Origin: Bacteroidaceae bacterium | GTDB taxonomy: Bacteria; Bacteroidota; Bacteroidia; Bacteroidales; Bacteroidaceae | DNA: 64,000 nt | NCBI GenBank assembly: GCA_017651315.1 | Contig: JAGCDE010000005.1 | Location: forward strand, 84,706-148,705 | Reading direction: 5' to 3' | Shown here: positions 1 through 64,000 of the stretch, one piece after another | Layout: every line of letters begins with the position of its first letter | How positions within the stretch are numbered: the first letter of the stretch is position 1 | Program-made: the position numbers and the translations under genes | The notes under the pieces: generated by a model | The model's database searches: none | The model's input: only the letters and a program-made list of their open reading frames with translations | Told to the model about the DNA's origin: nothing

Positions 1-1410
1 TGGTTGCCCAAGGCTTCATCTCTGACCGAGGAGGAGCGTGCTCTCTACACCAAGACGAACAAGACCTATTCAGAGAATGTTCTGGTCTCGACGCGGTTCA
101 TCCTGAACCACATCGCCCGTTTCAGTCACCCGGTAGGAGGTCACAACGCCGATGAATTCTTTATGATGAGTAAGAAACGCTTTGTGTCCGAGAGCGATGC
201 CATCGATGACGTGAACTACATCAAGGACAAGTGTAACATTGCCTGCAAGAACGGTATCCTGCATGCGATTGACGGCAAGCTTGTCTATAGGCAGAGCATC
301 TACGAGTTCCTCACGACTACCGATGGTTACAAGGAGGTCATAGGTGATTTCCTTGAGAAATACACCCGTGAGGAGGTTGATATCGAGCGCAGCGTTGAGG
401 AGGACATTGACTCCTTAGGCCGTACAACCTATTCGGACTCCGTCATAATCAAGAGGAACGTCCTGCTGGACCGCTATGGTTACATAGAGAGAGAGGACAG
501 TAACTATGTGATGGTTATCCCGACTCCTCAGGTGTGGAAGGAGAAATATGATTCCATCAAGAAATTCTTTGATTACGGTTATGTCCTGGGTGAAATATCA
601 GAGCTCTCGTTGAAGGCTGCCGACTCCCTCCAGTACTACTGGGGTCAGCAGATTCTCATGACTGACATGATTTTCAACATGAACATCAAGAATAACCAGA
701 GCAAGAATGATTCGGTTGTCTCCACTCGCTTCAGGTCCAGTGACAGGAAGAAGGAGAAGGTTGCTTACCATACCTATTATAATCCTTACTCTTCGGACGG
801 TCTCTTCTCAAAGCATGTAATCGGTACCGAGAAGTGCAGTAACGGTAGGATCTACATCACTGACGAATGGCCTTTCCTTGACAGCCTCACCATTAACGTT
901 CCCATAAAGATTGAAGGTGAGTCCGCACAGATCAGTTCCAAGCAGCTTACTACTCCGGTCGATAATGTCTATCGTAACTCCGGCAGCATGAAGATTTCAG
1001 GAGAGAAGGTTCTCTATGTCATAGGTGAGAACGGTGCTTACAACTGGCAGGTTGAGTTCCCGATTAAGGACAACCTCAAGGGAAAATACAGGTTCAAGGT
1101 CGCTCTTGTCCCGGACGCTTCATCCGGCAAGTCCAACCTCATCCATCCTACCGTGACCTACAACAAGATCGCTATTTTTGATCCCAAGGATCCCAGTAAT
1201 CCCCGTAAGGATCTGAACTTCGAGAATGATGTTACAAAGGTTGACACACTCGATTTCGGTGTGGTGGAGATACCGAACTGTGACTATAAATCCGAGACGT
1301 CAAGACTTACCCTCAGGCTGAAGAGCGCAATGACAAATTCAAATGCGCGCAACTACTCTTCGGTCATGCGCCTTGACTTCATTCTTCTGGAACCCGTCCT
1401 TGACGAATAA
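1..1410 (+). CDS. FAS1 (fasciclin) domain protein, 5' end missing
   Basis: The frame is open from base 1, so the true start lies outside the window; the TTG at base 4 is only an in-frame codon. Roughly the first 110 residues look like the second half of a FAS1 domain: the segment GILHAIDGKLVYRQSIYEF resembles the typical end of such a domain, where a 'G.IH.ID.vL' pattern closes the fold. The remaining ~350 residues are beta-rich and I do not recognise them. The stop is followed after 2 bases by the susC-like gene, so the two are surely co-transcribed. FAS1 lipoproteins often accompany susCD pairs in Bacteroidota and are presumed surface proteins that bind or organise glycan; a function here is inference. 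A second FAS1 lipoprotein lies at 30521-32527 on the opposite strand. Confidence 0.7.
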   Translation, partial: WLPKASSLTEEERALYTKTNKTYSENVLVSTRFILNHIARFSHPVGGHNADEFFMMSKKRFVSESDAIDDVNYIKDKCNIACKNGILHAIDGKLVYRQSIYEFLTTTDGYKEVIGDFLEKYTREEVDIERSVEEDIDSLGRTTYSDSVIIKRNVLLDRYGYIEREDSNYVMVIPTPQVWKEKYDSIKKFFDYGYVLGEISELSLKAADSLQYYWGQQILMTDMIFNMNIKNNQSKNDSVVSTRFRSSDRKKEKVAYHTYYNPYSSDGLFSKHVIGTEKCSNGRIYITDEWPFLDSLTINVPIKIEGESAQISSKQLTTPVDNVYRNSGSMKISGEKVLYVIGENGAYNWQVEFPIKDNLKGKYRFKVALVPDASSGKSNLIHPTVTYNKIAIFDPKDPSNPRKDLNFENDVTKVDTLDFGVVEIPNCDYKSETSRLTLRLKSAMTNSNARNYSSVMRLDFILLEPVLDE

Positions 1411-1412
1411 AA

Positions 1413-4400
1413 ATGTATAAGAATATGAGAATAACAGAAAAGAAGGGGCTTCATGTCCTGGGACTGGCAGGCCTAATGCTTATCGTCCCTGCCTTGACTT
1501 TTGCACAGAGCAGCAACAATGACGACCTTACCGTTGTATCAGGTGTCGTCACCGATGCAGCCCTGGGAACACCGATGGCCGGTGTCCGTGTTCAGGCTTA
1601 CAACAATCCGTCTCACTCCGCCATGACCAAGGAGGACGGTTCCTATTCAATCAGGATACCGGACTATGTCTCCTCACTGGTGTTCAGTGTCGAGGGTTCC
1701 AACAGGGCCGTATGCGCTCTTAACGGACGTACCGAAGGAGTTGATATGGTTATGTATTCCGATGTTTTTTCCGAGATCTATAATGCCAGGACAACTGGAA
1801 CGCGGAGCAAGGATTTAGTGGTTGACTATCTTAATGCCGACCTTAGTATTGATGACCAGATCCAGAAGAATCTTCAGGGTGATATCATGGGTACCATCCG
1901 TTCGGGACAGTTAGGTATGGGTGCTTCAATGCTCATAAACGGTATAAACTCCCTCAACATCAACACTCAGCCTCTGATTGTCATTGACGGGGTGATCATG
2001 GATATGGGTTATGACAAGGTTTTCCAGCATGACGGTTTCTACAATAATCTCCTGGCCAATGTCATGGTTGAGGATATTGAATCTGTCTCTGTCCTTAAGA
2101 ACGGTTATGCGCTCTATGGAGCAAAGGGTGCCAACGGCGTGATAGTCATCAACACCAAGCGCAACAAGAGCATGGCTACCAAGATAGACCTGTCGATTGC
2201 CGGCAACTATCAGCTCGTTCCCAAATTCCCGGCGATGATGGATGCATCGCAGTACCGCAGCTATGTTTCGGAGATGATCGGTTCAACTGATACCAAGCTG
2301 AACACTTTCAAGTTCCTCAGCATTGACAAGCAGTATCACTATTACAACACCTATCACAATGAGACAGACTGGACTGAAGTCGCTTACAGGAATGCCTTCA
2401 TCCAGAACTACAGCATGAATGTGGATGGTGGTGATGATATTGCCAAATATACCTTGTCTGTAGGTTTCGCCAAAGGTGACGGAACTCTCAAGGAGAGTGA
2501 TTACCAGCGTTTCAACCTCCGTCTGAACTCGGATATCGTACTCGCCGACAAGCTGCTTCTCCGTTTCGATGCATCTTACAGCGATGTGACCCGTGACATG
2601 CGCGATGACGGTATCGTTGAGGATGTTGACAACGATATGATAACCTCTCCCGGTTTCCTGAGTCTTGTCAAGTCTCCGTTCCTCAGCCCTTACGCTCTTT
2701 CCAACCAGGGTAACATCACCACGGCTTTCCTTGCCGATGCCGATGACTATCTTGACGAGCTTCTCGGAGATGAGGCTTCACTTTCCAACCCTCTCTCCAT
2801 TCTTGAGAATGCCAACGGTATTAACAAGAACTATTTCGGTAACCGTCTCATCACCCTGTCCATCACCCCGACATGGGAGTACAGCCGTTACCTGAAGTTC
2901 AAGGAGCACTTCAGCTATACCCTTGTAAATTCGGATGAGAACTATTTCATACCTATTGAAGGTACTCCGCACTTCGAGCTGGAGGGTCTCGGTGAGGTTG
3001 ACAACAAGGTGGCTTCAATGAATTCCAAGTACGACGGATTCATGAGTAACACCTACTTTGATTATGCCCGCAGGTTCAAGGCTCACGACGTGGCCCTGCA
3101 AGGAGGTTTCCGCTATATCAACAATGCCCTTACCCAGAGTTCCATGTCCGGTTACAACTCAGGTAACGACAAGACCCCGAACATGACCCCTGACCTTAAA
3201 TACCCACTCATCAACTCATTGCAGGCCAAGGACATTTCTCTTACATGGTGGGCTGTAGGTGACTACAACTTCAAGGAGAGATACTATCTGAGCGCAGGCT
3301 TGAGCCTTATGGCGTCTTCAAGATTCGGCGGCAAGGTGAGCAACGGTATCAAGATCGGTGTACCATGGGGTGTTTTCCCATCTGTCCAGGCTGGTTGGGT
3401 GGCATCGGCTGAACCTTGGTTCAATGTCAAGGCAATCGATTACCTTAAGCTCAACGCAGGTTTTGACCTGACAGGTAATGACGGATTCGATGACGCCGCC
3501 TCACGTACCTATTTCGCTCCGGTAAAGGTCCTCCAGATGAGTGGTCTTGCCATCGATAACATAGGTAATACCTCTCTGCAGTGGGAGACTGTAAGCAAAC
3601 TCAGCGCAGGTCTTGACATGAACATGTTCAGGAACAGGGCTTCCCTCTCTCTGTACGGCTATATGAGCACGACCGACAATCTGCTCTCCATCAGTTCCCT
3701 TTCAGAGGTTACAGGTGTGAGAAACGCATGGAGCAACGGCGGTACTCTCAAGAACACCGGCTTTGACGCCACACTTTCCGGAAAGCTGGTCAACACCAAC
3801 ATGGTCAAGTGGGAGTTAGGCGCATCGATAGGCAAGTATAAGACTGAAATCACAAAGCTTCCCGATGATGCCGCCATTACACTTGAGTCATACGGTGCAA
3901 CCCTCAGGACGGAGGTTGGCGGTCCTATCTCCGTATTCTACGGTTACAAGACCGATGGTGTGTTCTCCACAGCTGCCGATGCCGAGAGGGAGCTTCAGGT
4001 GCAGGTGTTCGACGAGGATGGCGATCCTGTGTATGAAGCCGACGGTGTTACTCCAAAGTATGTCAACGAAGCTCTTCACATGAGGTCAGACAGAGGTATC
4101 AACACCTATTTTGAGGCCGGTGACGTGAAGTTCATTGACATGAACGGCGATGCAATCATCAACGAGAAGGATATGGTCAAGATCGGTGACCCCAATCCCG
4201 ATTTCTACGGCAGGCTGTTCACCAACCTGAATGTCAAGAATCTTACTCTCAGCGCTACCATGACATACAAGATTGGTGGTGACGTATATAACTATCAGAG
4301 AATGATTCTTGAGAGCGGTTCCCGATTCATGAACCAGACATTAGCCGTCACCAACCACTGGACTTGCGAGGGTCAGGTTACCGATTATCCCAAGCTGGTC

Positions 4401-4685
4401 TATGGTGACCCGCATCAGAACTCACGTTTCTCCGACCGCTGGATAGAGGATGGCTCATATCTGCGTCTCAAGAACGTGACCCTGAGTTACAGGATACCTG
4501 TCGTCAATGAGTACCTGCATGGTATCACCGTATGGTGTGCCGGCAACAACCTGTTGACACTCACCAGATATCTTGGTTCAGATCCTGAGTTCTCTCTGAG
4601 CAATAACGCCTATACAATGGGAATTGACCGTGGTCTCGTACCCCAGTCGCGTAACTTCTCATTGGGAATTAAGATCAACCTCTAA
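1413..4685 (+). CDS. SusC/RagA-family TonB-dependent outer-membrane transporter
   Basis: This is a 1090-residue TonB-linked outer-membrane barrel that imports oligosaccharides together with SusD. It has a signal peptide (hydrophobic run LAGLMLIVPALTFAQ), a carboxypeptidase-regulatory-like beta-sandwich near residues 40-110 (VVSGVVTDAALGTPMAGV, then EDGSYSI), and a plug domain ending around the typical SVLKNGYALYGAKGANGVI box near residue 240. The rest is aromatic-rich barrel ending in GIKINL. No N-terminal STN signalling domain is visible, so it is probably not itself a transmembrane sensor. ATG 1413 is 2 bases after the upstream stop; ATG 1425 is an equally good start that gives a more standard signal peptide. 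The susD-like gene follows after 12 bases. Substrate is inferred as xylan-type glycan only from the enzymes nearby. Confidence 0.95.
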   Translation: MYKNMRITEKKGLHVLGLAGLMLIVPALTFAQSSNNDDLTVVSGVVTDAALGTPMAGVRVQAYNNPSHSAMTKEDGSYSIRIPDYVSSLVFSVEGSNRAVCALNGRTEGVDMVMYSDVFSEIYNARTTGTRSKDLVVDYLNADLSIDDQIQKNLQGDIMGTIRSGQLGMGASMLINGINSLNINTQPLIVIDGVIMDMGYDKVFQHDGFYNNLLANVMVEDIESVSVLKNGYALYGAKGANGVIVINTKRNKSMATKIDLSIAGNYQLVPKFPAMMDASQYRSYVSEMIGSTDTKLNTFKFLSIDKQYHYYNTYHNETDWTEVAYRNAFIQNYSMNVDGGDDIAKYTLSVGFAKGDGTLKESDYQRFNLRLNSDIVLADKLLLRFDASYSDVTRDMRDDGIVEDVDNDMITSPGFLSLVKSPFLSPYALSNQGNITTAFLADADDYLDELLGDEASLSNPLSILENANGINKNYFGNRLITLSITPTWEYSRYLKFKEHFSYTLVNSDENYFIPIEGTPHFELEGLGEVDNKVASMNSKYDGFMSNTYFDYARRFKAHDVALQGGFRYINNALTQSSMSGYNSGNDKTPNMTPDLKYPLINSLQAKDISLTWWAVGDYNFKERYYLSAGLSLMASSRFGGKVSNGIKIGVPWGVFPSVQAGWVASAEPWFNVKAIDYLKLNAGFDLTGNDGFDDAASRTYFAPVKVLQMSGLAIDNIGNTSLQWETVSKLSAGLDMNMFRNRASLSLYGYMSTTDNLLSISSLSEVTGVRNAWSNGGTLKNTGFDATLSGKLVNTNMVKWELGASIGKYKTEITKLPDDAAITLESYGATLRTEVGGPISVFYGYKTDGVFSTAADAERELQVQVFDEDGDPVYEADGVTPKYVNEALHMRSDRGINTYFEAGDVKFIDMNGDAIINEKDMVKIGDPNPDFYGRLFTNLNVKNLTLSATMTYKIGGDVYNYQRMILESGSRFMNQTLAVTNHWTCEGQVTDYPKLVYGDPHQNSRFSDRWIEDGSYLRLKNVTLSYRIPVVNEYLHGITVWCAGNNLLTLTRYLGSDPEFSLSNNAYTMGIDRGLVPQSRNFSLGIKINL

Positions 4686-4697
4686 TAACATTGGATT

Positions 4698-6554
4698 ATG
4701 AAAACATCAAGAATCATATTTTCGGCCATAGCTGCCGTTCTGACAGCTGGTTTTGTCTCTTGCAGTGATATGCTCAAGACCGAGTCCAAGGTTGTGGTTT
4801 ATGACGACGATCTCACTTTGGACAAGGCTACCGATACTGTCTATTCGGTAATGGGTATTGTCCAGAAGATGCAGGTGATTGCTGACCGTGTCGTGTTGCT
4901 CAATGAGGTTCGCGGTGATCTTGTCGAGGTTACAGACCATGCCACGGAAGATCTGCGTGACATCTATAATTTCAACGAGACAACCAAGAACAACAGGTTC
5001 AACCAGATTGTCGATTACTATGCTGTAATCAACAACTGTAACTTCTTCCTTTCAAAGGTGGATACAGCGTATGTCCGTAACCACAAGAACGTTTTCAAGC
5101 GTGAGTATGTGGCCGTGCTTGCATACCGCGCATGGACTTACCTCCAGCTGGCTACCGCCTACGGACGTGTCCGTTTCTTCACGAAGCCTATCCTCAGCGG
5201 TGACGAGGCCAATACCAATTTCCCGTATCTTGACGTGAAGGAGATTGCCGACAGCCTCAAGTCAGAGCTGATGCTGTATGTTGACGAGAAGGTTCCTATG
5301 TATGGCAGTCTCGGAGGCGGTGAGAACGGTGACGGCACCTCTTCAGAGTCTCATGCCTCGCAAAAGCTCTTCATCCCGATCAAACTGATTGTGGCTGACC
5401 TCTGCCTCTGGTCCGGCGACTACAAGAATGCAGCCCTGTACTATCATGACTATCTGTCACCTGCCGCTACGGCATCCAACAAGTATCCCACCACCACTTC
5501 AAGTGTCATGTGGGCGAACACCGATTTTGCCGAGAGGATGAAGGATTCATACGCAGTACAGTTCGGAACCAACTATGACAACACCGTTATTACCTACATT
5601 CCCATGGAATCCCAGAAATACAATGGTGTGACAAGTGAGCTTGAGGATGTGTTCTGCTCCACAAAGGACAATGACTATTATTATCAGCTCACCCGTTCCA
5701 ACGCTCTCACAAACCTTTCAGCAAAACAGAATTTCTGCTATCACGATGTGAACCCGAACACTCATATCGCAAAGTATATCTATGTTGACAAGGATTTGCA
5801 GTCCAATGTCCTTCACAAAGGTGACTTGAGGCTCAGTTCCATCCTGACAGAAAAGACAGTTACCGACCAGGAGACGGCAAGGTATAATAGTTCAAGACAA
5901 ACCTTAAATAAAATTAATAAGGAAAAAATTTGTTTATACCGTAAAGACTTAGTATATTTGAGGCTTGCAGAGGCAATGAACCGTGCCGGCCTGCCTGAGA
6001 TGGCTTTTGCAGTGCTTAAGTACGGTCTTTGCCAGTGGAACATTGAAGATTATATAAGTGAGGAGGAGCAGACTTTTGCGAAGGATAACGGAATGGGTGA
6101 TCTCCTGACATGGAGTACATCATATTTCATGCCTGCCGAGATTGACTATCAGGTCATGTCGAATCAGGTTGACTTCACCAACAACAGCTACTATAACACC
6201 ATCGGTATCCATACCCGTGGTTCCGGTGATGCGGCAGTTGACACTACCTATGTCCTTCCTCAATCCACCGACAAGAAAGACCTGATCCGCAAGGTTGAGG
6301 AGATGATTGTCGATGAGATGGCACTTGAGACCTGCTTCGAAGGATACCGTTTCTCAGACCTGTACAGAGTAGGAATGCACAGAGGTGAGGATAACGACAT
6401 GTATTGTGATGATGAGTATGTCGCCGTTCACATTGCTGCCCGTGATGCAACATCACCCGACAAGAATGCTGAAGGATTTGACATGACTCTCTATAACAAG
6501 CTTATGAGGAACTCGAGCGGATTTGATATCAATCCCGCTTTCTTCCTCAAGTAA
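4698..6554 (+). CDS. SusD/RagB-family glycan-binding outer-membrane lipoprotein
   Basis: This 618-residue lipoprotein caps the neighbouring SusC barrel and captures glycan at the cell surface. A lipobox ends at Cys22 (GFVSC). The protein shows the helical TPR-type SusD pattern, including EYVAVLAYRAWTYLQLATAYG near residue 135 and the conserved LYRKDLVYLRLAEAMNRAG block near residue 415, and ends with an RFSDLYRVG motif before the C terminus. About 80 bases of the gene (5881-5962) are much richer in A+T than the rest, with several TTA leucine codons that are rare elsewhere in the gene. This island contains a perfect promoter consensus, listed separately. A hairpin follows 23 bases after the stop codon, ending the susCD unit. 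Confidence 0.95.
   Translation: MKTSRIIFSAIAAVLTAGFVSCSDMLKTESKVVVYDDDLTLDKATDTVYSVMGIVQKMQVIADRVVLLNEVRGDLVEVTDHATEDLRDIYNFNETTKNNRFNQIVDYYAVINNCNFFLSKVDTAYVRNHKNVFKREYVAVLAYRAWTYLQLATAYGRVRFFTKPILSGDEANTNFPYLDVKEIADSLKSELMLYVDEKVPMYGSLGGGENGDGTSSESHASQKLFIPIKLIVADLCLWSGDYKNAALYYHDYLSPAATASNKYPTTTSSVMWANTDFAERMKDSYAVQFGTNYDNTVITYIPMESQKYNGVTSELEDVFCSTKDNDYYYQLTRSNALTNLSAKQNFCYHDVNPNTHIAKYIYVDKDLQSNVLHKGDLRLSSILTEKTVTDQETARYNSSRQTLNKINKEKICLYRKDLVYLRLAEAMNRAGLPEMAFAVLKYGLCQWNIEDYISEEEQTFAKDNGMGDLLTWSTSYFMPAEIDYQVMSNQVDFTNNSYYNTIGIHTRGSGDAAVDTTYVLPQSTDKKDLIRKVEEMIVDEMALETCFEGYRFSDLYRVGMHRGEDNDMYCDDEYVAVHIAARDATSPDKNAEGFDMTLYNKLMRNSSGFDINPAFFLK
5929..5960 (+). promoter_or_regulatory. Perfect Bacteroidota-type promoter inside susD
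   Basis: TTTG (5929-5932), a 20-base spacer and TATATTTG (5953-5960) match the Bacteroidota housekeeping promoter (-33 TTTG, -7 TAnnTTTG, spacing 19-21). It lies in the AT-rich island of susD and points at the end of susD and the large secreted protein at 6810. Whether it is used is not shown by sequence. Confidence 0.4.
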
Positions 6555-6577
6555 GACAAGAATGGTTTCCCATACTG

Positions 6578-6600
6578 CCCTGCACGAAACCCGTGCAGGG
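6578..6600 (+). terminator. Hairpin after susD
   Basis: A perfect 9-bp stem (ccctgcacg / cgtgcaggg) with a 5-base loop lies 23 bases after the susD stop. There is no clear T-run after it, so it may act as a weak terminator or as an mRNA 3'-end stabiliser. Confidence 0.5.
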
Positions 6601-6672
6601 TATATGGAGAATCCGGAAAGGTTTAAATGTAATAATATATGATATTCGATTGTTGTGACGAGGAGTATAAGA

Positions 6673-6703
6673 TGTATTAGGTTGCGCCTCTACCTGATAC
6701 ACT
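6673..6703 (+). repeat. 20-bp element with dyad upstream of P1 (possible recombination or regulatory site)
   Basis: The 20 bases gcgcctctacctgatacact (6684-6703) recur exactly, in inverted orientation, at 28739-28758, about 100 bp upstream of the paralogous gene P3. In this copy the element is also half of a dyad: tgtattaggt (6673-6682), a 9-base spacer, then acctgataca (6692-6701), 10-bp arms with one wobble mismatch. Two ~10-bp arms around a short spacer is the general layout of a tyrosine-recombinase crossover site, and also of a transcription-factor operator. The left arm is not conserved at the P3 copy. Confidence 0.45.
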
Positions 6704-6780
6704 TTTATGATTCGATTCACTTTTCAGAATGACAGGAAATTTTACTAAATATATTTTTACAGTGAATACAAATTATTTTT

Positions 6781-6804
6781 TACCTTATTATTAACTAAAA
6801 GTTT
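6781..6804 (+). promoter_or_regulatory. Conserved untranslated leader of P1
   Basis: The 24 bases ending 5 bases before the P1 start are identical to 28643-28666 (opposite strand) upstream of P3, and the core tattattaactaaaa recurs at 10811-10825 upstream of P2. It is A-rich with no Shine-Dalgarno sequence, as in highly translated Bacteroidota genes. Confidence 0.6.
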
Positions 6805-6809
6805 AATTT

Positions 6810-9800
6810 ATGAAAAAACGTGACTTATTGATTGCAGGAGCGCTTCTGTTTGGCTTCGGCCTAAACATGCAGGCGCAGACTGCCGAGGAGACTCTGTTCT
6901 TCTATGGCTTCGAGGATGACCTTGCTTCCTTCAGGGACTCCTCGAAAGCGCTTGACACCATTTTCCAGGTCCGTTACTATGAGGGTACGGACGGAAGCTA
7001 TCCATCCAATCTGGAGATAGCACATGTCAATGATTCATTGATGCTGCTCCTTAACGGTATCAGTCCTCTGGGATCACGCGGTGACTCCTACGAGCTTGTT
7101 TCTGACCCGCTCGAAGGCCATAAGGCCGAGATGGAGGCTATGGGTGCAAGCGGCGGCCTGAGCTTCTTCAAGTACACTTCGGGTGGTGAAGGTTCCGACC
7201 TTTGCAATGACTACAACGCCAACCTTTTTGTGCGTGGTATCAAGCTTAATGACTACACCTCCTACAGACTGGTGTTCTACAGCAAGGCAAGCGCTGAGAC
7301 TGCTAACCTTCAGGCCGGTATCTTCCGCGGATACTACAATTCGGAGAAAGCCATCTCCATGAACGGAGGCAGCGGTAACGAATTCATGCTTGAAAAGACC
7401 GATTTCACTACTGACCGCTGGGAGCGCAACACCTTGATGCTGTACTACCAGAATGACTCAGTGGCAAATGCTCACATGTACAACGCAGGTTACTGGTGGA
7501 CCGGCAGCTGGAATTCCACTGACCCCGAGACCGGCATTGAATACGTAAAGATTGAGCAGCCTGACAAGTATTTCCTGCGTCTGTCATTCAGGTATCCCGG
7601 TACTATCTACTATGTGGATGACATCGCACTCTACAAGTCAACCATCGGCGGTGCCGAGTTCAACGGTGACATCCTCCGTGTTGATTTCGGTTATCAGACC
7701 AACCTCGCTGATATAGCCAAGGCTGACCCCGCAGGTGCAGTCGAGCTCCCGGGTGAGTATTTCAGCCTGACAGCAGAGTATGCAGGTGATCCCTATGAAC
7801 TTGACATCATGTCGGCCGAGTACCACGATGACGGTTATCTTTACATCTGGCTGGATGATGACTCATTCGACGGTCTGGAGAATGTCCGTCTGAGCCTTAC
7901 GAACCCGACCGATCCCGCTCTCCAGCTCAAATATACCGGTTCCCTCTATCCGAAATCACTTGATCAGGAGTGGGTGGATGCCGGCAAGATCGTTCCTGAT
8001 TTCGAGAACGAGTTTGCAGTATTCAACCCTGAGGTATTCGCTGTGTCAAGGCTCTACATTGCTCCTACAATGAAGGCAACTGCTCCTGAGAACGGTTCGT
8101 TCAACCTGGATCCGAACACCGAGACCGTGGATGTGACCTTCTCGAAGGAGACCTATGCCAACCTCAAGGACGGCACCAAGGATGACTACAACGTCATCAT
8201 CAGGATGAAGGATGAGATATGGACCCCGAGCGCCTACGATCCCGAGACCTTCACCGTCACCTTCAAGCGTCCCGCAGGCCTTGCTCCTCTGAGCGGTGAC
8301 TGCGACTTCACCATCATGAACGCCCGCGCAGGTTCCGGCGACCAGTACCAGCCTGCAGCTTCTGAGACCTTCACCCTCACATTCGGTGACCTGAGCACAG
8401 CCGGACGTCCTCAGTTCTTCTATCGTTCAGAGCCCGTATGGACCGGCTCAGACCATCAGAGCCAGTGCATACCTCTGGGGTGGACAGCAATTGACGCTTC
8501 AATAGGTGCTACTCCTCAGGAAGGTACCGGTGAGACCGTTGCCGGCCGCAGCCGTATGTATTACTTCGGTGCAGGCGGTGCCTTCACACGTGGCTTCTAC
8601 ACCTGCCCGCGTGGTAACACTGACGCTGTCATCAGCTATGGAACAGTCGAGGGTTACCCGTTGGTTCTCGAGCCCGGTAACTACAGACTGTCATTCAAGC
8701 TCTTCGGTTGGGACGGAACTCCCAATGTCAGCGTTTACGTTTATCCTGTAGGTACGGATCGTCCCGCAGCGATCGGCACAGTCAGGGCTGAGCCTAACAC
8801 ACCTAACGGTACCGCCAACACAGGCCGCTATGTGGTTTCCAACTTTACATCCAAGACCATCGACTTCACGATTGACGTCAAGGGCAACTACCAGCTTGAC
8901 TTCTTCACCCCGAGTTCTGCCGGTTGGGCAGGTTCAGTGATCGGTGCCATAGAGCTGAGCAACCAGTATTCAGAGGCCTTCAAGTACATCCAGATGCTTG
9001 AGGACGCTCAGGCTGCCGCCGATGCTCAGCTGGCAAATGCCGAGGCTGACAAGAAGTACAGCGGTGCCAACCTTGATGAGTTCAAGGGTGTCATCAATGA
9101 GTACAAGGACTTCAAGCACACCGCTCCTTCGGCTTACGAGGAGGCCACCAAGACCATCAAGGATGCCACCACTGCAATGGGTGACCGCATTACTATCGTT
9201 GACAAGTTCTACAGCGAGTATGCCGCAGCCGAGGCCAAGGAAGCTGACTATACCGAATCAGAGTTCAACCAGCTCGTAGCCTATAAGGATCTCGTAGCCA
9301 AGATCGCCGAGTACAAGGATCTTGACGTGACCGCCAAGGACAACGACGCCCTGACCGCAATCACCGCTGAGGTGACCGCAGCCACCAAGGCCATGACCGA
9401 CCGTTACGACGCCATCGACAAGTTCAACAGCACTATCGCCAACGCCAAGGATACCTATGACAAGAACGCTAACCTGCAGGATCTTGACGCTCTGGTAGCC
9501 TTGAACGGCACTTACGAGCAGTACAAGGACCTTGACAGGATCGCTGTTACCGACGATGAGCTGACGGCTGCCACCGATGCAGTTCAGGCCGCCATCGACA
9601 AGGCTTCGAACGTAGCCACCACCTACAACCTGGAGACTGCACAGCTCAAGAGCCTCTATGGTCTTGCAACTGACCTTGAGGTTGCTCTCGGCGACGAAGT
9701 CAACGCTATTTACAAAGCCAACATCGAGGATGACCAGAACCTGGCCAAGCTGCTGAAGCTTGAGATTAACAAGGCTCTGTATCAGAAGCTCGCCGCTGAC

Positions 9801-10568
9801 GAGTTGGAGATACCTGCTGAGGGTATTGACTACACCGGATTCATCCGTAATGCCGGCCTCTACATGGTGGGTACACTCGGTAACCAGATTGAGGATTACT
9901 GGTATGCTTACGCAAGCCGCACCAGCTGGAGAATAAAGACTGACAAGGAATATGACGATGTGTTCCCGGGCTGGAGTGTCAAGACAACCGGTAGCGTACA
10001 TGCAGCATACGGTCCTAACGGACTTGACGGCGGTGGCTATGTTGATGAGCCCGGATATGCAAGGGAAGGTGGTCTCGCAGCCGACTGGACTTCGAGTTAC
10101 ACTCTGAAGCAGACCGTGGTTGACCTGCCCAACGGTACATATACCCTGAGCTTGAACTTCGGTGGTGGTGAGAGCAACAAGAACAATCAGCATGTGCTTG
10201 CAAACGGTGACACGCTTGCTGTATCCAACAGCCAGAACGCTGAGTTGAACACATGGGAGAACATTGTCGTGACAGACAACAAGCTCGACCTGTCCGCTGT
10301 CCACACCGGTTGCAACGCATGGTCAAGGCTTGACAACTGGTCACTGACCCTGATCTCCGTTGATCCTGTTGACTACGCCGCTGAGATTGCAAAGATCGAT
10401 GCCGAGATTGCCGAAGTCAAGACCAAGGTTGCTCCTGTCGAGTCAGATGCCGACGTGAAGTACTACAACCTGGGCGGTATCGGCACCTCACAGCCTGAGG
10501 GTATCTCCATCAGGGTTACCACCGGGAAGAACGGTGCACGCAAGGTTGAAAAGATACTTGTAAAGTAA
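6810..10568 (+). CDS. Large secreted multidomain protein P1 (candidate surface glycan-binding protein)
   Basis: I do not recognise a named family for this 1252-residue protein. It has a signal peptide (residues 1-22, ending MQAQ). Next is an N-terminal beta-sandwich of about 250 residues that ends in a YYVDDIALY motif, typical of CBM-like jelly rolls. An Ig-like stretch follows near 420-520 (VDVTFSKETYANL), then another jelly-roll-like part near 540-710. Residues ~715-1000 are a highly charged helical region of repeated three-helix units (EYKDLDVTAKDNDALTA type), reminiscent of FIVAR modules. A C-terminal beta-sandwich (~1005-1180) is followed by a ~37-residue tail (KYYNLGG ... GKNGARKVEKILVK) resembling T9SS-type sorting tails. 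It sits just after susCD, the usual position of a surface glycan-binding protein; that role is inference. P2 and P3 are paralogs, P3 being the closer. Confidence 0.75.
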   Translation: MKKRDLLIAGALLFGFGLNMQAQTAEETLFFYGFEDDLASFRDSSKALDTIFQVRYYEGTDGSYPSNLEIAHVNDSLMLLLNGISPLGSRGDSYELVSDPLEGHKAEMEAMGASGGLSFFKYTSGGEGSDLCNDYNANLFVRGIKLNDYTSYRLVFYSKASAETANLQAGIFRGYYNSEKAISMNGGSGNEFMLEKTDFTTDRWERNTLMLYYQNDSVANAHMYNAGYWWTGSWNSTDPETGIEYVKIEQPDKYFLRLSFRYPGTIYYVDDIALYKSTIGGAEFNGDILRVDFGYQTNLADIAKADPAGAVELPGEYFSLTAEYAGDPYELDIMSAEYHDDGYLYIWLDDDSFDGLENVRLSLTNPTDPALQLKYTGSLYPKSLDQEWVDAGKIVPDFENEFAVFNPEVFAVSRLYIAPTMKATAPENGSFNLDPNTETVDVTFSKETYANLKDGTKDDYNVIIRMKDEIWTPSAYDPETFTVTFKRPAGLAPLSGDCDFTIMNARAGSGDQYQPAASETFTLTFGDLSTAGRPQFFYRSEPVWTGSDHQSQCIPLGWTAIDASIGATPQEGTGETVAGRSRMYYFGAGGAFTRGFYTCPRGNTDAVISYGTVEGYPLVLEPGNYRLSFKLFGWDGTPNVSVYVYPVGTDRPAAIGTVRAEPNTPNGTANTGRYVVSNFTSKTIDFTIDVKGNYQLDFFTPSSAGWAGSVIGAIELSNQYSEAFKYIQMLEDAQAAADAQLANAEADKKYSGANLDEFKGVINEYKDFKHTAPSAYEEATKTIKDATTAMGDRITIVDKFYSEYAAAEAKEADYTESEFNQLVAYKDLVAKIAEYKDLDVTAKDNDALTAITAEVTAATKAMTDRYDAIDKFNSTIANAKDTYDKNANLQDLDALVALNGTYEQYKDLDRIAVTDDELTAATDAVQAAIDKASNVATTYNLETAQLKSLYGLATDLEVALGDEVNAIYKANIEDDQNLAKLLKLEINKALYQKLAADELEIPAEGIDYTGFIRNAGLYMVGTLGNQIEDYWYAYASRTSWRIKTDKEYDDVFPGWSVKTTGSVHAAYGPNGLDGGGYVDEPGYAREGGLAADWTSSYTLKQTVVDLPNGTYTLSLNFGGGESNKNNQHVLANGDTLAVSNSQNAELNTWENIVVTDNKLDLSAVHTGCNAWSRLDNWSLTLISVDPVDYAAEIAKIDAEIAEVKTKVAPVESDADVKYYNLGGIGTSQPEGISIRVTTGKNGARKVEKILVK

Positions 10569-10603
10569 ACCGGATTTATGTTAAGATAACATTCGGATAA
10601 ATC

Positions 10604-10638
10604 AGGAAGCCGGGCAGATTAATTCTGCGCGGCTTCCT
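10604..10638 (+). terminator. Rho-independent terminator after P1
   Basis: A 14-bp stem with one mismatch (aggaagccgggcag / ctgcgcggcttcct) and a 7-base loop is followed by tttaaaaaatttt. It separates P1 from P2, so P2 needs its own promoter. Confidence 0.85.
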
Positions 10639-10698
10639 TTAAAAAATTTTAGTCACGAAGTCATAATAAGGAATATATTTTATAAAAAATCACTCAAA

Positions 10699-10724
10699 TG
10701 ACCATATAGGCGTCCAATTGGTCA
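10699..10724. promoter_or_regulatory. Small dyad in the P1-P2 intergenic region
   Basis: tgacca (10699-10704) and tggtca (10719-10724) form an inverted repeat, the right arm overlapping the palindrome ccaattgg. The 266-bp gap otherwise holds the terminator, AT-rich DNA and the P2 leader. This could be an operator; support is weak. Confidence 0.2.
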
Positions 10725-10834
10725 CAAATAGGTTAACCCACTTAATCAACTTGATCATTATCAGACAGTTCTATTGGTTCAAACTACGTTGTATCCTTTC
10801 TTTAATCAAATATTATTAACTAAAAAAACATTGT

Positions 10835-13800
10835 ATGAAAAAAAGAGACCTATTCCTGACAGGTGCACTTCTCTTTGGCTTTGGCTTGAACGCTCTGGCA
10901 CAAAGTGCTGAGGAGACCCTCTTTTTCTATGGATTCGAGGATGAACTTGCCTCTTTCAGAGACTCTTCGAAAGCTGTAGATTCCATCACCCAGATCCGTT
11001 ACTATGACGGTGTAATCAGCAATGGTGCAGGAGCCGGTGTATATCCGCAGGACCTGACAATTGCCTATGCCAAGGACACTACCATCTTCCTGCTGCACGG
11101 ACTAAGTCCTTTCCGTGACGCCAATCGGCAGGACTCCTATGAGCTAATTCAGGATCCTCTCGGCGGACATCAGGCCGACCTTGAGGCTATGGGTGCACAA
11201 GGTGGTCAATATTATTTCAAATACAACTCAGGAGGCACAGGGGATGGACTTTGCAATGACTACGAAGCCAACCTTTTCGTCCGCGGTATTCAGCTTGAAG
11301 ACAACACCTCCTACCGTATAGTATTCTACAGCAAGGCAAGTGATCCTACTGCCAATATGCAGGCAGGTGTTTTCCGTGGCTATTACAACTCTGAGAGAGC
11401 AATTTCCATGAACGGTGACAGCGGCAATGAGTTCCTCCTTGACAAGACATCATTCACCACCGACCAATGGGAACGTAACACCATCATGATGTACTATCAG
11501 AATGACTCTGTTGCAAACAGGCACATGTACTATGCAGGTTTCTGGTGGCAGGATGCCTGGAGAACTATAGACCCTGCAACAGGTATTGAGTACAACGCCA
11601 TTGAGCAGTTCGATACCTATTTCCTCCGTTTCTCGTTCAGGTATCCGGCAAGAAGTTACTATCTTGATGATATCGCCCTTTATAAGTCAACCATCGGTGG
11701 AGCCGAATTCAACGGTGAGATCCTGCGTGTTGATTTCGGATATGAAACCAACCTGGGATCCCTGGCTCGCGCAAAAGCTGAAGGTGCCATTGAACTTCCC
11801 GGTGATTATTTCACTCTGACAGCCGAGTATGCAGGTGATCCTTATGACCTGGATGTACTTGCAGCCGAATACCATTCCGACGGTTATCTCTATATCTGGC
11901 TTGATAATGACTCGTTCGAGGGTTTGGAGAATGTTCGCTTAAGCTTCACGAACCCGACAGATCCTGCTCTCCAGCTCAAATACACCGGTACCCTCTATCC
12001 CAAATCACTTGATCAGGCGTGGGTGGATGCCGGCAAGATCGTTCCTGATTTCGAGAACGAGTTTGCTGTCTATAATCCTGAAATCTTTGCCACTTCACTC
12101 AAATATTATCCCCCTGCAGTTGTTTCAGTATCACCGGAGGAGGGTTCTTTCGGTCTTGGAAGCGACACCAGGACATTTGATGTAACCTTCTCCAAGGAGG
12201 TCTATGCCAATCTGAGTGATCCTCTGAATGATGATTTCAGCGTCCTGGCAAGAGTACAGACATCCCAGGGTGTTGAAAACTGGGTTCCAGCTGCTTATGA
12301 TGAAGAGACATTCACCGTCACATTCCAGCGTCCTGCAGGATCTGTTTCAGAGCTTTCAGGCGATTATGACTTCACGGTTCTCAACGCTCATACCGACAAA
12401 GGTGCACAGTATATGAAGGGCGATGACTACACTTTCTCGTATTCGTTCGGCCCTGCTGATGTTGCTCCTGTTTATCTTGGAAAGAGTGACTTCAGTCAGT
12501 ACAGTGTGGGTGCCAATGAGATTGAAGGCTTCAGCATCAATGAATATGGCATTATGAGGATACAGCAGTTCTCAGGTCTGGCTGGAAAGGCTCTTATGTG
12601 GGGTCTTTACGGTGTTAACCTCCAGAACGACCCGAAGGGTAGTGATGATCTGACAAGAGGTCCAGCCCTCTCTTATAAGATTAACGTAAGCGAGCCTGGT
12701 GATTGGAGGGTTTCCTACGCTATGTCCGGTTGCCTGAAGAACTCATGGAACGATGGTGCTCTCATGTACTTCCGCATTTATGATTCGGCTGGTGAGATTA
12801 TCTATGAGTCCAACAGAGGTGAGGACCACACGAACCTTCCGGAAGAGGGTGGTGTAGTAACCTCCTATGAGGAGTTCCAGCAGATGATCAGCTTCCCGAA
12901 CACAGGTGAATATACCTTGGTCTGGAATATGCCTAATGAGAATTCGTGGAGCGGAGGACACCAGGGTGGCCGTATTATCTACTATGTAGAGGTATCCAAT
13001 GAGTATTCATCGGCATACAAGTACATTGACATGCTCATCGGTGCACAGACATCGGCTAAGGACATCCTTGCACTTGCCAAGGCTAATCCTGATTATTCAG
13101 GTGTATATCAGGATGAGTTCGAAGCCTTGATCAACTCATACGAAGGATTCACAAGTCATGCTCCTTCGGCCTACAACGCCGCTGTGAAGGCTCTTGGAGA
13201 TGGATCAGCTGTGATGTCAGAACGTATGGGCATTGTTGACAAGTACAACGCCGAGTATGCGGCTGCCAAGGATAAGGAAGCTGTCTATACTGATTCCACC
13301 AGTTACAATCAGCTCGTAGCCTATACAGATCTCGTGGCCAAGATTGCCGAATACAAGGATCTTGACGTGACCGCCAAGGATAACGATGCCATGACAGCAA
13401 TCACTGCAGAGGTTACAGCTGCTACCAAGGCCATGACCGACCGTTGCTCAGCAATAGACAGGTTCAATGGACTGAAGTCCGATATTGAGGGATTGTTCGT
13501 TACTTATGCAAGCTATGACTTTGCCGAGGAGTTCAAGAACGCCCAGAAGGTTTACAATGAGAACAAGGATCTGGATGTCTTTGCCGTAACCGACGATGCT
13601 CTGAATGCAAGTAATACTGCTCTCGATGATGCCAAGACCGCATTCAACAACAGGATGTCTGCTGCAAATCTGCTCTCGAAGCAGGACAAGCAGCTTAAGT
13701 CTCTTGCCGCTGACCTTGATGTTGAGCTCGATGCCGAGGCACAGGCTATGGTTGACGGTGTGATGGCTACTATCCTTGAGGATGATCAGAACGTGGCCAA

Positions 13801-14575
13801 TCTCTATCAGCTTGCTATCAAGGCAAGGATTTCAGAAATGTATGCCAACTCTGAGCTGGAGGATGCAGTCGAACTGACTCATTTCATTCAGAATGCATCG
13901 TTCTACACCACCTACTCACCGAGTAACAAGATTCACTCCAATGAGAATCCTCTGCCGGGTTGGGCTGTGCTTGGTGGCTCGAACAATGACTATTTGAGAG
14001 ACCAGAGCAATAACGGTGCTGATGCCAATATTAATTATGAGGGCAGCGCAAAGAACTCAGGTATTGCTCTTGACTGGGGTTCGTCAGTCAAGATGACCCA
14101 GACCATCAAGAACCTGCCTGCCGGTAAGTACACCTTCTCTCATTATCAGAATGCATGGGGTGAGCTTACAGCTTCGACAACCAGAGGCGGATTCATATTC
14201 AACCAGAAGAATCTGGCTGGTGAGGATATCTCAGATACCATCACAGCTTACAACCAGTCTGGTGAGGTTATCCTCTACGGCGGTGAAGTTGAACTCCTCA
14301 TTGACTTGACAACCAATTCGACCTGGGGATTCTATGATGACCTTACACTTATGCTTGAGGAGCCTCTGGCCGGATATGACTATGCAGCTGCCGCAGCTGC
14401 TGCTGCAAATGCCATTGAGGATGCCAAGACAAATGTTGCTACTGTTAAGGAGGCTGTTGACGTGATGTACTACAACCTGGGCGGTTTCAATACTGCACAG
14501 CCTGATGGTGTAACTATCAAGGTTACGACCGGAAAGAACGGTGCACGCAAGGTTGAAAAGATACTTGTCAAATAA
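10835..14575 (+). CDS. Large secreted multidomain protein P2, paralog of P1 and P3
   Basis: At 1246 residues it has the same plan as P1: signal peptide (1-22, ending ALAQ), N-terminal jelly-roll ending YYLDDIALYKSTIGGAEFNG, Ig-like part (FDVTFSKEVYANL), central beta domain, helical repeats (~730-990), C-terminal beta-sandwich and the same tail ending GKNGARKVEKILVK. It is more divergent than P3, notably in the central beta domain (~540-720) and the C-terminal sandwich, where no close match to P1 remains. A short tract is almost identical to P1 at DNA level (11970-12063 against 7920-8025), which suggests gene conversion. It has its own leader (10811-10825) and terminator. The function is unknown; divergence of the putative binding domains suggests binding of a different glycan, which is inference. 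Confidence 0.75.
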   Translation: MKKRDLFLTGALLFGFGLNALAQSAEETLFFYGFEDELASFRDSSKAVDSITQIRYYDGVISNGAGAGVYPQDLTIAYAKDTTIFLLHGLSPFRDANRQDSYELIQDPLGGHQADLEAMGAQGGQYYFKYNSGGTGDGLCNDYEANLFVRGIQLEDNTSYRIVFYSKASDPTANMQAGVFRGYYNSERAISMNGDSGNEFLLDKTSFTTDQWERNTIMMYYQNDSVANRHMYYAGFWWQDAWRTIDPATGIEYNAIEQFDTYFLRFSFRYPARSYYLDDIALYKSTIGGAEFNGEILRVDFGYETNLGSLARAKAEGAIELPGDYFTLTAEYAGDPYDLDVLAAEYHSDGYLYIWLDNDSFEGLENVRLSFTNPTDPALQLKYTGTLYPKSLDQAWVDAGKIVPDFENEFAVYNPEIFATSLKYYPPAVVSVSPEEGSFGLGSDTRTFDVTFSKEVYANLSDPLNDDFSVLARVQTSQGVENWVPAAYDEETFTVTFQRPAGSVSELSGDYDFTVLNAHTDKGAQYMKGDDYTFSYSFGPADVAPVYLGKSDFSQYSVGANEIEGFSINEYGIMRIQQFSGLAGKALMWGLYGVNLQNDPKGSDDLTRGPALSYKINVSEPGDWRVSYAMSGCLKNSWNDGALMYFRIYDSAGEIIYESNRGEDHTNLPEEGGVVTSYEEFQQMISFPNTGEYTLVWNMPNENSWSGGHQGGRIIYYVEVSNEYSSAYKYIDMLIGAQTSAKDILALAKANPDYSGVYQDEFEALINSYEGFTSHAPSAYNAAVKALGDGSAVMSERMGIVDKYNAEYAAAKDKEAVYTDSTSYNQLVAYTDLVAKIAEYKDLDVTAKDNDAMTAITAEVTAATKAMTDRCSAIDRFNGLKSDIEGLFVTYASYDFAEEFKNAQKVYNENKDLDVFAVTDDALNASNTALDDAKTAFNNRMSAANLLSKQDKQLKSLAADLDVELDAEAQAMVDGVMATILEDDQNVANLYQLAIKARISEMYANSELEDAVELTHFIQNASFYTTYSPSNKIHSNENPLPGWAVLGGSNNDYLRDQSNNGADANINYEGSAKNSGIALDWGSSVKMTQTIKNLPAGKYTFSHYQNAWGELTASTTRGGFIFNQKNLAGEDISDTITAYNQSGEVILYGGEVELLIDLTTNSTWGFYDDLTLMLEEPLAGYDYAAAAAAAANAIEDAKTNVATVKEAVDVMYYNLGGFNTAQPDGVTIKVTTGKNGARKVEKILVK

Positions 14576-14597
14576 TCAAGTTGATATCTTCTGATTA

Positions 14598-14630
14598 ATG
14601 ACCGGCTGGAATTCTTTTCCAGCCGGTCAT
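14598..14630 (+). terminator. Rho-independent terminator after P2
   Basis: A perfect 14-bp stem (atgaccggctggaa / ttccagccggtcat) with a 5-base loop is followed by gtttta. Confidence 0.85.
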
Positions 14631-14680
14631 GTTTTATACCTGAATGATAAGAATCTGTTTTATATTTACACTAATTTTTA

Positions 14681-14688
14681 TATTTTTG
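14681..14688 (+). promoter_or_regulatory. Candidate -7 element for the CotH gene
   Basis: TATTTTTG fits the TAnnTTTG consensus, 26 bases before the start codon. The -33 position reads TTTT rather than TTTG, so only half of the promoter is convincing. Confidence 0.45.
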
Positions 14689-14714
14689 CATCCATATTGC
14701 TAAATAATTGACAA

Positions 14715-17201
14715 ATGAGAATCATCCGGAACATGCTGATAGTGGCTTCTGTATTGTTTTCAGCCACTGCTTTTTCAACAATAAACGCCCAGGAGGGGCT
14801 TACCCATACATTGTATATCAACGAGGTTATGCAATCAGCGGTAGGAGGTGACATAGACCTTCTGATGGAATATCCCGACGGTTGGGTAGAGTTATTCAAT
14901 CCCAATAAGAAGTCACTTTCCGTCAAAGGCTACAGGATAGGCAAGAAGGATAAGTTCAAGAAGTGCTATGAGCTTCCTGACTGGCAAATCCCGGCTCGCG
15001 GAACCCTTATGGTCTATTGTGACAAGTCCGACACTGTCGTGATAGTTCAGCAGAAGGACTGGCGCGGCAATGTAATCTATGAGAGAAAGGAGATCCATGC
15101 CGATTTCCGCATAACAACTGATACTGAAAGCGGACTGTATCTCTTCTCACCCGATTCCTTACTGGCAGATTCTGTCCATCTGCCTGTCATGTTCAAGCCG
15201 AACATTGCATACGGAAGGCTTTCCGATGGAGCCGAAGAGTGGGGCTATGAGCTTGAGGTTACCAAAGGTGCCCCCAACAAAGGAGGACATGCCATCGCCA
15301 TATTGCCTGACCCGACAATAAGTCCCAACGGATTTCTCGGAGGGCCTGATAATACAGGTCTTTTCGTCAAGACCCTGAGACTCAACCGTCTCAAAATGTC
15401 CAATGGTGAAAGTCTCCCTTCCACGGCAGTTGTCCGCTATACCACGGATGGTACTGAACCCTGCGACACCAGCAAAACACTCACTTCCATCGGTATTTAT
15501 ATTGACCACTCTGTCATAATAAAAGCCGCCATCTTCTGTGAGGGCTATCTTACGCCGGATGCCATAACCGATGTGATTCTCTTCCATCCAAGGAAACTGA
15601 CTCTACCTACTGTATCGCTGGTCGTTGACAGCCTTGATCTGTACAGCAGCGATTACGGAATTATAGAGCTCAACAACAAGGAGACCAAGTACAACTGGCG
15701 TCGTCCTGCACAATTCACATACTTCTCTTCATCGGGCCTGAACGCTAAGGTCAACCAGATATGCGAGATAAGGGTAAGCGGTGGCTGGAGTCGTGACAAC
15801 AGCCAGAAATCACTTATCGCATACGCTGACAAGCGCTTCGGCAGCGAAGACTGGTTTGAACAGGCATTCTGGCCGACGACGCGCCCCGATGCACGCAGGG
15901 CCCAGTCTGTCTCTCTGAGAAACTCCGGTAATGATTTCGGTAACTCTTTCATACGTGATGGAGTGGCCCAGTCCCTCATAGGTATGAACACTGACCTTGA
16001 CTGGCAGGGTTATCAGCCCGTGATCCTTTACAAGAACGGAGTTTATGACGGCCTGATAAACATAAGGGAGAGAGGTAACGAGGCGAATGTGTGGACCCAT
16101 AATAACGGACTTGAGGATGTAACCCTCATAGAGAACGCCGTGCTTAAGGAAGGTGACTGGAACCAATATCAGGATTTTGTCAATTTCTACAGTGCCGACG
16201 GACACACGTATGAGGAATTCGATTCCGTCATGGATATAATAGAATATACAAATATGATGATAGGCAACATCTTTTTCAGTAATACTGATTTTCCGAACAA
16301 CAACAATGTCCTGTGGCGTCCCATTGAGGACGGCGGACGCTGGCGCTGGATCATCAAGGATGTTGACCGCGCATTCGGAATCTGGGGACATTCGTCAGGC
16401 GAGGAGAATCTGAAGTGGAATCTGCAACTTCCAAACAATATCAGCGGAGAGACGGGAAACAAAGACCAATGGACCATTCTTTTCCGCAATCTCATGAAGA
16501 TAGACAGATATCACGAACTGTTCCTTGACAGACTCACAGTCTATATGGGTGATTTCCTGACCGTCTCCAACATGCACAAATGGATAAACTGGGCTCATGA
16601 CCAGGTGGAGCCTGAATATGAATCCTATTCCAAAGTTCAGAGAGTCAACGGCAAGTCATCATGGGAAAACGAAATCAACAAGATGAAGACATGGGCTTCG
16701 GAGCGCTGGACCAGCATGTACAAGCAGTTGGAAGACTACTATTCACTCCAGAAGGCCGTTCCTGTTCAGGTTAACAAGAGTACCACCGAAATTGGCTTCC
16801 AGATCATAACAATAAACGACGTTCCACTAACAGCCGGTAAGTTTGACGGCAAACTCTTTCCCGGTAGATCATATACTTTCGATGGAGGAAGCAAATACGA
16901 GGGTTATGACGTGATTGGCTGGGAGGTCAGCATTACCGATGCAAAAGGTGCAGTCAAGAAGGATACCTATATGGACGAGAAGATTACCCTGACCTTCCCT
17001 GCAGATATGAAGCAGGCTGTGGTGAATGCAGTTTTCGGCCGTAGCGGCATAGAGACCTCGGAGGAGGTCGTAGATGTGGTTTCATCACGATATTACAATG
17101 CACAGGGCATAGAATCTCCGGTTCCCTACAGCGGACTGAACATTGTAAAGCACCTGATGAAAGACGGAAGCACCGTTACCGTCAAGAAGTACTTCAAATG
17201 A
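14715..17201 (+). CDS. Secreted CotH-type kinase with lamin-tail domain
   Basis: This 828-residue secreted protein starts with a signal peptide (to about residue 26, INAQ). A lamin-tail-like domain follows (LYINEVMQS, then DGWVELFNPNKKSLSVKGYRIG), then a chitobiase C-terminal-like segment (VVRYTTDGTEPCDTSKTL) near residue 240. Next comes the CotH kinase domain (~330-640), with the NIRERGNEAN segment and RWRWIIKDVDRAFG carrying the presumed metal-binding Asp549 and Asp551. CotH proteins are atypical secreted protein kinases, known from phosphorylation of Bacillus spore-coat proteins; targets in Bacteroidota are not established. The C terminus (YYNAQGIESP ... VTVKKYFK) resembles the tails of P1-P3, so it is probably exported by the same route. 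Being the last rightward gene after P1 and P2 makes them possible substrates, which is speculation. Confidence 0.85.
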   Translation: MRIIRNMLIVASVLFSATAFSTINAQEGLTHTLYINEVMQSAVGGDIDLLMEYPDGWVELFNPNKKSLSVKGYRIGKKDKFKKCYELPDWQIPARGTLMVYCDKSDTVVIVQQKDWRGNVIYERKEIHADFRITTDTESGLYLFSPDSLLADSVHLPVMFKPNIAYGRLSDGAEEWGYELEVTKGAPNKGGHAIAILPDPTISPNGFLGGPDNTGLFVKTLRLNRLKMSNGESLPSTAVVRYTTDGTEPCDTSKTLTSIGIYIDHSVIIKAAIFCEGYLTPDAITDVILFHPRKLTLPTVSLVVDSLDLYSSDYGIIELNNKETKYNWRRPAQFTYFSSSGLNAKVNQICEIRVSGGWSRDNSQKSLIAYADKRFGSEDWFEQAFWPTTRPDARRAQSVSLRNSGNDFGNSFIRDGVAQSLIGMNTDLDWQGYQPVILYKNGVYDGLINIRERGNEANVWTHNNGLEDVTLIENAVLKEGDWNQYQDFVNFYSADGHTYEEFDSVMDIIEYTNMMIGNIFFSNTDFPNNNNVLWRPIEDGGRWRWIIKDVDRAFGIWGHSSGEENLKWNLQLPNNISGETGNKDQWTILFRNLMKIDRYHELFLDRLTVYMGDFLTVSNMHKWINWAHDQVEPEYESYSKVQRVNGKSSWENEINKMKTWASERWTSMYKQLEDYYSLQKAVPVQVNKSTTEIGFQIITINDVPLTAGKFDGKLFPGRSYTFDGGSKYEGYDVIGWEVSITDAKGAVKKDTYMDEKITLTFPADMKQAVVNAVFGRSGIETSEEVVDVVSSRYYNAQGIESPVPYSGLNIVKHLMKDGSTVTVKKYFK

Positions 17202-17280
17202 CAGTGATGCCTGATGCTTCAGGCATAAGTGAAGATATTCGAATAATTGAGCACAGCGTTCGTAGGAGTACGAATAGGAA

Positions 17281-17313
17281 AGAGGATGACTAAGGTTTTT
17301 TTAGTCATCCTCT
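17281..17313. terminator. Bidirectional terminator between convergent genes
   Basis: A perfect 13-bp stem (agaggatgactaa / ttagtcatcctct) with a T-rich loop lies between the CotH gene (rightward) and the sigma operon (leftward). A weaker hairpin, tgcctga/tcaggca, lies at 17208-17225. Confidence 0.7.
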
Positions 17314-17397
17314 TTACATGCCGGTTTATTTGGAAGTCACTTCTTATTCCAGAAAACCTTAGATTTGAGCACCAATAGAGTCGCGTTTGCGGTTTTA

Positions 17398-18132
17398 TCA
17401 GTAACGGCGTGGATTGAATCCTCCGGGACCTCCCCCGAATCCTGGACCTCCGTAACCGGGTGCACCATAACCTGGAATGCCATAGTTGCTTCCCGGTGGC
17501 GTGAACTGCGGGATTCTTCTCGGGTCGGGATTGAAACGACGCATTTCGGGATGTGTGTTGAAAAACGCGGAATCAGGAGCCTGCCAGTTCTTCCAGTAGT
17601 TCTCCCACCACTCTCTCTGCTGTTCCGACATACGGTTCCAATCCTGCTGGTTGCGGCGATGGTAATCAAAAATCTGGCCCTGCATCATTTGTCTGTTGGT
17701 TTCGGCCCACCTCTGCCACATCTCCACGCGCTGATCGATATCGCGCTGGTTCTGGTTAGCCCATTCCTGCCAGATTTTCTGTCCAAGCTGCCACTGTGCC
17801 ACACCAATCTTTACACGGGTGGTATCAGGGAGGGCCTTCTCCAGCTTTTTCTGGTAGTTGTCATTGATTTCGCGCCACTCCTTCATGTAGTCACCCTCCC
17901 CGGGCTTGGCTTTGCGGTTCAGCGCTGCCAGCTGTTCATTGTATTCAATGTAGATGCCGGCGAATTTCTGATACTCCTTCTTTGTGAGTCCGGCACTTTC
18001 CATTATGAACCGCAATTGGGCGTTGATCATCTGCTCATCCTTCTCCTTGGACTGCGGTGCAGGCTGTGCCTGTACCGGTAGGGTAAGGATAAGGCAAAGG
18101 AACATGAAGAAAGATGTCAGGCTCTTTTTCAT
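17398..18132 (-). CDS. Periplasmic protein with Gly/Pro/Tyr-rich tail, third gene of the sigma operon
   Basis: This 244-residue protein has a signal peptide (to about residue 22, PVQAQ). Residues 30-120 form a charged helical region that looks like sensor or chaperone proteins of the Spy/CpxP or DUF3106 kind (ESAGLTKKEYQKFAGIYIEYNEQL). A Trp- and Gln-rich stretch follows (QREWWENYWKNWQ), then a low-complexity tail of GYG/GPGFGG repeats from about residue 205 to the end. It lies 7 bases after the membrane protein gene, in one operon with the ECF sigma factor. An envelope-stress role is inferred from the operon and the helical Spy-like part; no motif proves it. Confidence 0.6.
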   Translation of the reverse strand: MKKSLTSFFMFLCLILTLPVQAQPAPQSKEKDEQMINAQLRFIMESAGLTKKEYQKFAGIYIEYNEQLAALNRKAKPGEGDYMKEWREINDNYQKKLEKALPDTTRVKIGVAQWQLGQKIWQEWANQNQRDIDQRVEMWQRWAETNRQMMQGQIFDYHRRNQQDWNRMSEQQREWWENYWKNWQAPDSAFFNTHPEMRRFNPDPRRIPQFTPPGSNYGIPGYGAPGYGGPGFGGGPGGFNPRRY

Positions 18133-18139
18133 AGAGAAA

Positions 18140-18475
18140 TCAGTTACCGTAATAATTACTCATCATAGAATAGACACCCAGTTCATCGGTTGACATTGAC
18201 TGGAAAACCTCGTCAATACTGGCACACTGGGAGATGCTTTCGTAATCGGGGATATTAGGTCCGCCGACCTTGAACGGATGGATGAGCAGCAGGGCCACGG
18301 CAGCTGCACTTGCTGCGCTGGCGAACAGGACATAGATCCTGCGCTCCTTCTTATGCCGCTTCTGTTGCTCAACGGAAATCTTAGACACAACCCTCTCGGT
18401 CAAGTCATCCAGGAAATGTTCGGGCATCTTGTAAGGCATTTCCCTACTCAGCCCTTCGAGATCAAACTCTTTCAT
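18140..18475 (-). CDS. Small single-span membrane protein, likely anti-sigma factor
   Basis: The protein has 111 residues: a charged cytoplasmic N terminus of ~50 residues (with EQQKRHKKERR just before the membrane), one transmembrane helix (VLFASAASAAAVALLLIHPF), and a short ~40-residue outer part. It overlaps the sigma factor gene by 4 bases (ATGA), so translation is coupled. Position, topology and coupling fit an anti-sigma factor holding the upstream ECF sigma at the membrane. No zinc-binding anti-sigma motif (HxxxCxxC) is present, so the call rests on context. Confidence 0.6.
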   Translation of the reverse strand: MKEFDLEGLSREMPYKMPEHFLDDLTERVVSKISVEQQKRHKKERRIYVLFASAASAAAVALLLIHPFKVGGPNIPDYESISQCASIDEVFQSMSTDELGVYSMMSNYYGN

Positions 18476-19062
18476 AGCTCATGTTCTGTTATATATTCCT
18501 TAATTTTCTGTACAGCATAATGATAATTGGTCTTGAGCGTGTTGACGCTGTCGCCCACAATCTGGTGTATCTCCTCATAACTCTTATCCTCATAGTATCT
18601 GAGGTTGAACACCATCTTCTGTTTTGTCGGGAGCAATGCAATCGCCTCCTGCAGCAAAATCAGTGTCTCGTCTGCATCGGGGCTTGCCTCTGCCCTCACA
18701 CTGTCCTTAAGCGAATCTCCCAAATCATCGACCGACATGCTGTAGCCTGCACGGTTCTTGAGAAGCTTGAGACTTTCGTTTGTCGCTATCTTGTATAGCC
18801 AGGATGAGAGGGGAAACTCGTTTGAATAGGTACTGCGGTACTTATAAACGTTTATCATAGTCTCCTGAAGAGCATCCTCGGCATCATCGTGTGCCACCAC
18901 CATCCTACGGATATGCCAATACAGGGGTTCACCGTATTTCTTCATGATGAGGCGCACAGCCTCCTCCACGTGATTGTCATCACACAGCAGACGGGCAATG
19001 GATTCATCGCTCACTGAAAGAGATCCCTGACTGTTCATGCTGTCACTTCGATCACGTTTCAT
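18472..19062 (-). CDS. ECF-type RNA polymerase sigma factor
   Basis: This 196-residue protein has sigma region 2 (DDAEDALQETMINVYKYRS, then FPLSSWLYKIATNESL) and region 4 (LPTKQKMVFNLRYYEDKSYEE, then SVNTLKTNYHYAVQKIKEYI). It would redirect RNA polymerase to a small set of promoters, released from the membrane protein encoded next. The first ~30 residues form a short extension before region 2. It is the first gene of a three-gene leftward operon. The GH30-GH43-GH43 genes lie just upstream in the same direction, separated by a hairpin. Whether it controls the polysaccharide locus or envelope stress cannot be decided from sequence. Confidence 0.92.
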   Translation of the reverse strand: MKRDRSDSMNSQGSLSVSDESIARLLCDDNHVEEAVRLIMKKYGEPLYWHIRRMVVAHDDAEDALQETMINVYKYRSTYSNEFPLSSWLYKIATNESLKLLKNRAGYSMSVDDLGDSLKDSVRAEASPDADETLILLQEAIALLPTKQKMVFNLRYYEDKSYEEIHQIVGDSVNTLKTNYHYAVQKIKEYITEHEL

Positions 19063-19132
19063 CCTTATTATAATGTGTCGCTACGAAAGTTAAATTATTA
19101 TTGTTTTTTAACATTGGCGTTGACTCCCTCCG

Positions 19133-19176
19133 GTGTGCATTGGCATTTGTCTTTCGAAGCCAATGCCAATGCACAC
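19133..19176 (-). terminator. Long hairpin after the GH43 pair
   Basis: A perfect 15-bp stem (gtgtgcattggcatt / aatgccaatgcacac) with a 14-base loop lies 28 bases past the GH43 stop on the minus strand. No T-run follows directly, so some read-through into the sigma operon is possible. Confidence 0.55.
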
Positions 19177-19203
19177 ACCTGAGTAAAGTCTCCTGGCCAT
19201 CCG

Positions 19204-20838
19204 TCAATATGCTTCCTGACGGAAATAGTCAAAATCAGCATAGCCACCGGCCTGTTTGGTGCAGAAACTGTACAGACCAGTGCGGTATCCGGTGAAGTAG
19301 TCCAGGCTGAAAGACATCTGGAGTGTAGCATCCACATCCTTCCAGTCCTTGCCGTCTAAGGAATAGCTCATGAAAGCCTGGTCGGCACGCTCGCCCTCGG
19401 CCTGCGGAGTGAAGACATAGCGTATCTTGAGCCAAACCTTGTCCTGGGTGAGAGCCACACGGAGAGCTTCAGTATCGGGACTGGGAGCGTTTTCAGCCTG
19501 CGGTCCGGGACGGCGGCGCCCCATGTTGCGGTGAGTCATGGCTACCAGGCTCTTGGAGCCGTTGTCATCCACCTCAACACCTATAGTGCAGTAGTTGCTC
19601 TGGAAAGCAATAATACCGGCTCTGTCACCGGGTTTCATGCCTGAGGCGTCCAAAAGTACCTCGCTGTAGCAGCGGGGACCTACAGTGCGCTGGGTGAGGG
19701 TGTTGCGGGCATTCATCACGTTTGTGGCAATCTGTCCGGTCTTGAGACGGAGCCATCCCTTGCGCTCGGTCACTGACCATGCGCTGTTGTCAGGCTTGTG
19801 GTTCCACTGCCAGACCAGATCAAGCTCGTTCTTCTTATAGTTGAACTCGTCATTGTCCCAGGTGCGGTTCTTGCCGCTCTCCGGCAGGTTCACGGTAAAC
19901 TGCTTTACAGGTTTTGTGTCATCGCCAAGGATGGGCCAGCCATCCACCCATGTCACAGGCTGGAGAGTGGGGATACGGCCCACTGCACCGTGATCCTGGA
20001 ACATCATGGCATACCAGTCACCTTTCTGAGTCTCAATTATACCGCCCTGAGCCACACCGTCACCACGGCCGTCAAACGGACCGCTCAGAATGACCTTCCT
20101 CTCGTATGGACCAAACAGATCCTTGGAGCGCCAGCAGGTTTCGGTACGGACACCGCCGCTCGGCCAGTCAATCTCAAGGATGTAGTAGTAATCACCTATA
20201 TGATAAATATGAGCACCCTCGGCACGCAGGTTGAAACCCTGACGCGGGGAGTCAATCAGGACTTTCTCCTGAGCCCCGGCCTTGATGGCTGAGCCGTCCG
20301 GCTCCAGCTCAATGATACGGATCTCACCGTTACCCCATACTACATAGAGATGTCCGTCCTCGAACAGCATGGATGCATCGTGGAACGAACGGTTGATGAC
20401 CGAGCGTTCCCAGTTGCTCTTGGTGATGTCCTTGGTCCTGTATATGTAGGTCTTACCCTGGTCATTGGCTATGAAGAGTGCATAGAAGACACCTTTCTCA
20501 TAACGGAGTGAGGTGGCCCACTGGCCTTTGCCGTAGGCGTTGCGGCCGTTACGGAGGTTATAGACATCGTCATCCTCGATATAGTCGCATACGTAACTTA
20601 TGATTTCCCAATGAACAAGGTCCTTGGAATGCATAATGGGCACACCGGGGCAGAAATACATGGTGGTGCTCACCATGTAGTAGTCATCACCGACGCGGAT
20701 CCAGTCGTTGTCCGGGATGTCGGTATATGTGAGCGGGTTCACGCACTCGGTCACCTTGTTGCCGGTAGAGCAGCCTGAAGTGGTCAGGACTGTCAGGAAA
20801 GCGGCGGCTAAAAGCAGTCTGTGGAGTTTCATAGTCAT
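19204..20838 (-). CDS. GH43-family lipoprotein beta-xylosidase or arabinofuranosidase
   Basis: This 544-residue lipoprotein (lipobox TTSGC, Cys23 from the first Met) has a five-bladed beta-propeller of GH43. The three catalytic acids can be placed: Asp43 (IPDNDWIRVGD), Asp154 (FHDASMLFEDG) and Glu207 (NLRAEGAHIY). Residues ~340-540 form a second beta-sandwich typical of two-domain GH43 xylosidases. The start overlaps the stop of the upstream GH43 gene (ATGA), so translation is coupled; an alternative Met two codons later gives a slightly shorter signal. It would remove xylose or arabinose from oligosaccharides in the periplasm or at the surface. The subfamily resembles GH43_12-like proteins; exact specificity is uncertain. 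Confidence 0.88.
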   Translation of the reverse strand: MTMKLHRLLLAAAFLTVLTTSGCSTGNKVTECVNPLTYTDIPDNDWIRVGDDYYMVSTTMYFCPGVPIMHSKDLVHWEIISYVCDYIEDDDVYNLRNGRNAYGKGQWATSLRYEKGVFYALFIANDQGKTYIYRTKDITKSNWERSVINRSFHDASMLFEDGHLYVVWGNGEIRIIELEPDGSAIKAGAQEKVLIDSPRQGFNLRAEGAHIYHIGDYYYILEIDWPSGGVRTETCWRSKDLFGPYERKVILSGPFDGRGDGVAQGGIIETQKGDWYAMMFQDHGAVGRIPTLQPVTWVDGWPILGDDTKPVKQFTVNLPESGKNRTWDNDEFNYKKNELDLVWQWNHKPDNSAWSVTERKGWLRLKTGQIATNVMNARNTLTQRTVGPRCYSEVLLDASGMKPGDRAGIIAFQSNYCTIGVEVDDNGSKSLVAMTHRNMGRRRPGPQAENAPSPDTEALRVALTQDKVWLKIRYVFTPQAEGERADQAFMSYSLDGKDWKDVDATLQMSFSLDYFTGYRTGLYSFCTKQAGGYADFDYFRQEAY

Positions 20839-22187
20839 TCGAATGTGAGCCAGTCAACTTGAACCTTGCCTGCAGTAGCCATACGGACTTTCAGATGGTG
20901 GATACCCTTCTTTGCACCCGAAACCTTGCCTGATACTGTCACGAACTGACGGTCAGCGGGAACATCGACAGTAGCTATGACATTGTCATCCTGGAGAATC
21001 TCAAGAGTACCGGCCGACGGGGGAACAACCTTGACGGTAACCTTCTTGGGAGCTTTCTTGAAATCAACGGTATTGTACTTGGCCCATGCGCCCTTCTCGT
21101 AGAACACGGTCTTCCAGCCGGCGAAATAGTTGCTCGGCTCAAGATAGGCGATAGAGTCACCGGAAGCGCTCAACTGGGTGTAGCGGTCAAGCTGGATCTG
21201 ACTCTTGGAGTCAGTCACGCCTATTCCGCGCAGGGTGGGCTTGACCATACGGATGGTGCCGTCGGGCTCAAAGAAAATACTGTCGGCGCATACTGAGCGG
21301 TTCTTGTCAAAATCGGGTGAGAACTCATTGTGGTGGTAGAACAGGTATGTCTGGCCCTTGAACTCGATAATCGAGTGGTGGTTGGTCCAGCAATGGTTGG
21401 CATGCTCCTCAAAGAATACTCCCATGAACTTGTAGGGACCGAAGATGTTGTCGGCCATGCAGTATGCGAGAACCTCCTCCACATCGCGTGCCCACGGGAA
21501 GGTCATGTAGTACTTGCCGTTGTGCTTGTAGAGGTACGGACCCTCCACAAGACCCTTGGTGGGAACCTCCTCCACGCGGTGGCGGTCAGCGGGATCGGTA
21601 GATATTGACTTCCAGTCAGGGTTCAGCTTGGTGATGGTTATACCAGGCATTACCAGATAGCCGGTTCCGTCATCGTCAACAAAGATGCAGGGGTCGATAC
21701 CGCCTACACCCTCGATCGGGGTGGCCTCCGGAGTATAGGGGCCTTCGGGATAATCCGATGTGCAGATACCTACGCGGTTGCCGCCGAATCCACGGCGTCC
21801 GTCGGCGCTCGGCTGCGGTTTGGCTCCTGCGGGGAAGAAGAAATAATACTTGCCGTTGTTGGGGTTCTGCTTGCAGTCGGGCGCCCACATGGAATAACCG
21901 GATGCGTTCACCCATGGTGCGCTCCACTGATCGACAATCATGCCGTTGTCGGTCCAGTCGGTCAGGTTGCTTGAAGAGAACACATGATAGTCAGCCATGC
22001 AGAACCAATCCTTGCGGGCATATTCTGCAGGAGCCTTGATGTCATGCGACGGGAATACATACACTTTGTCACCCACCACAAGCGCGGAGGGGTCGGCCGA
22101 GAACTGGTCCCTTACGATGGGGTTCTGTGCCGATACTGCTGCCGACGCTAACGCCACAACAGCCATAGTCAGAAATCTTGCTTTCAT
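20835..22187 (-). CDS. GH43-family enzyme with C-terminal CBM6-like domain
   Basis: This 450-residue protein has a signal peptide (residues 1-20, AAVSA). The GH43 catalytic acids appear as Asp32 (SADPSALVVGD), Asp165 (GGIDPCIFVDDDG) and Glu215 (LVEGPYLYKHNGKYY). Residues ~325-450 match a CBM6-like jelly roll (YTQLSASG near the start; KKGIHHLKVRMATAGKVQVDWLTFE at the end in two stretches). GH43-CBM6 enzymes act on xylan side chains or xylo-oligosaccharides. It follows the GH30 gene by 18 bases and is translationally coupled to the next GH43, so GH30-GH43-GH43 form one operon. Confidence 0.9.
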   Translation of the reverse strand: MKARFLTMAVVALASAAVSAQNPIVRDQFSADPSALVVGDKVYVFPSHDIKAPAEYARKDWFCMADYHVFSSSNLTDWTDNGMIVDQWSAPWVNASGYSMWAPDCKQNPNNGKYYFFFPAGAKPQPSADGRRGFGGNRVGICTSDYPEGPYTPEATPIEGVGGIDPCIFVDDDGTGYLVMPGITITKLNPDWKSISTDPADRHRVEEVPTKGLVEGPYLYKHNGKYYMTFPWARDVEEVLAYCMADNIFGPYKFMGVFFEEHANHCWTNHHSIIEFKGQTYLFYHHNEFSPDFDKNRSVCADSIFFEPDGTIRMVKPTLRGIGVTDSKSQIQLDRYTQLSASGDSIAYLEPSNYFAGWKTVFYEKGAWAKYNTVDFKKAPKKVTVKVVPPSAGTLEILQDDNVIATVDVPADRQFVTVSGKVSGAKKGIHHLKVRMATAGKVQVDWLTFE

Positions 22188-22205
22188 TTTTAAAATATTG
22201 ATTGG

Positions 22206-24731
22206 TTATTGAATTATAGTTTTCCTTACCTTGCGGGTACCGTCAGGATAGACGGTCTCCTCCATGTATATTCCCTTTCCCGGTTCAGGTTCAAGGCACT
22301 CCCTGCCGTTAAGGTAATAGAGCCTGAGCGTAGCACCGGCATCTGACACAGGAAGTTGCCGTACGCCTGTAGCTACCTTGAATGATACCGTGAACGATAT
22401 CGGCTCCTTGACCTTCACGGAGTAGCTGTTGGCTGTAACCGATGCGGTCACATCCGTTCCGTTCATGATCAGCCTGTCAAGTTCAAACCCCTCATCGGGA
22501 ACTATGGTAAGCTTTACGGACCTGTTGTAAAGCACGCTTCCGGCATTCAGTGTCGCACTGCCGTGTTCCCCGCAATCAACCGTCACGCTTATCAAAGACT
22601 GTTCGAAACGGGCCTCGAGGGTTCTGTCACCCTTTATAACGAAGGTATATTCCAAATCGGAGCATACCAGGGAGTCTTTCTCATACCAGCCGGTAAACTC
22701 ATACCTCTCCTTTGAGACATCGGCCACCACAGTGATGGTATCGAGATATCTGGTGTCGGGATTTATGACAGAACCTTTTATATGAGCCCCGCCTCCGAAA
22801 GTTGACTTGAGAGTGATGTTGAAATTCCGTCCGATGAAACGGGGTCTTACGGTAACCGGTCCGGTCACGCATATCCTGAGGACGGAATCCTCAGTCACGA
22901 CAAGGGAGTCCCCTAACTCCCATCCCGACACGCAGTAGCCCCAGTCGGGAACGGCTTTCAGGAACGCTGAGTCACCATGTGCATACTCCCCTGTGCCCTC
23001 AACTCCTCCAAAGGCGGTCTCAGCTGCTTTGACAAGGTAGCGGTTAATCTCCACTATGGCATTGAAGGTCATGTTCCCCTTTGCGGTTCCCGTGTATGGA
23101 TTGGAGAATAGGGTGTCACCGGTCTCTGTAACCCAGAAGAGGAAACGGTAGCCTTCCTCCGGTTCGGCAAGGATTGTGAACGGCTCCCCCTCATCATATA
23201 TACCCGAACCGGTCACCACAACACCCTTGACCGGGGGTATTGCTACACCATATATATTATCGGTGCTGAAAAGAGCCGTGAGTCTTATATCGTTCTCCAC
23301 CTCGAAACTTAGGGTAGGGTTGCTGCCTATTACCATGGTATCGGCCATCCAGCAGATGAACCTGCTTCCCTCGGCGGGAACAGCCGTTATTACAGCTGTG
23401 TCACCGTATGGATATTTTCCGGCTCCCCCGGTACTGCCTTCACCCTTGACATCGAGGAGGACCTCCCCCATGGTGGCCCTCGCGAAAACGAAAGTGCACA
23501 CACTGTACTCAGGTACTTTCTCCACCGGGGCGACACTCTTTTCCGAATATGAAAGAGTGCTTTTCTTCATGTTCACGGTCTCATCGGTCACCACTGAAAG
23601 TCCGCTCTTGGTCTCGAACGGAAGCCTGAAGGTCATGTCATATTCATTCTGGGTGGGGTTCATTACCATGAATATTATGCTGTCACCGGTAACGGAACGG
23701 TAGGCCGAGCCATAAACCCCGCTTGTTCCGCTGAACGAATGCTGGATGCGTGTGGTTCCTGACACATACTTTGCAAAATGTGACAGAATGTATCCCCGCT
23801 TGGTTATCTGTCCGTTCACGGTGCCGTAGTTACCGTCGCCCATGCATCCGTAGTAACGTTTGAGCGAATAGTGGACCCATGCGCTCATGTTGGCCAGCAT
23901 GGCATCATTCACGCTTTTGGCAAACAGGAACCCGTCATCCTTCCAGTTGATGTTCTGCCCCTGATTCTCCTGACGGTCGTTTATAAGGTATTCCGTCATC
24001 CAGACTTCCTTGCCCTTCTGCTCGGCCAAAGGATACGAGGAACCGTTCCATCCGTAGAAATGGCCTCCTACAATATCGAGTTCCTTGCATGCATCAGGGT
24101 CGTTCAGGATAGGGTCTATATAGGAATGGGTGAAATGAACATCCTCCGGGCATATTATCTGTGCGTTGATCCTACTGCCATATTTCTTGAGGAAGTTCAC
24201 GAACTCGGCACTTGTCCATACGCAGCTCTGGTAGCTGGTTGACCAGTCCGGCTCGTTCTGAAGGGAGATGCCGTCAATAGTTACACCGTTGTCCTTCATC
24301 TTGGAAATGAAGCGGTTAAGGAAATCAGCCCAGTCTGCATAGCGGCTCTCAAGCAGGTGCCCCCCGTTGCTGTCGGAGTTGTTGTCTTTCCAGCTGGCAG
24401 GGGGGCTCCAGGGCGATGCGAATATGTATGCGCCGTATTTCTCGGCTCTCCTGGCATTGGCCACGGCACTGTTCCATGACCATTCGGAGTTACCTATGTA
24501 AAGACGCATTATGTTGTATCCAAGCTGGTTCTCACCCTTTCCGTACATCTTGTCTATATCGGAATCACCTAACCAGTAACTCCATGTCGGACTTGGGGAG
24601 AAACCTCCGAAACCTGACACGTGCTGGTATCCTATCCTTGGGTTCACGCTTACAGAGGCACTTCTGGCAGCCTCAGCCCATAAATGACAGAACAGGACAG
24701 GAATAAAAGTAATCAACAGACGTTTAAGCAT
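22206..24731 (-). CDS. GH30 subfamily 8-like glucuronoxylanase with C-terminal repeats and sorting tail
   Basis: This 841-residue secreted enzyme would cut the beta-1,4-xylan backbone near (methyl)glucuronic acid branches. The catalytic barrel covers ~25-420, with acid/base Glu160 (LQNEPDW) and nucleophile Glu247 (WMTEYL). The loop SLKRYYG aligns with the RRSYG loop that binds glucuronate in characterised XynC-type enzymes, keeping its Arg and Tyr. Residues ~425-790 hold several InlB-B-like beta repeats (FICWMADTM, YRFLFWVTETGD, YEFTGWYEKDS), probably spacers or binding modules. The C terminus (LYYLNGREC ... DGTRKVRKTIIQ) is the same kind of tail as in P1-P3 and CotH. It is the first gene of the GH30-GH43-GH43 operon, with only 123 bp between it and P3. 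Confidence 0.9.
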   Translation of the reverse strand: MLKRLLITFIPVLFCHLWAEAARSASVSVNPRIGYQHVSGFGGFSPSPTWSYWLGDSDIDKMYGKGENQLGYNIMRLYIGNSEWSWNSAVANARRAEKYGAYIFASPWSPPASWKDNNSDSNGGHLLESRYADWADFLNRFISKMKDNGVTIDGISLQNEPDWSTSYQSCVWTSAEFVNFLKKYGSRINAQIICPEDVHFTHSYIDPILNDPDACKELDIVGGHFYGWNGSSYPLAEQKGKEVWMTEYLINDRQENQGQNINWKDDGFLFAKSVNDAMLANMSAWVHYSLKRYYGCMGDGNYGTVNGQITKRGYILSHFAKYVSGTTRIQHSFSGTSGVYGSAYRSVTGDSIIFMVMNPTQNEYDMTFRLPFETKSGLSVVTDETVNMKKSTLSYSEKSVAPVEKVPEYSVCTFVFARATMGEVLLDVKGEGSTGGAGKYPYGDTAVITAVPAEGSRFICWMADTMVIGSNPTLSFEVENDIRLTALFSTDNIYGVAIPPVKGVVVTGSGIYDEGEPFTILAEPEEGYRFLFWVTETGDTLFSNPYTGTAKGNMTFNAIVEINRYLVKAAETAFGGVEGTGEYAHGDSAFLKAVPDWGYCVSGWELGDSLVVTEDSVLRICVTGPVTVRPRFIGRNFNITLKSTFGGGAHIKGSVINPDTRYLDTITVVADVSKERYEFTGWYEKDSLVCSDLEYTFVIKGDRTLEARFEQSLISVTVDCGEHGSATLNAGSVLYNRSVKLTIVPDEGFELDRLIMNGTDVTASVTANSYSVKVKEPISFTVSFKVATGVRQLPVSDAGATLRLYYLNGRECLEPEPGKGIYMEETVYPDGTRKVRKTIIQ

Positions 24732-24797
24732 GACAGATGTGATTTAGAGCAAAGATATTACTATTTTTCCAAAAACAAGGCCTACCGGAAAAAAACA

Positions 24798-24832
24798 ATC
24801 GGCGGAGAGTCCTGATTGGACTCCCCGCCGAT
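24798..24832 (-). terminator. Rho-independent terminator after P3
   Basis: A 15-bp stem with one mismatch (arms 24798-24812 and 24818-24832) reads, on the minus strand, into tgtttttttcc. It isolates P3 from the GH30 operon, which therefore needs its own promoter in the next ~60 bp. Confidence 0.88.
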
Positions 24833-24854
24833 ATTGTCATTCAGGTTAATCAGG

Positions 24855-27800
24855 TTACTTTACAAGAATCTTCTCAACCTTACGTGCACCGTTCTTCCCG
24901 GTGGTAACCCTGATGGAGATACCCTCAGGCTGTGAGGTGCCGATACCGCCCAGGTTGTAGTACTTCACGTCGGCATCTGACTCGACAGGAGCAACCTTTG
25001 TCTTGATTTCGGCTATCTCGGCATCAATCTTAGCAATCTCAGCGGCGTAGTCAACAGGATCAACGGAGATCAGGGTCAGTGACCAGTCGTCAAGCCTTGA
25101 CCATGCGTTGCAACCGGTGTGGAGAGCGGTCAGGTCGAGCTTGTTGTCTGTCACGACAATGTTCTCCCAGAAGTTGTCAACAGCATTCTGACCCTTGTCG
25201 GCAATCAGAGTGTCGCCGTTTGCGATCACATGCTGCTTCTCCTTGTTCTCTTCACCTGCACCGAACTTGACACCCAGAGTATAGACACCGTTGGGCAGGT
25301 CAATCACGGTCTGCTTCAGAGTGTAGCTTGAACTCCAGTCAGCTGCGATACCACCAGCCTTGGCATAGCCGGGCTCGGCATAGCTACCGCCGTCGATACC
25401 GTTAGGACCGACTGCTGCATGTACGCTACCGGTTGTCTGGACGCTCCAACCCGGGAACACATCGTCAACGAACTCAGTACCGGCTATGATTCTCCAGCTG
25501 GTGCGGCCTGCGTATGCATAGTAGTAATCCTCAATCTGGTTACCGAGTGTACCCACCATATAGAGGCCGGCATTACGGATGAATCCGGTGTAGTCAATAC
25601 CCTCAGCAGGTATCTCCAACTCGTCAGCGGCGAGCTTCTGATACAGAGCCTTGTTGATCTCAAGCTTCAGCAGCTTGGCCAGGTTCTGGTCATCCTCGAT
25701 GTTGGCTTTGTAAATAGCGTTGACTTCGTCGCCGAGAGCAACCTCAAGGTCAGCTGCGAGGCCATAGAGGCTCTTGAGCTGTGCGGTCTCCAGGTCGTAG
25801 GTGGTGGCTACGTTCGAAGCCTTGTCGATGGCGGCCTGAACTGCATCGGTGGCAGCCTTCAGCTCATCGTCGGTAACAGCGATCCTGTCAACGTCCTTGT
25901 ACTGCTCGTAAGTGCCGATCAGGGCTACCAGAGCGTCCAGGTTCTGCAGGTTAGCGTTATTGTCATAGGTTACCTTTGCGTTGGCGATAGTGCTGTTGAA
26001 CTTGTCGATGGCGTCGCAGCGGTCGGTCATGGCCTTGGTGGCTGCGGTCACCTCAGCGGTGATGGCGGTCAGGGCATCGTTGTCCTTGACGGTCACATCA
26101 AGATCCTTGTACTCGGCAATCTTGGCCACGAGGTCCTTGTAGGCCACGAGCTGGTTGTAACCGGTTGAGTCGGTATAGACAGCCTCCTTAGCCTCGGCTG
26201 CGGCATACTCGCTGTAGAACTTGTCAACAATGTTGACGCGCTCACCCATTGCGGTAGTAGCATCCTTGATGGTCTTGGTGGCCTTCTCGTAAGCCGAAGG
26301 AGCGGTGTGCTTGAAGTCCTTGTACTCGTCGATGACACCCTTGAACTCATCAAGGTTGGCACCGCTGTACTTCCTGTCAGCTTCGGCGGTTGCCAGCTGA
26401 GCATCTGCGGCAGCCTGTGCGTCCTCAAGCATCTGGATGTACTTGAAGGCCTCTGAGTACTGGTTGCTCAACTCTATGCCGCCGATGACGACACCTGCCC
26501 AGTTGTTGCTCTTCGGAGTGAAGAAGTCAATCTGGTAGCTGCCCTTGGCATCAATCGTAAAGTCGAAGCTTGCGCTTGTAAAGTTGGAAACGACGTAGCG
26601 GCCTGTGTTGGCGGTTGAACTGCCGATATTCTGCTCAGGCTTGATCTTGCCGATAGGCTGTGCGGGACGCTCTTCGCCTACAGGATATACATATACGCTT
26701 GTGGTCGGAGTACCATCCCATCCGAACATCTTGAATGACAGTCTGTAGTCACCGGGCTCAAGTGGCAATGAATAGCCTTCGGTAGAGCCGTAGCTGATGA
26801 CAGCGTCAACACTTGTGCCACGCGGGCAGCTGTAGAAGCCACGGGTGAAGGCACCTCCTGCACCGAAGAAATACATACGGCTGCGGCCTGAAACTGTCTC
26901 ACCGGTACCGGTCTGTCCGGCTGCACCGCAATTCTGGTCGTAAGCTGTCCAACCGAGAGGTATGCACTGGCTCTTATGGTCATCGCCGGTCCATACGGGC
27001 TCTGAACGATAGAAGAACTGGGGACGTCCGGCTGTGCTCAGGTCACCGAATGTGAGGGTGAATGTCTCAGGTGCTGAAGGCTGGTACTGGTCGCCGGAGC
27101 CTGCGCGGGCGTTCATGACTGTGAAGTCGCAGTCACCGCTCAGAGGAGCAAGGCCTGCGGGACGCTTGAAGGTGACGGTGAAGGTCTCGGGATCATAGGC
27201 GCTCGGGGTCCATATCTCATCCTTCATCCTGACAATGACGTTGTAGTCATCCTTGGTGCCGTCCTTGAGGTTGGCATATACATCCTTTGAGAAGGTAACA
27301 TCCACGGTCTCGGTGTTCGGATCCAGGTTGAACGAACCCTTTTCGGGAGCTGTGACCTTAACTATAGGAGCGATGTAGAGCCTTGAAATGGCGAACACGT
27401 CCGGGTTGTAAACTGCGAACTCGTTCTCGAAATCAGGAACGATCTTGCCGGCATTCACCCATGCGGTGTCGAGTGAATAGGGATAGAGAGAACCGGTATA
27501 TTTGAGCTGGAGAGCGGGATCTGTCGGGTTCTTCAGGCTCAGGCGGACATTCTCCAGACCCTCGAAGGAGTCGTCATCCAGCCAGATGTAGAGATAGCCG
27601 TCATCATGATACTCGGCTGACATTACATCAAGTTCGTACGGTTCACCTGCATACTCTGCTGTCAGCGAGAAATACTCACCCGGGAGTTCCACTGCACCTG
27701 CGGGGTCAGCCTTGGCAATATCACCAAGGTTAGTCTGGTAGCCGAAGTTCACGCGGAGAATGTCGGCGTTATACTCGGCACCGCCGATGGTTGACTTGTA

Positions 27801-28637
27801 GAGTGCTATGTCATCCAGATAGTAGGTGACACCCGGAGCCATGAAGGAGATGCGGTAGAAGAACTTCTCGAACTGCTTGATGGCGTTGTACTCCTTGCCT
27901 GTTTCAGGATCGGTGGTCTTCCAGCTGTTCTCCCACCAGAAACCTGCATAGTACATGTGCCTGTTGGCTACAGAGTCGTTCTGGTAGAACATCATCAGGG
28001 TGTTGCGCTCCCACTTATCGGTGGTGAACTCCCTCTTCTCCATGTAGAACTCGCCGCCGCTCGCTCCGTTCATGGAGATAGGCTTCTCTGAGTTGTAGTA
28101 ACCGCTGAACACACCGGCATTCACGGCAGCCTCACTTGAACTGGCCTTGGTGTAGAATACAAGACGGTAGGAGGTGTTGGGTTCAAACTTGATACCACGT
28201 ACAAAAAGGTTGGCGTTGTAGTCAGGGCAGTTATCGCCGCCGAATTCGCCGCCGGAGGTGTACTTGAAGTACTTCTCACCACCCTGGGCACCCATAGCCT
28301 GCATCTCAGCCTGGTGACCGCCAAGAGGATCGGAAACGATCTCGTAAGCATCGCCACGGCTTGTGTAGGGGCTGAGTCCGTTCAGAAGCAGCATGGTTGA
28401 ATCCTTGACATAGGAGATTGTCAAGTCCTTGGGATAGCTGCTTGTTCCGTTTGATATAACTCCGTCATAGTACTTGATCTGTGTGATGGAGTCAATCGGA
28501 TTGGATGAATCCTGGAATGAAGCGAGCCCGTCCTCGAAACCGAAGAAGAAGAGCTGCTCATCCGCAGTCTGTGCCTGCGCAGTCAGGCCGAAGCCTAACA
28601 GCAGTGCACCTGCAAGAAAAAAGTCACGTTTTTTCAT
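24855..28637 (-). CDS. Large secreted multidomain protein P3, closest paralog of P1 (inverted copy)
   Basis: This 1260-residue protein has the same order of parts as P1: signal peptide (ending TAQAQ), jelly-roll with YYLDDIALYKSTIGGAEYN, Ig-like region, central jelly-roll, helical repeats and C-terminal sandwich plus the tail GKNGARKVEKILVK. Similarity to P1 is very high from about residue 290 to 1020, with runs of 40 or more identical bases in the helical repeat region, and lower in residues 30-280 and in parts of the C-terminal sandwich. Because it lies on the opposite strand, P1 and P3 form ~3.8-kb inverted repeats 14 kb apart. Its leader and a 20-bp upstream element are also shared with P1. 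The gene lies upstream of GH30-GH43-GH43, supporting a glycan-binding role (inference). Confidence 0.75.
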   Translation of the reverse strand: MKKRDFFLAGALLLGFGLTAQAQTADEQLFFFGFEDGLASFQDSSNPIDSITQIKYYDGVISNGTSSYPKDLTISYVKDSTMLLLNGLSPYTSRGDAYEIVSDPLGGHQAEMQAMGAQGGEKYFKYTSGGEFGGDNCPDYNANLFVRGIKFEPNTSYRLVFYTKASSSEAAVNAGVFSGYYNSEKPISMNGASGGEFYMEKREFTTDKWERNTLMMFYQNDSVANRHMYYAGFWWENSWKTTDPETGKEYNAIKQFEKFFYRISFMAPGVTYYLDDIALYKSTIGGAEYNADILRVNFGYQTNLGDIAKADPAGAVELPGEYFSLTAEYAGEPYELDVMSAEYHDDGYLYIWLDDDSFEGLENVRLSLKNPTDPALQLKYTGSLYPYSLDTAWVNAGKIVPDFENEFAVYNPDVFAISRLYIAPIVKVTAPEKGSFNLDPNTETVDVTFSKDVYANLKDGTKDDYNVIVRMKDEIWTPSAYDPETFTVTFKRPAGLAPLSGDCDFTVMNARAGSGDQYQPSAPETFTLTFGDLSTAGRPQFFYRSEPVWTGDDHKSQCIPLGWTAYDQNCGAAGQTGTGETVSGRSRMYFFGAGGAFTRGFYSCPRGTSVDAVISYGSTEGYSLPLEPGDYRLSFKMFGWDGTPTTSVYVYPVGEERPAQPIGKIKPEQNIGSSTANTGRYVVSNFTSASFDFTIDAKGSYQIDFFTPKSNNWAGVVIGGIELSNQYSEAFKYIQMLEDAQAAADAQLATAEADRKYSGANLDEFKGVIDEYKDFKHTAPSAYEKATKTIKDATTAMGERVNIVDKFYSEYAAAEAKEAVYTDSTGYNQLVAYKDLVAKIAEYKDLDVTVKDNDALTAITAEVTAATKAMTDRCDAIDKFNSTIANAKVTYDNNANLQNLDALVALIGTYEQYKDVDRIAVTDDELKAATDAVQAAIDKASNVATTYDLETAQLKSLYGLAADLEVALGDEVNAIYKANIEDDQNLAKLLKLEINKALYQKLAADELEIPAEGIDYTGFIRNAGLYMVGTLGNQIEDYYYAYAGRTSWRIIAGTEFVDDVFPGWSVQTTGSVHAAVGPNGIDGGSYAEPGYAKAGGIAADWSSSYTLKQTVIDLPNGVYTLGVKFGAGEENKEKQHVIANGDTLIADKGQNAVDNFWENIVVTDNKLDLTALHTGCNAWSRLDDWSLTLISVDPVDYAAEIAKIDAEIAEIKTKVAPVESDADVKYYNLGGIGTSQPEGISIRVTTGKNGARKVEKILVK

Positions 28638-28642
28638 AAATG

Positions 28643-28666
28643 AAACTTTTAGTTAATAATAAGGTA
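28643..28666 (-). promoter_or_regulatory. Conserved untranslated leader of P3
   Basis: This is the inverted identical copy of the P1 leader at 6781-6804: A/T-rich, no Shine-Dalgarno, ending 5 bases before the ATG. Confidence 0.6.
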
Positions 28667-28738
28667 AAAATACTTCGCTAATCTGTAAATATTAATTCTT
28701 ATACATATTTCGACTGCTGAAATGAAGGCGCAAAAATC

Positions 28739-28758
28739 AGTGTATCAGGTAGAGGCGC
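28739..28758 (-). repeat. Second copy of the 20-bp element, upstream of P3
   Basis: On the minus strand this reads gcgcctctacctgatacact, identical to 6684-6703, 101 bases ahead of the P3 start (P1: 106). DNA between the element and the leader is mostly not conserved, so the element has been kept on its own. The rest of the 500-bp gap up to the recombinase gene (28759-29137) shows AT-rich DNA and one terminator hairpin. Confidence 0.45.
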
Positions 28759-29011
28759 GACGAGAATAATGGTCTTGTATATGTTCAATACATGCTTTCA
28801 GATGATTAACAGTGCTAAAATGGTACTTATTTTATATGTCTCCTATTATTGTATAGTCGAGTTTACAAATAGCAAAGATTAAGAAGATTTCTTACATATT
28901 CAGTTGTTTGCAATAAGGAAAAATTATTTTAGTATCATCTGCTTCAAACAGTATGGATGGTGCTGTTTTTTTATTCCGGGAGTTCTCTTGTGGCTTAAGT
29001 CACAGAATAAG

Positions 29012-29037
29012 GCAGGCTGGAATCTCTTCCAGCCTGC
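29012..29037 (-). terminator. Terminator after the tyrosine recombinase gene
   Basis: A perfect 11-bp stem (gcaggctggaa / ttccagcctgc) with a 4-base loop lies about 100 bases past the recombinase stop on the minus strand. The T-run is poor. Confidence 0.6.
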
Positions 29038-29137
29038 TTCCGGTTTAGTCTTCGGGAAATTTCCTTTTTGTCTGCGTGACAATTTTTTTCTCTATCTGAC
29101 GTTTTTCTTTTTTACCAACAGCACCCGGAAACTGTTT

Positions 29138-30457
29138 TCAGTCGAAATAATCGTATTTGCTCTTGATCTTTCTTGCCACATCAAGGTCATTGGCCTTGAT
29201 GTATTTCTTGAGGATTGCGGGGGAGGTGTGCCCTGTTATCTTCATAATGTCATAGATGTCCATTCCTGAGAGATACATCAGGGTTGCTCCTGTCCGTCTT
29301 GCTGTATGTGTGCAGATGAGTTCGTATTTCTTCAGGCTCTCCTTAGTTGATACTCCTCCGTTTGTGCGCACTATCTCAACAGGAGAGTCTATTCCGGCAA
29401 GCCTTCCCACCTCCTTTATATATTTGTTCAGTCTGGATTCGGGGATATGCGGCAATTCCCAACCGTATTTCTGAAGAACCCTGTCAAGCGATGCACTCAC
29501 AGGGATGGACACCTTGTTGCCGGTCTTTTTCTGAATGATCTCTATTGTGATGAACTCCCTGCCTTTTTTTCCTTTGTCGCCGGAGTTGACTTTCCGCATG
29601 TTCCTTGAGGAGATGTTCGCATAGTCAGATACTCTCTGTGCTGTGCAGACTCCCACATAGAAGATGTCCCGTGCATGTTCGTAGCATTTGCGACGATTGC
29701 CGAGGTCCACGCTCATGAAACGGTCTATCTCCTCACGGGTGAGATAGATTGAATCGACGTTGACGCTATATGCCTTGAATCTGTGGTCCCGATAGTATGT
29801 GAAGCCGTTGTAACCGTCACTTTCGGCTGCACGGAGGATGTTCTTGATGCAGTTAATGCATTTGCCTGTTGAATTGATGGAGTAGTTACGGCTCTGGAGA
29901 TACGACACGAAATCATTGTAGAACTTCATGTCGATGTCCTGATAGTCAAGCATGGTCTGTTTGGAGGCCTGATAATTCCGGAACTGTTTGACAGCCTGCC
30001 TGGTTGCATCGACAGAGCCCTTTGCAAAACGCTTTCCATGAATGGAGAGGCGTGTGCCGTTCTCCATTCCTGTTATATACTGTTCTATGTATTCGTTCAG
30101 CGGGATAGGCCTGATTCCGGATGTCCGTCCCCCGTTCAGGCGGGAGATGTCGGTCTCAAGAACCGTGCTTGCCACAATCAGCCTGACATCATCGGGAGTG
30201 ACATGTATGCCGGCTGCAAGACGGATATTGATCTCACGCCTGATCCTTTCGAGTTTGCTGAAGACATTATACCCCTCAGCCGATTCGGCATAATGACGAC
30301 GGGCAACACTGTCTGTCGGAAGCAGCCATTTCCGGACCGGAACCTTAAGATGCGTTGACTGCCTGATATTAATTCCAAGCCGTGGGGACTGAATCCGCAC
30401 GAATACTGTGGAATATCCGCTTTTCTTTGTTGTCCTTAGCTCAAAAGTCGCTGACAT
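29138..30457 (-). CDS. Tyrosine-type site-specific recombinase
   Basis: This 439-residue recombinase has three parts: an N-terminal arm-binding region (~1-110), a SAM-like core-binding domain (~115-225, IEQYITGMENGT then VDATRQAVKQFRNY), and the catalytic domain. Active-site residues are all present: Arg275 (TAQRVSDYA), Lys310 or 311, His384 and Arg387 (THTARRTG), His410 (TGHTS) and nucleophile Tyr419 (LKKYIKA). The size and order are those of Bacteroidota integrases of conjugative and mobilisable elements, and of recombinases that flip nearby DNA. No excisionase, relaxase, transfer or phage genes are nearby, so it is a lone recombinase, which favours a local inversion role or a leftover of an element. 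It lies between the P3 upstream region and the FAS1 gene. Confidence 0.93.
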   Translation of the reverse strand: MSATFELRTTKKSGYSTVFVRIQSPRLGINIRQSTHLKVPVRKWLLPTDSVARRHYAESAEGYNVFSKLERIRREINIRLAAGIHVTPDDVRLIVASTVLETDISRLNGGRTSGIRPIPLNEYIEQYITGMENGTRLSIHGKRFAKGSVDATRQAVKQFRNYQASKQTMLDYQDIDMKFYNDFVSYLQSRNYSINSTGKCINCIKNILRAAESDGYNGFTYYRDHRFKAYSVNVDSIYLTREEIDRFMSVDLGNRRKCYEHARDIFYVGVCTAQRVSDYANISSRNMRKVNSGDKGKKGREFITIEIIQKKTGNKVSIPVSASLDRVLQKYGWELPHIPESRLNKYIKEVGRLAGIDSPVEIVRTNGGVSTKESLKKYELICTHTARRTGATLMYLSGMDIYDIMKITGHTSPAILKKYIKANDLDVARKIKSKYDYFD

Positions 30458-30473
30458 GATTTTTTGTAAACCA

Positions 30474-30500
30474 ACAAGGGGCGGTACTGCCGCCCCTTGT
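30474..30500. terminator. GC-rich hairpin between FAS1 gene and recombinase
   Basis: A perfect 11-bp stem (acaaggggcgg / ccgccccttgt) with a 5-base loop lies between the FAS1 stop and the recombinase start on the minus strand. It probably ends the FAS1 transcript and shields the recombinase. Confidence 0.6.
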
Positions 30501-30520
30501 ATATAAAAGGTGTAACGTAA

Positions 30521-32527
30521 TCAATGACGGTCCTCCGGTATCTCTCCGAGATAGACGTTCTTGGGCACCACCTCAATGATGCTGAACGGACAAACGGCTG
30601 TCGGATTGTCTGTTACAAGACGGACACGGAAATAGTAATCCTTGTTGGAGTACATGTAATTGGTTGTCATGATTATACGGTAGCGGTCAGTACCGTCGCG
30701 CAGGTCCTTGTATGCGTCAGGAGCCTTCATGTAGCCACGGTTACGCATAGCCTTCTCATTGGCCTGCATCTCCTCTTCTCCGTTAAGTTCGCTGTCGGCG
30801 ATAGCACCCACTTTAGGATTGCTGCCGCTGAGATTGAGGTTGAAAGGAATGCCGCATGGGTTGAAATCACCGTCTTTGCCCTCCTTGAAATAGAACTGGA
30901 CTACACCGCGCCCGCCGGCGACAGCTGACTGGGATGCCATGGATTCCTCATATATCCTGACCTCGTATGTTCCGTCGGTCGGTACCGGCGGCAGCCTCAT
31001 CGTAATGTCATAGATACCGCGTACGGTCATTTCATAGCCTAAATAGCATGTGAATGTAGAATTTATGTAGCGTACCCAGAACTCAGTCTCGTCAGAGCAA
31101 TCAAAATTCTTGCAGAACCCTTTCTTGAAACCGGTAACGTAGTTGTCGGGATTACCCCTGTTCAGACGGCCGGCTGCACCGCTGTTGATGAAGTCAGGCG
31201 ACATGGTGTTGGCCATAATTCTCATTCTTTGGTTCAAGTCATTCTCCCTGACCTCCTGGGTGTAGAGAAGGAGCTTGTCAATCAGATGATACCTGCCGTT
31301 CAGTGCCGTCATGTCGAAGTCTGTACGTTCACTGGGGGCCCAGATCCTGACACCTTCTTTCTCCAGACCGCGGGCAGCCTTGGGGGCACCTTTGCGGTTT
31401 ATGTATCTGCCTCCGATCTTGGGGAAGCTTATGCGCATGACGGAGTATGGCATAATGGTTTCATACCAGTCCTCGATATCTATGGCATCCCACTTGGTGA
31501 ACTGGCTGGTTATCTCGTCGTATGCTACATTAAGCCTGTCATAGCTGAGCTCCTCGGGAAGGAGATGATATGAAATGAACTTGTTGAGTGAGTTCCTTCT
31601 GTCGGTGGGATCATCATAATACTCCGGATAATCAGGATACCATTCCTCAGCCTTGCGGCGAAGGTCATCAAGGTTGTTTATTCCGTTTGCCTTGAAAACG
31701 GAATCCGGCTCGATGAATGCCGTGTACTTGAATGGACGCTTGTCAGGGAACACTCCGTTTTCAGTTTCGTAGGATGTATTATAGCGTATAGCTGTCTTGC
31801 CGGTCTGCTGGTAACAAACCAGAAGAGAGTCATAAGCCGGACTTACGTATGTGGGGTCCAGGTAATTGACAAGTGAGTCGTTCATGTGGGTCAGTGTCAG
31901 AGCCTGAGAGAATATGGTGATAAGCGGATCCTCAGCAATACGGTCAGGAAGGAAACGGTTGCTCGGAACAACTACCCTGTCAACAATGTGAACGACGCCG
32001 TTGGTCACCGTATCGTCACGCTCAAGAATGCTTGAAGTGGTGTTGACCTTATAGACAACCTGGTATTTGCCGTCAACGATGGCGGAGTCGGTGGCATACG
32101 TGAGGTAACGGTCCAAAAGGTTGGGATAGGGGAACGCTCCGTCCAGAATGTCCTTGCAGAAGAATGTAGCGTTGCAGAGGTGAGTCTTGGCAATGGTGTC
32201 ACACTCCAGGTGTGAAAGCTGGCTCACATCCGTGAGTCCCTTGTCCGCGAGAAAGACTTTCATGGCTTCATTGGTGGGTGCGAAACAGGTGTGCTCACCA
32301 TAGGTTTGCATCTCACCCCAGATGCCGGATTCCTTAAGGCAGTAGATGAAGTCGCTGAACATGTCTTCCCTGTTCTGGAGGAAGTCGGCTACGGTCTCGC
32401 CCTCGAAAGTGTAGTAACTTCCAGGGTGCTGCTCGTCAAGGCAGCTTGAAAGGAAAAGTCCTCCGATAAGAGTTACTGCGGCAACTGCTATTAAGCCGGA
32501 GAATTTTTTCGAATAGAAGATTTTCAT
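30521..32527 (-). CDS. FAS1 (fasciclin) domain lipoprotein
   Basis: This 668-residue surface lipoprotein has its lipobox at Cys29 (LFLSSC). A FAS1 domain covers ~45-195: TCFAPTNEAMKVFL matches the conserved 'T.FAPTN.A' box and NGVVHIVDRVVVP the closing 'G.IH.ID' box. A second, degenerate FAS1-like half follows (ending NGRYHLIDKLLLY near residue 420), then a beta-rich C-terminal half I cannot assign. Two-FAS1 proteins of this type usually sit next to susCD; here the gene is opposite in direction to, and 24 kb from, the susCD of this window, whose own neighbour is a related partial FAS1 protein at 1-1410. A role in glycan adhesion at the surface is inference. Confidence 0.8.
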   Translation of the reverse strand: MKIFYSKKFSGLIAVAAVTLIGGLFLSSCLDEQHPGSYYTFEGETVADFLQNREDMFSDFIYCLKESGIWGEMQTYGEHTCFAPTNEAMKVFLADKGLTDVSQLSHLECDTIAKTHLCNATFFCKDILDGAFPYPNLLDRYLTYATDSAIVDGKYQVVYKVNTTSSILERDDTVTNGVVHIVDRVVVPSNRFLPDRIAEDPLITIFSQALTLTHMNDSLVNYLDPTYVSPAYDSLLVCYQQTGKTAIRYNTSYETENGVFPDKRPFKYTAFIEPDSVFKANGINNLDDLRRKAEEWYPDYPEYYDDPTDRRNSLNKFISYHLLPEELSYDRLNVAYDEITSQFTKWDAIDIEDWYETIMPYSVMRISFPKIGGRYINRKGAPKAARGLEKEGVRIWAPSERTDFDMTALNGRYHLIDKLLLYTQEVRENDLNQRMRIMANTMSPDFINSGAAGRLNRGNPDNYVTGFKKGFCKNFDCSDETEFWVRYINSTFTCYLGYEMTVRGIYDITMRLPPVPTDGTYEVRIYEESMASQSAVAGGRGVVQFYFKEGKDGDFNPCGIPFNLNLSGSNPKVGAIADSELNGEEEMQANEKAMRNRGYMKAPDAYKDLRDGTDRYRIIMTTNYMYSNKDYYFRVRLVTDNPTAVCPFSIIEVVPKNVYLGEIPEDRH

Positions 32528-32571
32528 ATTAATTAGGTTTTTAACTATTTGTCATCAGTTCGGTTTTCAAA

Positions 32572-32608
32572 ATGTGCATGTGCATATGCGCGTATATACA
32601 CATGCGCA
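32572..32608. repeat. 37-nt perfect alternating purine-pyrimidine tract
   Basis: Every base from 32572 to 32608 alternates purine and pyrimidine (mostly TG/CA/CG steps). It contains an inverted repeat gcatgtg (32576-32582) / cacatgc (32599-32605). It lies 45-81 bases upstream of the FAS1 start on the minus strand. Such tracts can adopt Z-DNA under negative supercoiling. The surrounding gap (32528-32740) otherwise holds only the terminator of the GH8 gene. Confidence 0.7.
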
Positions 32609-32682
32609 AAACAGCGCATAAAATTACTGCTTTGTTTCTTAACAGCCAAATTTTTTGTGAGTTTTTGTTAAAAATGGAAAAT

Positions 32683-32718
32683 AAAAAAGGTGACCATGGG
32701 CGTGTGGTCACCTTTTTT
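32683..32718 (-). terminator. Terminator after GH8 gene
   Basis: A perfect 14-bp stem (aaaaaaggtgacca / tggtcacctttttt) with an 8-base loop ends in a T-run on either strand. It stops the xylB-GH8 transcript, and would also stop rightward transcription. Confidence 0.88.
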
Positions 32719-32740
32719 CCTACTGTCCAGCCTGGTCCGG

Positions 32741-34024
32741 TTACCAGGACATACGGTAGTTTCCGCTAAGGTGGAGCAGGGCGAACAGATATATCAGACC
32801 GTCATAATAAACATCATAGTAACCGTCCTCGTATGGCTTGTGCTCCATTGAGAACATGTGCCGTACAAGTTCCTCATTATATTCACTCTCGCACATAAGG
32901 GCTGTGGTGGCCATGGTGCCCACAAAACCTATGGAGTGGCGCAGGTTGCCGCGCCAGCGGCCGCCGCCCATGAGGAATCGGGGAGCGTCGCCGTTAAGGG
33001 CGAACTGGTCAGGGAATTCGGTTATTCCGTAACGGCCCAGAATGGCTTTCTGGAATTTTTTGGCATATTCGGTCTGCCACTCGGCATCCTTGTGGTACCA
33101 GGTGAAGTCCATCGCTATGTTCATAGGCACGCGCCAGGAGTCATAGTGGAACTCCGAGCCGCGGTTTGGAGTGCCGTCGAACTGGCTCTGGTCGGGATTG
33201 ATGCCGGTCACAGGGTCGGTGGCACGGTGCAGGTAGGCACGTGCGCTGTCGGCCAGTTCACGGTAAATCGCCTCACGGCCGTCCTTGGCGGTCTCGGCCC
33301 AGATTTCATAGAATGCAGGCAGATGATATGAGGGGTCAGTCCATTCGTTGGAACGGATGTCAGGACAGAAATTTATAAGCTTTTTTTCCATATTGATGAT
33401 GTTGGTCACACCACCTGTGCCATCCTTTGAGAAGAGGTCGTTCAGGAGTTCCTGGGCTTCGGCCAGATAGTTGAATTCCTCATAGCTTCCCCAGCGGCGT
33501 GAAGCCAGCAGCAGAGTGGTCACGTAGTAGAGCTCTCCGTCACTGGCGGAGCCTTGTGAGGTGCGTCGGCCGTCAAAGCGGCAGGACCATGCGAACAGGC
33601 CGTGTGACGGACCTTCCTCATTATGGCGCATGTAGTGTTTGGACCATCGCCATATCTTGTTGAACAGTTCCGGCTTGTTCAGCTGGACTGCCACCATCAT
33701 GCCGTAAGACTGGCCTTCGGTGCGAACGTCATTGTTCTTGACATCGGCCACATAACCCATCTTGACAGTCTTGCCATCGACTTCCACGTCAACGTCATGG
33801 TATGAACCGTCCTCAGCCTCGAACACTGTCGAGAAGATGGTCTGGATCTTGTCGTCAATCTCTTTCTGCGAGTAACCGAGCTCTTTAAGGTAATTGCGGT
33901 ACTTGCCGGTCTCGGCATAACCTTTCTTGGCGGGTGCCAGCTTTCCGGTTGAACCGCAACTGACTGCTATCCCGATTGTGGAAAGAACTGCCATGCAAAT
34001 GGCAACTGTAAATATTTTTCTCAT
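32741..34024 (-). CDS. GH8-family reducing-end xylose-releasing exo-oligoxylanase (lipoprotein)
   Basis: This 427-residue lipoprotein (lipobox IAVSC, Cys23) has an (alpha/alpha)6 fold of GH8. Acid Glu103 lies in DVRTEGQSYGMM, the signature of the family; later blocks include SCRFDGRRTSQGSASDGELYY split over two runs and FHYDSWRVPMNIAMD. The match is best to Rex-type GH8 enzymes, which cut single xylose units from the reducing end of xylo-oligosaccharides. The xylulokinase gene ends 18 bases upstream, so the two are one operon that links xylose release with xylulose phosphorylation. No xylose isomerase or transporter is present in the window. Location is periplasmic or outer-membrane inner face (inference from the lipobox). 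Confidence 0.9.
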   Translation of the reverse strand: MRKIFTVAICMAVLSTIGIAVSCGSTGKLAPAKKGYAETGKYRNYLKELGYSQKEIDDKIQTIFSTVFEAEDGSYHDVDVEVDGKTVKMGYVADVKNNDVRTEGQSYGMMVAVQLNKPELFNKIWRWSKHYMRHNEEGPSHGLFAWSCRFDGRRTSQGSASDGELYYVTTLLLASRRWGSYEEFNYLAEAQELLNDLFSKDGTGGVTNIINMEKKLINFCPDIRSNEWTDPSYHLPAFYEIWAETAKDGREAIYRELADSARAYLHRATDPVTGINPDQSQFDGTPNRGSEFHYDSWRVPMNIAMDFTWYHKDAEWQTEYAKKFQKAILGRYGITEFPDQFALNGDAPRFLMGGGRWRGNLRHSIGFVGTMATTALMCESEYNEELVRHMFSMEHKPYEDGYYDVYYDGLIYLFALLHLSGNYRMSW

Positions 34025-34042
34025 ATTGACTTTTGGTTTTGA

Positions 34043-35521
34043 TTATTCCTGGATATATGATTTCCAAAGCTGGTAAGCCTCATCGTAAACAGGCATGTCG
34101 GATGCCTTCGGTTCAATGACCCTGATCTTCTGGAGCGAGGAGAATGCCTCGTTGTGGTCATTGTAGATGTGTACTCCCATACCCGCACCCTTGGCGGCAC
34201 CGATGGAACCGTCGGTGTCATAGAGCTCGATGGTGGCTCCGGTGACCCCTGCCAGGGTGTCCCGGAACAGAGGGCTGAGGAACATGTTGGCATTGCCGGC
34301 ATGAATCTTGTTCACAGGCATACCCATGTCCTCCATTATCTCAATACCGTATTTGAAGGAGAAGACGATACCTTCCTGGGCTGCACGCAGCAGGTGCGAC
34401 CGGTTGTGGATGTTGAAGTTCACCCCGTGGAAGCTGCAGCCGCATTCCTTGTTCTCGAGCACGCGTTCCGCTCCGTTGCCGAATGGCAGCACGGATACCC
34501 CGCCGGCACCGATAGGGGCCTGTGCGGCAAGGTCGTTCATCTCGCTGTAGCTGATGCCCTCAGGCACAATGTTGCGTTTCATCCATGCGTTCAGGATGCC
34601 TGTACCGTTTATGCATAGCAGGATGCCGAGACGGTTGAATCCGGTCTTGTGGTTAACATGGGCAAAAGAATTCACCCTTGATTTGGGGTCATAGCTTATC
34701 TCTCCGTTGACACCATATACAACACCTGATGTACCGGCGGTCGATGCTATCTCACCGGGTTCGAAAACATTCAGGGAGAGCGCGTTGTTCGGCTGGTCAC
34801 CTGCCCGGTAGGTGACGGGGGTGCCGGCTGCGAGACCGAGTTCTCCGGCAGCTGTGGCGGTAAGTCTTCCCTGCTCGGCGAATGTGGGGACTATATTGGG
34901 AATGAATGAACGCGGTATGCCATAGTAGTCAAGCAGGAATCCTGCTATGTCACCGGTCTGGAAGTCCCAGAACATGCCTTCGGAGAGGCCTGAAACGGTG
35001 GTGGATATCTCGTCGGTAAGACGCATGGCGATATAGTCGCCAGGGAGCATGATCTTGTGAATCTTGTCGAATATCTTGGGTTCGTTACGCTTCACCCATG
35101 CCAGTTTGGAGGCAGTGAAATTACCCGGAGTGTTGAGCAGATGGGTGAGACACTGGGAACGGCCGAGCTGCTGGAAGGCCTCCTCGCCGATGCTTACGGC
35201 GCGGGAATCACACCAGATTATGGCCGGACGGAGCACTTTCCGGTTCTTGTCAACGCATACAAGGCCATGCATCTGATAGGAGATGCCTATTGCCTGAATG
35301 TCCTTGTTGTAGATCCGGCTCTGTGAGAGTACATCGGCAGTGGCTGCCTTGAGATATGACCACCAGTCCTCGGGGTTCTGTTCAGCCCATCCGGGATTGA
35401 CTGCTTTGATGGGTGCTTCACTTTTAGGGGCGAATGAGGTTGCTATGCAAGCTCCACTCTGAGCGTCAACAAGGCTGCACTTCACCGAAGAGCTGCCTAT
35501 GTCATAACCTAATAGATACAT
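34043..35521 (-). CDS. xylB: Xylulokinase (FGGY family)
   Basis: This cytoplasmic enzyme phosphorylates D-xylulose with ATP, feeding the pentose phosphate pathway. I start at ATG 35521 (MYLLGYDIGSSSVKCSL), 492 residues, because the first FGGY ATP-binding box begins right there; an in-frame Met 23 codons earlier would add an unrelated leader. Motifs include WAEQNPEDWW, WCDSRA, YRAGDQPNNAL with the presumed catalytic Asp, ASTAGTSGVVYG and, near the end, a GAAKGAGMGV loop. It is the first gene of the xylB-GH8 operon, divergent from GH95, with a -7 promoter box 67 bp upstream. Xylulose is the best substrate guess within the FGGY family given length and the GH8 neighbour. Confidence 0.9.
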   Translation of the reverse strand: MYLLGYDIGSSSVKCSLVDAQSGACIATSFAPKSEAPIKAVNPGWAEQNPEDWWSYLKAATADVLSQSRIYNKDIQAIGISYQMHGLVCVDKNRKVLRPAIIWCDSRAVSIGEEAFQQLGRSQCLTHLLNTPGNFTASKLAWVKRNEPKIFDKIHKIMLPGDYIAMRLTDEISTTVSGLSEGMFWDFQTGDIAGFLLDYYGIPRSFIPNIVPTFAEQGRLTATAAGELGLAAGTPVTYRAGDQPNNALSLNVFEPGEIASTAGTSGVVYGVNGEISYDPKSRVNSFAHVNHKTGFNRLGILLCINGTGILNAWMKRNIVPEGISYSEMNDLAAQAPIGAGGVSVLPFGNGAERVLENKECGCSFHGVNFNIHNRSHLLRAAQEGIVFSFKYGIEIMEDMGMPVNKIHAGNANMFLSPLFRDTLAGVTGATIELYDTDGSIGAAKGAGMGVHIYNDHNEAFSSLQKIRVIEPKASDMPVYDEAYQLWKSYIQE

Positions 35522-35587
35522 GTCTTGAATATAGTTTAGTTTGTAATTTTGTCCGGATAAACTCCCGCGAGTGCCTGTTTCGGCTTT

Positions 35588-35595
35588 CAAAGTTA
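35588..35595 (-). promoter_or_regulatory. -7 promoter box for xylB-GH8
   Basis: On the minus strand TAACTTTG fits TAnnTTTG, 67 bases before the xylB start. No clear -33 TTTG at the right distance. Confidence 0.35.
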
Positions 35596-35638
35596 AACAA
35601 AAGATGCGATACCACAGTCAGGTTAAATAAAAAAGGAC

Positions 35639-35646
35639 TAAATTTG
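35639..35646 (+). promoter_or_regulatory. -7 promoter box for GH95 operon
   Basis: TAAATTTG fits TAnnTTTG, 26 bases before the GH95 start; the -33 region is unconvincing. With the xylB box it would form a divergent promoter pair. Confidence 0.45.
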
Positions 35647-35671
35647 AAGCAGAAAACAAACACCTTGTCTT

Positions 35672-38053
35672 ATGAAGAAATATCTATTCGCTGCAGTGTT
35701 GGCTTTGATGTCAGCCAGCTGCTCGTCGGACAACAGCAAGAAAGCCGATGAAAACCTGAAATTGTGGTATGAAACTCCTGCTGTCCAGTGGACTGACGCT
35801 CTTCCTCTCGGCAACGGCCGACTGGGAGCGATGGTATTCGGAACTCCCGCACAGGAACGTATCCAGATCAACGAGGAGACGATCTGGGGAGGTGGTCCCC
35901 ACAACAACGTGAATAATGCCGCAAAGGACGGACTGGAGGAGATACGCCAGGCCCTCTGGGAGGGACGCCGTTCGGATGCCCAGGCACTGTGTGACCGCTA
36001 TATCTCGTCCAAGGGGGCTCACGGTATGCCTTACCAGACAGCCGGTTCACTCATGCTGGATTTTGAAGGCATGGACGAATTCACTGACTATTACCGGGAA
36101 CTGGATATTGCCAGGGCCGTGGCTCTGACCCGTTTCAAGGCCGGCGGTGTGGAATATACCCGGGAGTGTTTCGTCTCTTTCCCGGACCAGGTTATAGTGA
36201 TGCGCCTGACTGCATCCGGTAAGGGTGCTCTCTCTTTCAAGGCCAGCTACAACCTGCCTTACCGCGAGGACCGTATTCTGGGCCGTTCCGCCGAAGTTAA
36301 TGGCAAGCAGGCCGTTATGACGGTCTCATGCAAAGGCGATGACCACGAGGGTGTGGAAGGCAAGATCCGCTTTACCGACAAGACCCTCATAATTCCGGAG
36401 GGCGGCCGGATGACCACCGCCGACAATACCGTTACCGTAAGCGGTGCCAATGCTGTGACCATATATATATCGGTCGGTACCAACTTTGTGGATTACAAGA
36501 CTGTTAACGGTGACGAGAACAGGGAGGCCGACCGTTGGCTGTCACCTTTCACCAAGGGTGGAAAGAAGTATGACAAGCTGTTGGCTGACAATATAAGCGC
36601 TTACAGGAAGCAGTTCACTACCGTCACCATGGACCTGGGTACCAATGACCAGGCCAAGTTGCCGACAGACCGGCGTGTCGCCCAGTTTGCAAGCACTTTC
36701 GACCCGCAGTTGGTGACTCTTTATTTCCAGTTCGGGCGTTACCTGCTGATATGCTGCTCACAGCCGGGAGGCCAGGCCGCAAACCTGCAGGGTATCTGGA
36801 ACGAGAGCCGTCAGGCACCTTGGGACGGAAAGTACACCACGAACATCAATGTGGAGATGAACTACTGGCCCGCTTTCGTGTGCGGCATACCGCAGACATT
36901 CGATCCGTTCCTCCAGCTTGTGAAAGACTGTGCCGAGCATGGAAAGGAGACGGCCGCCATGTACGGTTGCCGTGGCTGGACACTGCATCATAATACCGAT
37001 ATTTGGCGTTCTACAGGTGCTGTAGATGGCGCATACAACGGCATGTGGCCTACCGGTGCAGCATGGTTCTGCCAGCAGGTATGGGACGGCTACCTGTTCA
37101 ATCAGGACCGCAAGTATCTTGAGGAGATTTATCCTATTATGAAGAGCGCCTGCGAGTTCTTCATCGACTTCCTGGTGGCTGAGCCCGTATCGGGACACAA
37201 CTATCTGGTGGTTGCACCTTCATATTCACCTGAGAACGCACCTCATGTACAGGATGTGTTGGGCAAGGGCAACATAACCACCGTATTCGGTGCCACAATG
37301 GACAACCAGATGATGGCTGACCTGTTCGGAAACACCATCGACGCCGCTGCCCTGATGGGTGAGAAGGATGCGGATTTCGTGAAGACTCTCAAGGATGTCA
37401 AGAGCCGTCTGGCTCCCATGAAGATAGGAAAGTGGGGACAGCTCCAGGAGTGGTTCGAAGATTGGGACGACCCGCGTGACAACCATCGTCATGTATCGCA
37501 TCTGTGGGGAATGTATCCCGGCCGTCAGATTACAGCCGACGGCACTCCTGACCTGTTCAAGGCCGTTCGCACCAGCCTTGAGGCCCGCGGTGACGAATCC
37601 ACCGGATGGTCAATGGGCTGGAAGGTCTGCCTGTGGGCCAGGCTGCTTGACGGAAACCATGCATACAAGCTCATACAGGATCAGTTGCGTCCTGCCGGCG
37701 GTCGCGGATTCGGCGGTCGCGGCGGTACATACAACAACCTGTTCGATGCGCATCCGCCATTCCAGATTGACGGAAACTTCGGGTGCACAGCCGGTATAGC
37801 CGAGATGCTCGTACAGAGTCATACAGGAAAGGTTGTCCTGCTGCCCGCCCTGCCTGATGTATGGAAGGACGGTACGGTCAAGGGACTCCATTGCAGGGGC
37901 GGATTCGTGCTTGATGAACTGACATGGAAGGACGGAAAGCCCGCCACAGTGAAGGTCCGCTCCACCGTAGGCGGCAAGCTTGATATCTGCTGGAACGGCA
38001 AGGACCAGGTTGTAGATACCAAGGCCGGGAAGGTTTATGAGGTTAGTTTTTAA
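35672..38053 (+). CDS. GH95-family alpha-L-fucosidase / alpha-L-galactosidase (lipoprotein)
   Basis: This 793-residue lipoprotein (lipobox MSASC, Cys17) has the full GH95 layout: N-terminal beta-sandwich starting WYETPAVQWTDALPLGNGRLG and IQINEETIWGGGP, the (alpha/alpha)6 core with NINVEMNYWPAF, and FQIDGNFGCTAGIAEML carrying the presumed catalytic Asp of the family. GH95 enzymes invert alpha-1,2-linked L-fucose or L-galactose at chain ends; in plant-fibre degraders several act on L-galactose of complex xylans or xyloglucan side chains. Given the xylan-type neighbours, L-galactosidase activity is a fair guess but not proven. The porin-like gene follows after 34 bases. Confidence 0.92.
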   Translation: MKKYLFAAVLALMSASCSSDNSKKADENLKLWYETPAVQWTDALPLGNGRLGAMVFGTPAQERIQINEETIWGGGPHNNVNNAAKDGLEEIRQALWEGRRSDAQALCDRYISSKGAHGMPYQTAGSLMLDFEGMDEFTDYYRELDIARAVALTRFKAGGVEYTRECFVSFPDQVIVMRLTASGKGALSFKASYNLPYREDRILGRSAEVNGKQAVMTVSCKGDDHEGVEGKIRFTDKTLIIPEGGRMTTADNTVTVSGANAVTIYISVGTNFVDYKTVNGDENREADRWLSPFTKGGKKYDKLLADNISAYRKQFTTVTMDLGTNDQAKLPTDRRVAQFASTFDPQLVTLYFQFGRYLLICCSQPGGQAANLQGIWNESRQAPWDGKYTTNINVEMNYWPAFVCGIPQTFDPFLQLVKDCAEHGKETAAMYGCRGWTLHHNTDIWRSTGAVDGAYNGMWPTGAAWFCQQVWDGYLFNQDRKYLEEIYPIMKSACEFFIDFLVAEPVSGHNYLVVAPSYSPENAPHVQDVLGKGNITTVFGATMDNQMMADLFGNTIDAAALMGEKDADFVKTLKDVKSRLAPMKIGKWGQLQEWFEDWDDPRDNHRHVSHLWGMYPGRQITADGTPDLFKAVRTSLEARGDESTGWSMGWKVCLWARLLDGNHAYKLIQDQLRPAGGRGFGGRGGTYNNLFDAHPPFQIDGNFGCTAGIAEMLVQSHTGKVVLLPALPDVWKDGTVKGLHCRGGFVLDELTWKDGKPATVKVRSTVGGKLDICWNGKDQVVDTKAGKVYEVSF

Positions 38054-38087
38054 TAAATAATAGTGTCTATATTGTTGTCTATTAACA

Positions 38088-39305
38088 ATGAAAATCAAAA
38101 CATCAGTGATGCAGGCCCTGATATTAGGCCTGCTTCCCGTGAGCGTGAATGCACAGAAGAACGTTTCAATTGACTGGTATGGTTTTGTGGCCGCCCAGTC
38201 CTGGTTAAATACACATGAGAGTTTGGCCGGAGCCGAAGGTTTCCTGTACCTGTATCCAACCGATCAACTGCTTGATTATTCCGACGACCATGATAAAAGG
38301 GCGGTTCCGCACGGCTCATGGTTCGGCACAATGGCCCGTCTGGGGTTCGTTTTGAAAGGCCCCGAAATCTTTGGTGCCTCCAGCCGTGCCAAGGCTGAAC
38401 TTGAGTTCTCGGGCCATCAGGCTCCGGGCAGCGTGCTTTACCGTCATGCCTTCATGGCTCTGGACTGGGAGAACAGCACACTCACACTGGGTCAGACATG
38501 GCATCCCATGAACGACCTGTTCCCCAGCACCGTGGGTATTGCCATAGGATCCCCTTTCAATGCCCTTAACCGCAGCCCGCAGTTGCGTTACGAGTATTTC
38601 ACGGGCTCAGACAAGCAGGTCAAGCTGACGGGTGCCGCCATATTCCAGGCTGCAAATGCATCCAATGGTCCTGGCGGAAAGAGTTTCAGTTACGCCCGCA
38701 ATTCAATCATTCCGATGTTCTATGCCGGTGTTGATTTCACATTCGGTGATTTGAAGGTTGGCGGCGGACTGGAGTATCAGCATATAACTCCAATGGTTGA
38801 TGTGGCCGATGACAATAAGAAATACTATCTGGACGGTCTGACCGGAATGGTCCAGGCGCAGTACAACAAGGAGAAGCTCTCAGTCAAGGCCAAGACCCTG
38901 ATAGGTGAGAACATGTCACATCTGGGCATCTGCTCAGGTTTTGGCCAGGTCGCCGACCTCAATCCGGGCGATGTGCGGTTTGCTCCTCTGGCAGCCTCTT
39001 CATCGTGGGCTCAGGTCCAGTACGGCGGTGCCCTTAAGTGCGGCCTGATGTGCGGTTACATGAGCAACTGGGGTGCCGGCAAGGACCTGGTTCCGGGGAA
39101 GATATATGCCGCTGAAAACGGAAGAATAGACAAAATGTGGAGAGTTGCTCCCAATGTCCAGTACACAGTCGGCAACATGAACCTGGGTGTTGAGTATGAA
39201 CTTACAACCGTGGCTTACGGCACACCTCAGGCCAACGGTACTGTGGCCGATACACATAACGTGAGCAACAACCGTCTGCTGCTCTCTGTAATGTACACAT
39301 TCTGA
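38088..39305 (+). CDS. Porin-like outer-membrane beta-barrel protein (DcaP-like)
   Basis: This 405-residue protein has a signal peptide (to about residue 22, SVNAQ) and alternating hydrophobic strands through to a terminal aromatic residue (LLLSVMYTF), as in outer-membrane barrels. FYAGVDFTFGDLKVGGGLEYQ, RLGFVLKGPEIFG and LTLGQTWHP are strand/turn segments resembling DcaP-like trimeric porins. It follows GH95 by 34 bases and precedes dusB by 2, so it is in the same transcript. It could admit small sugars or acids released by the GH95 enzyme; substrate unknown. Confidence 0.7.
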   Translation: MKIKTSVMQALILGLLPVSVNAQKNVSIDWYGFVAAQSWLNTHESLAGAEGFLYLYPTDQLLDYSDDHDKRAVPHGSWFGTMARLGFVLKGPEIFGASSRAKAELEFSGHQAPGSVLYRHAFMALDWENSTLTLGQTWHPMNDLFPSTVGIAIGSPFNALNRSPQLRYEYFTGSDKQVKLTGAAIFQAANASNGPGGKSFSYARNSIIPMFYAGVDFTFGDLKVGGGLEYQHITPMVDVADDNKKYYLDGLTGMVQAQYNKEKLSVKAKTLIGENMSHLGICSGFGQVADLNPGDVRFAPLAASSSWAQVQYGGALKCGLMCGYMSNWGAGKDLVPGKIYAAENGRIDKMWRVAPNVQYTVGNMNLGVEYELTTVAYGTPQANGTVADTHNVSNNRLLLSVMYTF

Positions 39306-39307
39306 CC

Positions 39308-40393
39308 TTGAAGATAGGGGATATTGATTTTGGGGACAGGCCGGTGTTCCTGGCTCCTATGGAGGATGTCACGGACCCGGCGTTCCGTCTGCTTTGCAAG
39401 CGGTTCGGTGCCGATATGGTCTATACGGAGTTTGTATCGAGCGATGCGCTGATACGCGAGGTGAACCGCTCCGTGCAGAAACTCACCATCTGTGAAGAGG
39501 AACGCCCCGTAGCCATCCAGATATACGGCAAGGAGACCGAGGCTATGGTGGGTGCCGCAAAGATGGTCGAGGCTGCCGGGCCTGATGTCCTGGACCTGAA
39601 CTTCGGCTGTCCGGTCAAGAAGGTGGCCGGCAAGGGTGGCGGGGCAGGCATGCTCCAGAATATTCCCAAGATGCTGGAGATAACCCGTGCGGTGGTGGAT
39701 GCCGTAAAAATCCCCGTCACTGTAAAGACCCGTCTTGGTTGGAATGACGAGAGCAGGATAATAGTTGATCTGGCTGAGCAGCTGCAGGATTGCGGTATCA
39801 GGGCGCTGACCATTCACGGCCGTACCCGCGCACAGATGTACACCGGCCAGGCCGACTGGACGCTGATAGGTAAGGTCAAGGAGAATCCTCGCATGAAGAT
39901 TCCTGTTATAGGAAACGGGGATATTACTACTCCTGAGCGTGCCCGTGAGTGCTTTGACCGCTATGGAGTGGATGCCATTATGATTGGCCGGGGCAGTTTC
40001 GGGCGTCCCTGGATCTTCCGTGAGGTCAAGCATTACCTTGAGACGGGAGAGTTGTGGGAGGATCCCGGATTCCGGTGGAAGATGGATGTGCTGAAGCGGG
40101 AAACCCTGGACAGTATAGCCCGTCTTGACGAGCGGCGCGGAATTATCCATATCCGCCGCCACCTGGCGGCAAGCCCGCTGTTCAAGGGACTGGAGGATTT
40201 CCGCCACACCCGCATAGAGATGTTACGCGCCGAAACAGTTGATGAACTCTTCGGAATCATGGACCGCATTGCGAACCGGTGGGGATCATCGTCCTGTTCC
40301 GGAAATGTCCCGCAGCAACTCCACCCGGAAACTCAGGAGACCGATCCGATGTGTTACACATCCTCAGAATATATGTCCCGCATTGACCCGTGA
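39308..40393 (+). CDS. dusB: tRNA-dihydrouridine synthase (DusB-like)
   Basis: This FMN enzyme reduces uridine to dihydrouridine in tRNA. It has 361 residues from a TTG start 2 bases after the upstream stop. TTG is chosen because the conserved N terminus (FLAPMEDVTDPAFR) begins 14 residues later and no earlier ATG exists in frame. Catalytic Cys101 lies in LDLNFGCPVKKVAGKGGG; further motifs are VTVKTRLGW, LTIHGRTRAQMYTG and VIGNGDITTPE, then GVDAIMIGRGSFGRPW for FMN phosphate. The last ~40 residues are poorly conserved. It sits oddly in a glycan locus and is followed by another RNA-modification gene. It may be transcribed with GH95 and the porin gene. Confidence 0.92.
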   Translation: MKIGDIDFGDRPVFLAPMEDVTDPAFRLLCKRFGADMVYTEFVSSDALIREVNRSVQKLTICEEERPVAIQIYGKETEAMVGAAKMVEAAGPDVLDLNFGCPVKKVAGKGGGAGMLQNIPKMLEITRAVVDAVKIPVTVKTRLGWNDESRIIVDLAEQLQDCGIRALTIHGRTRAQMYTGQADWTLIGKVKENPRMKIPVIGNGDITTPERARECFDRYGVDAIMIGRGSFGRPWIFREVKHYLETGELWEDPGFRWKMDVLKRETLDSIARLDERRGIIHIRRHLAASPLFKGLEDFRHTRIEMLRAETVDELFGIMDRIANRWGSSSCSGNVPQQLHPETQETDPMCYTSSEYMSRIDP

Positions 40394-40397
40394 CAGA

Positions 40398-40414
40398 ACC
40401 CGTTTCCGACGGGT
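40398..40414 (+). terminator. Weak hairpin after dusB
   Basis: A 6-bp stem (acccgt / acgggt) with a 5-base loop lies right after the dusB stop, without T-run. The next gene starts 65 bases after dusB, preceded by aggaag as a possible ribosome-binding site. Confidence 0.25.
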
Positions 40415-40458
40415 CGAGTGTGTGACACTTTGATGAAAGGAAGAAAAAAGGACAGATT

Positions 40459-41700
40459 ATGAACAGAGCCGCATTTGAGATCATGGCACCGGTGGGCTCG
40501 TGGGAGAGCTTGGCTGCGGCGTTTCAGGCCGGAGCGGGGTCCATATACTTCGGTGTGGAAAAGCTGAACATGCGTTCCCGCAGCGCAAGCCGTTTCACAC
40601 TCGATGACCTGCGTGAGATTGCCTCCCGTTGCGATGCCCATGGAATCAAGAGTTACCTGACACTGAATACTGTCATGTACGGTGAGGATATTCCTCTGGT
40701 TCATGAGATAGTGGATGCTGCACTGGAAGCAGGGATATCGGCCGTCATTGCGTGTGATATCGCCGTCATGACCTACTGCTGCAAGGTGGGGATGGAGGTT
40801 CATCTTTCCACCCAGCTTAATATCAGCAACATTGAGGCACTCAGGTTCTACGCACAGTTTGCCGATGTGGTGGTGCTTGCCCGTGAGCTGAACCTTGATC
40901 AGGTTGCAGAGATTCACCGTCAGATATCGGAGCATGATATCCGTGGTCCCAAGGGTGAACTTATCCGTATCGAGATGTTCTGTCACGGTGCCTTGTGCAT
41001 GGCAATCAGCGGCAAATGCTATCTGAGCCTGAACGAGACGGGTGCGAGTGCCAACCGAGGAGCCTGTATGCAGCTTTGCCGCAGGGGATATATTGTGAAG
41101 GACCGTGAGACCGACATCGAACTGGCCATCGAAAACCAGTATATCATGTCGCCAAAGGATCTCAAGACCATACGGTTCATGGACCGTATGATCGAGGCCG
41201 GGGTTCAGGTGTTCAAGATAGAGGGTCGGGCCCGAGGCCCTGAATATGTGCGTACTGTGACGGAGTGTTACAGTGAGGCGATCGACGCCTGTCTTAATGG
41301 CGGATTCACCGATGAAAGGAAGGATAACTGGGACAGGCGTCTTGCTACGGTGTTCAACCGTGGATTCTGGGATGGCTACTATCTGGGCCAGCGTCTGGGA
41401 GAGTGGAATGACAAGTACGGGTCACAGGCCACTGAGACAAAGGTCTATGTGGGAAAGTGTACAGACTGGTTCTCGAGGCTTGAGGTGGCGGAGTTCACGG
41501 TAGAGGCAGCTCCTATAAGTGCCGGTGAAAAGCTGATGGTGACAGGTGCCACAACCGGTTGCATAACTTTCAATCTTGATGATCCGCGTGTGGACTTGAA
41601 AACGGTGGAGACCGTACCGCAGGGGGTACGCGTCTCTTTCAAGACCCCGGAGCGTGTCCGCCGCGGTGACAAACTGTTTAAAGTCGTTTCTCGGGTTTAA
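40459..41700 (+). CDS. U32-family RNA hydroxylation protein (TrhP/RlhA-like, 'peptidase U32')
   Basis: This 413-residue protein of the U32 family starts with the barrel motif FEIMAPVGSWESLAAAFQAGA and carries the family signature near residue 170: EMFCHGALCMAISGKC followed by GACMQLC, giving the conserved cysteines that hold an Fe-S cluster in characterised members. Members act in hydroxylation of tRNA U34 (TrhP/YegQ) or 23S rRNA C2501 (RlhA), using prephenate-derived chemistry; the older name is collagenase-like peptidase. Length and the C-terminal beta domain (EFTVEAAPISAGEKLMVTG) fit TrhP better than RlhA. Its place after dusB makes a tRNA-modification pair. Confidence 0.85.
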   Translation: MNRAAFEIMAPVGSWESLAAAFQAGAGSIYFGVEKLNMRSRSASRFTLDDLREIASRCDAHGIKSYLTLNTVMYGEDIPLVHEIVDAALEAGISAVIACDIAVMTYCCKVGMEVHLSTQLNISNIEALRFYAQFADVVVLARELNLDQVAEIHRQISEHDIRGPKGELIRIEMFCHGALCMAISGKCYLSLNETGASANRGACMQLCRRGYIVKDRETDIELAIENQYIMSPKDLKTIRFMDRMIEAGVQVFKIEGRARGPEYVRTVTECYSEAIDACLNGGFTDERKDNWDRRLATVFNRGFWDGYYLGQRLGEWNDKYGSQATETKVYVGKCTDWFSRLEVAEFTVEAAPISAGEKLMVTGATTGCITFNLDDPRVDLKTVETVPQGVRVSFKTPERVRRGDKLFKVVSRV

Positions 41701-41735
41701 ACAGACTTGCTATATATCGGCTAACAGCTAACAGT

Positions 41736-41750
41736 CTGCGCTTTGCGCAG
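41736..41750 (+). terminator. Short hairpin after the U32 gene
   Basis: A perfect 6-bp GC stem (ctgcgc ttt gcgcag) is followed by ttaaaat, 36 bases past the stop and just before the GH51 gene. A heptamer-like repeat (gctaacagctaacagt) precedes it at 41720-41735. Confidence 0.5.
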
Positions 41751-41764
41751 TTAAAATACTATAT

Positions 41765-44305
41765 ATGAGAAAACTACTGACCACATTGTCGCTTCTGGCT
41801 GCTGTAACAGCGGCCCAGGCGCAGAACGAGTATGAGATTACCGTAGAGAGCAGACAGCCCTCCGGCATCATTGACGAGATGCTGTACGGACAGCTGTTTG
41901 AGCACATCTATTTTTCAGCCAACAACGGTGTATGGCAGGAACTTATCTACGAGCGTTCATTCGAACCGGAACACTATCCGGGCATACCGCCCCGGGACGG
42001 CTATTTTGACGGATGGTTCATGGACGATGACGCTGTGCTCCACTCACCGACCCGATACGAGCAGCCGCTCAGTATAACATCGGTGGAGACCGATGACTAT
42101 GAAATCACGATGGATGTGAACTGGCGTGCATATAAGCTTGCCCGCCGTTCCTGGAGCGGTGGGCTGATGGATATCAGATTCGCGTTCGGCAACAGGGCGG
42201 ACGGGAGCGCTTACTTCGCGCGCGTGCACGATCCTTATTATGAAAGCCGCACTTTCACTCCGGCCCAGACCCAGTCTCAGATAGACGCTGCGAATGAGGC
42301 GGCCGCACGGGCAGCTCTCGAGCAGCAGAGCTCCACCGCCGATTTCTCCATTTGCGGAATGGAGGTTCGTGAATCGGCCGGATCCGGCGGTCGTCCCGGA
42401 CGCAGAATGCGTACGCTTGCCGCTCTTGCATCGGCTCCTGCCACGAAGGAGCAGGTGAACGAGAACCGCGTGTGGCACAAGTTGAGAATCAGCCGTAAGG
42501 GCGATACCGTCACCATGTTCTGGGATGACCGTCAGGTGGTGGAGTACAGCGGACTTGAAAAAAGCGGCAAGAATGATATCGTGTTCTGGGTGAATTACAC
42601 TGAGGCTCTCTACAGGAATATCCGCGTTACCTCCTCCAACGGGAGAAGGGTCTTTTTCGAAGGCGCTCCCAAGGATGTGCAGATTCCCGAAGTGGCACAG
42701 CAGTGGACCGGATTCGGTCCCGGCAAGTTCAGCCTGGTCAAGGGGGATGCCGTCAATATGGACTATTCCCAGAAGATAGAGTCCAAGGCCGAGATGAGCG
42801 GGGTATTTCAGGGGCCGCAGAATGTGGTCAGGGGTGAGAAGTTCATAGGTTCGCTGTATGCCAAGGGCAAAGGTGTTCTGAGCGTGGGATTGCGCAGGGA
42901 GGACGGCTCGTTCGTGGCTTTGAAGAATCTTGGCCAGGTAAGCAGGGAGTGGAGGAAATATGAGTTCATCCTCGAGTCCGAGACCTATACTGGTGCTGCC
43001 GATTTCTCCATAGGGGTCCAGGAGGGTGCCGTGCAGGTGGATCAGGTAACGATGAGTACCGCAACCGGACTGGCGACCGGCGGCTTCCGTCCGGACATAC
43101 TCCAGGCTGTGAAGGAGCTCCATCCTACCTGTCTGAGATGGCCGGGCGGCGGATATGTGGCCCAGTACAACTGGAAATGGGGTATCGGACCGCAGGAGGA
43201 GAGAATACGCTGGCCGCACTGGATGTGGATGGACTATGACCAGAACTGCTTCGGTACCGACGAGTTCATAAAGTTCTGCCGTGAGATAAACTCAGAGCCT
43301 GTGATTGTGGTGAGCGTGGGATTCGACCGTCCGGCCGAGGAGCACGACCGCATACTGAAGGATGCTCTTGACTGGCTCCGTTACTGCAACGAGCCGGCGA
43401 CCGGAGAGTGGGGCAGCCTGCGTGCCAAATTCGGACATCCGGAGCCTTACAACGTGAAGTACTGGGAGATAGACAACGAGATGTGGGAGATGGGCATCGA
43501 CAGATATGAGGCGGCTGTGCGCGAGTTCAGCACCGAGATGCGCAAGATAGACCCGTCAATCAAGATCATCGCCTGCGGAGGCTTTCAGGAGGATGAGCAG
43601 TTCATAAAGCGCAGCGGTAACTATTTCGACTATCTGAGCCTTCACCATTATGAGCAGCAGGGCGGTTATGCATCGGGTCCCGTACGTCTTGGCCAGCAGT
43701 ATGACCGTTATGCCCGTATGATAGCCGAAGGTCCCAATCCCAACATCAAGCTGTTCATATCGGAATGGAACCTGAACAGCACCGACTGGCGTACAGGCCT
43801 GTTTGCAGGCGGATTCCTGAACATGTGTGAGGCCCGTGACGTGGTGGCGATGGGTGCCGCCGCACTCTTCATACGCCGTACCGATGCTCCGGACTGGAAC
43901 AACGCTTTCATCAATTTCGACTATAAGGACCTGTTCAAGGCGCCTAACTGCCAGGTGACGGAACTGTGGTATGACCACTTTTCGAAATACAGGCTTGCCT
44001 ACAGCGGTCAGACGGGTGATGTGAGCGTGAGCACCACCATGTCCGAAAACGGGGCCGATGTGATTGTCAAGGTGGTCAATCCTACCGATGAGCCTGCAAC
44101 CCTGCGCATCAAGGGCGACTGGCCGGGTGTGAAGGGCTCAGAGTTCGAGTACTATGCCCCAGGCTCGCTCACAGTAGCCAACAGCATGGAGAACAAGAAC
44201 GCCGTAGCCCTGAAGAAAACGGCCGGAAAGACCGATGGAAACGATGTCATCCTGTCCGTTCCCGCTTTATCGGCCGGAGTGCTGACCATCACCAAATCTT
44301 ACTGA
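41765..44305 (+). CDS. GH51-family alpha-L-arabinofuranosidase with inserted lectin-like domain
   Basis: This 846-residue enzyme has a signal peptide (to residue 20, AAQAQ) and would remove alpha-L-arabinofuranose from arabinoxylan. The start of the fold is recognisable at residues ~28-65 (SGIIDEMLYGQLFEHIYFS), then the chain leaves for a ~200-residue insert (~100-300) with LamG/DUF1080-like strands (HKLRISRKGDTVTMFWDDRQ) and an Ala/Gln/Gly/Arg-rich linker. After a second beta segment the barrel resumes at CLRWPGGGYVAQYNWKWG. Acid/base Glu572 lies in YWEIDNEMW and nucleophile Glu667 in LFISEWNLN. The C-terminal beta-sandwich (TLRIKGDWPG) closes the protein. The insert may bind the substrate chain. 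Confidence 0.93.
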   Translation: MRKLLTTLSLLAAVTAAQAQNEYEITVESRQPSGIIDEMLYGQLFEHIYFSANNGVWQELIYERSFEPEHYPGIPPRDGYFDGWFMDDDAVLHSPTRYEQPLSITSVETDDYEITMDVNWRAYKLARRSWSGGLMDIRFAFGNRADGSAYFARVHDPYYESRTFTPAQTQSQIDAANEAAARAALEQQSSTADFSICGMEVRESAGSGGRPGRRMRTLAALASAPATKEQVNENRVWHKLRISRKGDTVTMFWDDRQVVEYSGLEKSGKNDIVFWVNYTEALYRNIRVTSSNGRRVFFEGAPKDVQIPEVAQQWTGFGPGKFSLVKGDAVNMDYSQKIESKAEMSGVFQGPQNVVRGEKFIGSLYAKGKGVLSVGLRREDGSFVALKNLGQVSREWRKYEFILESETYTGAADFSIGVQEGAVQVDQVTMSTATGLATGGFRPDILQAVKELHPTCLRWPGGGYVAQYNWKWGIGPQEERIRWPHWMWMDYDQNCFGTDEFIKFCREINSEPVIVVSVGFDRPAEEHDRILKDALDWLRYCNEPATGEWGSLRAKFGHPEPYNVKYWEIDNEMWEMGIDRYEAAVREFSTEMRKIDPSIKIIACGGFQEDEQFIKRSGNYFDYLSLHHYEQQGGYASGPVRLGQQYDRYARMIAEGPNPNIKLFISEWNLNSTDWRTGLFAGGFLNMCEARDVVAMGAAALFIRRTDAPDWNNAFINFDYKDLFKAPNCQVTELWYDHFSKYRLAYSGQTGDVSVSTTMSENGADVIVKVVNPTDEPATLRIKGDWPGVKGSEFEYYAPGSLTVANSMENKNAVALKKTAGKTDGNDVILSVPALSAGVLTITKSY

Positions 44306-44424
44306 TTGCACAGGACTTTTGTCGGGAAACGGTTATTGAAGGTGGCGGCTACTGCAACTGGAGTGTTACGACGGTTTCAGATAGTGATATGGCAAAAAGT
44401 TCCGTGGAACATCAGATAATTGTA

Positions 44425-44432
44425 TATATTTG
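44425..44432 (+). promoter_or_regulatory. -7 promoter box before the hydrolase gene
   Basis: TATATTTG fits TAnnTTTG, 20 bases ahead of the ATG at 44453; no clear -33 box. Confidence 0.45.
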
Positions 44433-44452
44433 CGCTAAATAAAAAAACATAT

Positions 44453-45355
44453 ATGAAAAGGATTGCTTTTTTGGCAACGGTAGTTGCCGCGTTTATGATG
44501 ATGGGCTGCAGGAGCCAGGTGGCTGAGACTTATACGGATAACCGTGTGGTTGAGGATGGTGGAACAGGTCCCTATAAGGCCATTATGGTGACTGAGCCGA
44601 GTTTGGAGGCTCATACTGTCTTCCGTCCGGCCGATTTGAGCAAGTTCTCAAAGAGCAACCCTCTGCCGATTCTGGTCTGGGGTAACGGTGCCTGCACCAA
44701 CTCTCCCTGGGAACACCAGAATTTCCTGAGCGAGATTGCATCGTACGGGTTTATGGTGGTGGCCATAGGATACTGGCCGGCCGAGGGTGCCCGTTACAAC
44801 GGTCCCATGTCAAAGGCTGAGCAGCAGATTGAGGGTATTGACTGGGCGATTGCCCAGAATTCCGACAGGAACAGTCCCTATTACGGCAAGCTGGATGTGA
44901 AGAACATAGCTGCGGCAGGTATGTCCTGCGGCGGTTTGCAGACCCTTGTGAACTGTGCCGACGAGAGACTCAAGACCATCATGATATGCAACAGCGGTTC
45001 GTTCATCAATCCCGGGACAGCCGTTCCCAACATGCCGATGCCAAAGAAAGAGGAGCTCAAGAAAATCCACACTCCGGTCATGTACCTGCTTGGCGGTCCC
45101 ACTGACATAGCGTACGAGAACGGGATGGACGATTTTCACCGGATTGACCATGTCCCTGCTTTTGCTGCGAACTACCCTGTGGGGCATGGCGGGACTTACG
45201 GCCAGCCTCACGGCGGCGAGTTCTCTGTCGTGGCACTGGCTTGGCTCCAGTGGCAGCTGAAGGGCGACAAGAAGGCCGGTGCCATGTTTACGGGCAAACC
45301 CTGCGGTCTGGAATCACGTCCGGACTGGAGTGCCGAGAAGAAGAATATTGATTGA
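44453..45355 (+). CDS. Lipoprotein alpha/beta hydrolase, candidate carbohydrate esterase
   Basis: I start at ATG 44453, giving 300 residues, because a lipoprotein signal begins there (MKRIAFLATV ... MMMGC, Cys19); an upstream in-frame Met lies across the promoter box. The alpha/beta hydrolase core shows LPILVWGNGACTNSPWEHQN, the nucleophile elbow GMSCGG with Ser158, an acidic loop LGGPTDIAYEN and a probable catalytic His in NYPVGHGGTYGQPHGG. This resembles cutinase/PET-hydrolase-like and dienelactone-hydrolase-like families. Being next to GH51, removal of acetyl or feruloyl groups from arabinoxylan is plausible, but no esterase family can be fixed by eye. Confidence 0.75.
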   Translation: MKRIAFLATVVAAFMMMGCRSQVAETYTDNRVVEDGGTGPYKAIMVTEPSLEAHTVFRPADLSKFSKSNPLPILVWGNGACTNSPWEHQNFLSEIASYGFMVVAIGYWPAEGARYNGPMSKAEQQIEGIDWAIAQNSDRNSPYYGKLDVKNIAAAGMSCGGLQTLVNCADERLKTIMICNSGSFINPGTAVPNMPMPKKEELKKIHTPVMYLLGGPTDIAYENGMDDFHRIDHVPAFAANYPVGHGGTYGQPHGGEFSVVALAWLQWQLKGDKKAGAMFTGKPCGLESRPDWSAEKKNID

Positions 45356-45465
45356 GTGGTAATCTTTACTCTTTGGTTTTGGGTTCCTACCTCTCCTTCA
45401 TGCCGGATGAAATATCCCTGACAGCAGTCGGTGCCTATGCCAAAGTTACAAAATAAAAACTGATA

Positions 45466-46362
45466 ATGAAAGGAATAGTACTTGCGGGAGGAAGCGGTAC
45501 AAGGCTTTATCCCATAACTAAGGGTGTGAGCAAGCAGCTGCTCCCCATCTATGACAAACCTATGGTGTATCACCCGATAAGCGTACTGATGCTTGCGGGA
45601 ATACGTGATATCCTTATCATATCGACTCCTCAGGACCTGCCGGGATTCAGGCGTCTGCTCGGAGACGGATCCGATTACGGAGTGAATTTCTCCTACGCTG
45701 AACAGCCCAGTCCGGATGGACTGGCCCAGGCTTTCATTATAGGTAAGGATTTCATAGGAAAAGACAGTGCCTGCCTTGTGCTCGGTGACAACATCTTCTA
45801 TGGCAGCGGTTTCACGCGCAAGCTCAAGGAGGCTGTGCGGACTGCCGAGGAGGATGGAAAGGCTACAGTATTCGGCTATTGGGTGAGTGACCCGGAGCGT
45901 TACGGAGTGGCGGAATTCGATGATCAGGGAAACTGTCTCTCCATAGAGGAGAAACCGGAGCATCCCAAGAGCAATTACGCTGTGGTGGGACTCTATTTCT
46001 ATCCGAACAAGGTGGTGCGTGTGGCATCGGAAATCAAGCCGTCGGCACGTGGGGAACTGGAGATCACGTCCGTGAACCAGTGGTTTCTGAATGACGGTGA
46101 ACTGAAGATGCAACTGCTTGGTCGCGGATTCGCCTGGCTCGATACGGGAACACATGATTCCCTGAGTGAGGCATCGACCTTTGTGGAGGTGCTGGAGAAA
46201 CGTCAGGGACTAAAGATAGGGTGTCTTGAGGCTATCGCATTCCGTAACGGGTGGATTGATGCCGCCAAACTCAGGGAGCTTGCCCAGCCAATGCTGAAGA
46301 ACCAGTACGGGCAGTATCTGCTGAAACTGGCGGAGGAGCAGCGGCCCACCGGGTTGGAGTAA
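45466..46362 (+). CDS. rfbA: Glucose-1-phosphate thymidylyltransferase
   Basis: This 298-residue enzyme joins dTTP and glucose-1-phosphate to dTDP-glucose, the first step to dTDP-rhamnose and other deoxysugars. The nucleotide loop [21 protein letters not shown] is present over two stretches, then [21 protein letters not shown] and [11 protein letters not shown], and the sugar-binding [15 protein letters not shown]. Length is that of RfbA/RmlA. The usual partners rfbB, rfbC and rfbD are absent here, so either they are elsewhere or dTDP-glucose has another use. The gene begins a rightward cluster of sugar-nucleotide genes with ~90-bp gaps. Confidence 0.95.
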
Positions 46363-46448
46363 TAAGAATCAAACAGATTCTGAGATAAACTTCCGGCAGT
46401 CAGCCAACAGCTGAAAGCCGGATAACAGTCAAGTGATTATTTGAAGAA

Positions 46449-47486
46449 ATGAACATACTGGTGACTGGAGGTGCGGGTTTTATCGGCTCGCACACCATTG
46501 TCGAGCTTTACAAGGCCGGACATACTGCCGTGGTGGTTGACAACCTGAGCAATTCCAGTCCGGAGAGCCTGCGCAGGGTGGCCTGCATACTCAGGCAGGA
46601 AGGTGTGGTAAGCGATTCCTTCGGTGGCGTCCCGTTCCATGAGACTGATATCCGTGACCGCAAGGGGCTGGACCGTGTGCTGGAACAGTACCGTTTCGAT
46701 GCCTGCATACATTTCGCGGGTCTGAAGGCCGTGGGTGAATCGGTGTCTAAGCCTATAGAGTACTATGAGAACAATATAAGCGGCACGCTGGTGCTGGTAG
46801 AGGCCATGCGTGAACATGGTGTCAAGAATATCATATTCTCGTCAAGCGCTACGGTCTATGGCAATCCTGAGACAATACCCATTACCGAGGATTGCCCCAA
46901 GGGGGTGTGCACCAATCCTTACGGCTGGACAAAGAGTATGCTGGAGCAGATTCTGACCGATATGCAGAGTGCAGATCCCGGGTGGAACGTGGTGCTGCTT
47001 CGCTATTTCAATCCGATAGGTGCCCATCCAAGCGGTCTGATAGGTGAAAATCCCAACGGTATTCCTAACAACCTGATGCCGTATGTGACTCAGGTGGCTG
47101 TAGGGAAACGCGCTGAACTTGGGGTTTTCGGCAATGACTATGACACTCCTGACGGAACAGGTGTGCGCGACTATATACATGTGGTGGATCTTGCACGTGG
47201 CCATGTATGCGCCCTCAAGGCCATAGAACGCAGGTGCGGACTGGGGCTCTACAATCTCGGCACCGGTCACGGCTATTCTGTACTTGATGTGGTCAGGACA
47301 TTTGAAAGGGTGAACGGCGTGAAGGTTCCCTACAGCATCAAACCCCGCCGTCCTGGTGACATTGCCACCTGTTACAGCGACCCCTCCAAGGCGGAGCGTG
47401 AGTTGGGATGGAAGGCGGATTTCGGATTGGAGGAGATGGTTCGTGACAGCTGGAACTGGCAGCGGAATAACCCTGAGGGATTTTAA
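46449..47486 (+). CDS. galE: UDP-glucose 4-epimerase
   Basis: This 345-residue short-chain dehydrogenase interconverts UDP-glucose and UDP-galactose with bound NAD. The NAD loop VTGGAGFIGSHT is at the N terminus, the FAGLKAVGESVSKPIEYYENN block follows near residue 97, and the catalytic Ser/Tyr-Lys are in SSSATVYG and NPYGWTK. RYFNPIGAHPSGLIGENPNG in two stretches and PDGTGVRDYIHVVDLA are typical for GalE. It could serve galactose use or, if promiscuous, epimerise the products of the kinase and nucleotidyltransferase that follow. Confidence 0.95.
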   Translation: MNILVTGGAGFIGSHTIVELYKAGHTAVVVDNLSNSSPESLRRVACILRQEGVVSDSFGGVPFHETDIRDRKGLDRVLEQYRFDACIHFAGLKAVGESVSKPIEYYENNISGTLVLVEAMREHGVKNIIFSSSATVYGNPETIPITEDCPKGVCTNPYGWTKSMLEQILTDMQSADPGWNVVLLRYFNPIGAHPSGLIGENPNGIPNNLMPYVTQVAVGKRAELGVFGNDYDTPDGTGVRDYIHVVDLARGHVCALKAIERRCGLGLYNLGTGHGYSVLDVVRTFERVNGVKVPYSIKPRRPGDIATCYSDPSKAERELGWKADFGLEEMVRDSWNWQRNNPEGF

Positions 47487-47490
47487 TCAG

Positions 47491-47515
47491 GGCTGTTGGC
47501 TGTCGGGTGTTGGCC
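47491..47515. repeat. Short heptamer-like intergenic repeat
   Basis: ggctgttggctgtcgggt followed by gttggcc repeats a 'gccaaca/gccgaca' unit (complement strand). Similar motifs lie at 41720-41735 and 46401-46413, all in gaps between genes of this part of the window. Confidence 0.4.
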
Positions 47516-47586
47516 TCATGGCAATGTACCGCATGGAAGTTAGCGGCCTGCAACCAAAAGTTTATCGTAATTTGTAGAAATGAAAT

Positions 47587-48759
47587 ATGAAATGTGAAGA
47601 GATTTTCCAGGAAACCTACCGCAAATCCCCTGAAGATATTGCATTCTGCCCGTACCGCATCTGCCCGATAGGAGCCCATGTGGATCATCAGTTGGGCAGG
47701 ATTACAGGTCTGGCCATTGACAGAGGCATACACTTTGCCTACAGTTCCAAACAGAACGGTGTGATAGAGTTGCAGTCCCTTCAGTTTGACAAACGTGCTC
47801 AGTTCCATATCCGTGAGGTAGCCGATGTGAAGCAGAACGACTGGGCCGATTATCTGCGTGGTGTTACAATCGCCCTGGCCCAGAGATACACTCTCTCCAC
47901 CGGTCTTTGCGGCGTGATTGAGGGAACCTTGCCTATCGGAGGTCTCTCTTCATCGGCTGCGGTCTGTCTGGTTTTCCTCTCCGCCTTGTGCAGGGTGAAT
48001 AATATCAGGCTTTCGCCGTTGGAGATGATAACCATCGCCATGGCATCGGAGAACAATTACGTGGGTGTGAGTAGCGGAAAGCTGGACCAGAGTTGTGAGA
48101 TATACTCCAGGAAGGACCATCTGCTCTATCTTGACACTAAGGACGACACATACGAACTAATTCCTGCCAGACCATCCATGAAGCCGTACGAGATTGCTGT
48201 CTTCTTCAGTGGAGTGGAGCGTACCCTTGCAGGAAGCAAGTTCAACATGAGGGTGGACGAGTGCCGCAGTGCCGCATACGCGCTGATGGCATATTCAGGC
48301 ATGGAGTACGGCAAGTTCAACGAGACATATTTCCGAATGGTGCCGCGTGAGGTCTATGATACCTACAAGGACCGCCTGCCTGACAACTGGCGCAAGCGTG
48401 CGGAGCATTGGTTTACCGAGCAGGAACGTGTCGTAGCGGGTGCCGAGGCATGGCGCAAGGGTGACATTGAGGAGTACGGCAGGCTGAGTTTCCAGTCGGG
48501 CAACTCGTCTATATTCAACTGGGAGACCGGCTCACCCGAACTCAAGACCCTGTATGACATCATGACACGCACGGACGGAATCTATGGAGGCCGTTTCAGC
48601 GGTGCAGGATTCAAGGGCTGCTGTATGGCGTTGATTGACCCGGCATACCGGGAGAGCATTATTGAAAAGGTGTCTAAGGAGTACCTCAAGGCATTCCCGG
48701 CATTGGATGGTAAATACATGGCAACTATCTGCCATTCAGCTGACGGACTCAGTATATGA
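47587..48759 (+). CDS. GHMP sugar-1-kinase of the galacturonokinase type
   Basis: This 390-residue kinase belongs to the galactokinase branch of the GHMP family. The usual galactokinase signature (GR.N.IGEHTDY) is replaced by PYRICPIGAHVDHQLG (residues 22-37), nearly the form known from plant galacturonokinase (PYRICPLGAHIDHQGG). The ATP loop is LPIGGLSSSAA (115-125), and GVSSGKLDQS holds the presumed catalytic Asp167, again closer to the plant enzyme than to the galactokinase HCGIMDQ form. FSGAGFKGCC near residue 338 is the third GHMP motif. It would phosphorylate the anomeric position of galacturonate or a similar sugar. The stop overlaps the start of a nucleotidyltransferase (ATGA), implying sugar to sugar-1-phosphate to NDP-sugar. 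Substrate is inference from signature residues. Confidence 0.8.
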   Translation: MKCEEIFQETYRKSPEDIAFCPYRICPIGAHVDHQLGRITGLAIDRGIHFAYSSKQNGVIELQSLQFDKRAQFHIREVADVKQNDWADYLRGVTIALAQRYTLSTGLCGVIEGTLPIGGLSSSAAVCLVFLSALCRVNNIRLSPLEMITIAMASENNYVGVSSGKLDQSCEIYSRKDHLLYLDTKDDTYELIPARPSMKPYEIAVFFSGVERTLAGSKFNMRVDECRSAAYALMAYSGMEYGKFNETYFRMVPREVYDTYKDRLPDNWRKRAEHWFTEQERVVAGAEAWRKGDIEEYGRLSFQSGNSSIFNWETGSPELKTLYDIMTRTDGIYGGRFSGAGFKGCCMALIDPAYRESIIEKVSKEYLKAFPALDGKYMATICHSADGLSI

Positions 48760-49493
48760 AGTGCCTGATACTTGCGGCGGGATATGCAACCAGATTGTAT
48801 CCGCTGACGGAAAACTTCCCTAAACCGCTTCTGAAGGTTGGAGAAAAGACCATTCTGGACTGGCTGATTGATGATATCGATGGTGCCGGCCTGGTCGATG
48901 AGTATGTGGTTATCTCAAACCACAAGTTCGCCGGTCACTTCACGGAGTGGGCTGCTGGCAAGAGTGTCAGGATTACTGTTGTGGATGACGGTACAGAAAC
49001 CAACGGGACCCGTCTCGGTGCAGTGTGTGACATCCGGTTTGCAATTGACACTCTTGGACTGGACGATGATATGCTGGTGATTGCGGGGGACAATGTACTG
49101 GACTTCAGCCTGCAGAAATTTGTGCGCTATGCCAACTCCAGGCAGACATCATGTATAATGCGTTACTTTGAGGCTGACCCGAAAAGGCTGACCAGATGCG
49201 GGGTGGTGGAGGTTGCTCCGGATGACCGCGTCCTTGGTATGGAGGAGAAACCGGCACATCCCAAGTCAAACTGGTGCTGTCCCCCTTTCTACTATTATAC
49301 CAGGGCCGATGCCAGTCTGGTATCCAAGGGTATTGCTGCGGGTTGCGGGACAGACGCCCCCGGCAGTTACATTGCCTGGCTCAGTACACAGGTTCCCGTG
49401 TATGCCATGGAGATGCCTGGACGGCGTTATGACATAGGAAACCTTGAGTCCTACCGTCAGGTGTGTGCGGAGTACCAGGGAATTGGGGATTGA
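48756..49493 (+). CDS. Sugar-phosphate nucleotidyltransferase coupled to the kinase
   Basis: This 245-residue protein has the nucleotidyltransferase loop MKCLILAAGYATRLYPLTEN followed by FPKPLLKVGEK. Asp in VIAGDNVLDF would bind metal and VLGMEEKPAHPKSN the sugar phosphate. It is shorter than RfbA and closer to the LicC/HddC/MurU-like group, whose nucleotide can be CTP, UTP or GTP. The 4-base overlap with the GHMP kinase says that it uses the kinase's sugar-1-phosphate product, much as UDP-sugar pyrophosphorylase acts after galacturonokinase in plants. The nucleotide and sugar are not decided by sequence. Confidence 0.85.
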   Translation: MKCLILAAGYATRLYPLTENFPKPLLKVGEKTILDWLIDDIDGAGLVDEYVVISNHKFAGHFTEWAAGKSVRITVVDDGTETNGTRLGAVCDIRFAIDTLGLDDDMLVIAGDNVLDFSLQKFVRYANSRQTSCIMRYFEADPKRLTRCGVVEVAPDDRVLGMEEKPAHPKSNWCCPPFYYYTRADASLVSKGIAAGCGTDAPGSYIAWLSTQVPVYAMEMPGRRYDIGNLESYRQVCAEYQGIGD

Positions 49494-49527
49494 TGGATTC
49501 TGGAATCGGGATATAACGGTTTTGGGA

Positions 49528-50475
49528 ATGAGGTTTACTACTCCGGTCAGGATAATGCCGCTTGAAAGACGGCTCACATATAAGGACAGTATCCTTTTCA
49601 TCGGCTCCTGTTTTGCCGATGAGATTGGCCGTCGTTGTATGGACCGTTATCTTGACGTTATGGTGAATCCATTCGGTGTCCTGTTCAACCCTTGCTCTGT
49701 ATCTGATTGCTTAAGGATGCTTGAGGGGTATGGAACCGATGCAGGGCGATTCAGTTTCATTCCCGATGATGTGGTTGAAACCATCGGCGGATATGTTTCA
49801 TTACATCATCACGGCAGCTTCTGCCGCCCGACACCTGAGGAGTTTCTTGAGAATGCCAACGCAGAACTCGCCAGAAGCTCGGAGTTCTATTACCGTGAAG
49901 GATGGGTTGTGGTCACTTTAGGCACATCGTTCATATATACCGACAAGGAGAGTGGTATGGTGGTTGCCAACTGCCATAAACTCCCTGCCGGTCGTTTTGA
50001 GCGCACCATGATAGATGCCGACCGGGTGTATGATGCTTTGAGCCGGTATGTGGCGGCACGTCCCGAACGTCAGTGGGTTTTTACGGTGAGTCCTGTGAGG
50101 CATCTTGCCGACGGCCTTCATGCCAACCAGCTCAGTAAAGCCACTCTTCTCCTTGGCATCCAGAGACTCGTTGACCGATATCCGAACGCCCACTATTTCC
50201 CGGCGTATGAAATAATGATGGATGAGCTGCGCGACTATCGTTTCTATGCCGATGACATGATGCATCCTTCGCAGTTGGCTGCCGATTATGTATTCGGACG
50301 TTTCATGGAATTCGCCCTTGCTGAAAGTGACCGCCCTCTTCTGGCCGAAGCCGAAAAGGTTCACGACATGATGCAGCATCGAATCCTCAACTCCGGCACC
50401 CCGGAGGCTGTCAGGTTCGAGGTCAGGCGGCAGGCTGCTTTGGAGAAATTACTATCCGGAATAAAAAAAAGATGA
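49528..50475 (+). CDS. GSCFA-domain protein
   Basis: I start at ATG 49528 (MRFTTPVRIMPLERR), 315 residues, 34 bases after the nucleotidyltransferase. The motif FIGSCFADEIG near residue 26 defines the GSCFA domain, an SGNH-hydrolase-like family common in Bacteroidota and in some plant-associated bacteria; other SGNH-like pieces are VVTLGTSFIYTD and FTVSPVRHLADGLHANQ, then DDMMHPSQLAADYV with a His near the end. The activity of GSCFA proteins is not known to me. Position suggests work on an activated or exported sugar, possibly an acyl transfer or removal (inference). Confidence 0.8.
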   Translation: MRFTTPVRIMPLERRLTYKDSILFIGSCFADEIGRRCMDRYLDVMVNPFGVLFNPCSVSDCLRMLEGYGTDAGRFSFIPDDVVETIGGYVSLHHHGSFCRPTPEEFLENANAELARSSEFYYREGWVVVTLGTSFIYTDKESGMVVANCHKLPAGRFERTMIDADRVYDALSRYVAARPERQWVFTVSPVRHLADGLHANQLSKATLLLGIQRLVDRYPNAHYFPAYEIMMDELRDYRFYADDMMHPSQLAADYVFGRFMEFALAESDRPLLAEAEKVHDMMQHRILNSGTPEAVRFEVRRQAALEKLLSGIKKR

Positions 50476-50479
50476 TGAT

Positions 50480-51205
50480 ATGCTGATTCTTGTTGTAGCG
50501 GCAATCCTGCCGGCATTGCTTCTTTGGGTGTTCACATGCAGGCATGACCAGCAGCCGGAGCCTGTATCACAGTTGATTAAAGCCCTTCTTTACGGAGCGT
50601 TGATATGTATTCCCGTATCGTTCGTGGAGCAGGGCATCTGTCTGTTGCTTTTCGGGCCCGGCGGTTCGCCTATTACCCTGGCCGGCACCACAGCTGAGGC
50701 GTTTTTCGTGGCTGCGGTGCCTGAGGAAGGTTTCAAGCTGCTGGCTTTATGGCTTATCCTCCGCAAGAACCCCTTCTTTGACGAACATTATGACGGGATA
50801 GTATATTCGGTCTGCGTGGGATTAGGATTCGCTTCAGTCGAGAACCTGTTCTATGTGATAGGTAATGCCGACGCATGGATGCAGATAGCTCTCAGCAGGG
50901 CACTGCTTGCTGTTCCGGGGCACTATGCTTTTGCCGTATTTATGGGTTATTATTATTCGCTCTGTCATTTCGGACAGAAAACGGTACGTAATATGCTGAG
51001 CGTTTTCCTGGTTCCGGTCATGGCTCACGGATGTTACGACGCGTTTGCCCTCACCGGACAGATTGAGCCTGTTCTCGGGGGCGTCAGTTTCATAGTGCTG
51101 GTCTTTTTCTGTATCAAGATGCACAGGAATGCCAGGCAGAAGATGTTCGCCCAGATAGCCAAGGACAGGGATTATGCTGAACCGGAAACGGCTGTTGAGT
51201 CATGA
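50480..51205 (+). CDS. PrsW-like intramembrane metalloprotease
   Basis: This 241-residue membrane protein has about seven predicted hydrophobic segments. The metal-binding pattern of the PrsW/CPBP-related group is visible: VPEEGFK (residues ~76-82, Glu-Glu), GFASVENLFY, VPGHYAFAVFMG and VMAHGCYDAF. PrsW of Bacillus cleaves an anti-sigma factor; in Bacteroidota the targets are unknown. It starts 4 bases after the GSCFA gene, so it is co-transcribed. The window contains two ECF/anti-sigma pairs, but nothing links them to this gene. Confidence 0.82.
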   Translation: MLILVVAAILPALLLWVFTCRHDQQPEPVSQLIKALLYGALICIPVSFVEQGICLLLFGPGGSPITLAGTTAEAFFVAAVPEEGFKLLALWLILRKNPFFDEHYDGIVYSVCVGLGFASVENLFYVIGNADAWMQIALSRALLAVPGHYAFAVFMGYYYSLCHFGQKTVRNMLSVFLVPVMAHGCYDAFALTGQIEPVLGGVSFIVLVFFCIKMHRNARQKMFAQIAKDRDYAEPETAVES

Positions 51206-51250
51206 TTGGTTATCGGGGAGAGTTCCGATAACATGAAAATCGGATGTTTT

Positions 51251-51282
51251 TTTGCAATTCCGGAAATTTGTTTTTATTTTCG
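51251..51282 (+). promoter_or_regulatory. Promoter for GH9
   Basis: TTTG (51251-51254), 20-base spacer, TATTTTCG (51275-51282, one mismatch to TAnnTTTG), 27 bases before the start. Confidence 0.5.
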
Positions 51283-51309
51283 TGACAAATATTTTAGTCA
51301 GCTAACCTT

Positions 51310-53850
51310 ATGAAGAGATTCTTATTTGCCTTTCTGGCCGTTGTGCTGTATGCAGCTTGCAGCCAGGCACCCGAAACCGGGTTGAAAATCAATGACAAGG
51401 AGTATTTTGAGGAGCGGGGTGTGAATGTCCTGGTCTTCAGCAATACCTTTTCTGGTGGTTTCAATGATGAGAAGAACTCAGGCATTGAGATTATCCATCA
51501 TGGAGTGAGGACAGTGCAGGGCGGCGCAGTCCGTCTTTCCAAGACTCCCGAGCAGTGGGACCTTGTCCCGGCATCACCTTCCCGTAAGGTGGATACTGAA
51601 AAAAATTCGATTGAGGTGGCCATGCGCTACAATGACTACGATTTTGACTCGCGCGTAGTGGTGACGGCCAAAGGAAAGGCGGTCGAGATAGCGGTTTGGC
51701 TTGACAAGCCTGTTCCGGAATTCCTGGCAGGCGAGGCAGGCTTCAACCTTGAGTTCCTCCCTTCGCAGTATTGGGGCAAGACCTATCTGATGGATGGCCG
51801 TCCCAACCGTTTTCCACGATATGCCGTCAGCAATACGGTGGCTCGTCCCAACAGCGAGAAACCAAGACAGTTCAAGGGTTTCAGGACATACGATGACCGT
51901 GGAACCGACCAGTTTGTGGATCCGCTGCCGCTTGAGACAGGCCATACTATCCTGATTGCCCCCGATGCTCCCGAGCGTATGATAAAGATAACCTCCGACG
52001 ACGCCATGCTGGAACTCTATGACGGCAGGATGATAGCCCAGAACGGATGGTTCGTGCTGCGCAGCGTTCTTCCGGCCGGCAAGACCGGCAGGGTGGTTAC
52101 ATGGACGGTGGAGCCGAATTCGGTACCCGGTTGGATAAGGGAACCAAACATCGGTTTCTCACAGGTGGGTTATATCCCTTCACAACCCAAGGTGGCAGTC
52201 ATAGAACTTGACAAGCTTGACAAACCGCTTCCCAAGGCTTCAATCTACAGAATTGCCGATGACGGCAGCGAAAAGCAGGTCTATACAGGTAAGACCAGCG
52301 TCTGGGGCGAATATTACAAGTACAATTATGTGAAGTTCGATTTCACCCAGGTCAGCGAACCCGGTGTATATTACATCAAGTACGGTGACTGCAAGACAGG
52401 TAATTTCATCATAGACAATTCCGTCTATAACTGGATAACCGACGCTACCAGTGACGTGTGGATCCCCATCCACATGAACCACATGACCGTTAACGAGGCA
52501 TATCGTATCTGGCATGGGGAACCTTTCAAGGAGGGTTATCTGCAGGCTCCTCAGAGTGACCACTTCGACCTTCATTCCCAGGGCCCCAACACCAACACAA
52601 AATACAAGCCCTACGAGCTTATACCGGGGTTGAATGTGGGAGGTTATTTCGATGCCGGTGACTTTGACATAGAGACGGGCTCCAACATCAGTGTGGTGCA
52701 GAATCTTGTTTCCGCATGGGAACTCTTCAAGCCGCTCCGTGACGAGACTTTCGTGAATGAGGAGCAGAGGTATGTTGACCTGCACCGTCCTGACGGCAAA
52801 CCCGATATCCTCCAGTACATTGAACACGGTGTGCTGAATCTTCTGGCACAGGCCGAGAACATAGGTTTCATGTCATCGACGCTGTCCAACTCCGTGCTCG
52901 ACAACTATCATCATTTAGGCGATGCGGCAGCCATAACTGACGGTCTGCACTATGATCCAAGCCTTCCCAAGTATGTGAAGTCGGCCGACGGCAAGCGCAG
53001 CGGCACCCCTGATGACATGTGGGCTTTCACTAACCGTAACCCGAACCAGGATTTCAATGCCTCCACCATGTTCGCAGCCGCAAGCCGTGTACTCAAAGGC
53101 TATAACGATGACCTGGCCAAGAGATGCCTTGAACAGTCCAAGAGGCTCATGACAGAGGCTTCACAGCTGATGACCAACCGTGGCCAGGGCCGTAACGGCG
53201 GAGGTGGCAACCGTGGTATGGGTAATATGTCAACCAACCTGCAGCTGTTCGTCTCCACAGGTGAGAGATCATATCTGGATCAGTTCGAGCAGCAGATCTG
53301 GCCAGCTCTCGAGCGTAATGCCAGCGGCACGATCCGCACTGCCATGGATGCCATCCCTTACATGGACAGCGAGTACAAGGACAAGCTTCGTCCATACGTG
53401 GAGAAGTTCAAGGAGTACATGGACGGTTTTGAGGAGAACAATCCTTACGGTGTTCCGATCGGCGAGGGCAACTGGGCCGGCAGCGGTGCAGTGGTCAGTT
53501 TCGGTACCACCGCATGTTTCGCCAACCTCTATTTCCCCGACATAATCGACAAGAGCTATGCCTTCAAGGCCGCCGCTTTCATGTTCGGATGCCATCCATA
53601 CCACAACTATTCGCTTGTGGCAACCGTGGGTGCAGCCCGTCCAAAGGCTGTGTTCTATGGCAACAACAGGGCTGACTTCTCGTTCATTCCCGGCAATGTG
53701 GCTCCCGGTCTGCTGTTCCGCAAGCCGGACCATTTCGAAAACTATGACGACTGGCCATTCCTCTGGGGACAGAACGAGGGTACCATTGCGGGCAATACTG
53801 GTTACCTGATATTCGGTGAGTCCTTCAAGAACATGGTGAAAGCCAAATAA
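51310..53850 (+). CDS. GH9-family lipoprotein glycosidase with N-terminal Ig domain
   Basis: This 846-residue lipoprotein (lipobox LYAAC, Cys17) has an uncharacterised N-terminal region (~20-280), then an Ig-like CelD_N domain (FSQVGYIPSQPKVAVIEL), then the (alpha/alpha)6 GH9 domain. Asp448 and Asp451 lie in GGYFDAGDFD, the family's base motif, and Glu823 in QNEGTIAGNTGYL is the acid. A Gly/Asn/Arg-rich loop (NRGQGRNGGGGNRGMGN) interrupts the catalytic domain near residue 640. GH9 enzymes cut beta-1,4-glucans or mixed-linkage glucan, with some exo-acting or glucosaminidase members; the long N-terminal part and the form of the acid motif suggest a non-classical, perhaps exo, enzyme. It stands alone between its promoter and terminator. 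Confidence 0.88.
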   Translation: MKRFLFAFLAVVLYAACSQAPETGLKINDKEYFEERGVNVLVFSNTFSGGFNDEKNSGIEIIHHGVRTVQGGAVRLSKTPEQWDLVPASPSRKVDTEKNSIEVAMRYNDYDFDSRVVVTAKGKAVEIAVWLDKPVPEFLAGEAGFNLEFLPSQYWGKTYLMDGRPNRFPRYAVSNTVARPNSEKPRQFKGFRTYDDRGTDQFVDPLPLETGHTILIAPDAPERMIKITSDDAMLELYDGRMIAQNGWFVLRSVLPAGKTGRVVTWTVEPNSVPGWIREPNIGFSQVGYIPSQPKVAVIELDKLDKPLPKASIYRIADDGSEKQVYTGKTSVWGEYYKYNYVKFDFTQVSEPGVYYIKYGDCKTGNFIIDNSVYNWITDATSDVWIPIHMNHMTVNEAYRIWHGEPFKEGYLQAPQSDHFDLHSQGPNTNTKYKPYELIPGLNVGGYFDAGDFDIETGSNISVVQNLVSAWELFKPLRDETFVNEEQRYVDLHRPDGKPDILQYIEHGVLNLLAQAENIGFMSSTLSNSVLDNYHHLGDAAAITDGLHYDPSLPKYVKSADGKRSGTPDDMWAFTNRNPNQDFNASTMFAAASRVLKGYNDDLAKRCLEQSKRLMTEASQLMTNRGQGRNGGGGNRGMGNMSTNLQLFVSTGERSYLDQFEQQIWPALERNASGTIRTAMDAIPYMDSEYKDKLRPYVEKFKEYMDGFEENNPYGVPIGEGNWAGSGAVVSFGTTACFANLYFPDIIDKSYAFKAAAFMFGCHPYHNYSLVATVGAARPKAVFYGNNRADFSFIPGNVAPGLLFRKPDHFENYDDWPFLWGQNEGTIAGNTGYLIFGESFKNMVKAK

Positions 53851-53876
53851 TCAAGACTTGCCAGAACAAGATGGAA

Positions 53877-53907
53877 AAAGCCGGCGGGATTCATTCCAGC
53901 CGGCTTT
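53877..53907. terminator. Bidirectional terminator between GH9 and GH13
   Basis: aaagccggc (53877-53885) and gccggcttt (53899-53907) form a stem extended by ~3 bp inside, with A-tract on the left and T-tract on the right. It serves the convergent GH9 and GH13 genes. Confidence 0.75.
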
Positions 53908-53931
53908 CCTATTCAGTGACCGTCAATCCTG

Positions 53932-55692
53932 TTATCTTATCAGTTTGATGATAGCGTATGACTGACCCGGCATATTGACGGTTACATCGGTTCCCTTGTG
54001 CTGTATCTTGAACTTGTCACCCATGAGGAGCTTGGTCCGGCGGAAAGGAACGTTGACTGTGAAGGTGGCGTCCGATGCTTCAGAGCGTGGGTTCAGCATG
54101 ACCAGAACGACATCATTTCCGGCAGCTCTGGCATAGACGAACGGGTAGGTGTTGCGTTCGGCAAATAACGGCACGAACTCAGCATAGTTTGCAAGGGCCG
54201 GTTCTGTCTTGCGCAATTCTATGAGCTTGCGCGTCCGGTTGAGCAGGGAGTTGGGATCGGATTCCTGTGATTCAACGTTGGGAGCATCGGGTGCAGGGTC
54301 AACGGGCAGGTAGAGCTTGTCCGGGCTGGCTGTGGAGAATCCAAGGTTCTTTCCGGGTGTCCACTGCATGGGGGTTCGGGCTCCGTTGCGGGGACGGTAT
54401 GCGCCTTCCACCTGAGGCCAGGTCTCGGGCAGCTGCTTCATTCCTATCTCATTGCCGTAATATATGAAGGGTACTCCGGGCATGGTGAATCCGAAGGCAT
54501 AGATAATCTCCAGGTCCTTGTCTGTACGCCTGTTGCCCAACCTGGCATTGTCGTGGTTGCCGAGAGGCAGGCTTATGTACCCTTTGCCTTTGGTGCGGGA
54601 GTATTGGTTCATGTAGCTTGCCAGGAAATCGGTTATGTTACCCAGGCCATCGGCATCGAAGTAGCTGTGTCCCTCACTGACACCGTTCATGATACGCCAG
54701 CTCTCCTTCTGGAACAGGTCGTTGTAGCCGTTGAACCAGTGGAAGAAATCCACATGGAAGCAGTCGTCAAGAGCTTCAACCGGCGATGACCACTCTGCCA
54801 CCATGAAGGCTTCCGGGTACTCTTTCCGGAGCAGGTCGCGTATCTCGCGCCAGAACAGTTTGGTGGCACTCTCGCGGGTGTTGAAGAACTGCTCGTTGCC
54901 ACGGGTCTGGCTGGTCTTGACCAATGCACCGGCCATGTCGGCCCGGAAACCGTCGGCCCCCATGTCCATCCAGAAACGGAGCACGTTCTTGAGGTCCTCC
55001 CTCATTGCAAGAATGTCGGGATGGTCAGGTGGAAGCTGCCATTTCAGGTTGGGGTCAGGATTGGAGAACCCGAAATTGAGGGCAGGTTGACTGTAATAGA
55101 AATTGCGCATGTACTGGCCGTTGCGTTCACCGTATCCTTTAATGAACGATGAGGCGAACTCACGTGGAGGGTCAATCCAGATGTTGTCAGTCCAGATATA
55201 GTAATTGGTGTATTTGTTGGTGTCCTGGCGGGCCGATGCCTGGAACCACGGGTGCTCCATGGAGGTATAGCTTATCACATAGTCAAAGAGTATGCGCAAT
55301 CCGCGCTTGTGGGCCTCGGCAAAGAGCTGGCGGGCATCCTCGTTCGTCCCGTAGCGTGGAGCCACCTTGTAGTAGTCGGACACGTCATATCCTGCATCAT
55401 AGAAAGGTGACTCAAAAAACGGGTTTATCCAGATGGCGTCCACTCCGAGGCTCTTGACGTAGTCCAGTTTGCTTATTATACCCTTGATGTCACCTATCCC
55501 GTCGCCGTCACTGTCACAGAATGTCTGCGGATAGATCTGATAGAACACGGCATTCTCGGCCCACTTGGGAACTTTGGGAATCTCATATTCACCGGTAATC
55601 TCATTGCTCCAGTTTGCCTGCATCATCCCGCGCTGGGATGTGGCGGAAAGGGAAACGCAAAGCAGGAGAGCAGATAGAAGAGTTCTGTTCAT
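53932..55692 (-). CDS. Secreted GH13-family alpha-glucosidase-like enzyme
   Basis: This 586-residue protein has a signal peptide (to about residue 20, SATSQ). The barrel shows VFYQIYPQTFCDSDGDG and GDIKGIISKLDYVKSLGVDAIWINP, then nucleophile Asp252 (GADGFRADMAG), acid Glu300 (MVAEWSSP) and the third acid in LGNHDNARLG, as in oligo-1,6-glucosidase/alpha-glucosidase subfamilies. It is odd in conserved region I: the usual D.V.NH reads FDYVISYTSMEHPWF, with Ser141-Tyr142 in place of Asn-His; that His normally binds the sugar at subsite -1. It may be active on unusual alpha-glucosides or altered in specificity. Gene order does not link it to a starch locus; gdhA lies 36 bases upstream in the same direction. 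Confidence 0.88.
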   Translation of the reverse strand: MNRTLLSALLLCVSLSATSQRGMMQANWSNEITGEYEIPKVPKWAENAVFYQIYPQTFCDSDGDGIGDIKGIISKLDYVKSLGVDAIWINPFFESPFYDAGYDVSDYYKVAPRYGTNEDARQLFAEAHKRGLRILFDYVISYTSMEHPWFQASARQDTNKYTNYYIWTDNIWIDPPREFASSFIKGYGERNGQYMRNFYYSQPALNFGFSNPDPNLKWQLPPDHPDILAMREDLKNVLRFWMDMGADGFRADMAGALVKTSQTRGNEQFFNTRESATKLFWREIRDLLRKEYPEAFMVAEWSSPVEALDDCFHVDFFHWFNGYNDLFQKESWRIMNGVSEGHSYFDADGLGNITDFLASYMNQYSRTKGKGYISLPLGNHDNARLGNRRTDKDLEIIYAFGFTMPGVPFIYYGNEIGMKQLPETWPQVEGAYRPRNGARTPMQWTPGKNLGFSTASPDKLYLPVDPAPDAPNVESQESDPNSLLNRTRKLIELRKTEPALANYAEFVPLFAERNTYPFVYARAAGNDVVLVMLNPRSEASDATFTVNVPFRRTKLLMGDKFKIQHKGTDVTVNMPGQSYAIIKLIR

Positions 55693-55728
55693 AATATGGT
55701 CTGATGTTGTTTTGGAATCTGTTGCGGT

Positions 55729-57066
55729 TTATCCTAAGAAACCTTGCTCCAGCATGGCCTGCGCCACTTTCATAAAGCCGGCGATGTTTGCTCCCTTCAT
55801 GTAGTTCACATAGCCGTCCGGTTCAGTGCCGTATTTGACACACTGTTCGTGGATATCGCTCATGATGGTGTGAAGACGGGCATCGACCTCATCGGCTGAC
55901 CAGGAAATATGCATGGCGTTCTGCGTCATCTCCAGGCCTGATGTGGCCACACCGCCTGCGTTGACGGCTTTACCCGGACCGTAGAGCACACGGGCACCGA
56001 TGAATGAATCGATGGCTTCCGGGGTGCAGCCCATATTGGAGACCTCAGCCACATATTTTACACCGTTCTTTATGAGCTGTGCGGCATCGTCGCCGTTCAG
56101 TTCGTTCTGGGTGGCGCAAGGCATAGCTATGTCAACCTTCCGCTCCCAGGGCTTGCGGCCTGCGAAGAACTCGGCACCGAACTTCCCGGCATACGGTTCT
56201 ATCACGTCATTATTGGTGGCGCGGAGCTGTAGCATATAGGCTATCTTCTCATCGTCCAGCCCATCCTTATCATACACATAGCCGTCAGGACCTGATAATG
56301 TAACCACCTTTGCTCCCAGCTGTGTAGCTTTTCTGGCGGCACCCCAGGCCACATTGCCGAACCCGCTTATGGCGATTGTCTTGCCCTCCAGCTTGTCATC
56401 GCGGTCAGCCAGCATCTGGCGCAGGAAATACAAGGCACCGAAACCTGTAGCCTCAGGACGAATCTTTGATCCTCCGAAAGTGAGCCCCTTGCCGGTAAGT
56501 ACGCCGGTATTCTCACGGGCCAGTTTCTTGTACATACCGTACAGGTAACCTATTTCACGTGCGCCTACACCTATATCACCGGCCGGCACATCCGTATCGG
56601 GCCCTATATTACGCCATAGCTCCAGCATGAAACTGTGGCAGAAACGCTCAATCTCAGCTGCGGAACGTCCGCGTGCCGAGAAATCGGAACCTCCCTTGCC
56701 GCCGCCCATAGGCAGAGTGGTAAGGGCGTTCTTGAAAGTCTGCTCGAATCCCAGGAACTTGAGAATGGAAAGGTTTACCGACGAGTGGAACCTGAGGCCA
56801 CCCTTATACGGTCCGATTGCGTTGTTGAACTGCACGCGGTAACCGGTGTTGACATGAATTTCCCCATTGTCATCGGTCCATGGAACCTTGAAAGTGAAAA
56901 TCCGGTCCGGCTCCACCATGCGTTCCACAATCCTGGCATCCTCGAATTCAGGATGTTGGTTATAAACCGGTTCAACGCTTATAAGTACCTCACGGACAGC
57001 CTGAAGATACTCTTTCTCACCCGGGTGCCTACGCTCCAGGTCAGCCATAATACTATTGATATCCAT
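55729..57066 (-). CDS. gdhA: NADP-type glutamate dehydrogenase
   Basis: This 445-residue hexameric enzyme aminates 2-oxoglutarate with NADPH and ammonia, the main ammonia-assimilation route in many gut Bacteroidota. VQFNNAIGPYKGGLRFH, LPMGGGKGGSDF (with the catalytic Lys), DVPAGDIGVGAREIGYLYG and ISGFGNVAWGAA for the dinucleotide fold are all present. The length and GGSDF box fit the NADP-dependent hexameric class. The start MDINSIMADLERRHP is standard. It lies 36 bases upstream of GH13 in the same direction and 50 bases after the HAD phosphatase stop. Confidence 0.97.
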   Translation of the reverse strand: MDINSIMADLERRHPGEKEYLQAVREVLISVEPVYNQHPEFEDARIVERMVEPDRIFTFKVPWTDDNGEIHVNTGYRVQFNNAIGPYKGGLRFHSSVNLSILKFLGFEQTFKNALTTLPMGGGKGGSDFSARGRSAAEIERFCHSFMLELWRNIGPDTDVPAGDIGVGAREIGYLYGMYKKLARENTGVLTGKGLTFGGSKIRPEATGFGALYFLRQMLADRDDKLEGKTIAISGFGNVAWGAARKATQLGAKVVTLSGPDGYVYDKDGLDDEKIAYMLQLRATNNDVIEPYAGKFGAEFFAGRKPWERKVDIAMPCATQNELNGDDAAQLIKNGVKYVAEVSNMGCTPEAIDSFIGARVLYGPGKAVNAGGVATSGLEMTQNAMHISWSADEVDARLHTIMSDIHEQCVKYGTEPDGYVNYMKGANIAGFMKVAQAMLEQGFLG

Positions 57067-57116
57067 AGCTTAAAAACTAATAATTATCCAAAGATAATAC
57101 CTTTTTAAATATCATA

Positions 57117-57770
57117 TCAATAGTTTTCAATTAAAGTTAGAAGTTGTTCCGCAGTGTCCGCTATATGGTTGGCTGATGAGAGTTCATGGCGGGGACGGAA
57201 TCCCCAGCTGACAGCTATTATGGGGATACCGGCATTACGGGCGGTTTCAATATCCGTACCGGAATCGCCAACCATTACGGTATGTTCAGGGGTTACGCCC
57301 GCGCGTTGCATTATGTATTCAATAACTGCAGCGTCAGGCTTGAGTGGAAATCCGGGGCTGTTACCCATGACCGCAACAAAATCTATTCCGGGAAAGAAGG
57401 TACTGATCAGTTTCTCGGCACCGGCCTGAATCTTATTGGATGCCACCGCAAGCTTATATCCCCGGTCATACAAATCATGGACCACTTCCTTTATTCCCGG
57501 ATAAGGTTCGGTGTAAGTATCTATATTTGAGGCATAGTAACGAAGGAAGGCGGTCAGTGTTTCATTGACGAAATCTTCATCGGTTGCTTTCTCACAGGGC
57601 AGGGCGCGTATTATCAGTTTACGCATTCCGTTGCCCACCATATACCTGTAATCCTCAATCGTATGCTGAGGCAATCCCAGTTCCGCCAATGTGTGGTTTG
57701 CTGCCGTACCCAGGTCAGCAATGGTATTGAGTAGCGTGCCGTCCAGATCAAATATTACCAGCTTTTCCAT
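57117..57770 (-). CDS. HAD-family phosphatase, phosphoglycolate phosphatase-like
   Basis: I start at ATG 57770 (MEKLVIFDLDGTLLNT), 217 residues, because the first HAD motif (DLDGT) begins at once; a longer open frame upstream runs through the tRNA-Phe gene and is not real. Motif II is VASNKIQ, motif III the Lys in FPLKPDAAVIEY, and motif IV MVGDSGTDIETARNAG. A helical cap follows motif I, as in Gph/PGMB-like enzymes. It may remove phosphate from phosphoglycolate or a sugar phosphate. It lies directly downstream of tRNA-Phe on the same strand. Confidence 0.88.
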   Translation of the reverse strand: MEKLVIFDLDGTLLNTIADLGTAANHTLAELGLPQHTIEDYRYMVGNGMRKLIIRALPCEKATDEDFVNETLTAFLRYYASNIDTYTEPYPGIKEVVHDLYDRGYKLAVASNKIQAGAEKLISTFFPGIDFVAVMGNSPGFPLKPDAAVIEYIMQRAGVTPEHTVMVGDSGTDIETARNAGIPIIAVSWGFRPRHELSSANHIADTAEQLLTLIENY

Positions 57771-57838
57771 ATATGCAGCAAAAAAAGGTTCTTGGTCTTC
57801 ATAAAAAAAAGAGGCGCTACTGCGTCTCTCCTGTCTTG

Positions 57839-57911
57839 TGGTGCCACCAGGAATCGAACCAGGGACACAAAGATTTTCAGTCCTTTGCTCTACCAACTGA
57901 GCTATGACACC
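57839..57911 (-). tRNA. tRNA-Phe (GAA)
   Basis: The 73-nt cloverleaf has acceptor GGTGTCA/TGGCACC, D arm GCTCAGTTGGTAGAGC, anticodon loop CTGAAAA with GAA, T arm CCTGG-TTCGATT-CCTGG and discriminator A. CCA is not encoded. One G-U type mismatch occurs in the acceptor stem. Confidence 0.97.
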
Positions 57912-58036
57912 AAGAACATTTGCCTTAAATGCGGGTGCAAAGATACGCACTTTTTTAACTCCGGCAAGTTTTTGAGAGCAAAAAAGTGCATATCACGAAA
58001 AAATCCATTAACTTTGCACCGTCAAACGACAAGGAT

Positions 58037-58109
58037 CGGAATGTAGCGCAGTTGGTAGCGCACTACGTTCGGGACGTAGGGGTCGGGCGTTCGAGTCGCC
58101 TCATTCCGA
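58037..58109 (+). tRNA. tRNA-Pro (CGG)
   Basis: The 73-nt cloverleaf has acceptor CGGAATG/CATTCCG, D arm GCGCAGTTGGTAGCGC, anticodon stem CTACG/CGTAG with loop TTCGGGA (anticodon CGG), T arm GGGCG-TTCGAGT-CGCCT and discriminator A; CCA is not encoded. Its last 11 bases are the left arm of a long hairpin (next entry). Confidence 0.97.
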
Positions 58110-58154
58110 CAGAAAATGGGAGCCGGAAAGCTCCCATTTTCTGTCGGAATGAGG
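58099..58154 (+). repeat. Perfect 25-bp inverted repeat that includes the tRNA-Pro 3' end
   Basis: Arms 58099-58123 and 58130-58154 are perfect complements around a 6-base loop (cggaaa). The inner 12-15 bp act as an ordinary terminator stem, but the outer part copies the T-arm end and acceptor strand of tRNA-Pro in inverted form. Processing of tRNA-Pro must open this hairpin. Confidence 0.85.
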
Positions 58155-58261
58155 CTTTGCCTCCTTTTAGTTTGCTTCGCAAACGCGCTCCTTATAGTCG
58201 CTTGGCGGCCCTCCGGGTCCGCGGTCTCACTCGTAACCTCGTTCGCGCCAATACGTCACCG
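58151..58261. other. Hairpin-rich DNA downstream of tRNA-Pro
   Basis: The stretch holds gaggc-ttt-gcctc (58151-58163) followed by ctttt, and gtttgc-ttc-gcaaac (58170-58184), then GC-rich DNA up to the next gene. No open frame here looks like a protein. It may be the 3' region of the tRNA transcript or a decayed repeat. Confidence 0.4.
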
Positions 58262-58272
58262 CCTGTTTCCTT

Positions 58273-59280
58273 TTATTTCTGATATTTGCTGCCGTAGGAG
58301 CGTTCAAGTTTCCGGTCGCCCTTGGAGCCTTGGGGTTGGCTGTACTCTTTCTTGCCGGAACTGAACAACTCGCGGATTCTCTGAGGCAGGCGGCCCGGGA
58401 ATCGGGCGTAACAATACACCTTTTTGTCTTTATCTGATATAAACAGCGAGTACTCCTTGTTCCGGTATTTGTAGTCTATCTCTATTATGGGTGAGCACCG
58501 GGCTCTGACGGTTATATCGTTAAGATTACTGTTCGCTCTCTCTTTTATGTCGTTATACTTCTGCTCAAACTCATTCTGAAAGGCATTTTTCTCTTCCGCT
58601 CCAAGCCTTTCAGATATTTTGGAGTACAATGTTTCAATCTCATTGTGCCTGATTTCTTTGGCTGAATTCATCTTGAGGCAGGTGCCGTCGTACAGGACAT
58701 CGGTAGGGATATCCTGTTTACGGATCATGACGTCCAATGCCTGAACGGGACAGTATGAACAGGTGTCAGTCCTGTCACTCAGAGTCATCGTCTTGAAAGT
58801 CTGGTATTCTCCTGTGCCGCTGCACTCTGAACATGACACCTCGCCTCTACCGTGACACTTTACACATTGTTTGACAAGCCCGTTCTGCATACTATGGCCT
58901 CTGCCACCGCACATTGGACACTTAACCTTACCCCAGCCCATACATCGGCTGCATTTATGGGTCATAAGTGTTCCTCCAAGCATGATTTGTCTGTATCGGA
59001 TAATCTCGTCATCAGGAATATCGCTGATCGAATGATAGTTGTTTGTGGCCAGTTGCCTTTGGCCGCTCTCCTTATGATCATCGTACTTGATTTCGGTGCT
59101 GTGGAAATCGGCCTCTATAATTACGGCGTCATAATTGCGGGTTTGAGTGATCACAGCATCATTGCCCACACCGTGGGCATTGCCGAACCGCTCACCAAGG
59201 GCGTTCAGGATCCCTTTCCAGTTCTCTCTTTCCACCATTGCGGGAAAGCGGTCGTGGGTTTTACATTTGTATAGAGCCAT
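58273..59280 (-). CDS. DnaJ-type zinc-finger protein without J domain
   Basis: This protein has 335 residues from ATG 59280 (MALYKCKTHDRFP). An earlier in-frame Met at 59325 would add 15 residues with no clear value. Four CxxCxGxG repeats stand in a row near residues 130-185 (CSRCMGWG, CPMCGGRG, CVKCHGRG, CSECSGTG), the exact count of the DnaJ cysteine-rich domain, which binds two zinc ions. A further CSYC follows. There is no J domain (no HPD). The first ~110 residues and the C-terminal ~150 (including a charged helix QNEFEQKYNDIKERA) are unknown. It could bind unfolded or partner proteins; function unknown. It stands alone with palindromic DNA upstream. Confidence 0.75.
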   Translation of the reverse strand: MALYKCKTHDRFPAMVERENWKGILNALGERFGNAHGVGNDAVITQTRNYDAVIIEADFHSTEIKYDDHKESGQRQLATNNYHSISDIPDDEIIRYRQIMLGGTLMTHKCSRCMGWGKVKCPMCGGRGHSMQNGLVKQCVKCHGRGEVSCSECSGTGEYQTFKTMTLSDRTDTCSYCPVQALDVMIRKQDIPTDVLYDGTCLKMNSAKEIRHNEIETLYSKISERLGAEEKNAFQNEFEQKYNDIKERANSNLNDITVRARCSPIIEIDYKYRNKEYSLFISDKDKKVYCYARFPGRLPQRIRELFSSGKKEYSQPQGSKGDRKLERSYGSKYQK

Positions 59281-59341
59281 AGTTGTTTGCTTACCGTTAT
59301 ATAATAAAATGCCCTCTTGCGTCATTTAATAATCTGACAAA

Positions 59342-59374
59342 AGTATCAAAAACCATGATACTATCAAACTTGAT
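59342..59374. promoter_or_regulatory. Two adjacent dyads upstream of the zinc-finger gene
   Basis: agtatca (59342-59348) and tgatact (59356-59362) form a perfect 7-bp inverted repeat with a 7-base spacer, and atcaa-ac-ttgat follows at 59363-59374. They lie 62-94 bases upstream of the start at 59280 and look like operators. Confidence 0.4.
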
Positions 59375-59470
59375 TGGTTCTTTGTAGAATTTGGCGTTTA
59401 TTTTAGAAATTGTGCCTGATGCAGTTGTTGCAGTTAAGATTCACCGGCATACAACCAGCTGTGACACTGC

Positions 59471-59500
59471 AATGCCCGTCCGGCTATGTCGGCATTTTTT
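59471..59500 (+). terminator. Weak terminator-like hairpin in a long gap
   Basis: aatgcc (59471-59476) pairs with ggcatt (59491-59496), followed by tttt. There is no rightward gene before it; it could end a short RNA or isolate the downstream array. Confidence 0.25.
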
Positions 59501-59529
59501 ACCATTATTTATAAAGAACAGGATATACG

Positions 59530-59638
59530 CTCCAACTGGGGCGGAAAAACTCTCCAGTTAGAGAAAAAAATTCTCCAGTTGGGGAGTAAAAATTCTCTAG
59601 TTAGGGCGTAAATACTCCTTGGTTGGAGCGTATATGTC
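59530..59638. repeat. Five phased 22-nt imperfect tandem repeats
   Basis: Units start at 59530, 59552, 59573, 59595 and 59617 (lengths 22, 21, 22, 22, 22). Each has a ctccagtt-like head (ctccaact, ctccagtt, ctccagtt, ctctagtt, ccttggtt), a G-rich middle (gggg, agag, gggg, aggg, ggag) and an A/T-rich end. A 22-nt step is close to two helical turns, so proteins bound to the units would sit on one face. The array ends 190 bases before the ECF sigma gene. The rest of the gap (59639-59827) shows no gene. Confidence 0.75.
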
Positions 59639-59827
59639 TGCTTTGGCGAATGTAAGGATTTTTCTTGCCAGAGCGCAAATGGGGGACTGCAACGATAGGT
59701 GTCAATATCCGATGTTTTTCAATTATTTTGGGGTAAATGGTATGTTTTCCCTTGAAAAATGGAATAATTTTGAAAGGAATCCGGAAAACCGTTGTCTAAA
59801 TGTACAAACGATGTTTTCAAAAGACAG

Positions 59828-60310
59828 ATGAAAGATTTAGAATTACAATTCACAAAAATGGTCAGAGAGCACCGCAAGACAATATATTCGGTGTGCTATT
59901 TCTTCTCTGACAATCCGACAGTTGTCGATGACCTTTTCCAAGAGGTGTTGGTTAATCTATGGAAAGGATTTCCTGAGTTCCGTAACGAGAGCAGCCTTAA
60001 GACATGGATCTGGCGAATCAGCCTTAACACCTGCTGCTCCATTCAGAAAAGGAACAGCCGGAATGTACCAACCGTTCCGCTTGCCATCGACAGGGACCTG
60101 TTCAGTGAACAGGATCAGGTGGGCCGACAGGTTAAGATGCTGTATGACAGGATCAACAGACTGGAGGTTTTTGACCGGGCTATCATTCTTCTGTGGCTTG
60201 AAAGCATGAGTTATGATGAGATTGCAGCCATAGTGGGTATAAGCACCCAGGCTGTTACGAGTCGTCTGTTCCGAATCAAGGAGCAGCTTAAATCAATGTC
60301 TAACAATTAA
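59828..60310 (+). CDS. ECF-type RNA polymerase sigma factor
   Basis: I start at ATG 59828 (MKDLELQFTKMVREH), 160 residues; a TTG 12 codons earlier is possible but would add no known domain. Region 2 is NPTVVDDLFQEVLVNLWKGF followed by SSLKTWIWRISLNTC; region 4 is FDRAIILLWLESMSYDEI and VGISTQAVTSRLFRIKEQL. The gene leads an operon with a membrane protein 12 bases downstream, probably its anti-sigma partner. A long upstream gap holds the 22-nt repeat array, which may control it. This type of sigma factor is distinct from the one at 18472-19062. Confidence 0.92.
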   Translation: MKDLELQFTKMVREHRKTIYSVCYFFSDNPTVVDDLFQEVLVNLWKGFPEFRNESSLKTWIWRISLNTCCSIQKRNSRNVPTVPLAIDRDLFSEQDQVGRQVKMLYDRINRLEVFDRAIILLWLESMSYDEIAAIVGISTQAVTSRLFRIKEQLKSMSNN

Positions 60311-60322
60311 AACGTTTGTGCT

Positions 60323-61267
60323 ATGACTAGTGAAAATATTAAGATTGATGAGCTTGAAGAGTTAAAGGATACTCTCAGACTGATGGATGAGAAACTGGAT
60401 ACCCAGGAGATTGTAACCCCCGATCAGATACGCGCGGCTACTATGGAGAAGGTGGGCCTGCTTGAGACCGAACTGAAACAGTTGATGATATTGGGATGTG
60501 TTGTGGGATTCCCGCTCCTGACCATGTTCTTTCTTTTCAATGGAGGGCTGTCGGTTCCGGCGTTGTGGACTGCGGGTATATCGGGCCTTGTATTTCTGAT
60601 AATTTCCCTATTCCTTCTGCGCAAGGTAAGCAGGAAGAGTATTGTGGAACTTGACCTTAATACTCTGCTCACTAAAGAGAGAAAGTACAGAAGGACGTAC
60701 CTGATAATCATGGCAGCAATGATGCTGTTCTGGACAGTCTATGCGTATGTCTTTATAAGTCTGACACTTGGTATTATCTATACAGTAATGGATGCTTTGC
60801 TGTTTGTACCCCAATACTATCAGAGTTTTTTGAGAGCCTACAGGGAGGGACTGCAGGGAAAGATTGACAACAAGCCTACACTCTATTGGCGCATCGGCAA
60901 TATTGCAAGGCTTGGCATGTTTGCCCTCTGCATACTGGCACTTACGGCTTTCTTTGTACTGAATGTCATTGCATTCTTCAAACTGAATACTGATCTGAAC
61001 TTTAATGGTATTAACTGGTGGACGGTATTATCTCCTTTGATGATATTAGGCGGATTAATAGGATTGGTTCCTTTGTTTATAGACCAGTTCAGGTTCAAGA
61101 CCCATAAGATCAGACCGGTTTCCATAGTAGGTTTTGCAATAAGCATCGTCCTGTTTGCCAGCAGATTCATATACAATTATATCAAGGAGGGCGATATAAC
61201 CATCTTCTCCAGCCTGTTCCCGCTGCTCATAGCAGTCTGGATATTATATAGAGCCGTCAAGAAGTGA
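60323..61267 (+). CDS. Multi-span membrane protein, likely partner of the sigma factor
   Basis: This 314-residue protein has a soluble ~50-residue N terminus rich in charged residues (KIDELEELKDTLRLMDEKLD), a helical pair (CVVGFPLLTMFFLF, ISGLVFLIISLFLL), then about five more transmembrane segments in the second half, ending in a short Lys-rich tail. It begins 12 bases after the ECF sigma gene. A cytoplasmic N-terminal helix plus membrane domain fits an anti-sigma factor, although there is no zinc-binding motif. I cannot assign it to a named family. The GH97 gene follows after 70 bases and may be in the same transcript. Confidence 0.6.
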   Translation: MTSENIKIDELEELKDTLRLMDEKLDTQEIVTPDQIRAATMEKVGLLETELKQLMILGCVVGFPLLTMFFLFNGGLSVPALWTAGISGLVFLIISLFLLRKVSRKSIVELDLNTLLTKERKYRRTYLIIMAAMMLFWTVYAYVFISLTLGIIYTVMDALLFVPQYYQSFLRAYREGLQGKIDNKPTLYWRIGNIARLGMFALCILALTAFFVLNVIAFFKLNTDLNFNGINWWTVLSPLMILGGLIGLVPLFIDQFRFKTHKIRPVSIVGFAISIVLFASRFIYNYIKEGDITIFSSLFPLLIAVWILYRAVKK

Positions 61268-61337
61268 TCTTATTCATAGTTTGTTTTCTTGCTTGTTTTT
61301 ACAATTATACCTATTTTTGGAGCAAAACAGAACCGCT

Positions 61338-63098
61338 ATGAGAATCAGATTGTTTTCGCTGTCAGCGTTGCTTGGAGCATTGCTCTTGGAGAGTTGTTAC
61401 ACCAGGATTGCCGATGTCAGTTCGCCCGATAAGAATATCAAGGTGTCGGTATCGGACAGCATGATGACCGTAAAATACAGCGGTCAGGTGGTCCAGACCA
61501 TCAGGTTAGGCGACAACCATTGGACAGATTGTTCCCGAATCGTGGAGACCGTTGAGGAGAGATACACTATGCTCTCCGGCAAGCGCAGGGATTGCACCTA
61601 TAAATACAGGGCAATGTCATGCAGCGATGCCCAAGGCAAGAACCTGCTTGTCCGCGTGTCAAATGACGGCGTGGCGTTCCGTTTCAACGGGGCCGATGAG
61701 CATGTCTCGTTCGTGATCCCTGACGGCACCAAACGCTGGCTGCAGCGTCAGAAAACTGATTATGAGGGATTCTACCCCGAGAGTACACAGGCAGCAGACG
61801 GCAAATACAGCTATCCGGCACTTATAGAATATGGTGAAGGCATATTCGGGCTGATAACAGAGTCGGGCATAAATCATGGCAACAGCTGCTCTTACCTGAC
61901 CTGCAGCGGTGACCGTTACACTGTGACTTATACCGATAATGATGAGACCGATGTCCATGCGTGGCGTATCCTGATGCTGGGTTCGCTGGCCGATATAGTT
62001 GAATCCACTCTGGTGACCGATGTGGCCGGGGGAGGTACTGTTACTGATAAATCATGGATAAAGCCGGGCGTATCGTCATGGATTTACTGGGCTTATAACC
62101 ACAGCTCAAAGGATTTCCAGAAAGTCAAGGAGTATATTGATCTGGCGCACGATATGGGCTGGCCCTACACCCTGATTGACTGGGAGTGGGATGAGATGGC
62201 TAACGGCGGTAATCTGGAGGATGCGATGGCCTACGCCCGTGAGAAGGGTGTCAAGGTGAACCTCTGGTACAACTCCGGCACATCATGGATAGGCCCCGGC
62301 GCTCCCGGACCGCAGGATAGATTACGCACCAAAGAGGCTCGCGAGCGTGAGATGACCCGCTTAGAGCAGATGGGAGCCACCGGCATCAAGGTGGATTTCT
62401 TCCTGCCCGACGGCCACGAGATGGTGGACTACTATCTGGATATCCTGGAGGATGCCGCCCGTCATCATCTGCTGGTTGATTTCCACGGATGCACCATACC
62501 CCGCGGATGGAGCCGCACCTGGCCTAACCTGATGTCGATGGAGGCCGTCTATGGCGCCGAGTGGTACAATAACAACCGCCGTATGACGAATGCCGCCGCC
62601 GCGCACAACGCCACGCTGCCATTTACCCGCAATGTCATAGGCCCCATGGATTACACTCCGTGCACCTTTACAGACAGCCAGAACCCGCATATCACTACTG
62701 ATTGCCACGAGCTGGCCCTGCCCATACTCTTTGAGTCCGGCCTGCAGCACATGGCCGACCGCCCTGAGGCATACCTGAACCTGCCGGAGCCAGTGAAGAA
62801 ACTGCTGTCCGGTCTGCCATCGGCCTGGGACGATACCCGCCTGCTGGCCGGCTATCCGGGGCAGTGCGCAGTGATTGCCCGCAGGAGTGGCGATACCTGG
62901 TACATTGCCGGCATCAACGGCACAAATGAGGAACTCACAATTGAGCCTGATTACTCCAGAATAGGTACTTCAGTAGAACTCAAGACTCTTATCACCGACC
63001 GTGGCAGCGAACCCGGCAAAGGCTTCAATATCCAGAACAACATTCAACCCGGTAAGATAGTGCTCCCCGCCCGCGGAGGATTTGTCGCTATTTTTTAG
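61338..63098 (+). CDS. GH97-family alpha-glycosidase (lipoprotein)
   Basis: I start at ATG 61338 (MRIRLFSLSALLG), 586 residues with lipobox LLESC (Cys20); an upstream in-frame codon would put a non-signal segment in front. The N-terminal beta-sandwich of GH97 (VSSPDKNIKVSVSD) leads to the barrel with SSWIYWAYNHSSKDF, TLIDWEWDEM and GIKVDFFLPDG. Asp353 in KVDFF is at the place of the nucleophile of retaining GH97 members, and Glu402 (SMEAVYGAEW) is a candidate acid/base, so this may be a retaining alpha-galactosidase-like enzyme rather than an inverting SusB-type alpha-glucosidase. It ends 11 bases inside the convergent gene. Confidence 0.9.
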   Translation: MRIRLFSLSALLGALLLESCYTRIADVSSPDKNIKVSVSDSMMTVKYSGQVVQTIRLGDNHWTDCSRIVETVEERYTMLSGKRRDCTYKYRAMSCSDAQGKNLLVRVSNDGVAFRFNGADEHVSFVIPDGTKRWLQRQKTDYEGFYPESTQAADGKYSYPALIEYGEGIFGLITESGINHGNSCSYLTCSGDRYTVTYTDNDETDVHAWRILMLGSLADIVESTLVTDVAGGGTVTDKSWIKPGVSSWIYWAYNHSSKDFQKVKEYIDLAHDMGWPYTLIDWEWDEMANGGNLEDAMAYAREKGVKVNLWYNSGTSWIGPGAPGPQDRLRTKEAREREMTRLEQMGATGIKVDFFLPDGHEMVDYYLDILEDAARHHLLVDFHGCTIPRGWSRTWPNLMSMEAVYGAEWYNNNRRMTNAAAAHNATLPFTRNVIGPMDYTPCTFTDSQNPHITTDCHELALPILFESGLQHMADRPEAYLNLPEPVKKLLSGLPSAWDDTRLLAGYPGQCAVIARRSGDTWYIAGINGTNEELTIEPDYSRIGTSVELKTLITDRGSEPGKGFNIQNNIQPGKIVLPARGGFVAIF

Positions 63099-63393
63099 CC
63101 CACGTATAGACAAGTATGTAATATACTATAACCAGAAAGAATGTGGATGCGGTTAACGCGTGTCCTGCCCAATTTGTGCTTTCAGTGAAAAGGAGGAGAC
63201 AGAATATAGGTATCAGGATTAAAAAGGCTGCACCCATAAGAATCCTCAGACGTCTGATGTTAAACTTCCCGGCATCTTTGGGTGTTAATTCAAAACTGTT
63301 CCGGATAAAGTTATCCATCTTACCCGACAGGATAACCGTTCCCATGACAAGGTTAAAAATCTCAAGGACTATGAATGCAATCAGTTGTGCCAT
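63088..63393 (-). CDS. Small three-span membrane protein
   Basis: This 101-residue protein has three hydrophobic segments (AQLIAFIVLEIFNLVMGTVIL, split by a polar loop from ILMGAAFLILIPIFCLLLF, then TASTFFLVIVYYILVYTW) and looks like the SdpI/YhfC-type half that often follows DUF1648 proteins. It begins 1 base after the DUF1648 gene stop, in the same operon, and its 3' end overlaps the convergent GH97 gene by 11 bases. Function is unknown; a membrane partner of the DUF1648 protein is the likely role. Confidence 0.65.
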   Translation of the reverse strand: MAQLIAFIVLEIFNLVMGTVILSGKMDNFIRNSFELTPKDAGKFNIRRLRILMGAAFLILIPIFCLLLFTESTNWAGHALTASTFFLVIVYYILVYTWAKK

Positions 63394-63394
63394 A

Positions 63395-63853
63395 TTACTT
63401 TTTTATTAGGCAGACTATTAATGTGATTATTCCGGCCAGGATGAGTACTGGTTCGGCAAACATGAACAGCGGGCAGGTGCCCATGGTGAGTGTTACGAGT
63501 GTTGAGCTCAGGACAGTCAGCGTAAGGCACGATGCAAAAACGTGAAGTCCGCACATACGCAGGCCTTTTTCATCGGGCTTTAATTTGAACATGTTGCTGG
63601 CCAGAGTGTAAATGCCGTATGTCACCAGGCACAGCAACAGACTGATGACGGGGTAGAATATCAGCGTTGTCCTGTTCATGGAGCCGCTGGCATTGCCTGC
63701 GGGGTCAAAGTGGGCCGGAAGCACATGGGGCAGGGCACTCCACCTTATCCATATTGCACACACATTCACAATGATGATGATTACCGGCACCATCCATCCG
63801 TGCTTACGCCATTTCATATCATGAATCTTAAAGTCCTCTTCAAAGGTAATCAT
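63395..63853 (-). CDS. DUF1648/SdpI-like membrane protein
   Basis: This protein has 152 residues from ATG 63853 (MITFEEDFKIHDMKW), chosen because this ATG overlaps the stop of the upstream regulator gene (ATGA). The DUF1648 box is LPHVLPAHFDPAGNASGSM, between the first and second of four membrane helices. SdpI-family proteins confer immunity to, or sense, toxic peptides in Bacillus, with an autorepressor gene beside them. The same order, regulator then membrane protein, occurs here. Role as immunity or sensor is inference from that analogy. Confidence 0.75.
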   Translation of the reverse strand: MITFEEDFKIHDMKWRKHGWMVPVIIIIVNVCAIWIRWSALPHVLPAHFDPAGNASGSMNRTTLIFYPVISLLLCLVTYGIYTLASNMFKLKPDEKGLRMCGLHVFASCLTLTVLSSTLVTLTMGTCPLFMFAEPVLILAGIITLIVCLIKK

Positions 63854-64000
63854 TTCTGATTTTCGTCGTTGTCGCAAACCATCAATGTTCTTTCTGGTTC
63901 CATATTATAATAATGAACCGGAGCATTTTGATTATTGGACAATGATGTAAATATCAGCGGTTCTCCAAGAGCATTGGAAATCTTTGCCAATGATGATAAG
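63850..64000 (-). CDS. XRE/HTH-type regulator, C-terminal part only
   Basis: On the minus strand an open frame enters from the right edge and stops at 63850-63852. Its 49 visible residues begin LSSLAKISNALGEPLIFTS, which is the last helix of a Cro/CI-type helix-turn-helix domain ('L..IA.ALgv.l'), followed by a short polar tail. The stop overlaps the ATG of the DUF1648 gene by 4 bases, so the two are translationally coupled. The DNA-binding helices themselves are outside the window. Confidence 0.65.
   Translation of the reverse strand, partial: LSSLAKISNALGEPLIFTSLSNNQNAPVHYYNMEPERTLMVCDNDENQK

Follow-up and report, generated by a model that had tools for sequence, protein, structure and literature searches.

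A candidate 22-kb invertible segment beside a tyrosine recombinase at a xylan-utilisation locus of Bacteroidaceae

The DNA analysed in this study is a stretch of 64,000 nucleotides from the genome of a Bacteroidaceae bacterium (G000 among the genus genomes compared below); the whole stretch is referred to as the window. The features of the locus are as follows.

1413..6554, + strand: susC and susD homologues; fixed flank, beyond the putative invertible segment
6575..6605 (approximate), + strand: hairpin 3′ of susD on the susD flank, lacking a T run, operon-internal
6684..6703, + strand: 20-bp element, putative left recombination site
6704..6809, + strand: P1 leader, predicted to move with the segment
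6810..10568, + strand: P1, large surface protein of 1252 aa, head of cassette 1
10835..14575, + strand: P2, paralogue of P1, in cassette 1
14715..17201, + strand: CotH kinase-like protein (PF08757, 117 bits), last gene of cassette 1
17398..18132, − strand: exported protein of 244 aa, Spy/CpxP-like by eye only, end of cassette 2
18140..18475, − strand: protein of 111 aa with one membrane span by eye, presumed anti-sigma factor, its place after the ECF gene conserved
18472..19062, − strand: ECF sigma factor (PF04542, PF08281), within the putative invertible segment
19204..20838, − strand: GH43 (PF04616, GH43_C2 and CBM_6 in the GH43 pair)
20835..22187, − strand: GH43, second of the pair
22206..24731, − strand: GH30, XynC-like, with InlB-type repeats (PF02055; NF052681 at 258 bits, under its cut-off of 650)
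24855..28637, − strand: P3, 1260 aa, head of cassette 2
28638..28738, − strand: P3 leader, predicted to move with the segment
28739..28758, − strand: 20-bp element, putative right recombination site; outer arm poor (5 of 10)
29012..29037, − strand: terminator-like hairpin between the right site and TyrR, outside the segment (fold z −4.2)
29138..30457, − strand: TyrR, tyrosine recombinase of 439 aa (PF00589, PF13102)
30521..35590, − strand: Fasciclin-domain protein, GH8 and FGGY sugar kinase (probably xylulokinase); fixed right flank

The ORFs of P1, P2, CotH, both GH43s, GH30, P3 and TyrR lie where the initial annotation had placed them, and its domain assignments were confirmed. Its gene order, with susCD followed by P1-P2-CotH and with GH30-GH43-GH43 pointing the opposite way behind P3, was also borne out, while its account of the segment omitted the ECF sigma gene and two small genes. 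SusC matches TIGR04056 with 540 bits, and the SusD match to SusD_RagB is weak (E 0.005). For the 244-aa protein, Pfam gave nothing at E 0.001 and a weak match at E 0.18, and the position of its gene after the ECF gene is kept in relatives. An orthologue of the ECF sigma factor is present in 34 of the 37 genus genomes. The Fasciclin, GH8 and kinase genes adjoin the locus in most of the mapped relatives. The susD-flank hairpin has a fold z of −5.1 in the window, −4.0 in the relative G004 and −5.8 in the relative G010, and the terminator search gave no call for it. Terminator-like sites number 3 in a 901-base stretch versus 0.6 expected; on the TyrR side of G004 the search gave no call. No promoter was identified in the leaders of the segment.

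P1 and P3 are indeed long inverted repeats, as had been proposed; they are mosaic, with 69-97% nucleotide identity in 150-nt steps, a longest identical run of 116 bp and 83% identity as proteins. P1 to P3 match no Pfam family at E 0.001, and searching to E 5 gave sub-threshold matches only. P1 has a carbohydrate-binding-module-like domain at its C-terminus (profile built from 16 of the 26 sequences found). For the N-terminal half of P, a profile built from 28 of 40 sequences matched no PDB relative at E up to 1. Sorting-like tails were seen by eye on P1 to P3, GH30 and CotH; their assignment as type 9 secretion tails was rejected, NCBIfam having no such match at E 0.001.

The initial annotation described TyrR as complete and solitary, and both points held. 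Six residues (R275, K311, H384, R387, H410 and Y419), which I take to be the catalytic R-K-H-R-H-Y set of a tyrosine recombinase, are invariant across the 7 aligned proteins. There are no mobile-element genes beside TyrR; its neighbours are P3 and the Fasciclin, GH8 and kinase genes. The idea that TyrR belongs to an integrative mobile element was discarded, as no primase or mobilisation genes adjoin it. The distance of 380 bp from the right element, given earlier for the start of TyrR, leads instead to its stop codon; the start lies at 30457.

The two copies of the 20-bp element are identical and inverted, just upstream of P1 and P3. The distances of 106 and 101 bases from the element to the start codons of P1 and P3 proved exact, and the pair is unique in the window, where no further copy was found at up to 3 mismatches (mean of 0.00 in 100 shuffles). 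The inner 18 bases of the element have 2 exact copies in the genome (2.69 Mb searched, 83% complete), the next-best sites having 3 mismatches, and more than two sites were not found in the window or the genome at up to 2 mismatches. The P2 leader does not contain the element. Among 37 genus genomes, the 20-mer occurs at up to 2 mismatches only in the P leaders of G000, G004 and G010, exactly the genomes with a TyrR of the window type; matches at 3 mismatches are at the level of the reversed-pattern control. The left site lies within inverted arms, AGGT-N9-ACCT (6679-6695). The arms of the susD-side sites match at 9 of 10 positions in G000, 8 of 10 in G004, 11 of 12 in G010 and 8 of 12 in a further relative, G013, while those of the TyrR-side sites match at only 5 of 10 in G000, 6 of 12 in G004 and 6 of 10 in G013.

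Does the element mark a breakpoint? The earlier call for a comparison with close relatives was followed, using G004 and G010, which were assembled separately from the window. Outside the element, the susD flank of the window pairs with the susD flanks of G004 and G010 (z 10.3 and 14.5), and the TyrR flank pairs with the TyrR flank (z 7.6). Inside the element, a leader of about 70 bp is on the opposite side in G004 and G010 from its place in the window. The initial annotation had described the P1 and P3 leaders as shared; this is true only of about the last 35 nt before the ATG. The variable part of the P1 leader matches the TyrR-side leader of G004 (z 5.4) versus its susD-side leader at z 0.3, and that of the P3 leader matches the susD-side leaders of G004 (z 3.8) and G010 (z 7.0) versus the TyrR-side leader of G004 at z 1.2. 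Uncrossed pairs score z 0.3, 0.9 and 1.2. The variable parts match no leader of the relatives G019, G008 and G017, nor that of P2 (z −1.0 to 1.7). The leaders are crossed with the exchange point at the element, and both orientations are in this way seen between species. This points to site-specific inversion, since a crossover inside P1/P3 would leave the leaders unmoved. Caveats are that the exchange covers only about 70 nt and that the P3 leader with the G004 susD-side leader is the weakest crossed pair. The two leaders of one genome are slightly alike (z 2.3 and 3.1). The P genes are cut by contig ends in G004 and G010, where the leaders alone are visible; the whole cassettes may well have flipped with them.

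The initial annotation had put forward inversion at the 20-bp elements by TyrR and named a homologous P1-P3 crossover as the alternative; the leader exchange, a different site pair in G013 and the gene order of relatives all favour the former. It is quite probable, judging from the DNA, that the 22-kb segment (6684-28758) is inverted by the adjacent TyrR through recombination at a pair of short sites, one in the 5′ leader of each of the genes P1 and P3. It consists of two convergent cassettes, each with a P gene at its head: cassette 1 is P1-P2-CotH, and cassette 2 is P3-GH30-GH43-GH43-ECF sigma-(presumed anti-sigma)-exported protein. A flip would swap the cassette behind the fixed susCD with the cassette behind TyrR and the terminator-like hairpin. 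In the window, susCD is joined to P1-P2-CotH, and the opposite state would give a gene order similar to that of ordinary xylan operons in the genus. Most likely, efficient expression is limited to whichever cassette follows susCD, in which case cells may switch between a set of hydrolases plus sigma factor and a set of binding proteins. I infer switching in living cells, its effect on expression and the function of P. Points against this reading are the poor outer arms of the TyrR-side sites, the weak arms of the G013 sites, the TyrR of G004 in two frames, the lack of any identified promoter and the negative terminator result on the TyrR side of G004.

G013 has a TyrR of roughly 46% identity in the same place and a different, identical 25-bp pair ahead of both P copies. 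The 22-bp core of its site was not matched, at up to 3 mismatches, in any of the remaining 36 genomes. Recombinase and site have evidently diverged together between G013 and the window type. In a FastTree analysis of up to five concatenated locus proteins from 35 genomes, G000, G004 and G010 fall together and G013 falls with G008.

Of 33 relatives whose loci were mapped, 25 have one co-directional operon and no intact TyrR in the mapped stretch; susCD precedes P in 21 of these. Five are uninformative, and the three exceptions are G004, G013 and G005. The suggestion that the flipped order is that of a regular xylan locus is in line with this majority. One of the 25, G019, has a 41-aa remnant of a TyrR start (66% identical) next after the Fasciclin gene; it is the sole match in a search of 37 loci from 31 genomes, where some loci end short of that side.

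A past inversion, with each species now fixed and TyrR kept for another reason or being lost, is an unlikely alternative but has points in its favour. Each assembly shows one leader state. The loci of G019 and G005, with no intact TyrR, seem to be locked in orientations opposite to each other, and the TyrR of G004 is split over two frames. However, dN/dS between G000 and G010 is 0.085 for TyrR, indicating purifying selection, with 0.080 for Fasciclin, 0.075 for susD and 0.046 for susC. Moreover, between species only 1-2 bases of the sites have changed, as against about 20-40% of the flanks and leaders.

It is rather improbable that homologous recombination within the inverted P1/P3 pair causes the flip, the 20-bp element being a regulatory site. 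The similarity of P1 and P3, including the long identical run, would permit it, and the contigs of G004 stop where its two P copies become alike. In addition, the C-terminal 777 nt of P are 89.5% identical between the copies of G000 and 88.4% between those of G004, but 78-82% between genomes; the copies are more alike within than between genomes and thus exchange sequence (concerted evolution). Such homologous exchange appears to occur as well, yet it leaves the swapped leaders unexplained, as a crossover within P would keep each leader on its own flank. Furthermore, the element is found only with a TyrR of its type, changes with it and is missing ahead of P2.

A third possibility, that the element serves the xylan regulon as an operator or as part of a promoter and that TyrR is an unrelated, stranded integrase of a mobile element, is considered very unlikely. 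The relatives of TyrR are integrases, several of them adjoining DUF3987/PriCT_2 proteins of small integrative elements, and loose AGGT..ACCT palindromes lie between susD and P in G008 and G019, two genomes with no intact TyrR there. A regulatory element, considered once these palindromes had been seen (23 susD-P gaps), was rejected; at most they are suggestive relics. AGGT-N8..10-ACCT with at least 7 of 10 arm matches gave 17 sites in 697,853 bases (mapped loci plus window), about 1 per 41 kb. These include the window element and the motif of G008 but not the motif of G019 (6 of 10 by hand). Against a stranded integrase stand the co-occurrence and co-divergence of site and TyrR, the break of the leader exchange exactly at the element, and the neighbourhood of TyrR, free of mobile-element genes. 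An assembly artefact at the P1/P3 repeat can be practically dismissed: these are metagenome assemblies, and P copies break the contigs in G004 and G013, but the leaders that changed sides are not part of the P repeats, and three assemblies made separately give the pattern. In addition, the contig of the window has no break, and the longest identical run of P1 and P3 is only 116 bases.

Returning to TyrR-mediated inversion, where might the recombinase have come from? Near relatives of TyrR outside the switch are the integrases L107, L110, L112 and L115 (37-47% identical, with DUF3987/PriCT_2); identical copies of L110, L112 and L115 occur in genomes of the genus. Unlike these small-element integrases, the TyrR of the window is solitary, has paired inverted sites and occupies a conserved position in the chromosome. 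In a search for attachment sites at 8 mobile-element loci of TyrR relatives, no direct repeats of 13-30 bp were shared by the upstream 500 bp and the sequence downstream, and at 7 such loci inverted repeats were weak pairs only, none like the window arrangement. Palindromes at these loci resemble terminators by eye. The TyrRs of the four switch loci form one group in a tree (91/86), though with a warning of long branches, compatible with one or two origins. In G019, G008, G017 and others, the ordinary form of the xylan operon has the same genes, susCD-P-(P)-(GH30)-GH43-(GH43)-ECF, as a single operon with no intact TyrR seen and no second, inverted P gene. It may be proposed, tentatively, that a recombinase of a small mobile element became a resident switch that splits a xylan operon into alternative halves, one carrying the ECF sigma factor of the locus, so that exported enzymes and regulator would change together; repeated loss of TyrR in sister species might then have frozen the order in G019 and G005, making part of the gene-order diversity of the genus.

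Inversion switches of Bacteroidales, in the portions of the papers at hand, concern capsules, surface proteins, restriction systems and SusCD importers of human gut species (PMC5729914, PMC12632263, PMC4747536). In B. fragilis, SusC/SusD shufflons are inverted by the tyrosine recombinase Tsr0667, and the intergenic shufflon 'region EE' exchanges susCD-type pairs downstream of an invertible promoter (PMC4747536, PMC5729914). As far as these portions describe them, the shufflons share with the window large inversions at short inverted repeats adjoining susCD-type genes, which bring alternative surface-protein genes to an expression position. However, they exchange the susCD-type pairs themselves, while the window has susCD fixed outside two sites only, and the window was not classed as such a shufflon for these reasons; one of its cassettes instead carries the downstream hydrolases together with an ECF sigma gene, the other the P/CotH surface proteins. 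Mpi and Tsr19 are promoter inverters of B. fragilis (PMC4747536, PMC12632263), similar in site-specific inversion and, for Tsr19, in lying near one of its sites; by the same partial texts they turn promoter segments, whereas the window would turn 22 kb of coding sequence with no promoter identified in the leaders. An invertible segment that swaps hydrolases behind a fixed susCD was not found among the literature matches listed, which leave subscription papers mostly uncovered. The locus would vary the known Bacteroides DNA-inversion switches by keeping the transporter fixed and exchanging its downstream genes. If the switching is true, genetically identical cells would differ, some cutting xylan and others mainly binding it, which would make the locus well suited to testing directly for division of labour and bet-hedging when fibre is degraded. 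With the diverged recombinase of G013 and its own site, two natural recombinase-site pairs are available for comparison. The group includes a close relative named from water-buffalo rumen.

The segment includes an ECF sigma factor gene and two small genes that were absent from the initial annotation, whose gene and element positions proved right on re-examination of the window. The features are as follows.

Left of the segment, outside: susC (TIGR04056)
Left of the segment, outside: susD
6684-6703, plus strand: 20-bp element ahead of P1
Inside the segment: cassette 1, consisting of P1, P2 and CotH (PF08757)
Inside the segment, opposite strand to cassette 1: cassette 2, consisting of P3, GH30, two GH43 genes, the ECF sigma factor gene and the genes for a 111-aa and a 244-aa protein
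Cassette 2: GH30, nearest NCBIfam model XynC, score under the model cut-off
Cassette 2: 111-aa protein, presumed anti-sigma, judged by eye
Cassette 2: 244-aa exported protein, no significant Pfam match
28739-28758, minus strand: 20-bp element ahead of P3
29138-30457, minus strand: TyrR, a lone tyrosine recombinase, outside the segment
Right of the segment, outside: Fasciclin-domain protein, GH8, FGGY kinase

As first described, the two 20-bp elements are an exact inverted pair. The window has no third copy at up to 3 mismatches (chance mean 0.00), and the next best sites in the same genome (G000, 83% complete) have 3 mismatches in 18. The distance of 380 bp from the right element to the recombinase holds for the TyrR stop codon and not for its start. 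P1 and P3 are indeed inverted repeats, of a mosaic kind (69-97% identity in 150-nt steps, the longest identical run being 116 bp), while the leader they were said to share is alike only in about its last 35 nt.

Two other genomes of the genus, G004 and G010, carry the element with 1-2 mismatches between susD and P, and G004 also has it on the TyrR side. Outside the element, the susD flank of the window aligns with the susD flanks of G004 (z 10.3) and G010 (z 14.5), and the TyrR flanks align with each other (z 7.6), while susD-TyrR flank pairs give z 0.6-1.5 over 120 nt. Inside the element, the P1 leader of the window matches the TyrR side of G004 (z 5.4; equalled by 0 of 1000 dinucleotide shuffles), and the P3 leader matches the susD sides of G004 (z 3.8; 2 of 1000) and G010 (z 7.0; 0 of 1000). 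The susD-side leaders of G004 and G010 also match (z 7.6). Uncrossed pairs of the window with G004 or G010 give z 0.3, 0.9 and 1.2, the TyrR-side leader of G004 against the susD-side leader of G010 gives 1.0, and the two leaders of one genome against each other give 2.3 and 3.1. Because G000 and G004 each have both leader types in swapped places, the sequences indicate that the leaders have reciprocally changed places in one relative to the other, with the breakpoint in the 20-bp element. The proposed inversion at the elements is thus supported by an exchange between species that breaks in the element while the flanks stay. Each genome displays one state, and the cassettes behind the leaders would have turned in G004 and G010, where contig ends cut the P genes.

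Homologous crossing over between P1 and P3 was the other route proposed for the flip. The P copies do exchange sequence: their C-terminal 777 nt are 89.5% alike inside G000 and 88.4% inside G004 but 78-82% between the two, and the two P N-terminal ends of G004 are 98.3% alike across about 600 nt. Judging from these identities, inverted P copies homogenise by homologous exchange too, and so would stay able to invert by that route. However, crossing over within P leaves the leaders unmoved, and the leaders are exchanged; their movement needs another route, for which inversion at the elements is preferred.

The site and the recombinase have diverged together. The TyrR arrangement was seen in the window, G004, G010 and G013. 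The G013 TyrR, about 46% identical, sits between P and the Fasciclin/GH8/kinase genes, and a different 25-bp element is common to the two P leaders there; its 22-bp core has 2 copies in G013 and none in the other 36 genomes at up to 3 mismatches. Matches to the 20-mer with 2 mismatches or fewer were found only in G000, G004 and G010. Single three-mismatch matches in G002, G004, G005, G008 and G032 are not above a reversed control pattern (12 matches in the same table), and the 3 examined are all in unrelated genes. Inverted arms are present at the sites on the susD side, with the best match in G010 (11/12, spacer 9); the outer arms of TyrR-side sites are poor, and both G013 sites are weak. Palindromic AGGT..ACCT sequences lie in the susD-P gaps of G008 (L050, 12048-12068) and G019 (L047, 16917-16936), without an intact TyrR there, and may be either relic sites or an operator.

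The catalytic residues of TyrR are invariant across 7 aligned proteins. Its dN/dS against G010 is 0.085 (350 codons), compared with 0.080 for Fasciclin, 0.075 for susD and 0.046 for susC. Matches at E 1e-60 were found in 14 of 399 family genomes (an even draw from a larger group), all 14 of this genus. The switch TyrRs cluster in the tree with support 91/86, to which a long-branch warning applies. Among six scanned neighbour proteins of TyrR relatives, four have DUF3987, PriCT_2 and BT4734-N domains, one has other domains and one gave no match; the four can be read as parts of small integrative elements. The G004 TyrR (L040, G004:C49, 17240-18579) is split over two frames, which would reflect gene decay or an assembly sequence error.

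Gene order in relatives, a comparison suggested at the outset, was followed through an ECF orthologue, which was found in 34 of the 37 genomes of the genus and served as marker of the locus (G010, 62% complete, has no ECF match), and the locus was mapped in 33 genomes besides the window. The one-strand order is ordinary: in 25 of the 33, P gene(s) run into the GH43-ECF genes, with susD seen directly ahead of P in 21 and no intact TyrR within the mapped stretch of any. Five (G030, G020, G011, G021, G023) show no P gene upstream, and three (G004, G013, G005) deviate. In L150 (G014:C91), the Fasciclin gene is co-directional with CotH, not convergent, another rearrangement at the same locus end.

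In G019, where the gene order is ordinary, a TyrR start of 41 residues (66% identity) comes directly after the Fasciclin gene, in the same direction, and is followed by an unrelated short tandem repeat (GTTATGTGCCAGCC...; L158, G019:C3, 8613-9065). It was the sole match when two TyrRs were searched against 37 loci of 31 genomes, some not reaching that end. In G005 (L054, G005:C23, 1-17187), kinase-GH8-Fasciclin-GH30-GH43-GH43-ECF share a strand, with CotH and P facing them; this orientation is window-like, and there is a short hairpin between the Fasciclin gene and GH30. The G005 locus has no TyrR and no P3, and a susD search gave only a weak match. It is possibly a frozen state, and G019 and G005 may have lost the recombinase in opposite states.

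A terminator-like hairpin lies between TyrR and its site in the window and in G013; none was called on the TyrR side of G004. Another hairpin, without a T run, follows susD. In relatives, visual reading shows a hairpin right after susD in most leaders; its sequence varies, and it resembles a conserved RNA hairpin internal to the operon. A promoter scan, not built for this phylum, found none. In the simplest reading, susCD transcription would read on into whichever cassette is next and the other would be cut off; P1-P2-CotH would be on in the window state, and the hydrolases and ECF off. Among similar systems, Tsr0667 inverts shufflons at three SusC/SusD clusters (PMC4747536), and in region EE SusCD pairs are moved behind an invertible promoter (PMC5729914). 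The present case would work similarly, but keeps the importer fixed and swaps the downstream enzymes.

P1-P3 gave no significant domain against Pfam. A C-terminal P profile (16 sequences) matched galactanase-attached modules in the PDB (9fli, E 3e-11; 2xom, E 7e-8) and, in the same region, weakly BT_4661 (4ak1, E 0.002). P is therefore likely to be a large surface protein that binds glycans. The 9fli and 2xom modules are presumably CBM61. The neighbour genes suggest xylan as the substrate. Two full-length P paralogues lie outside the locus, 52% (G000:C18:31604-35344) and 39% (G000:C55:47204-50941) identical to P1.
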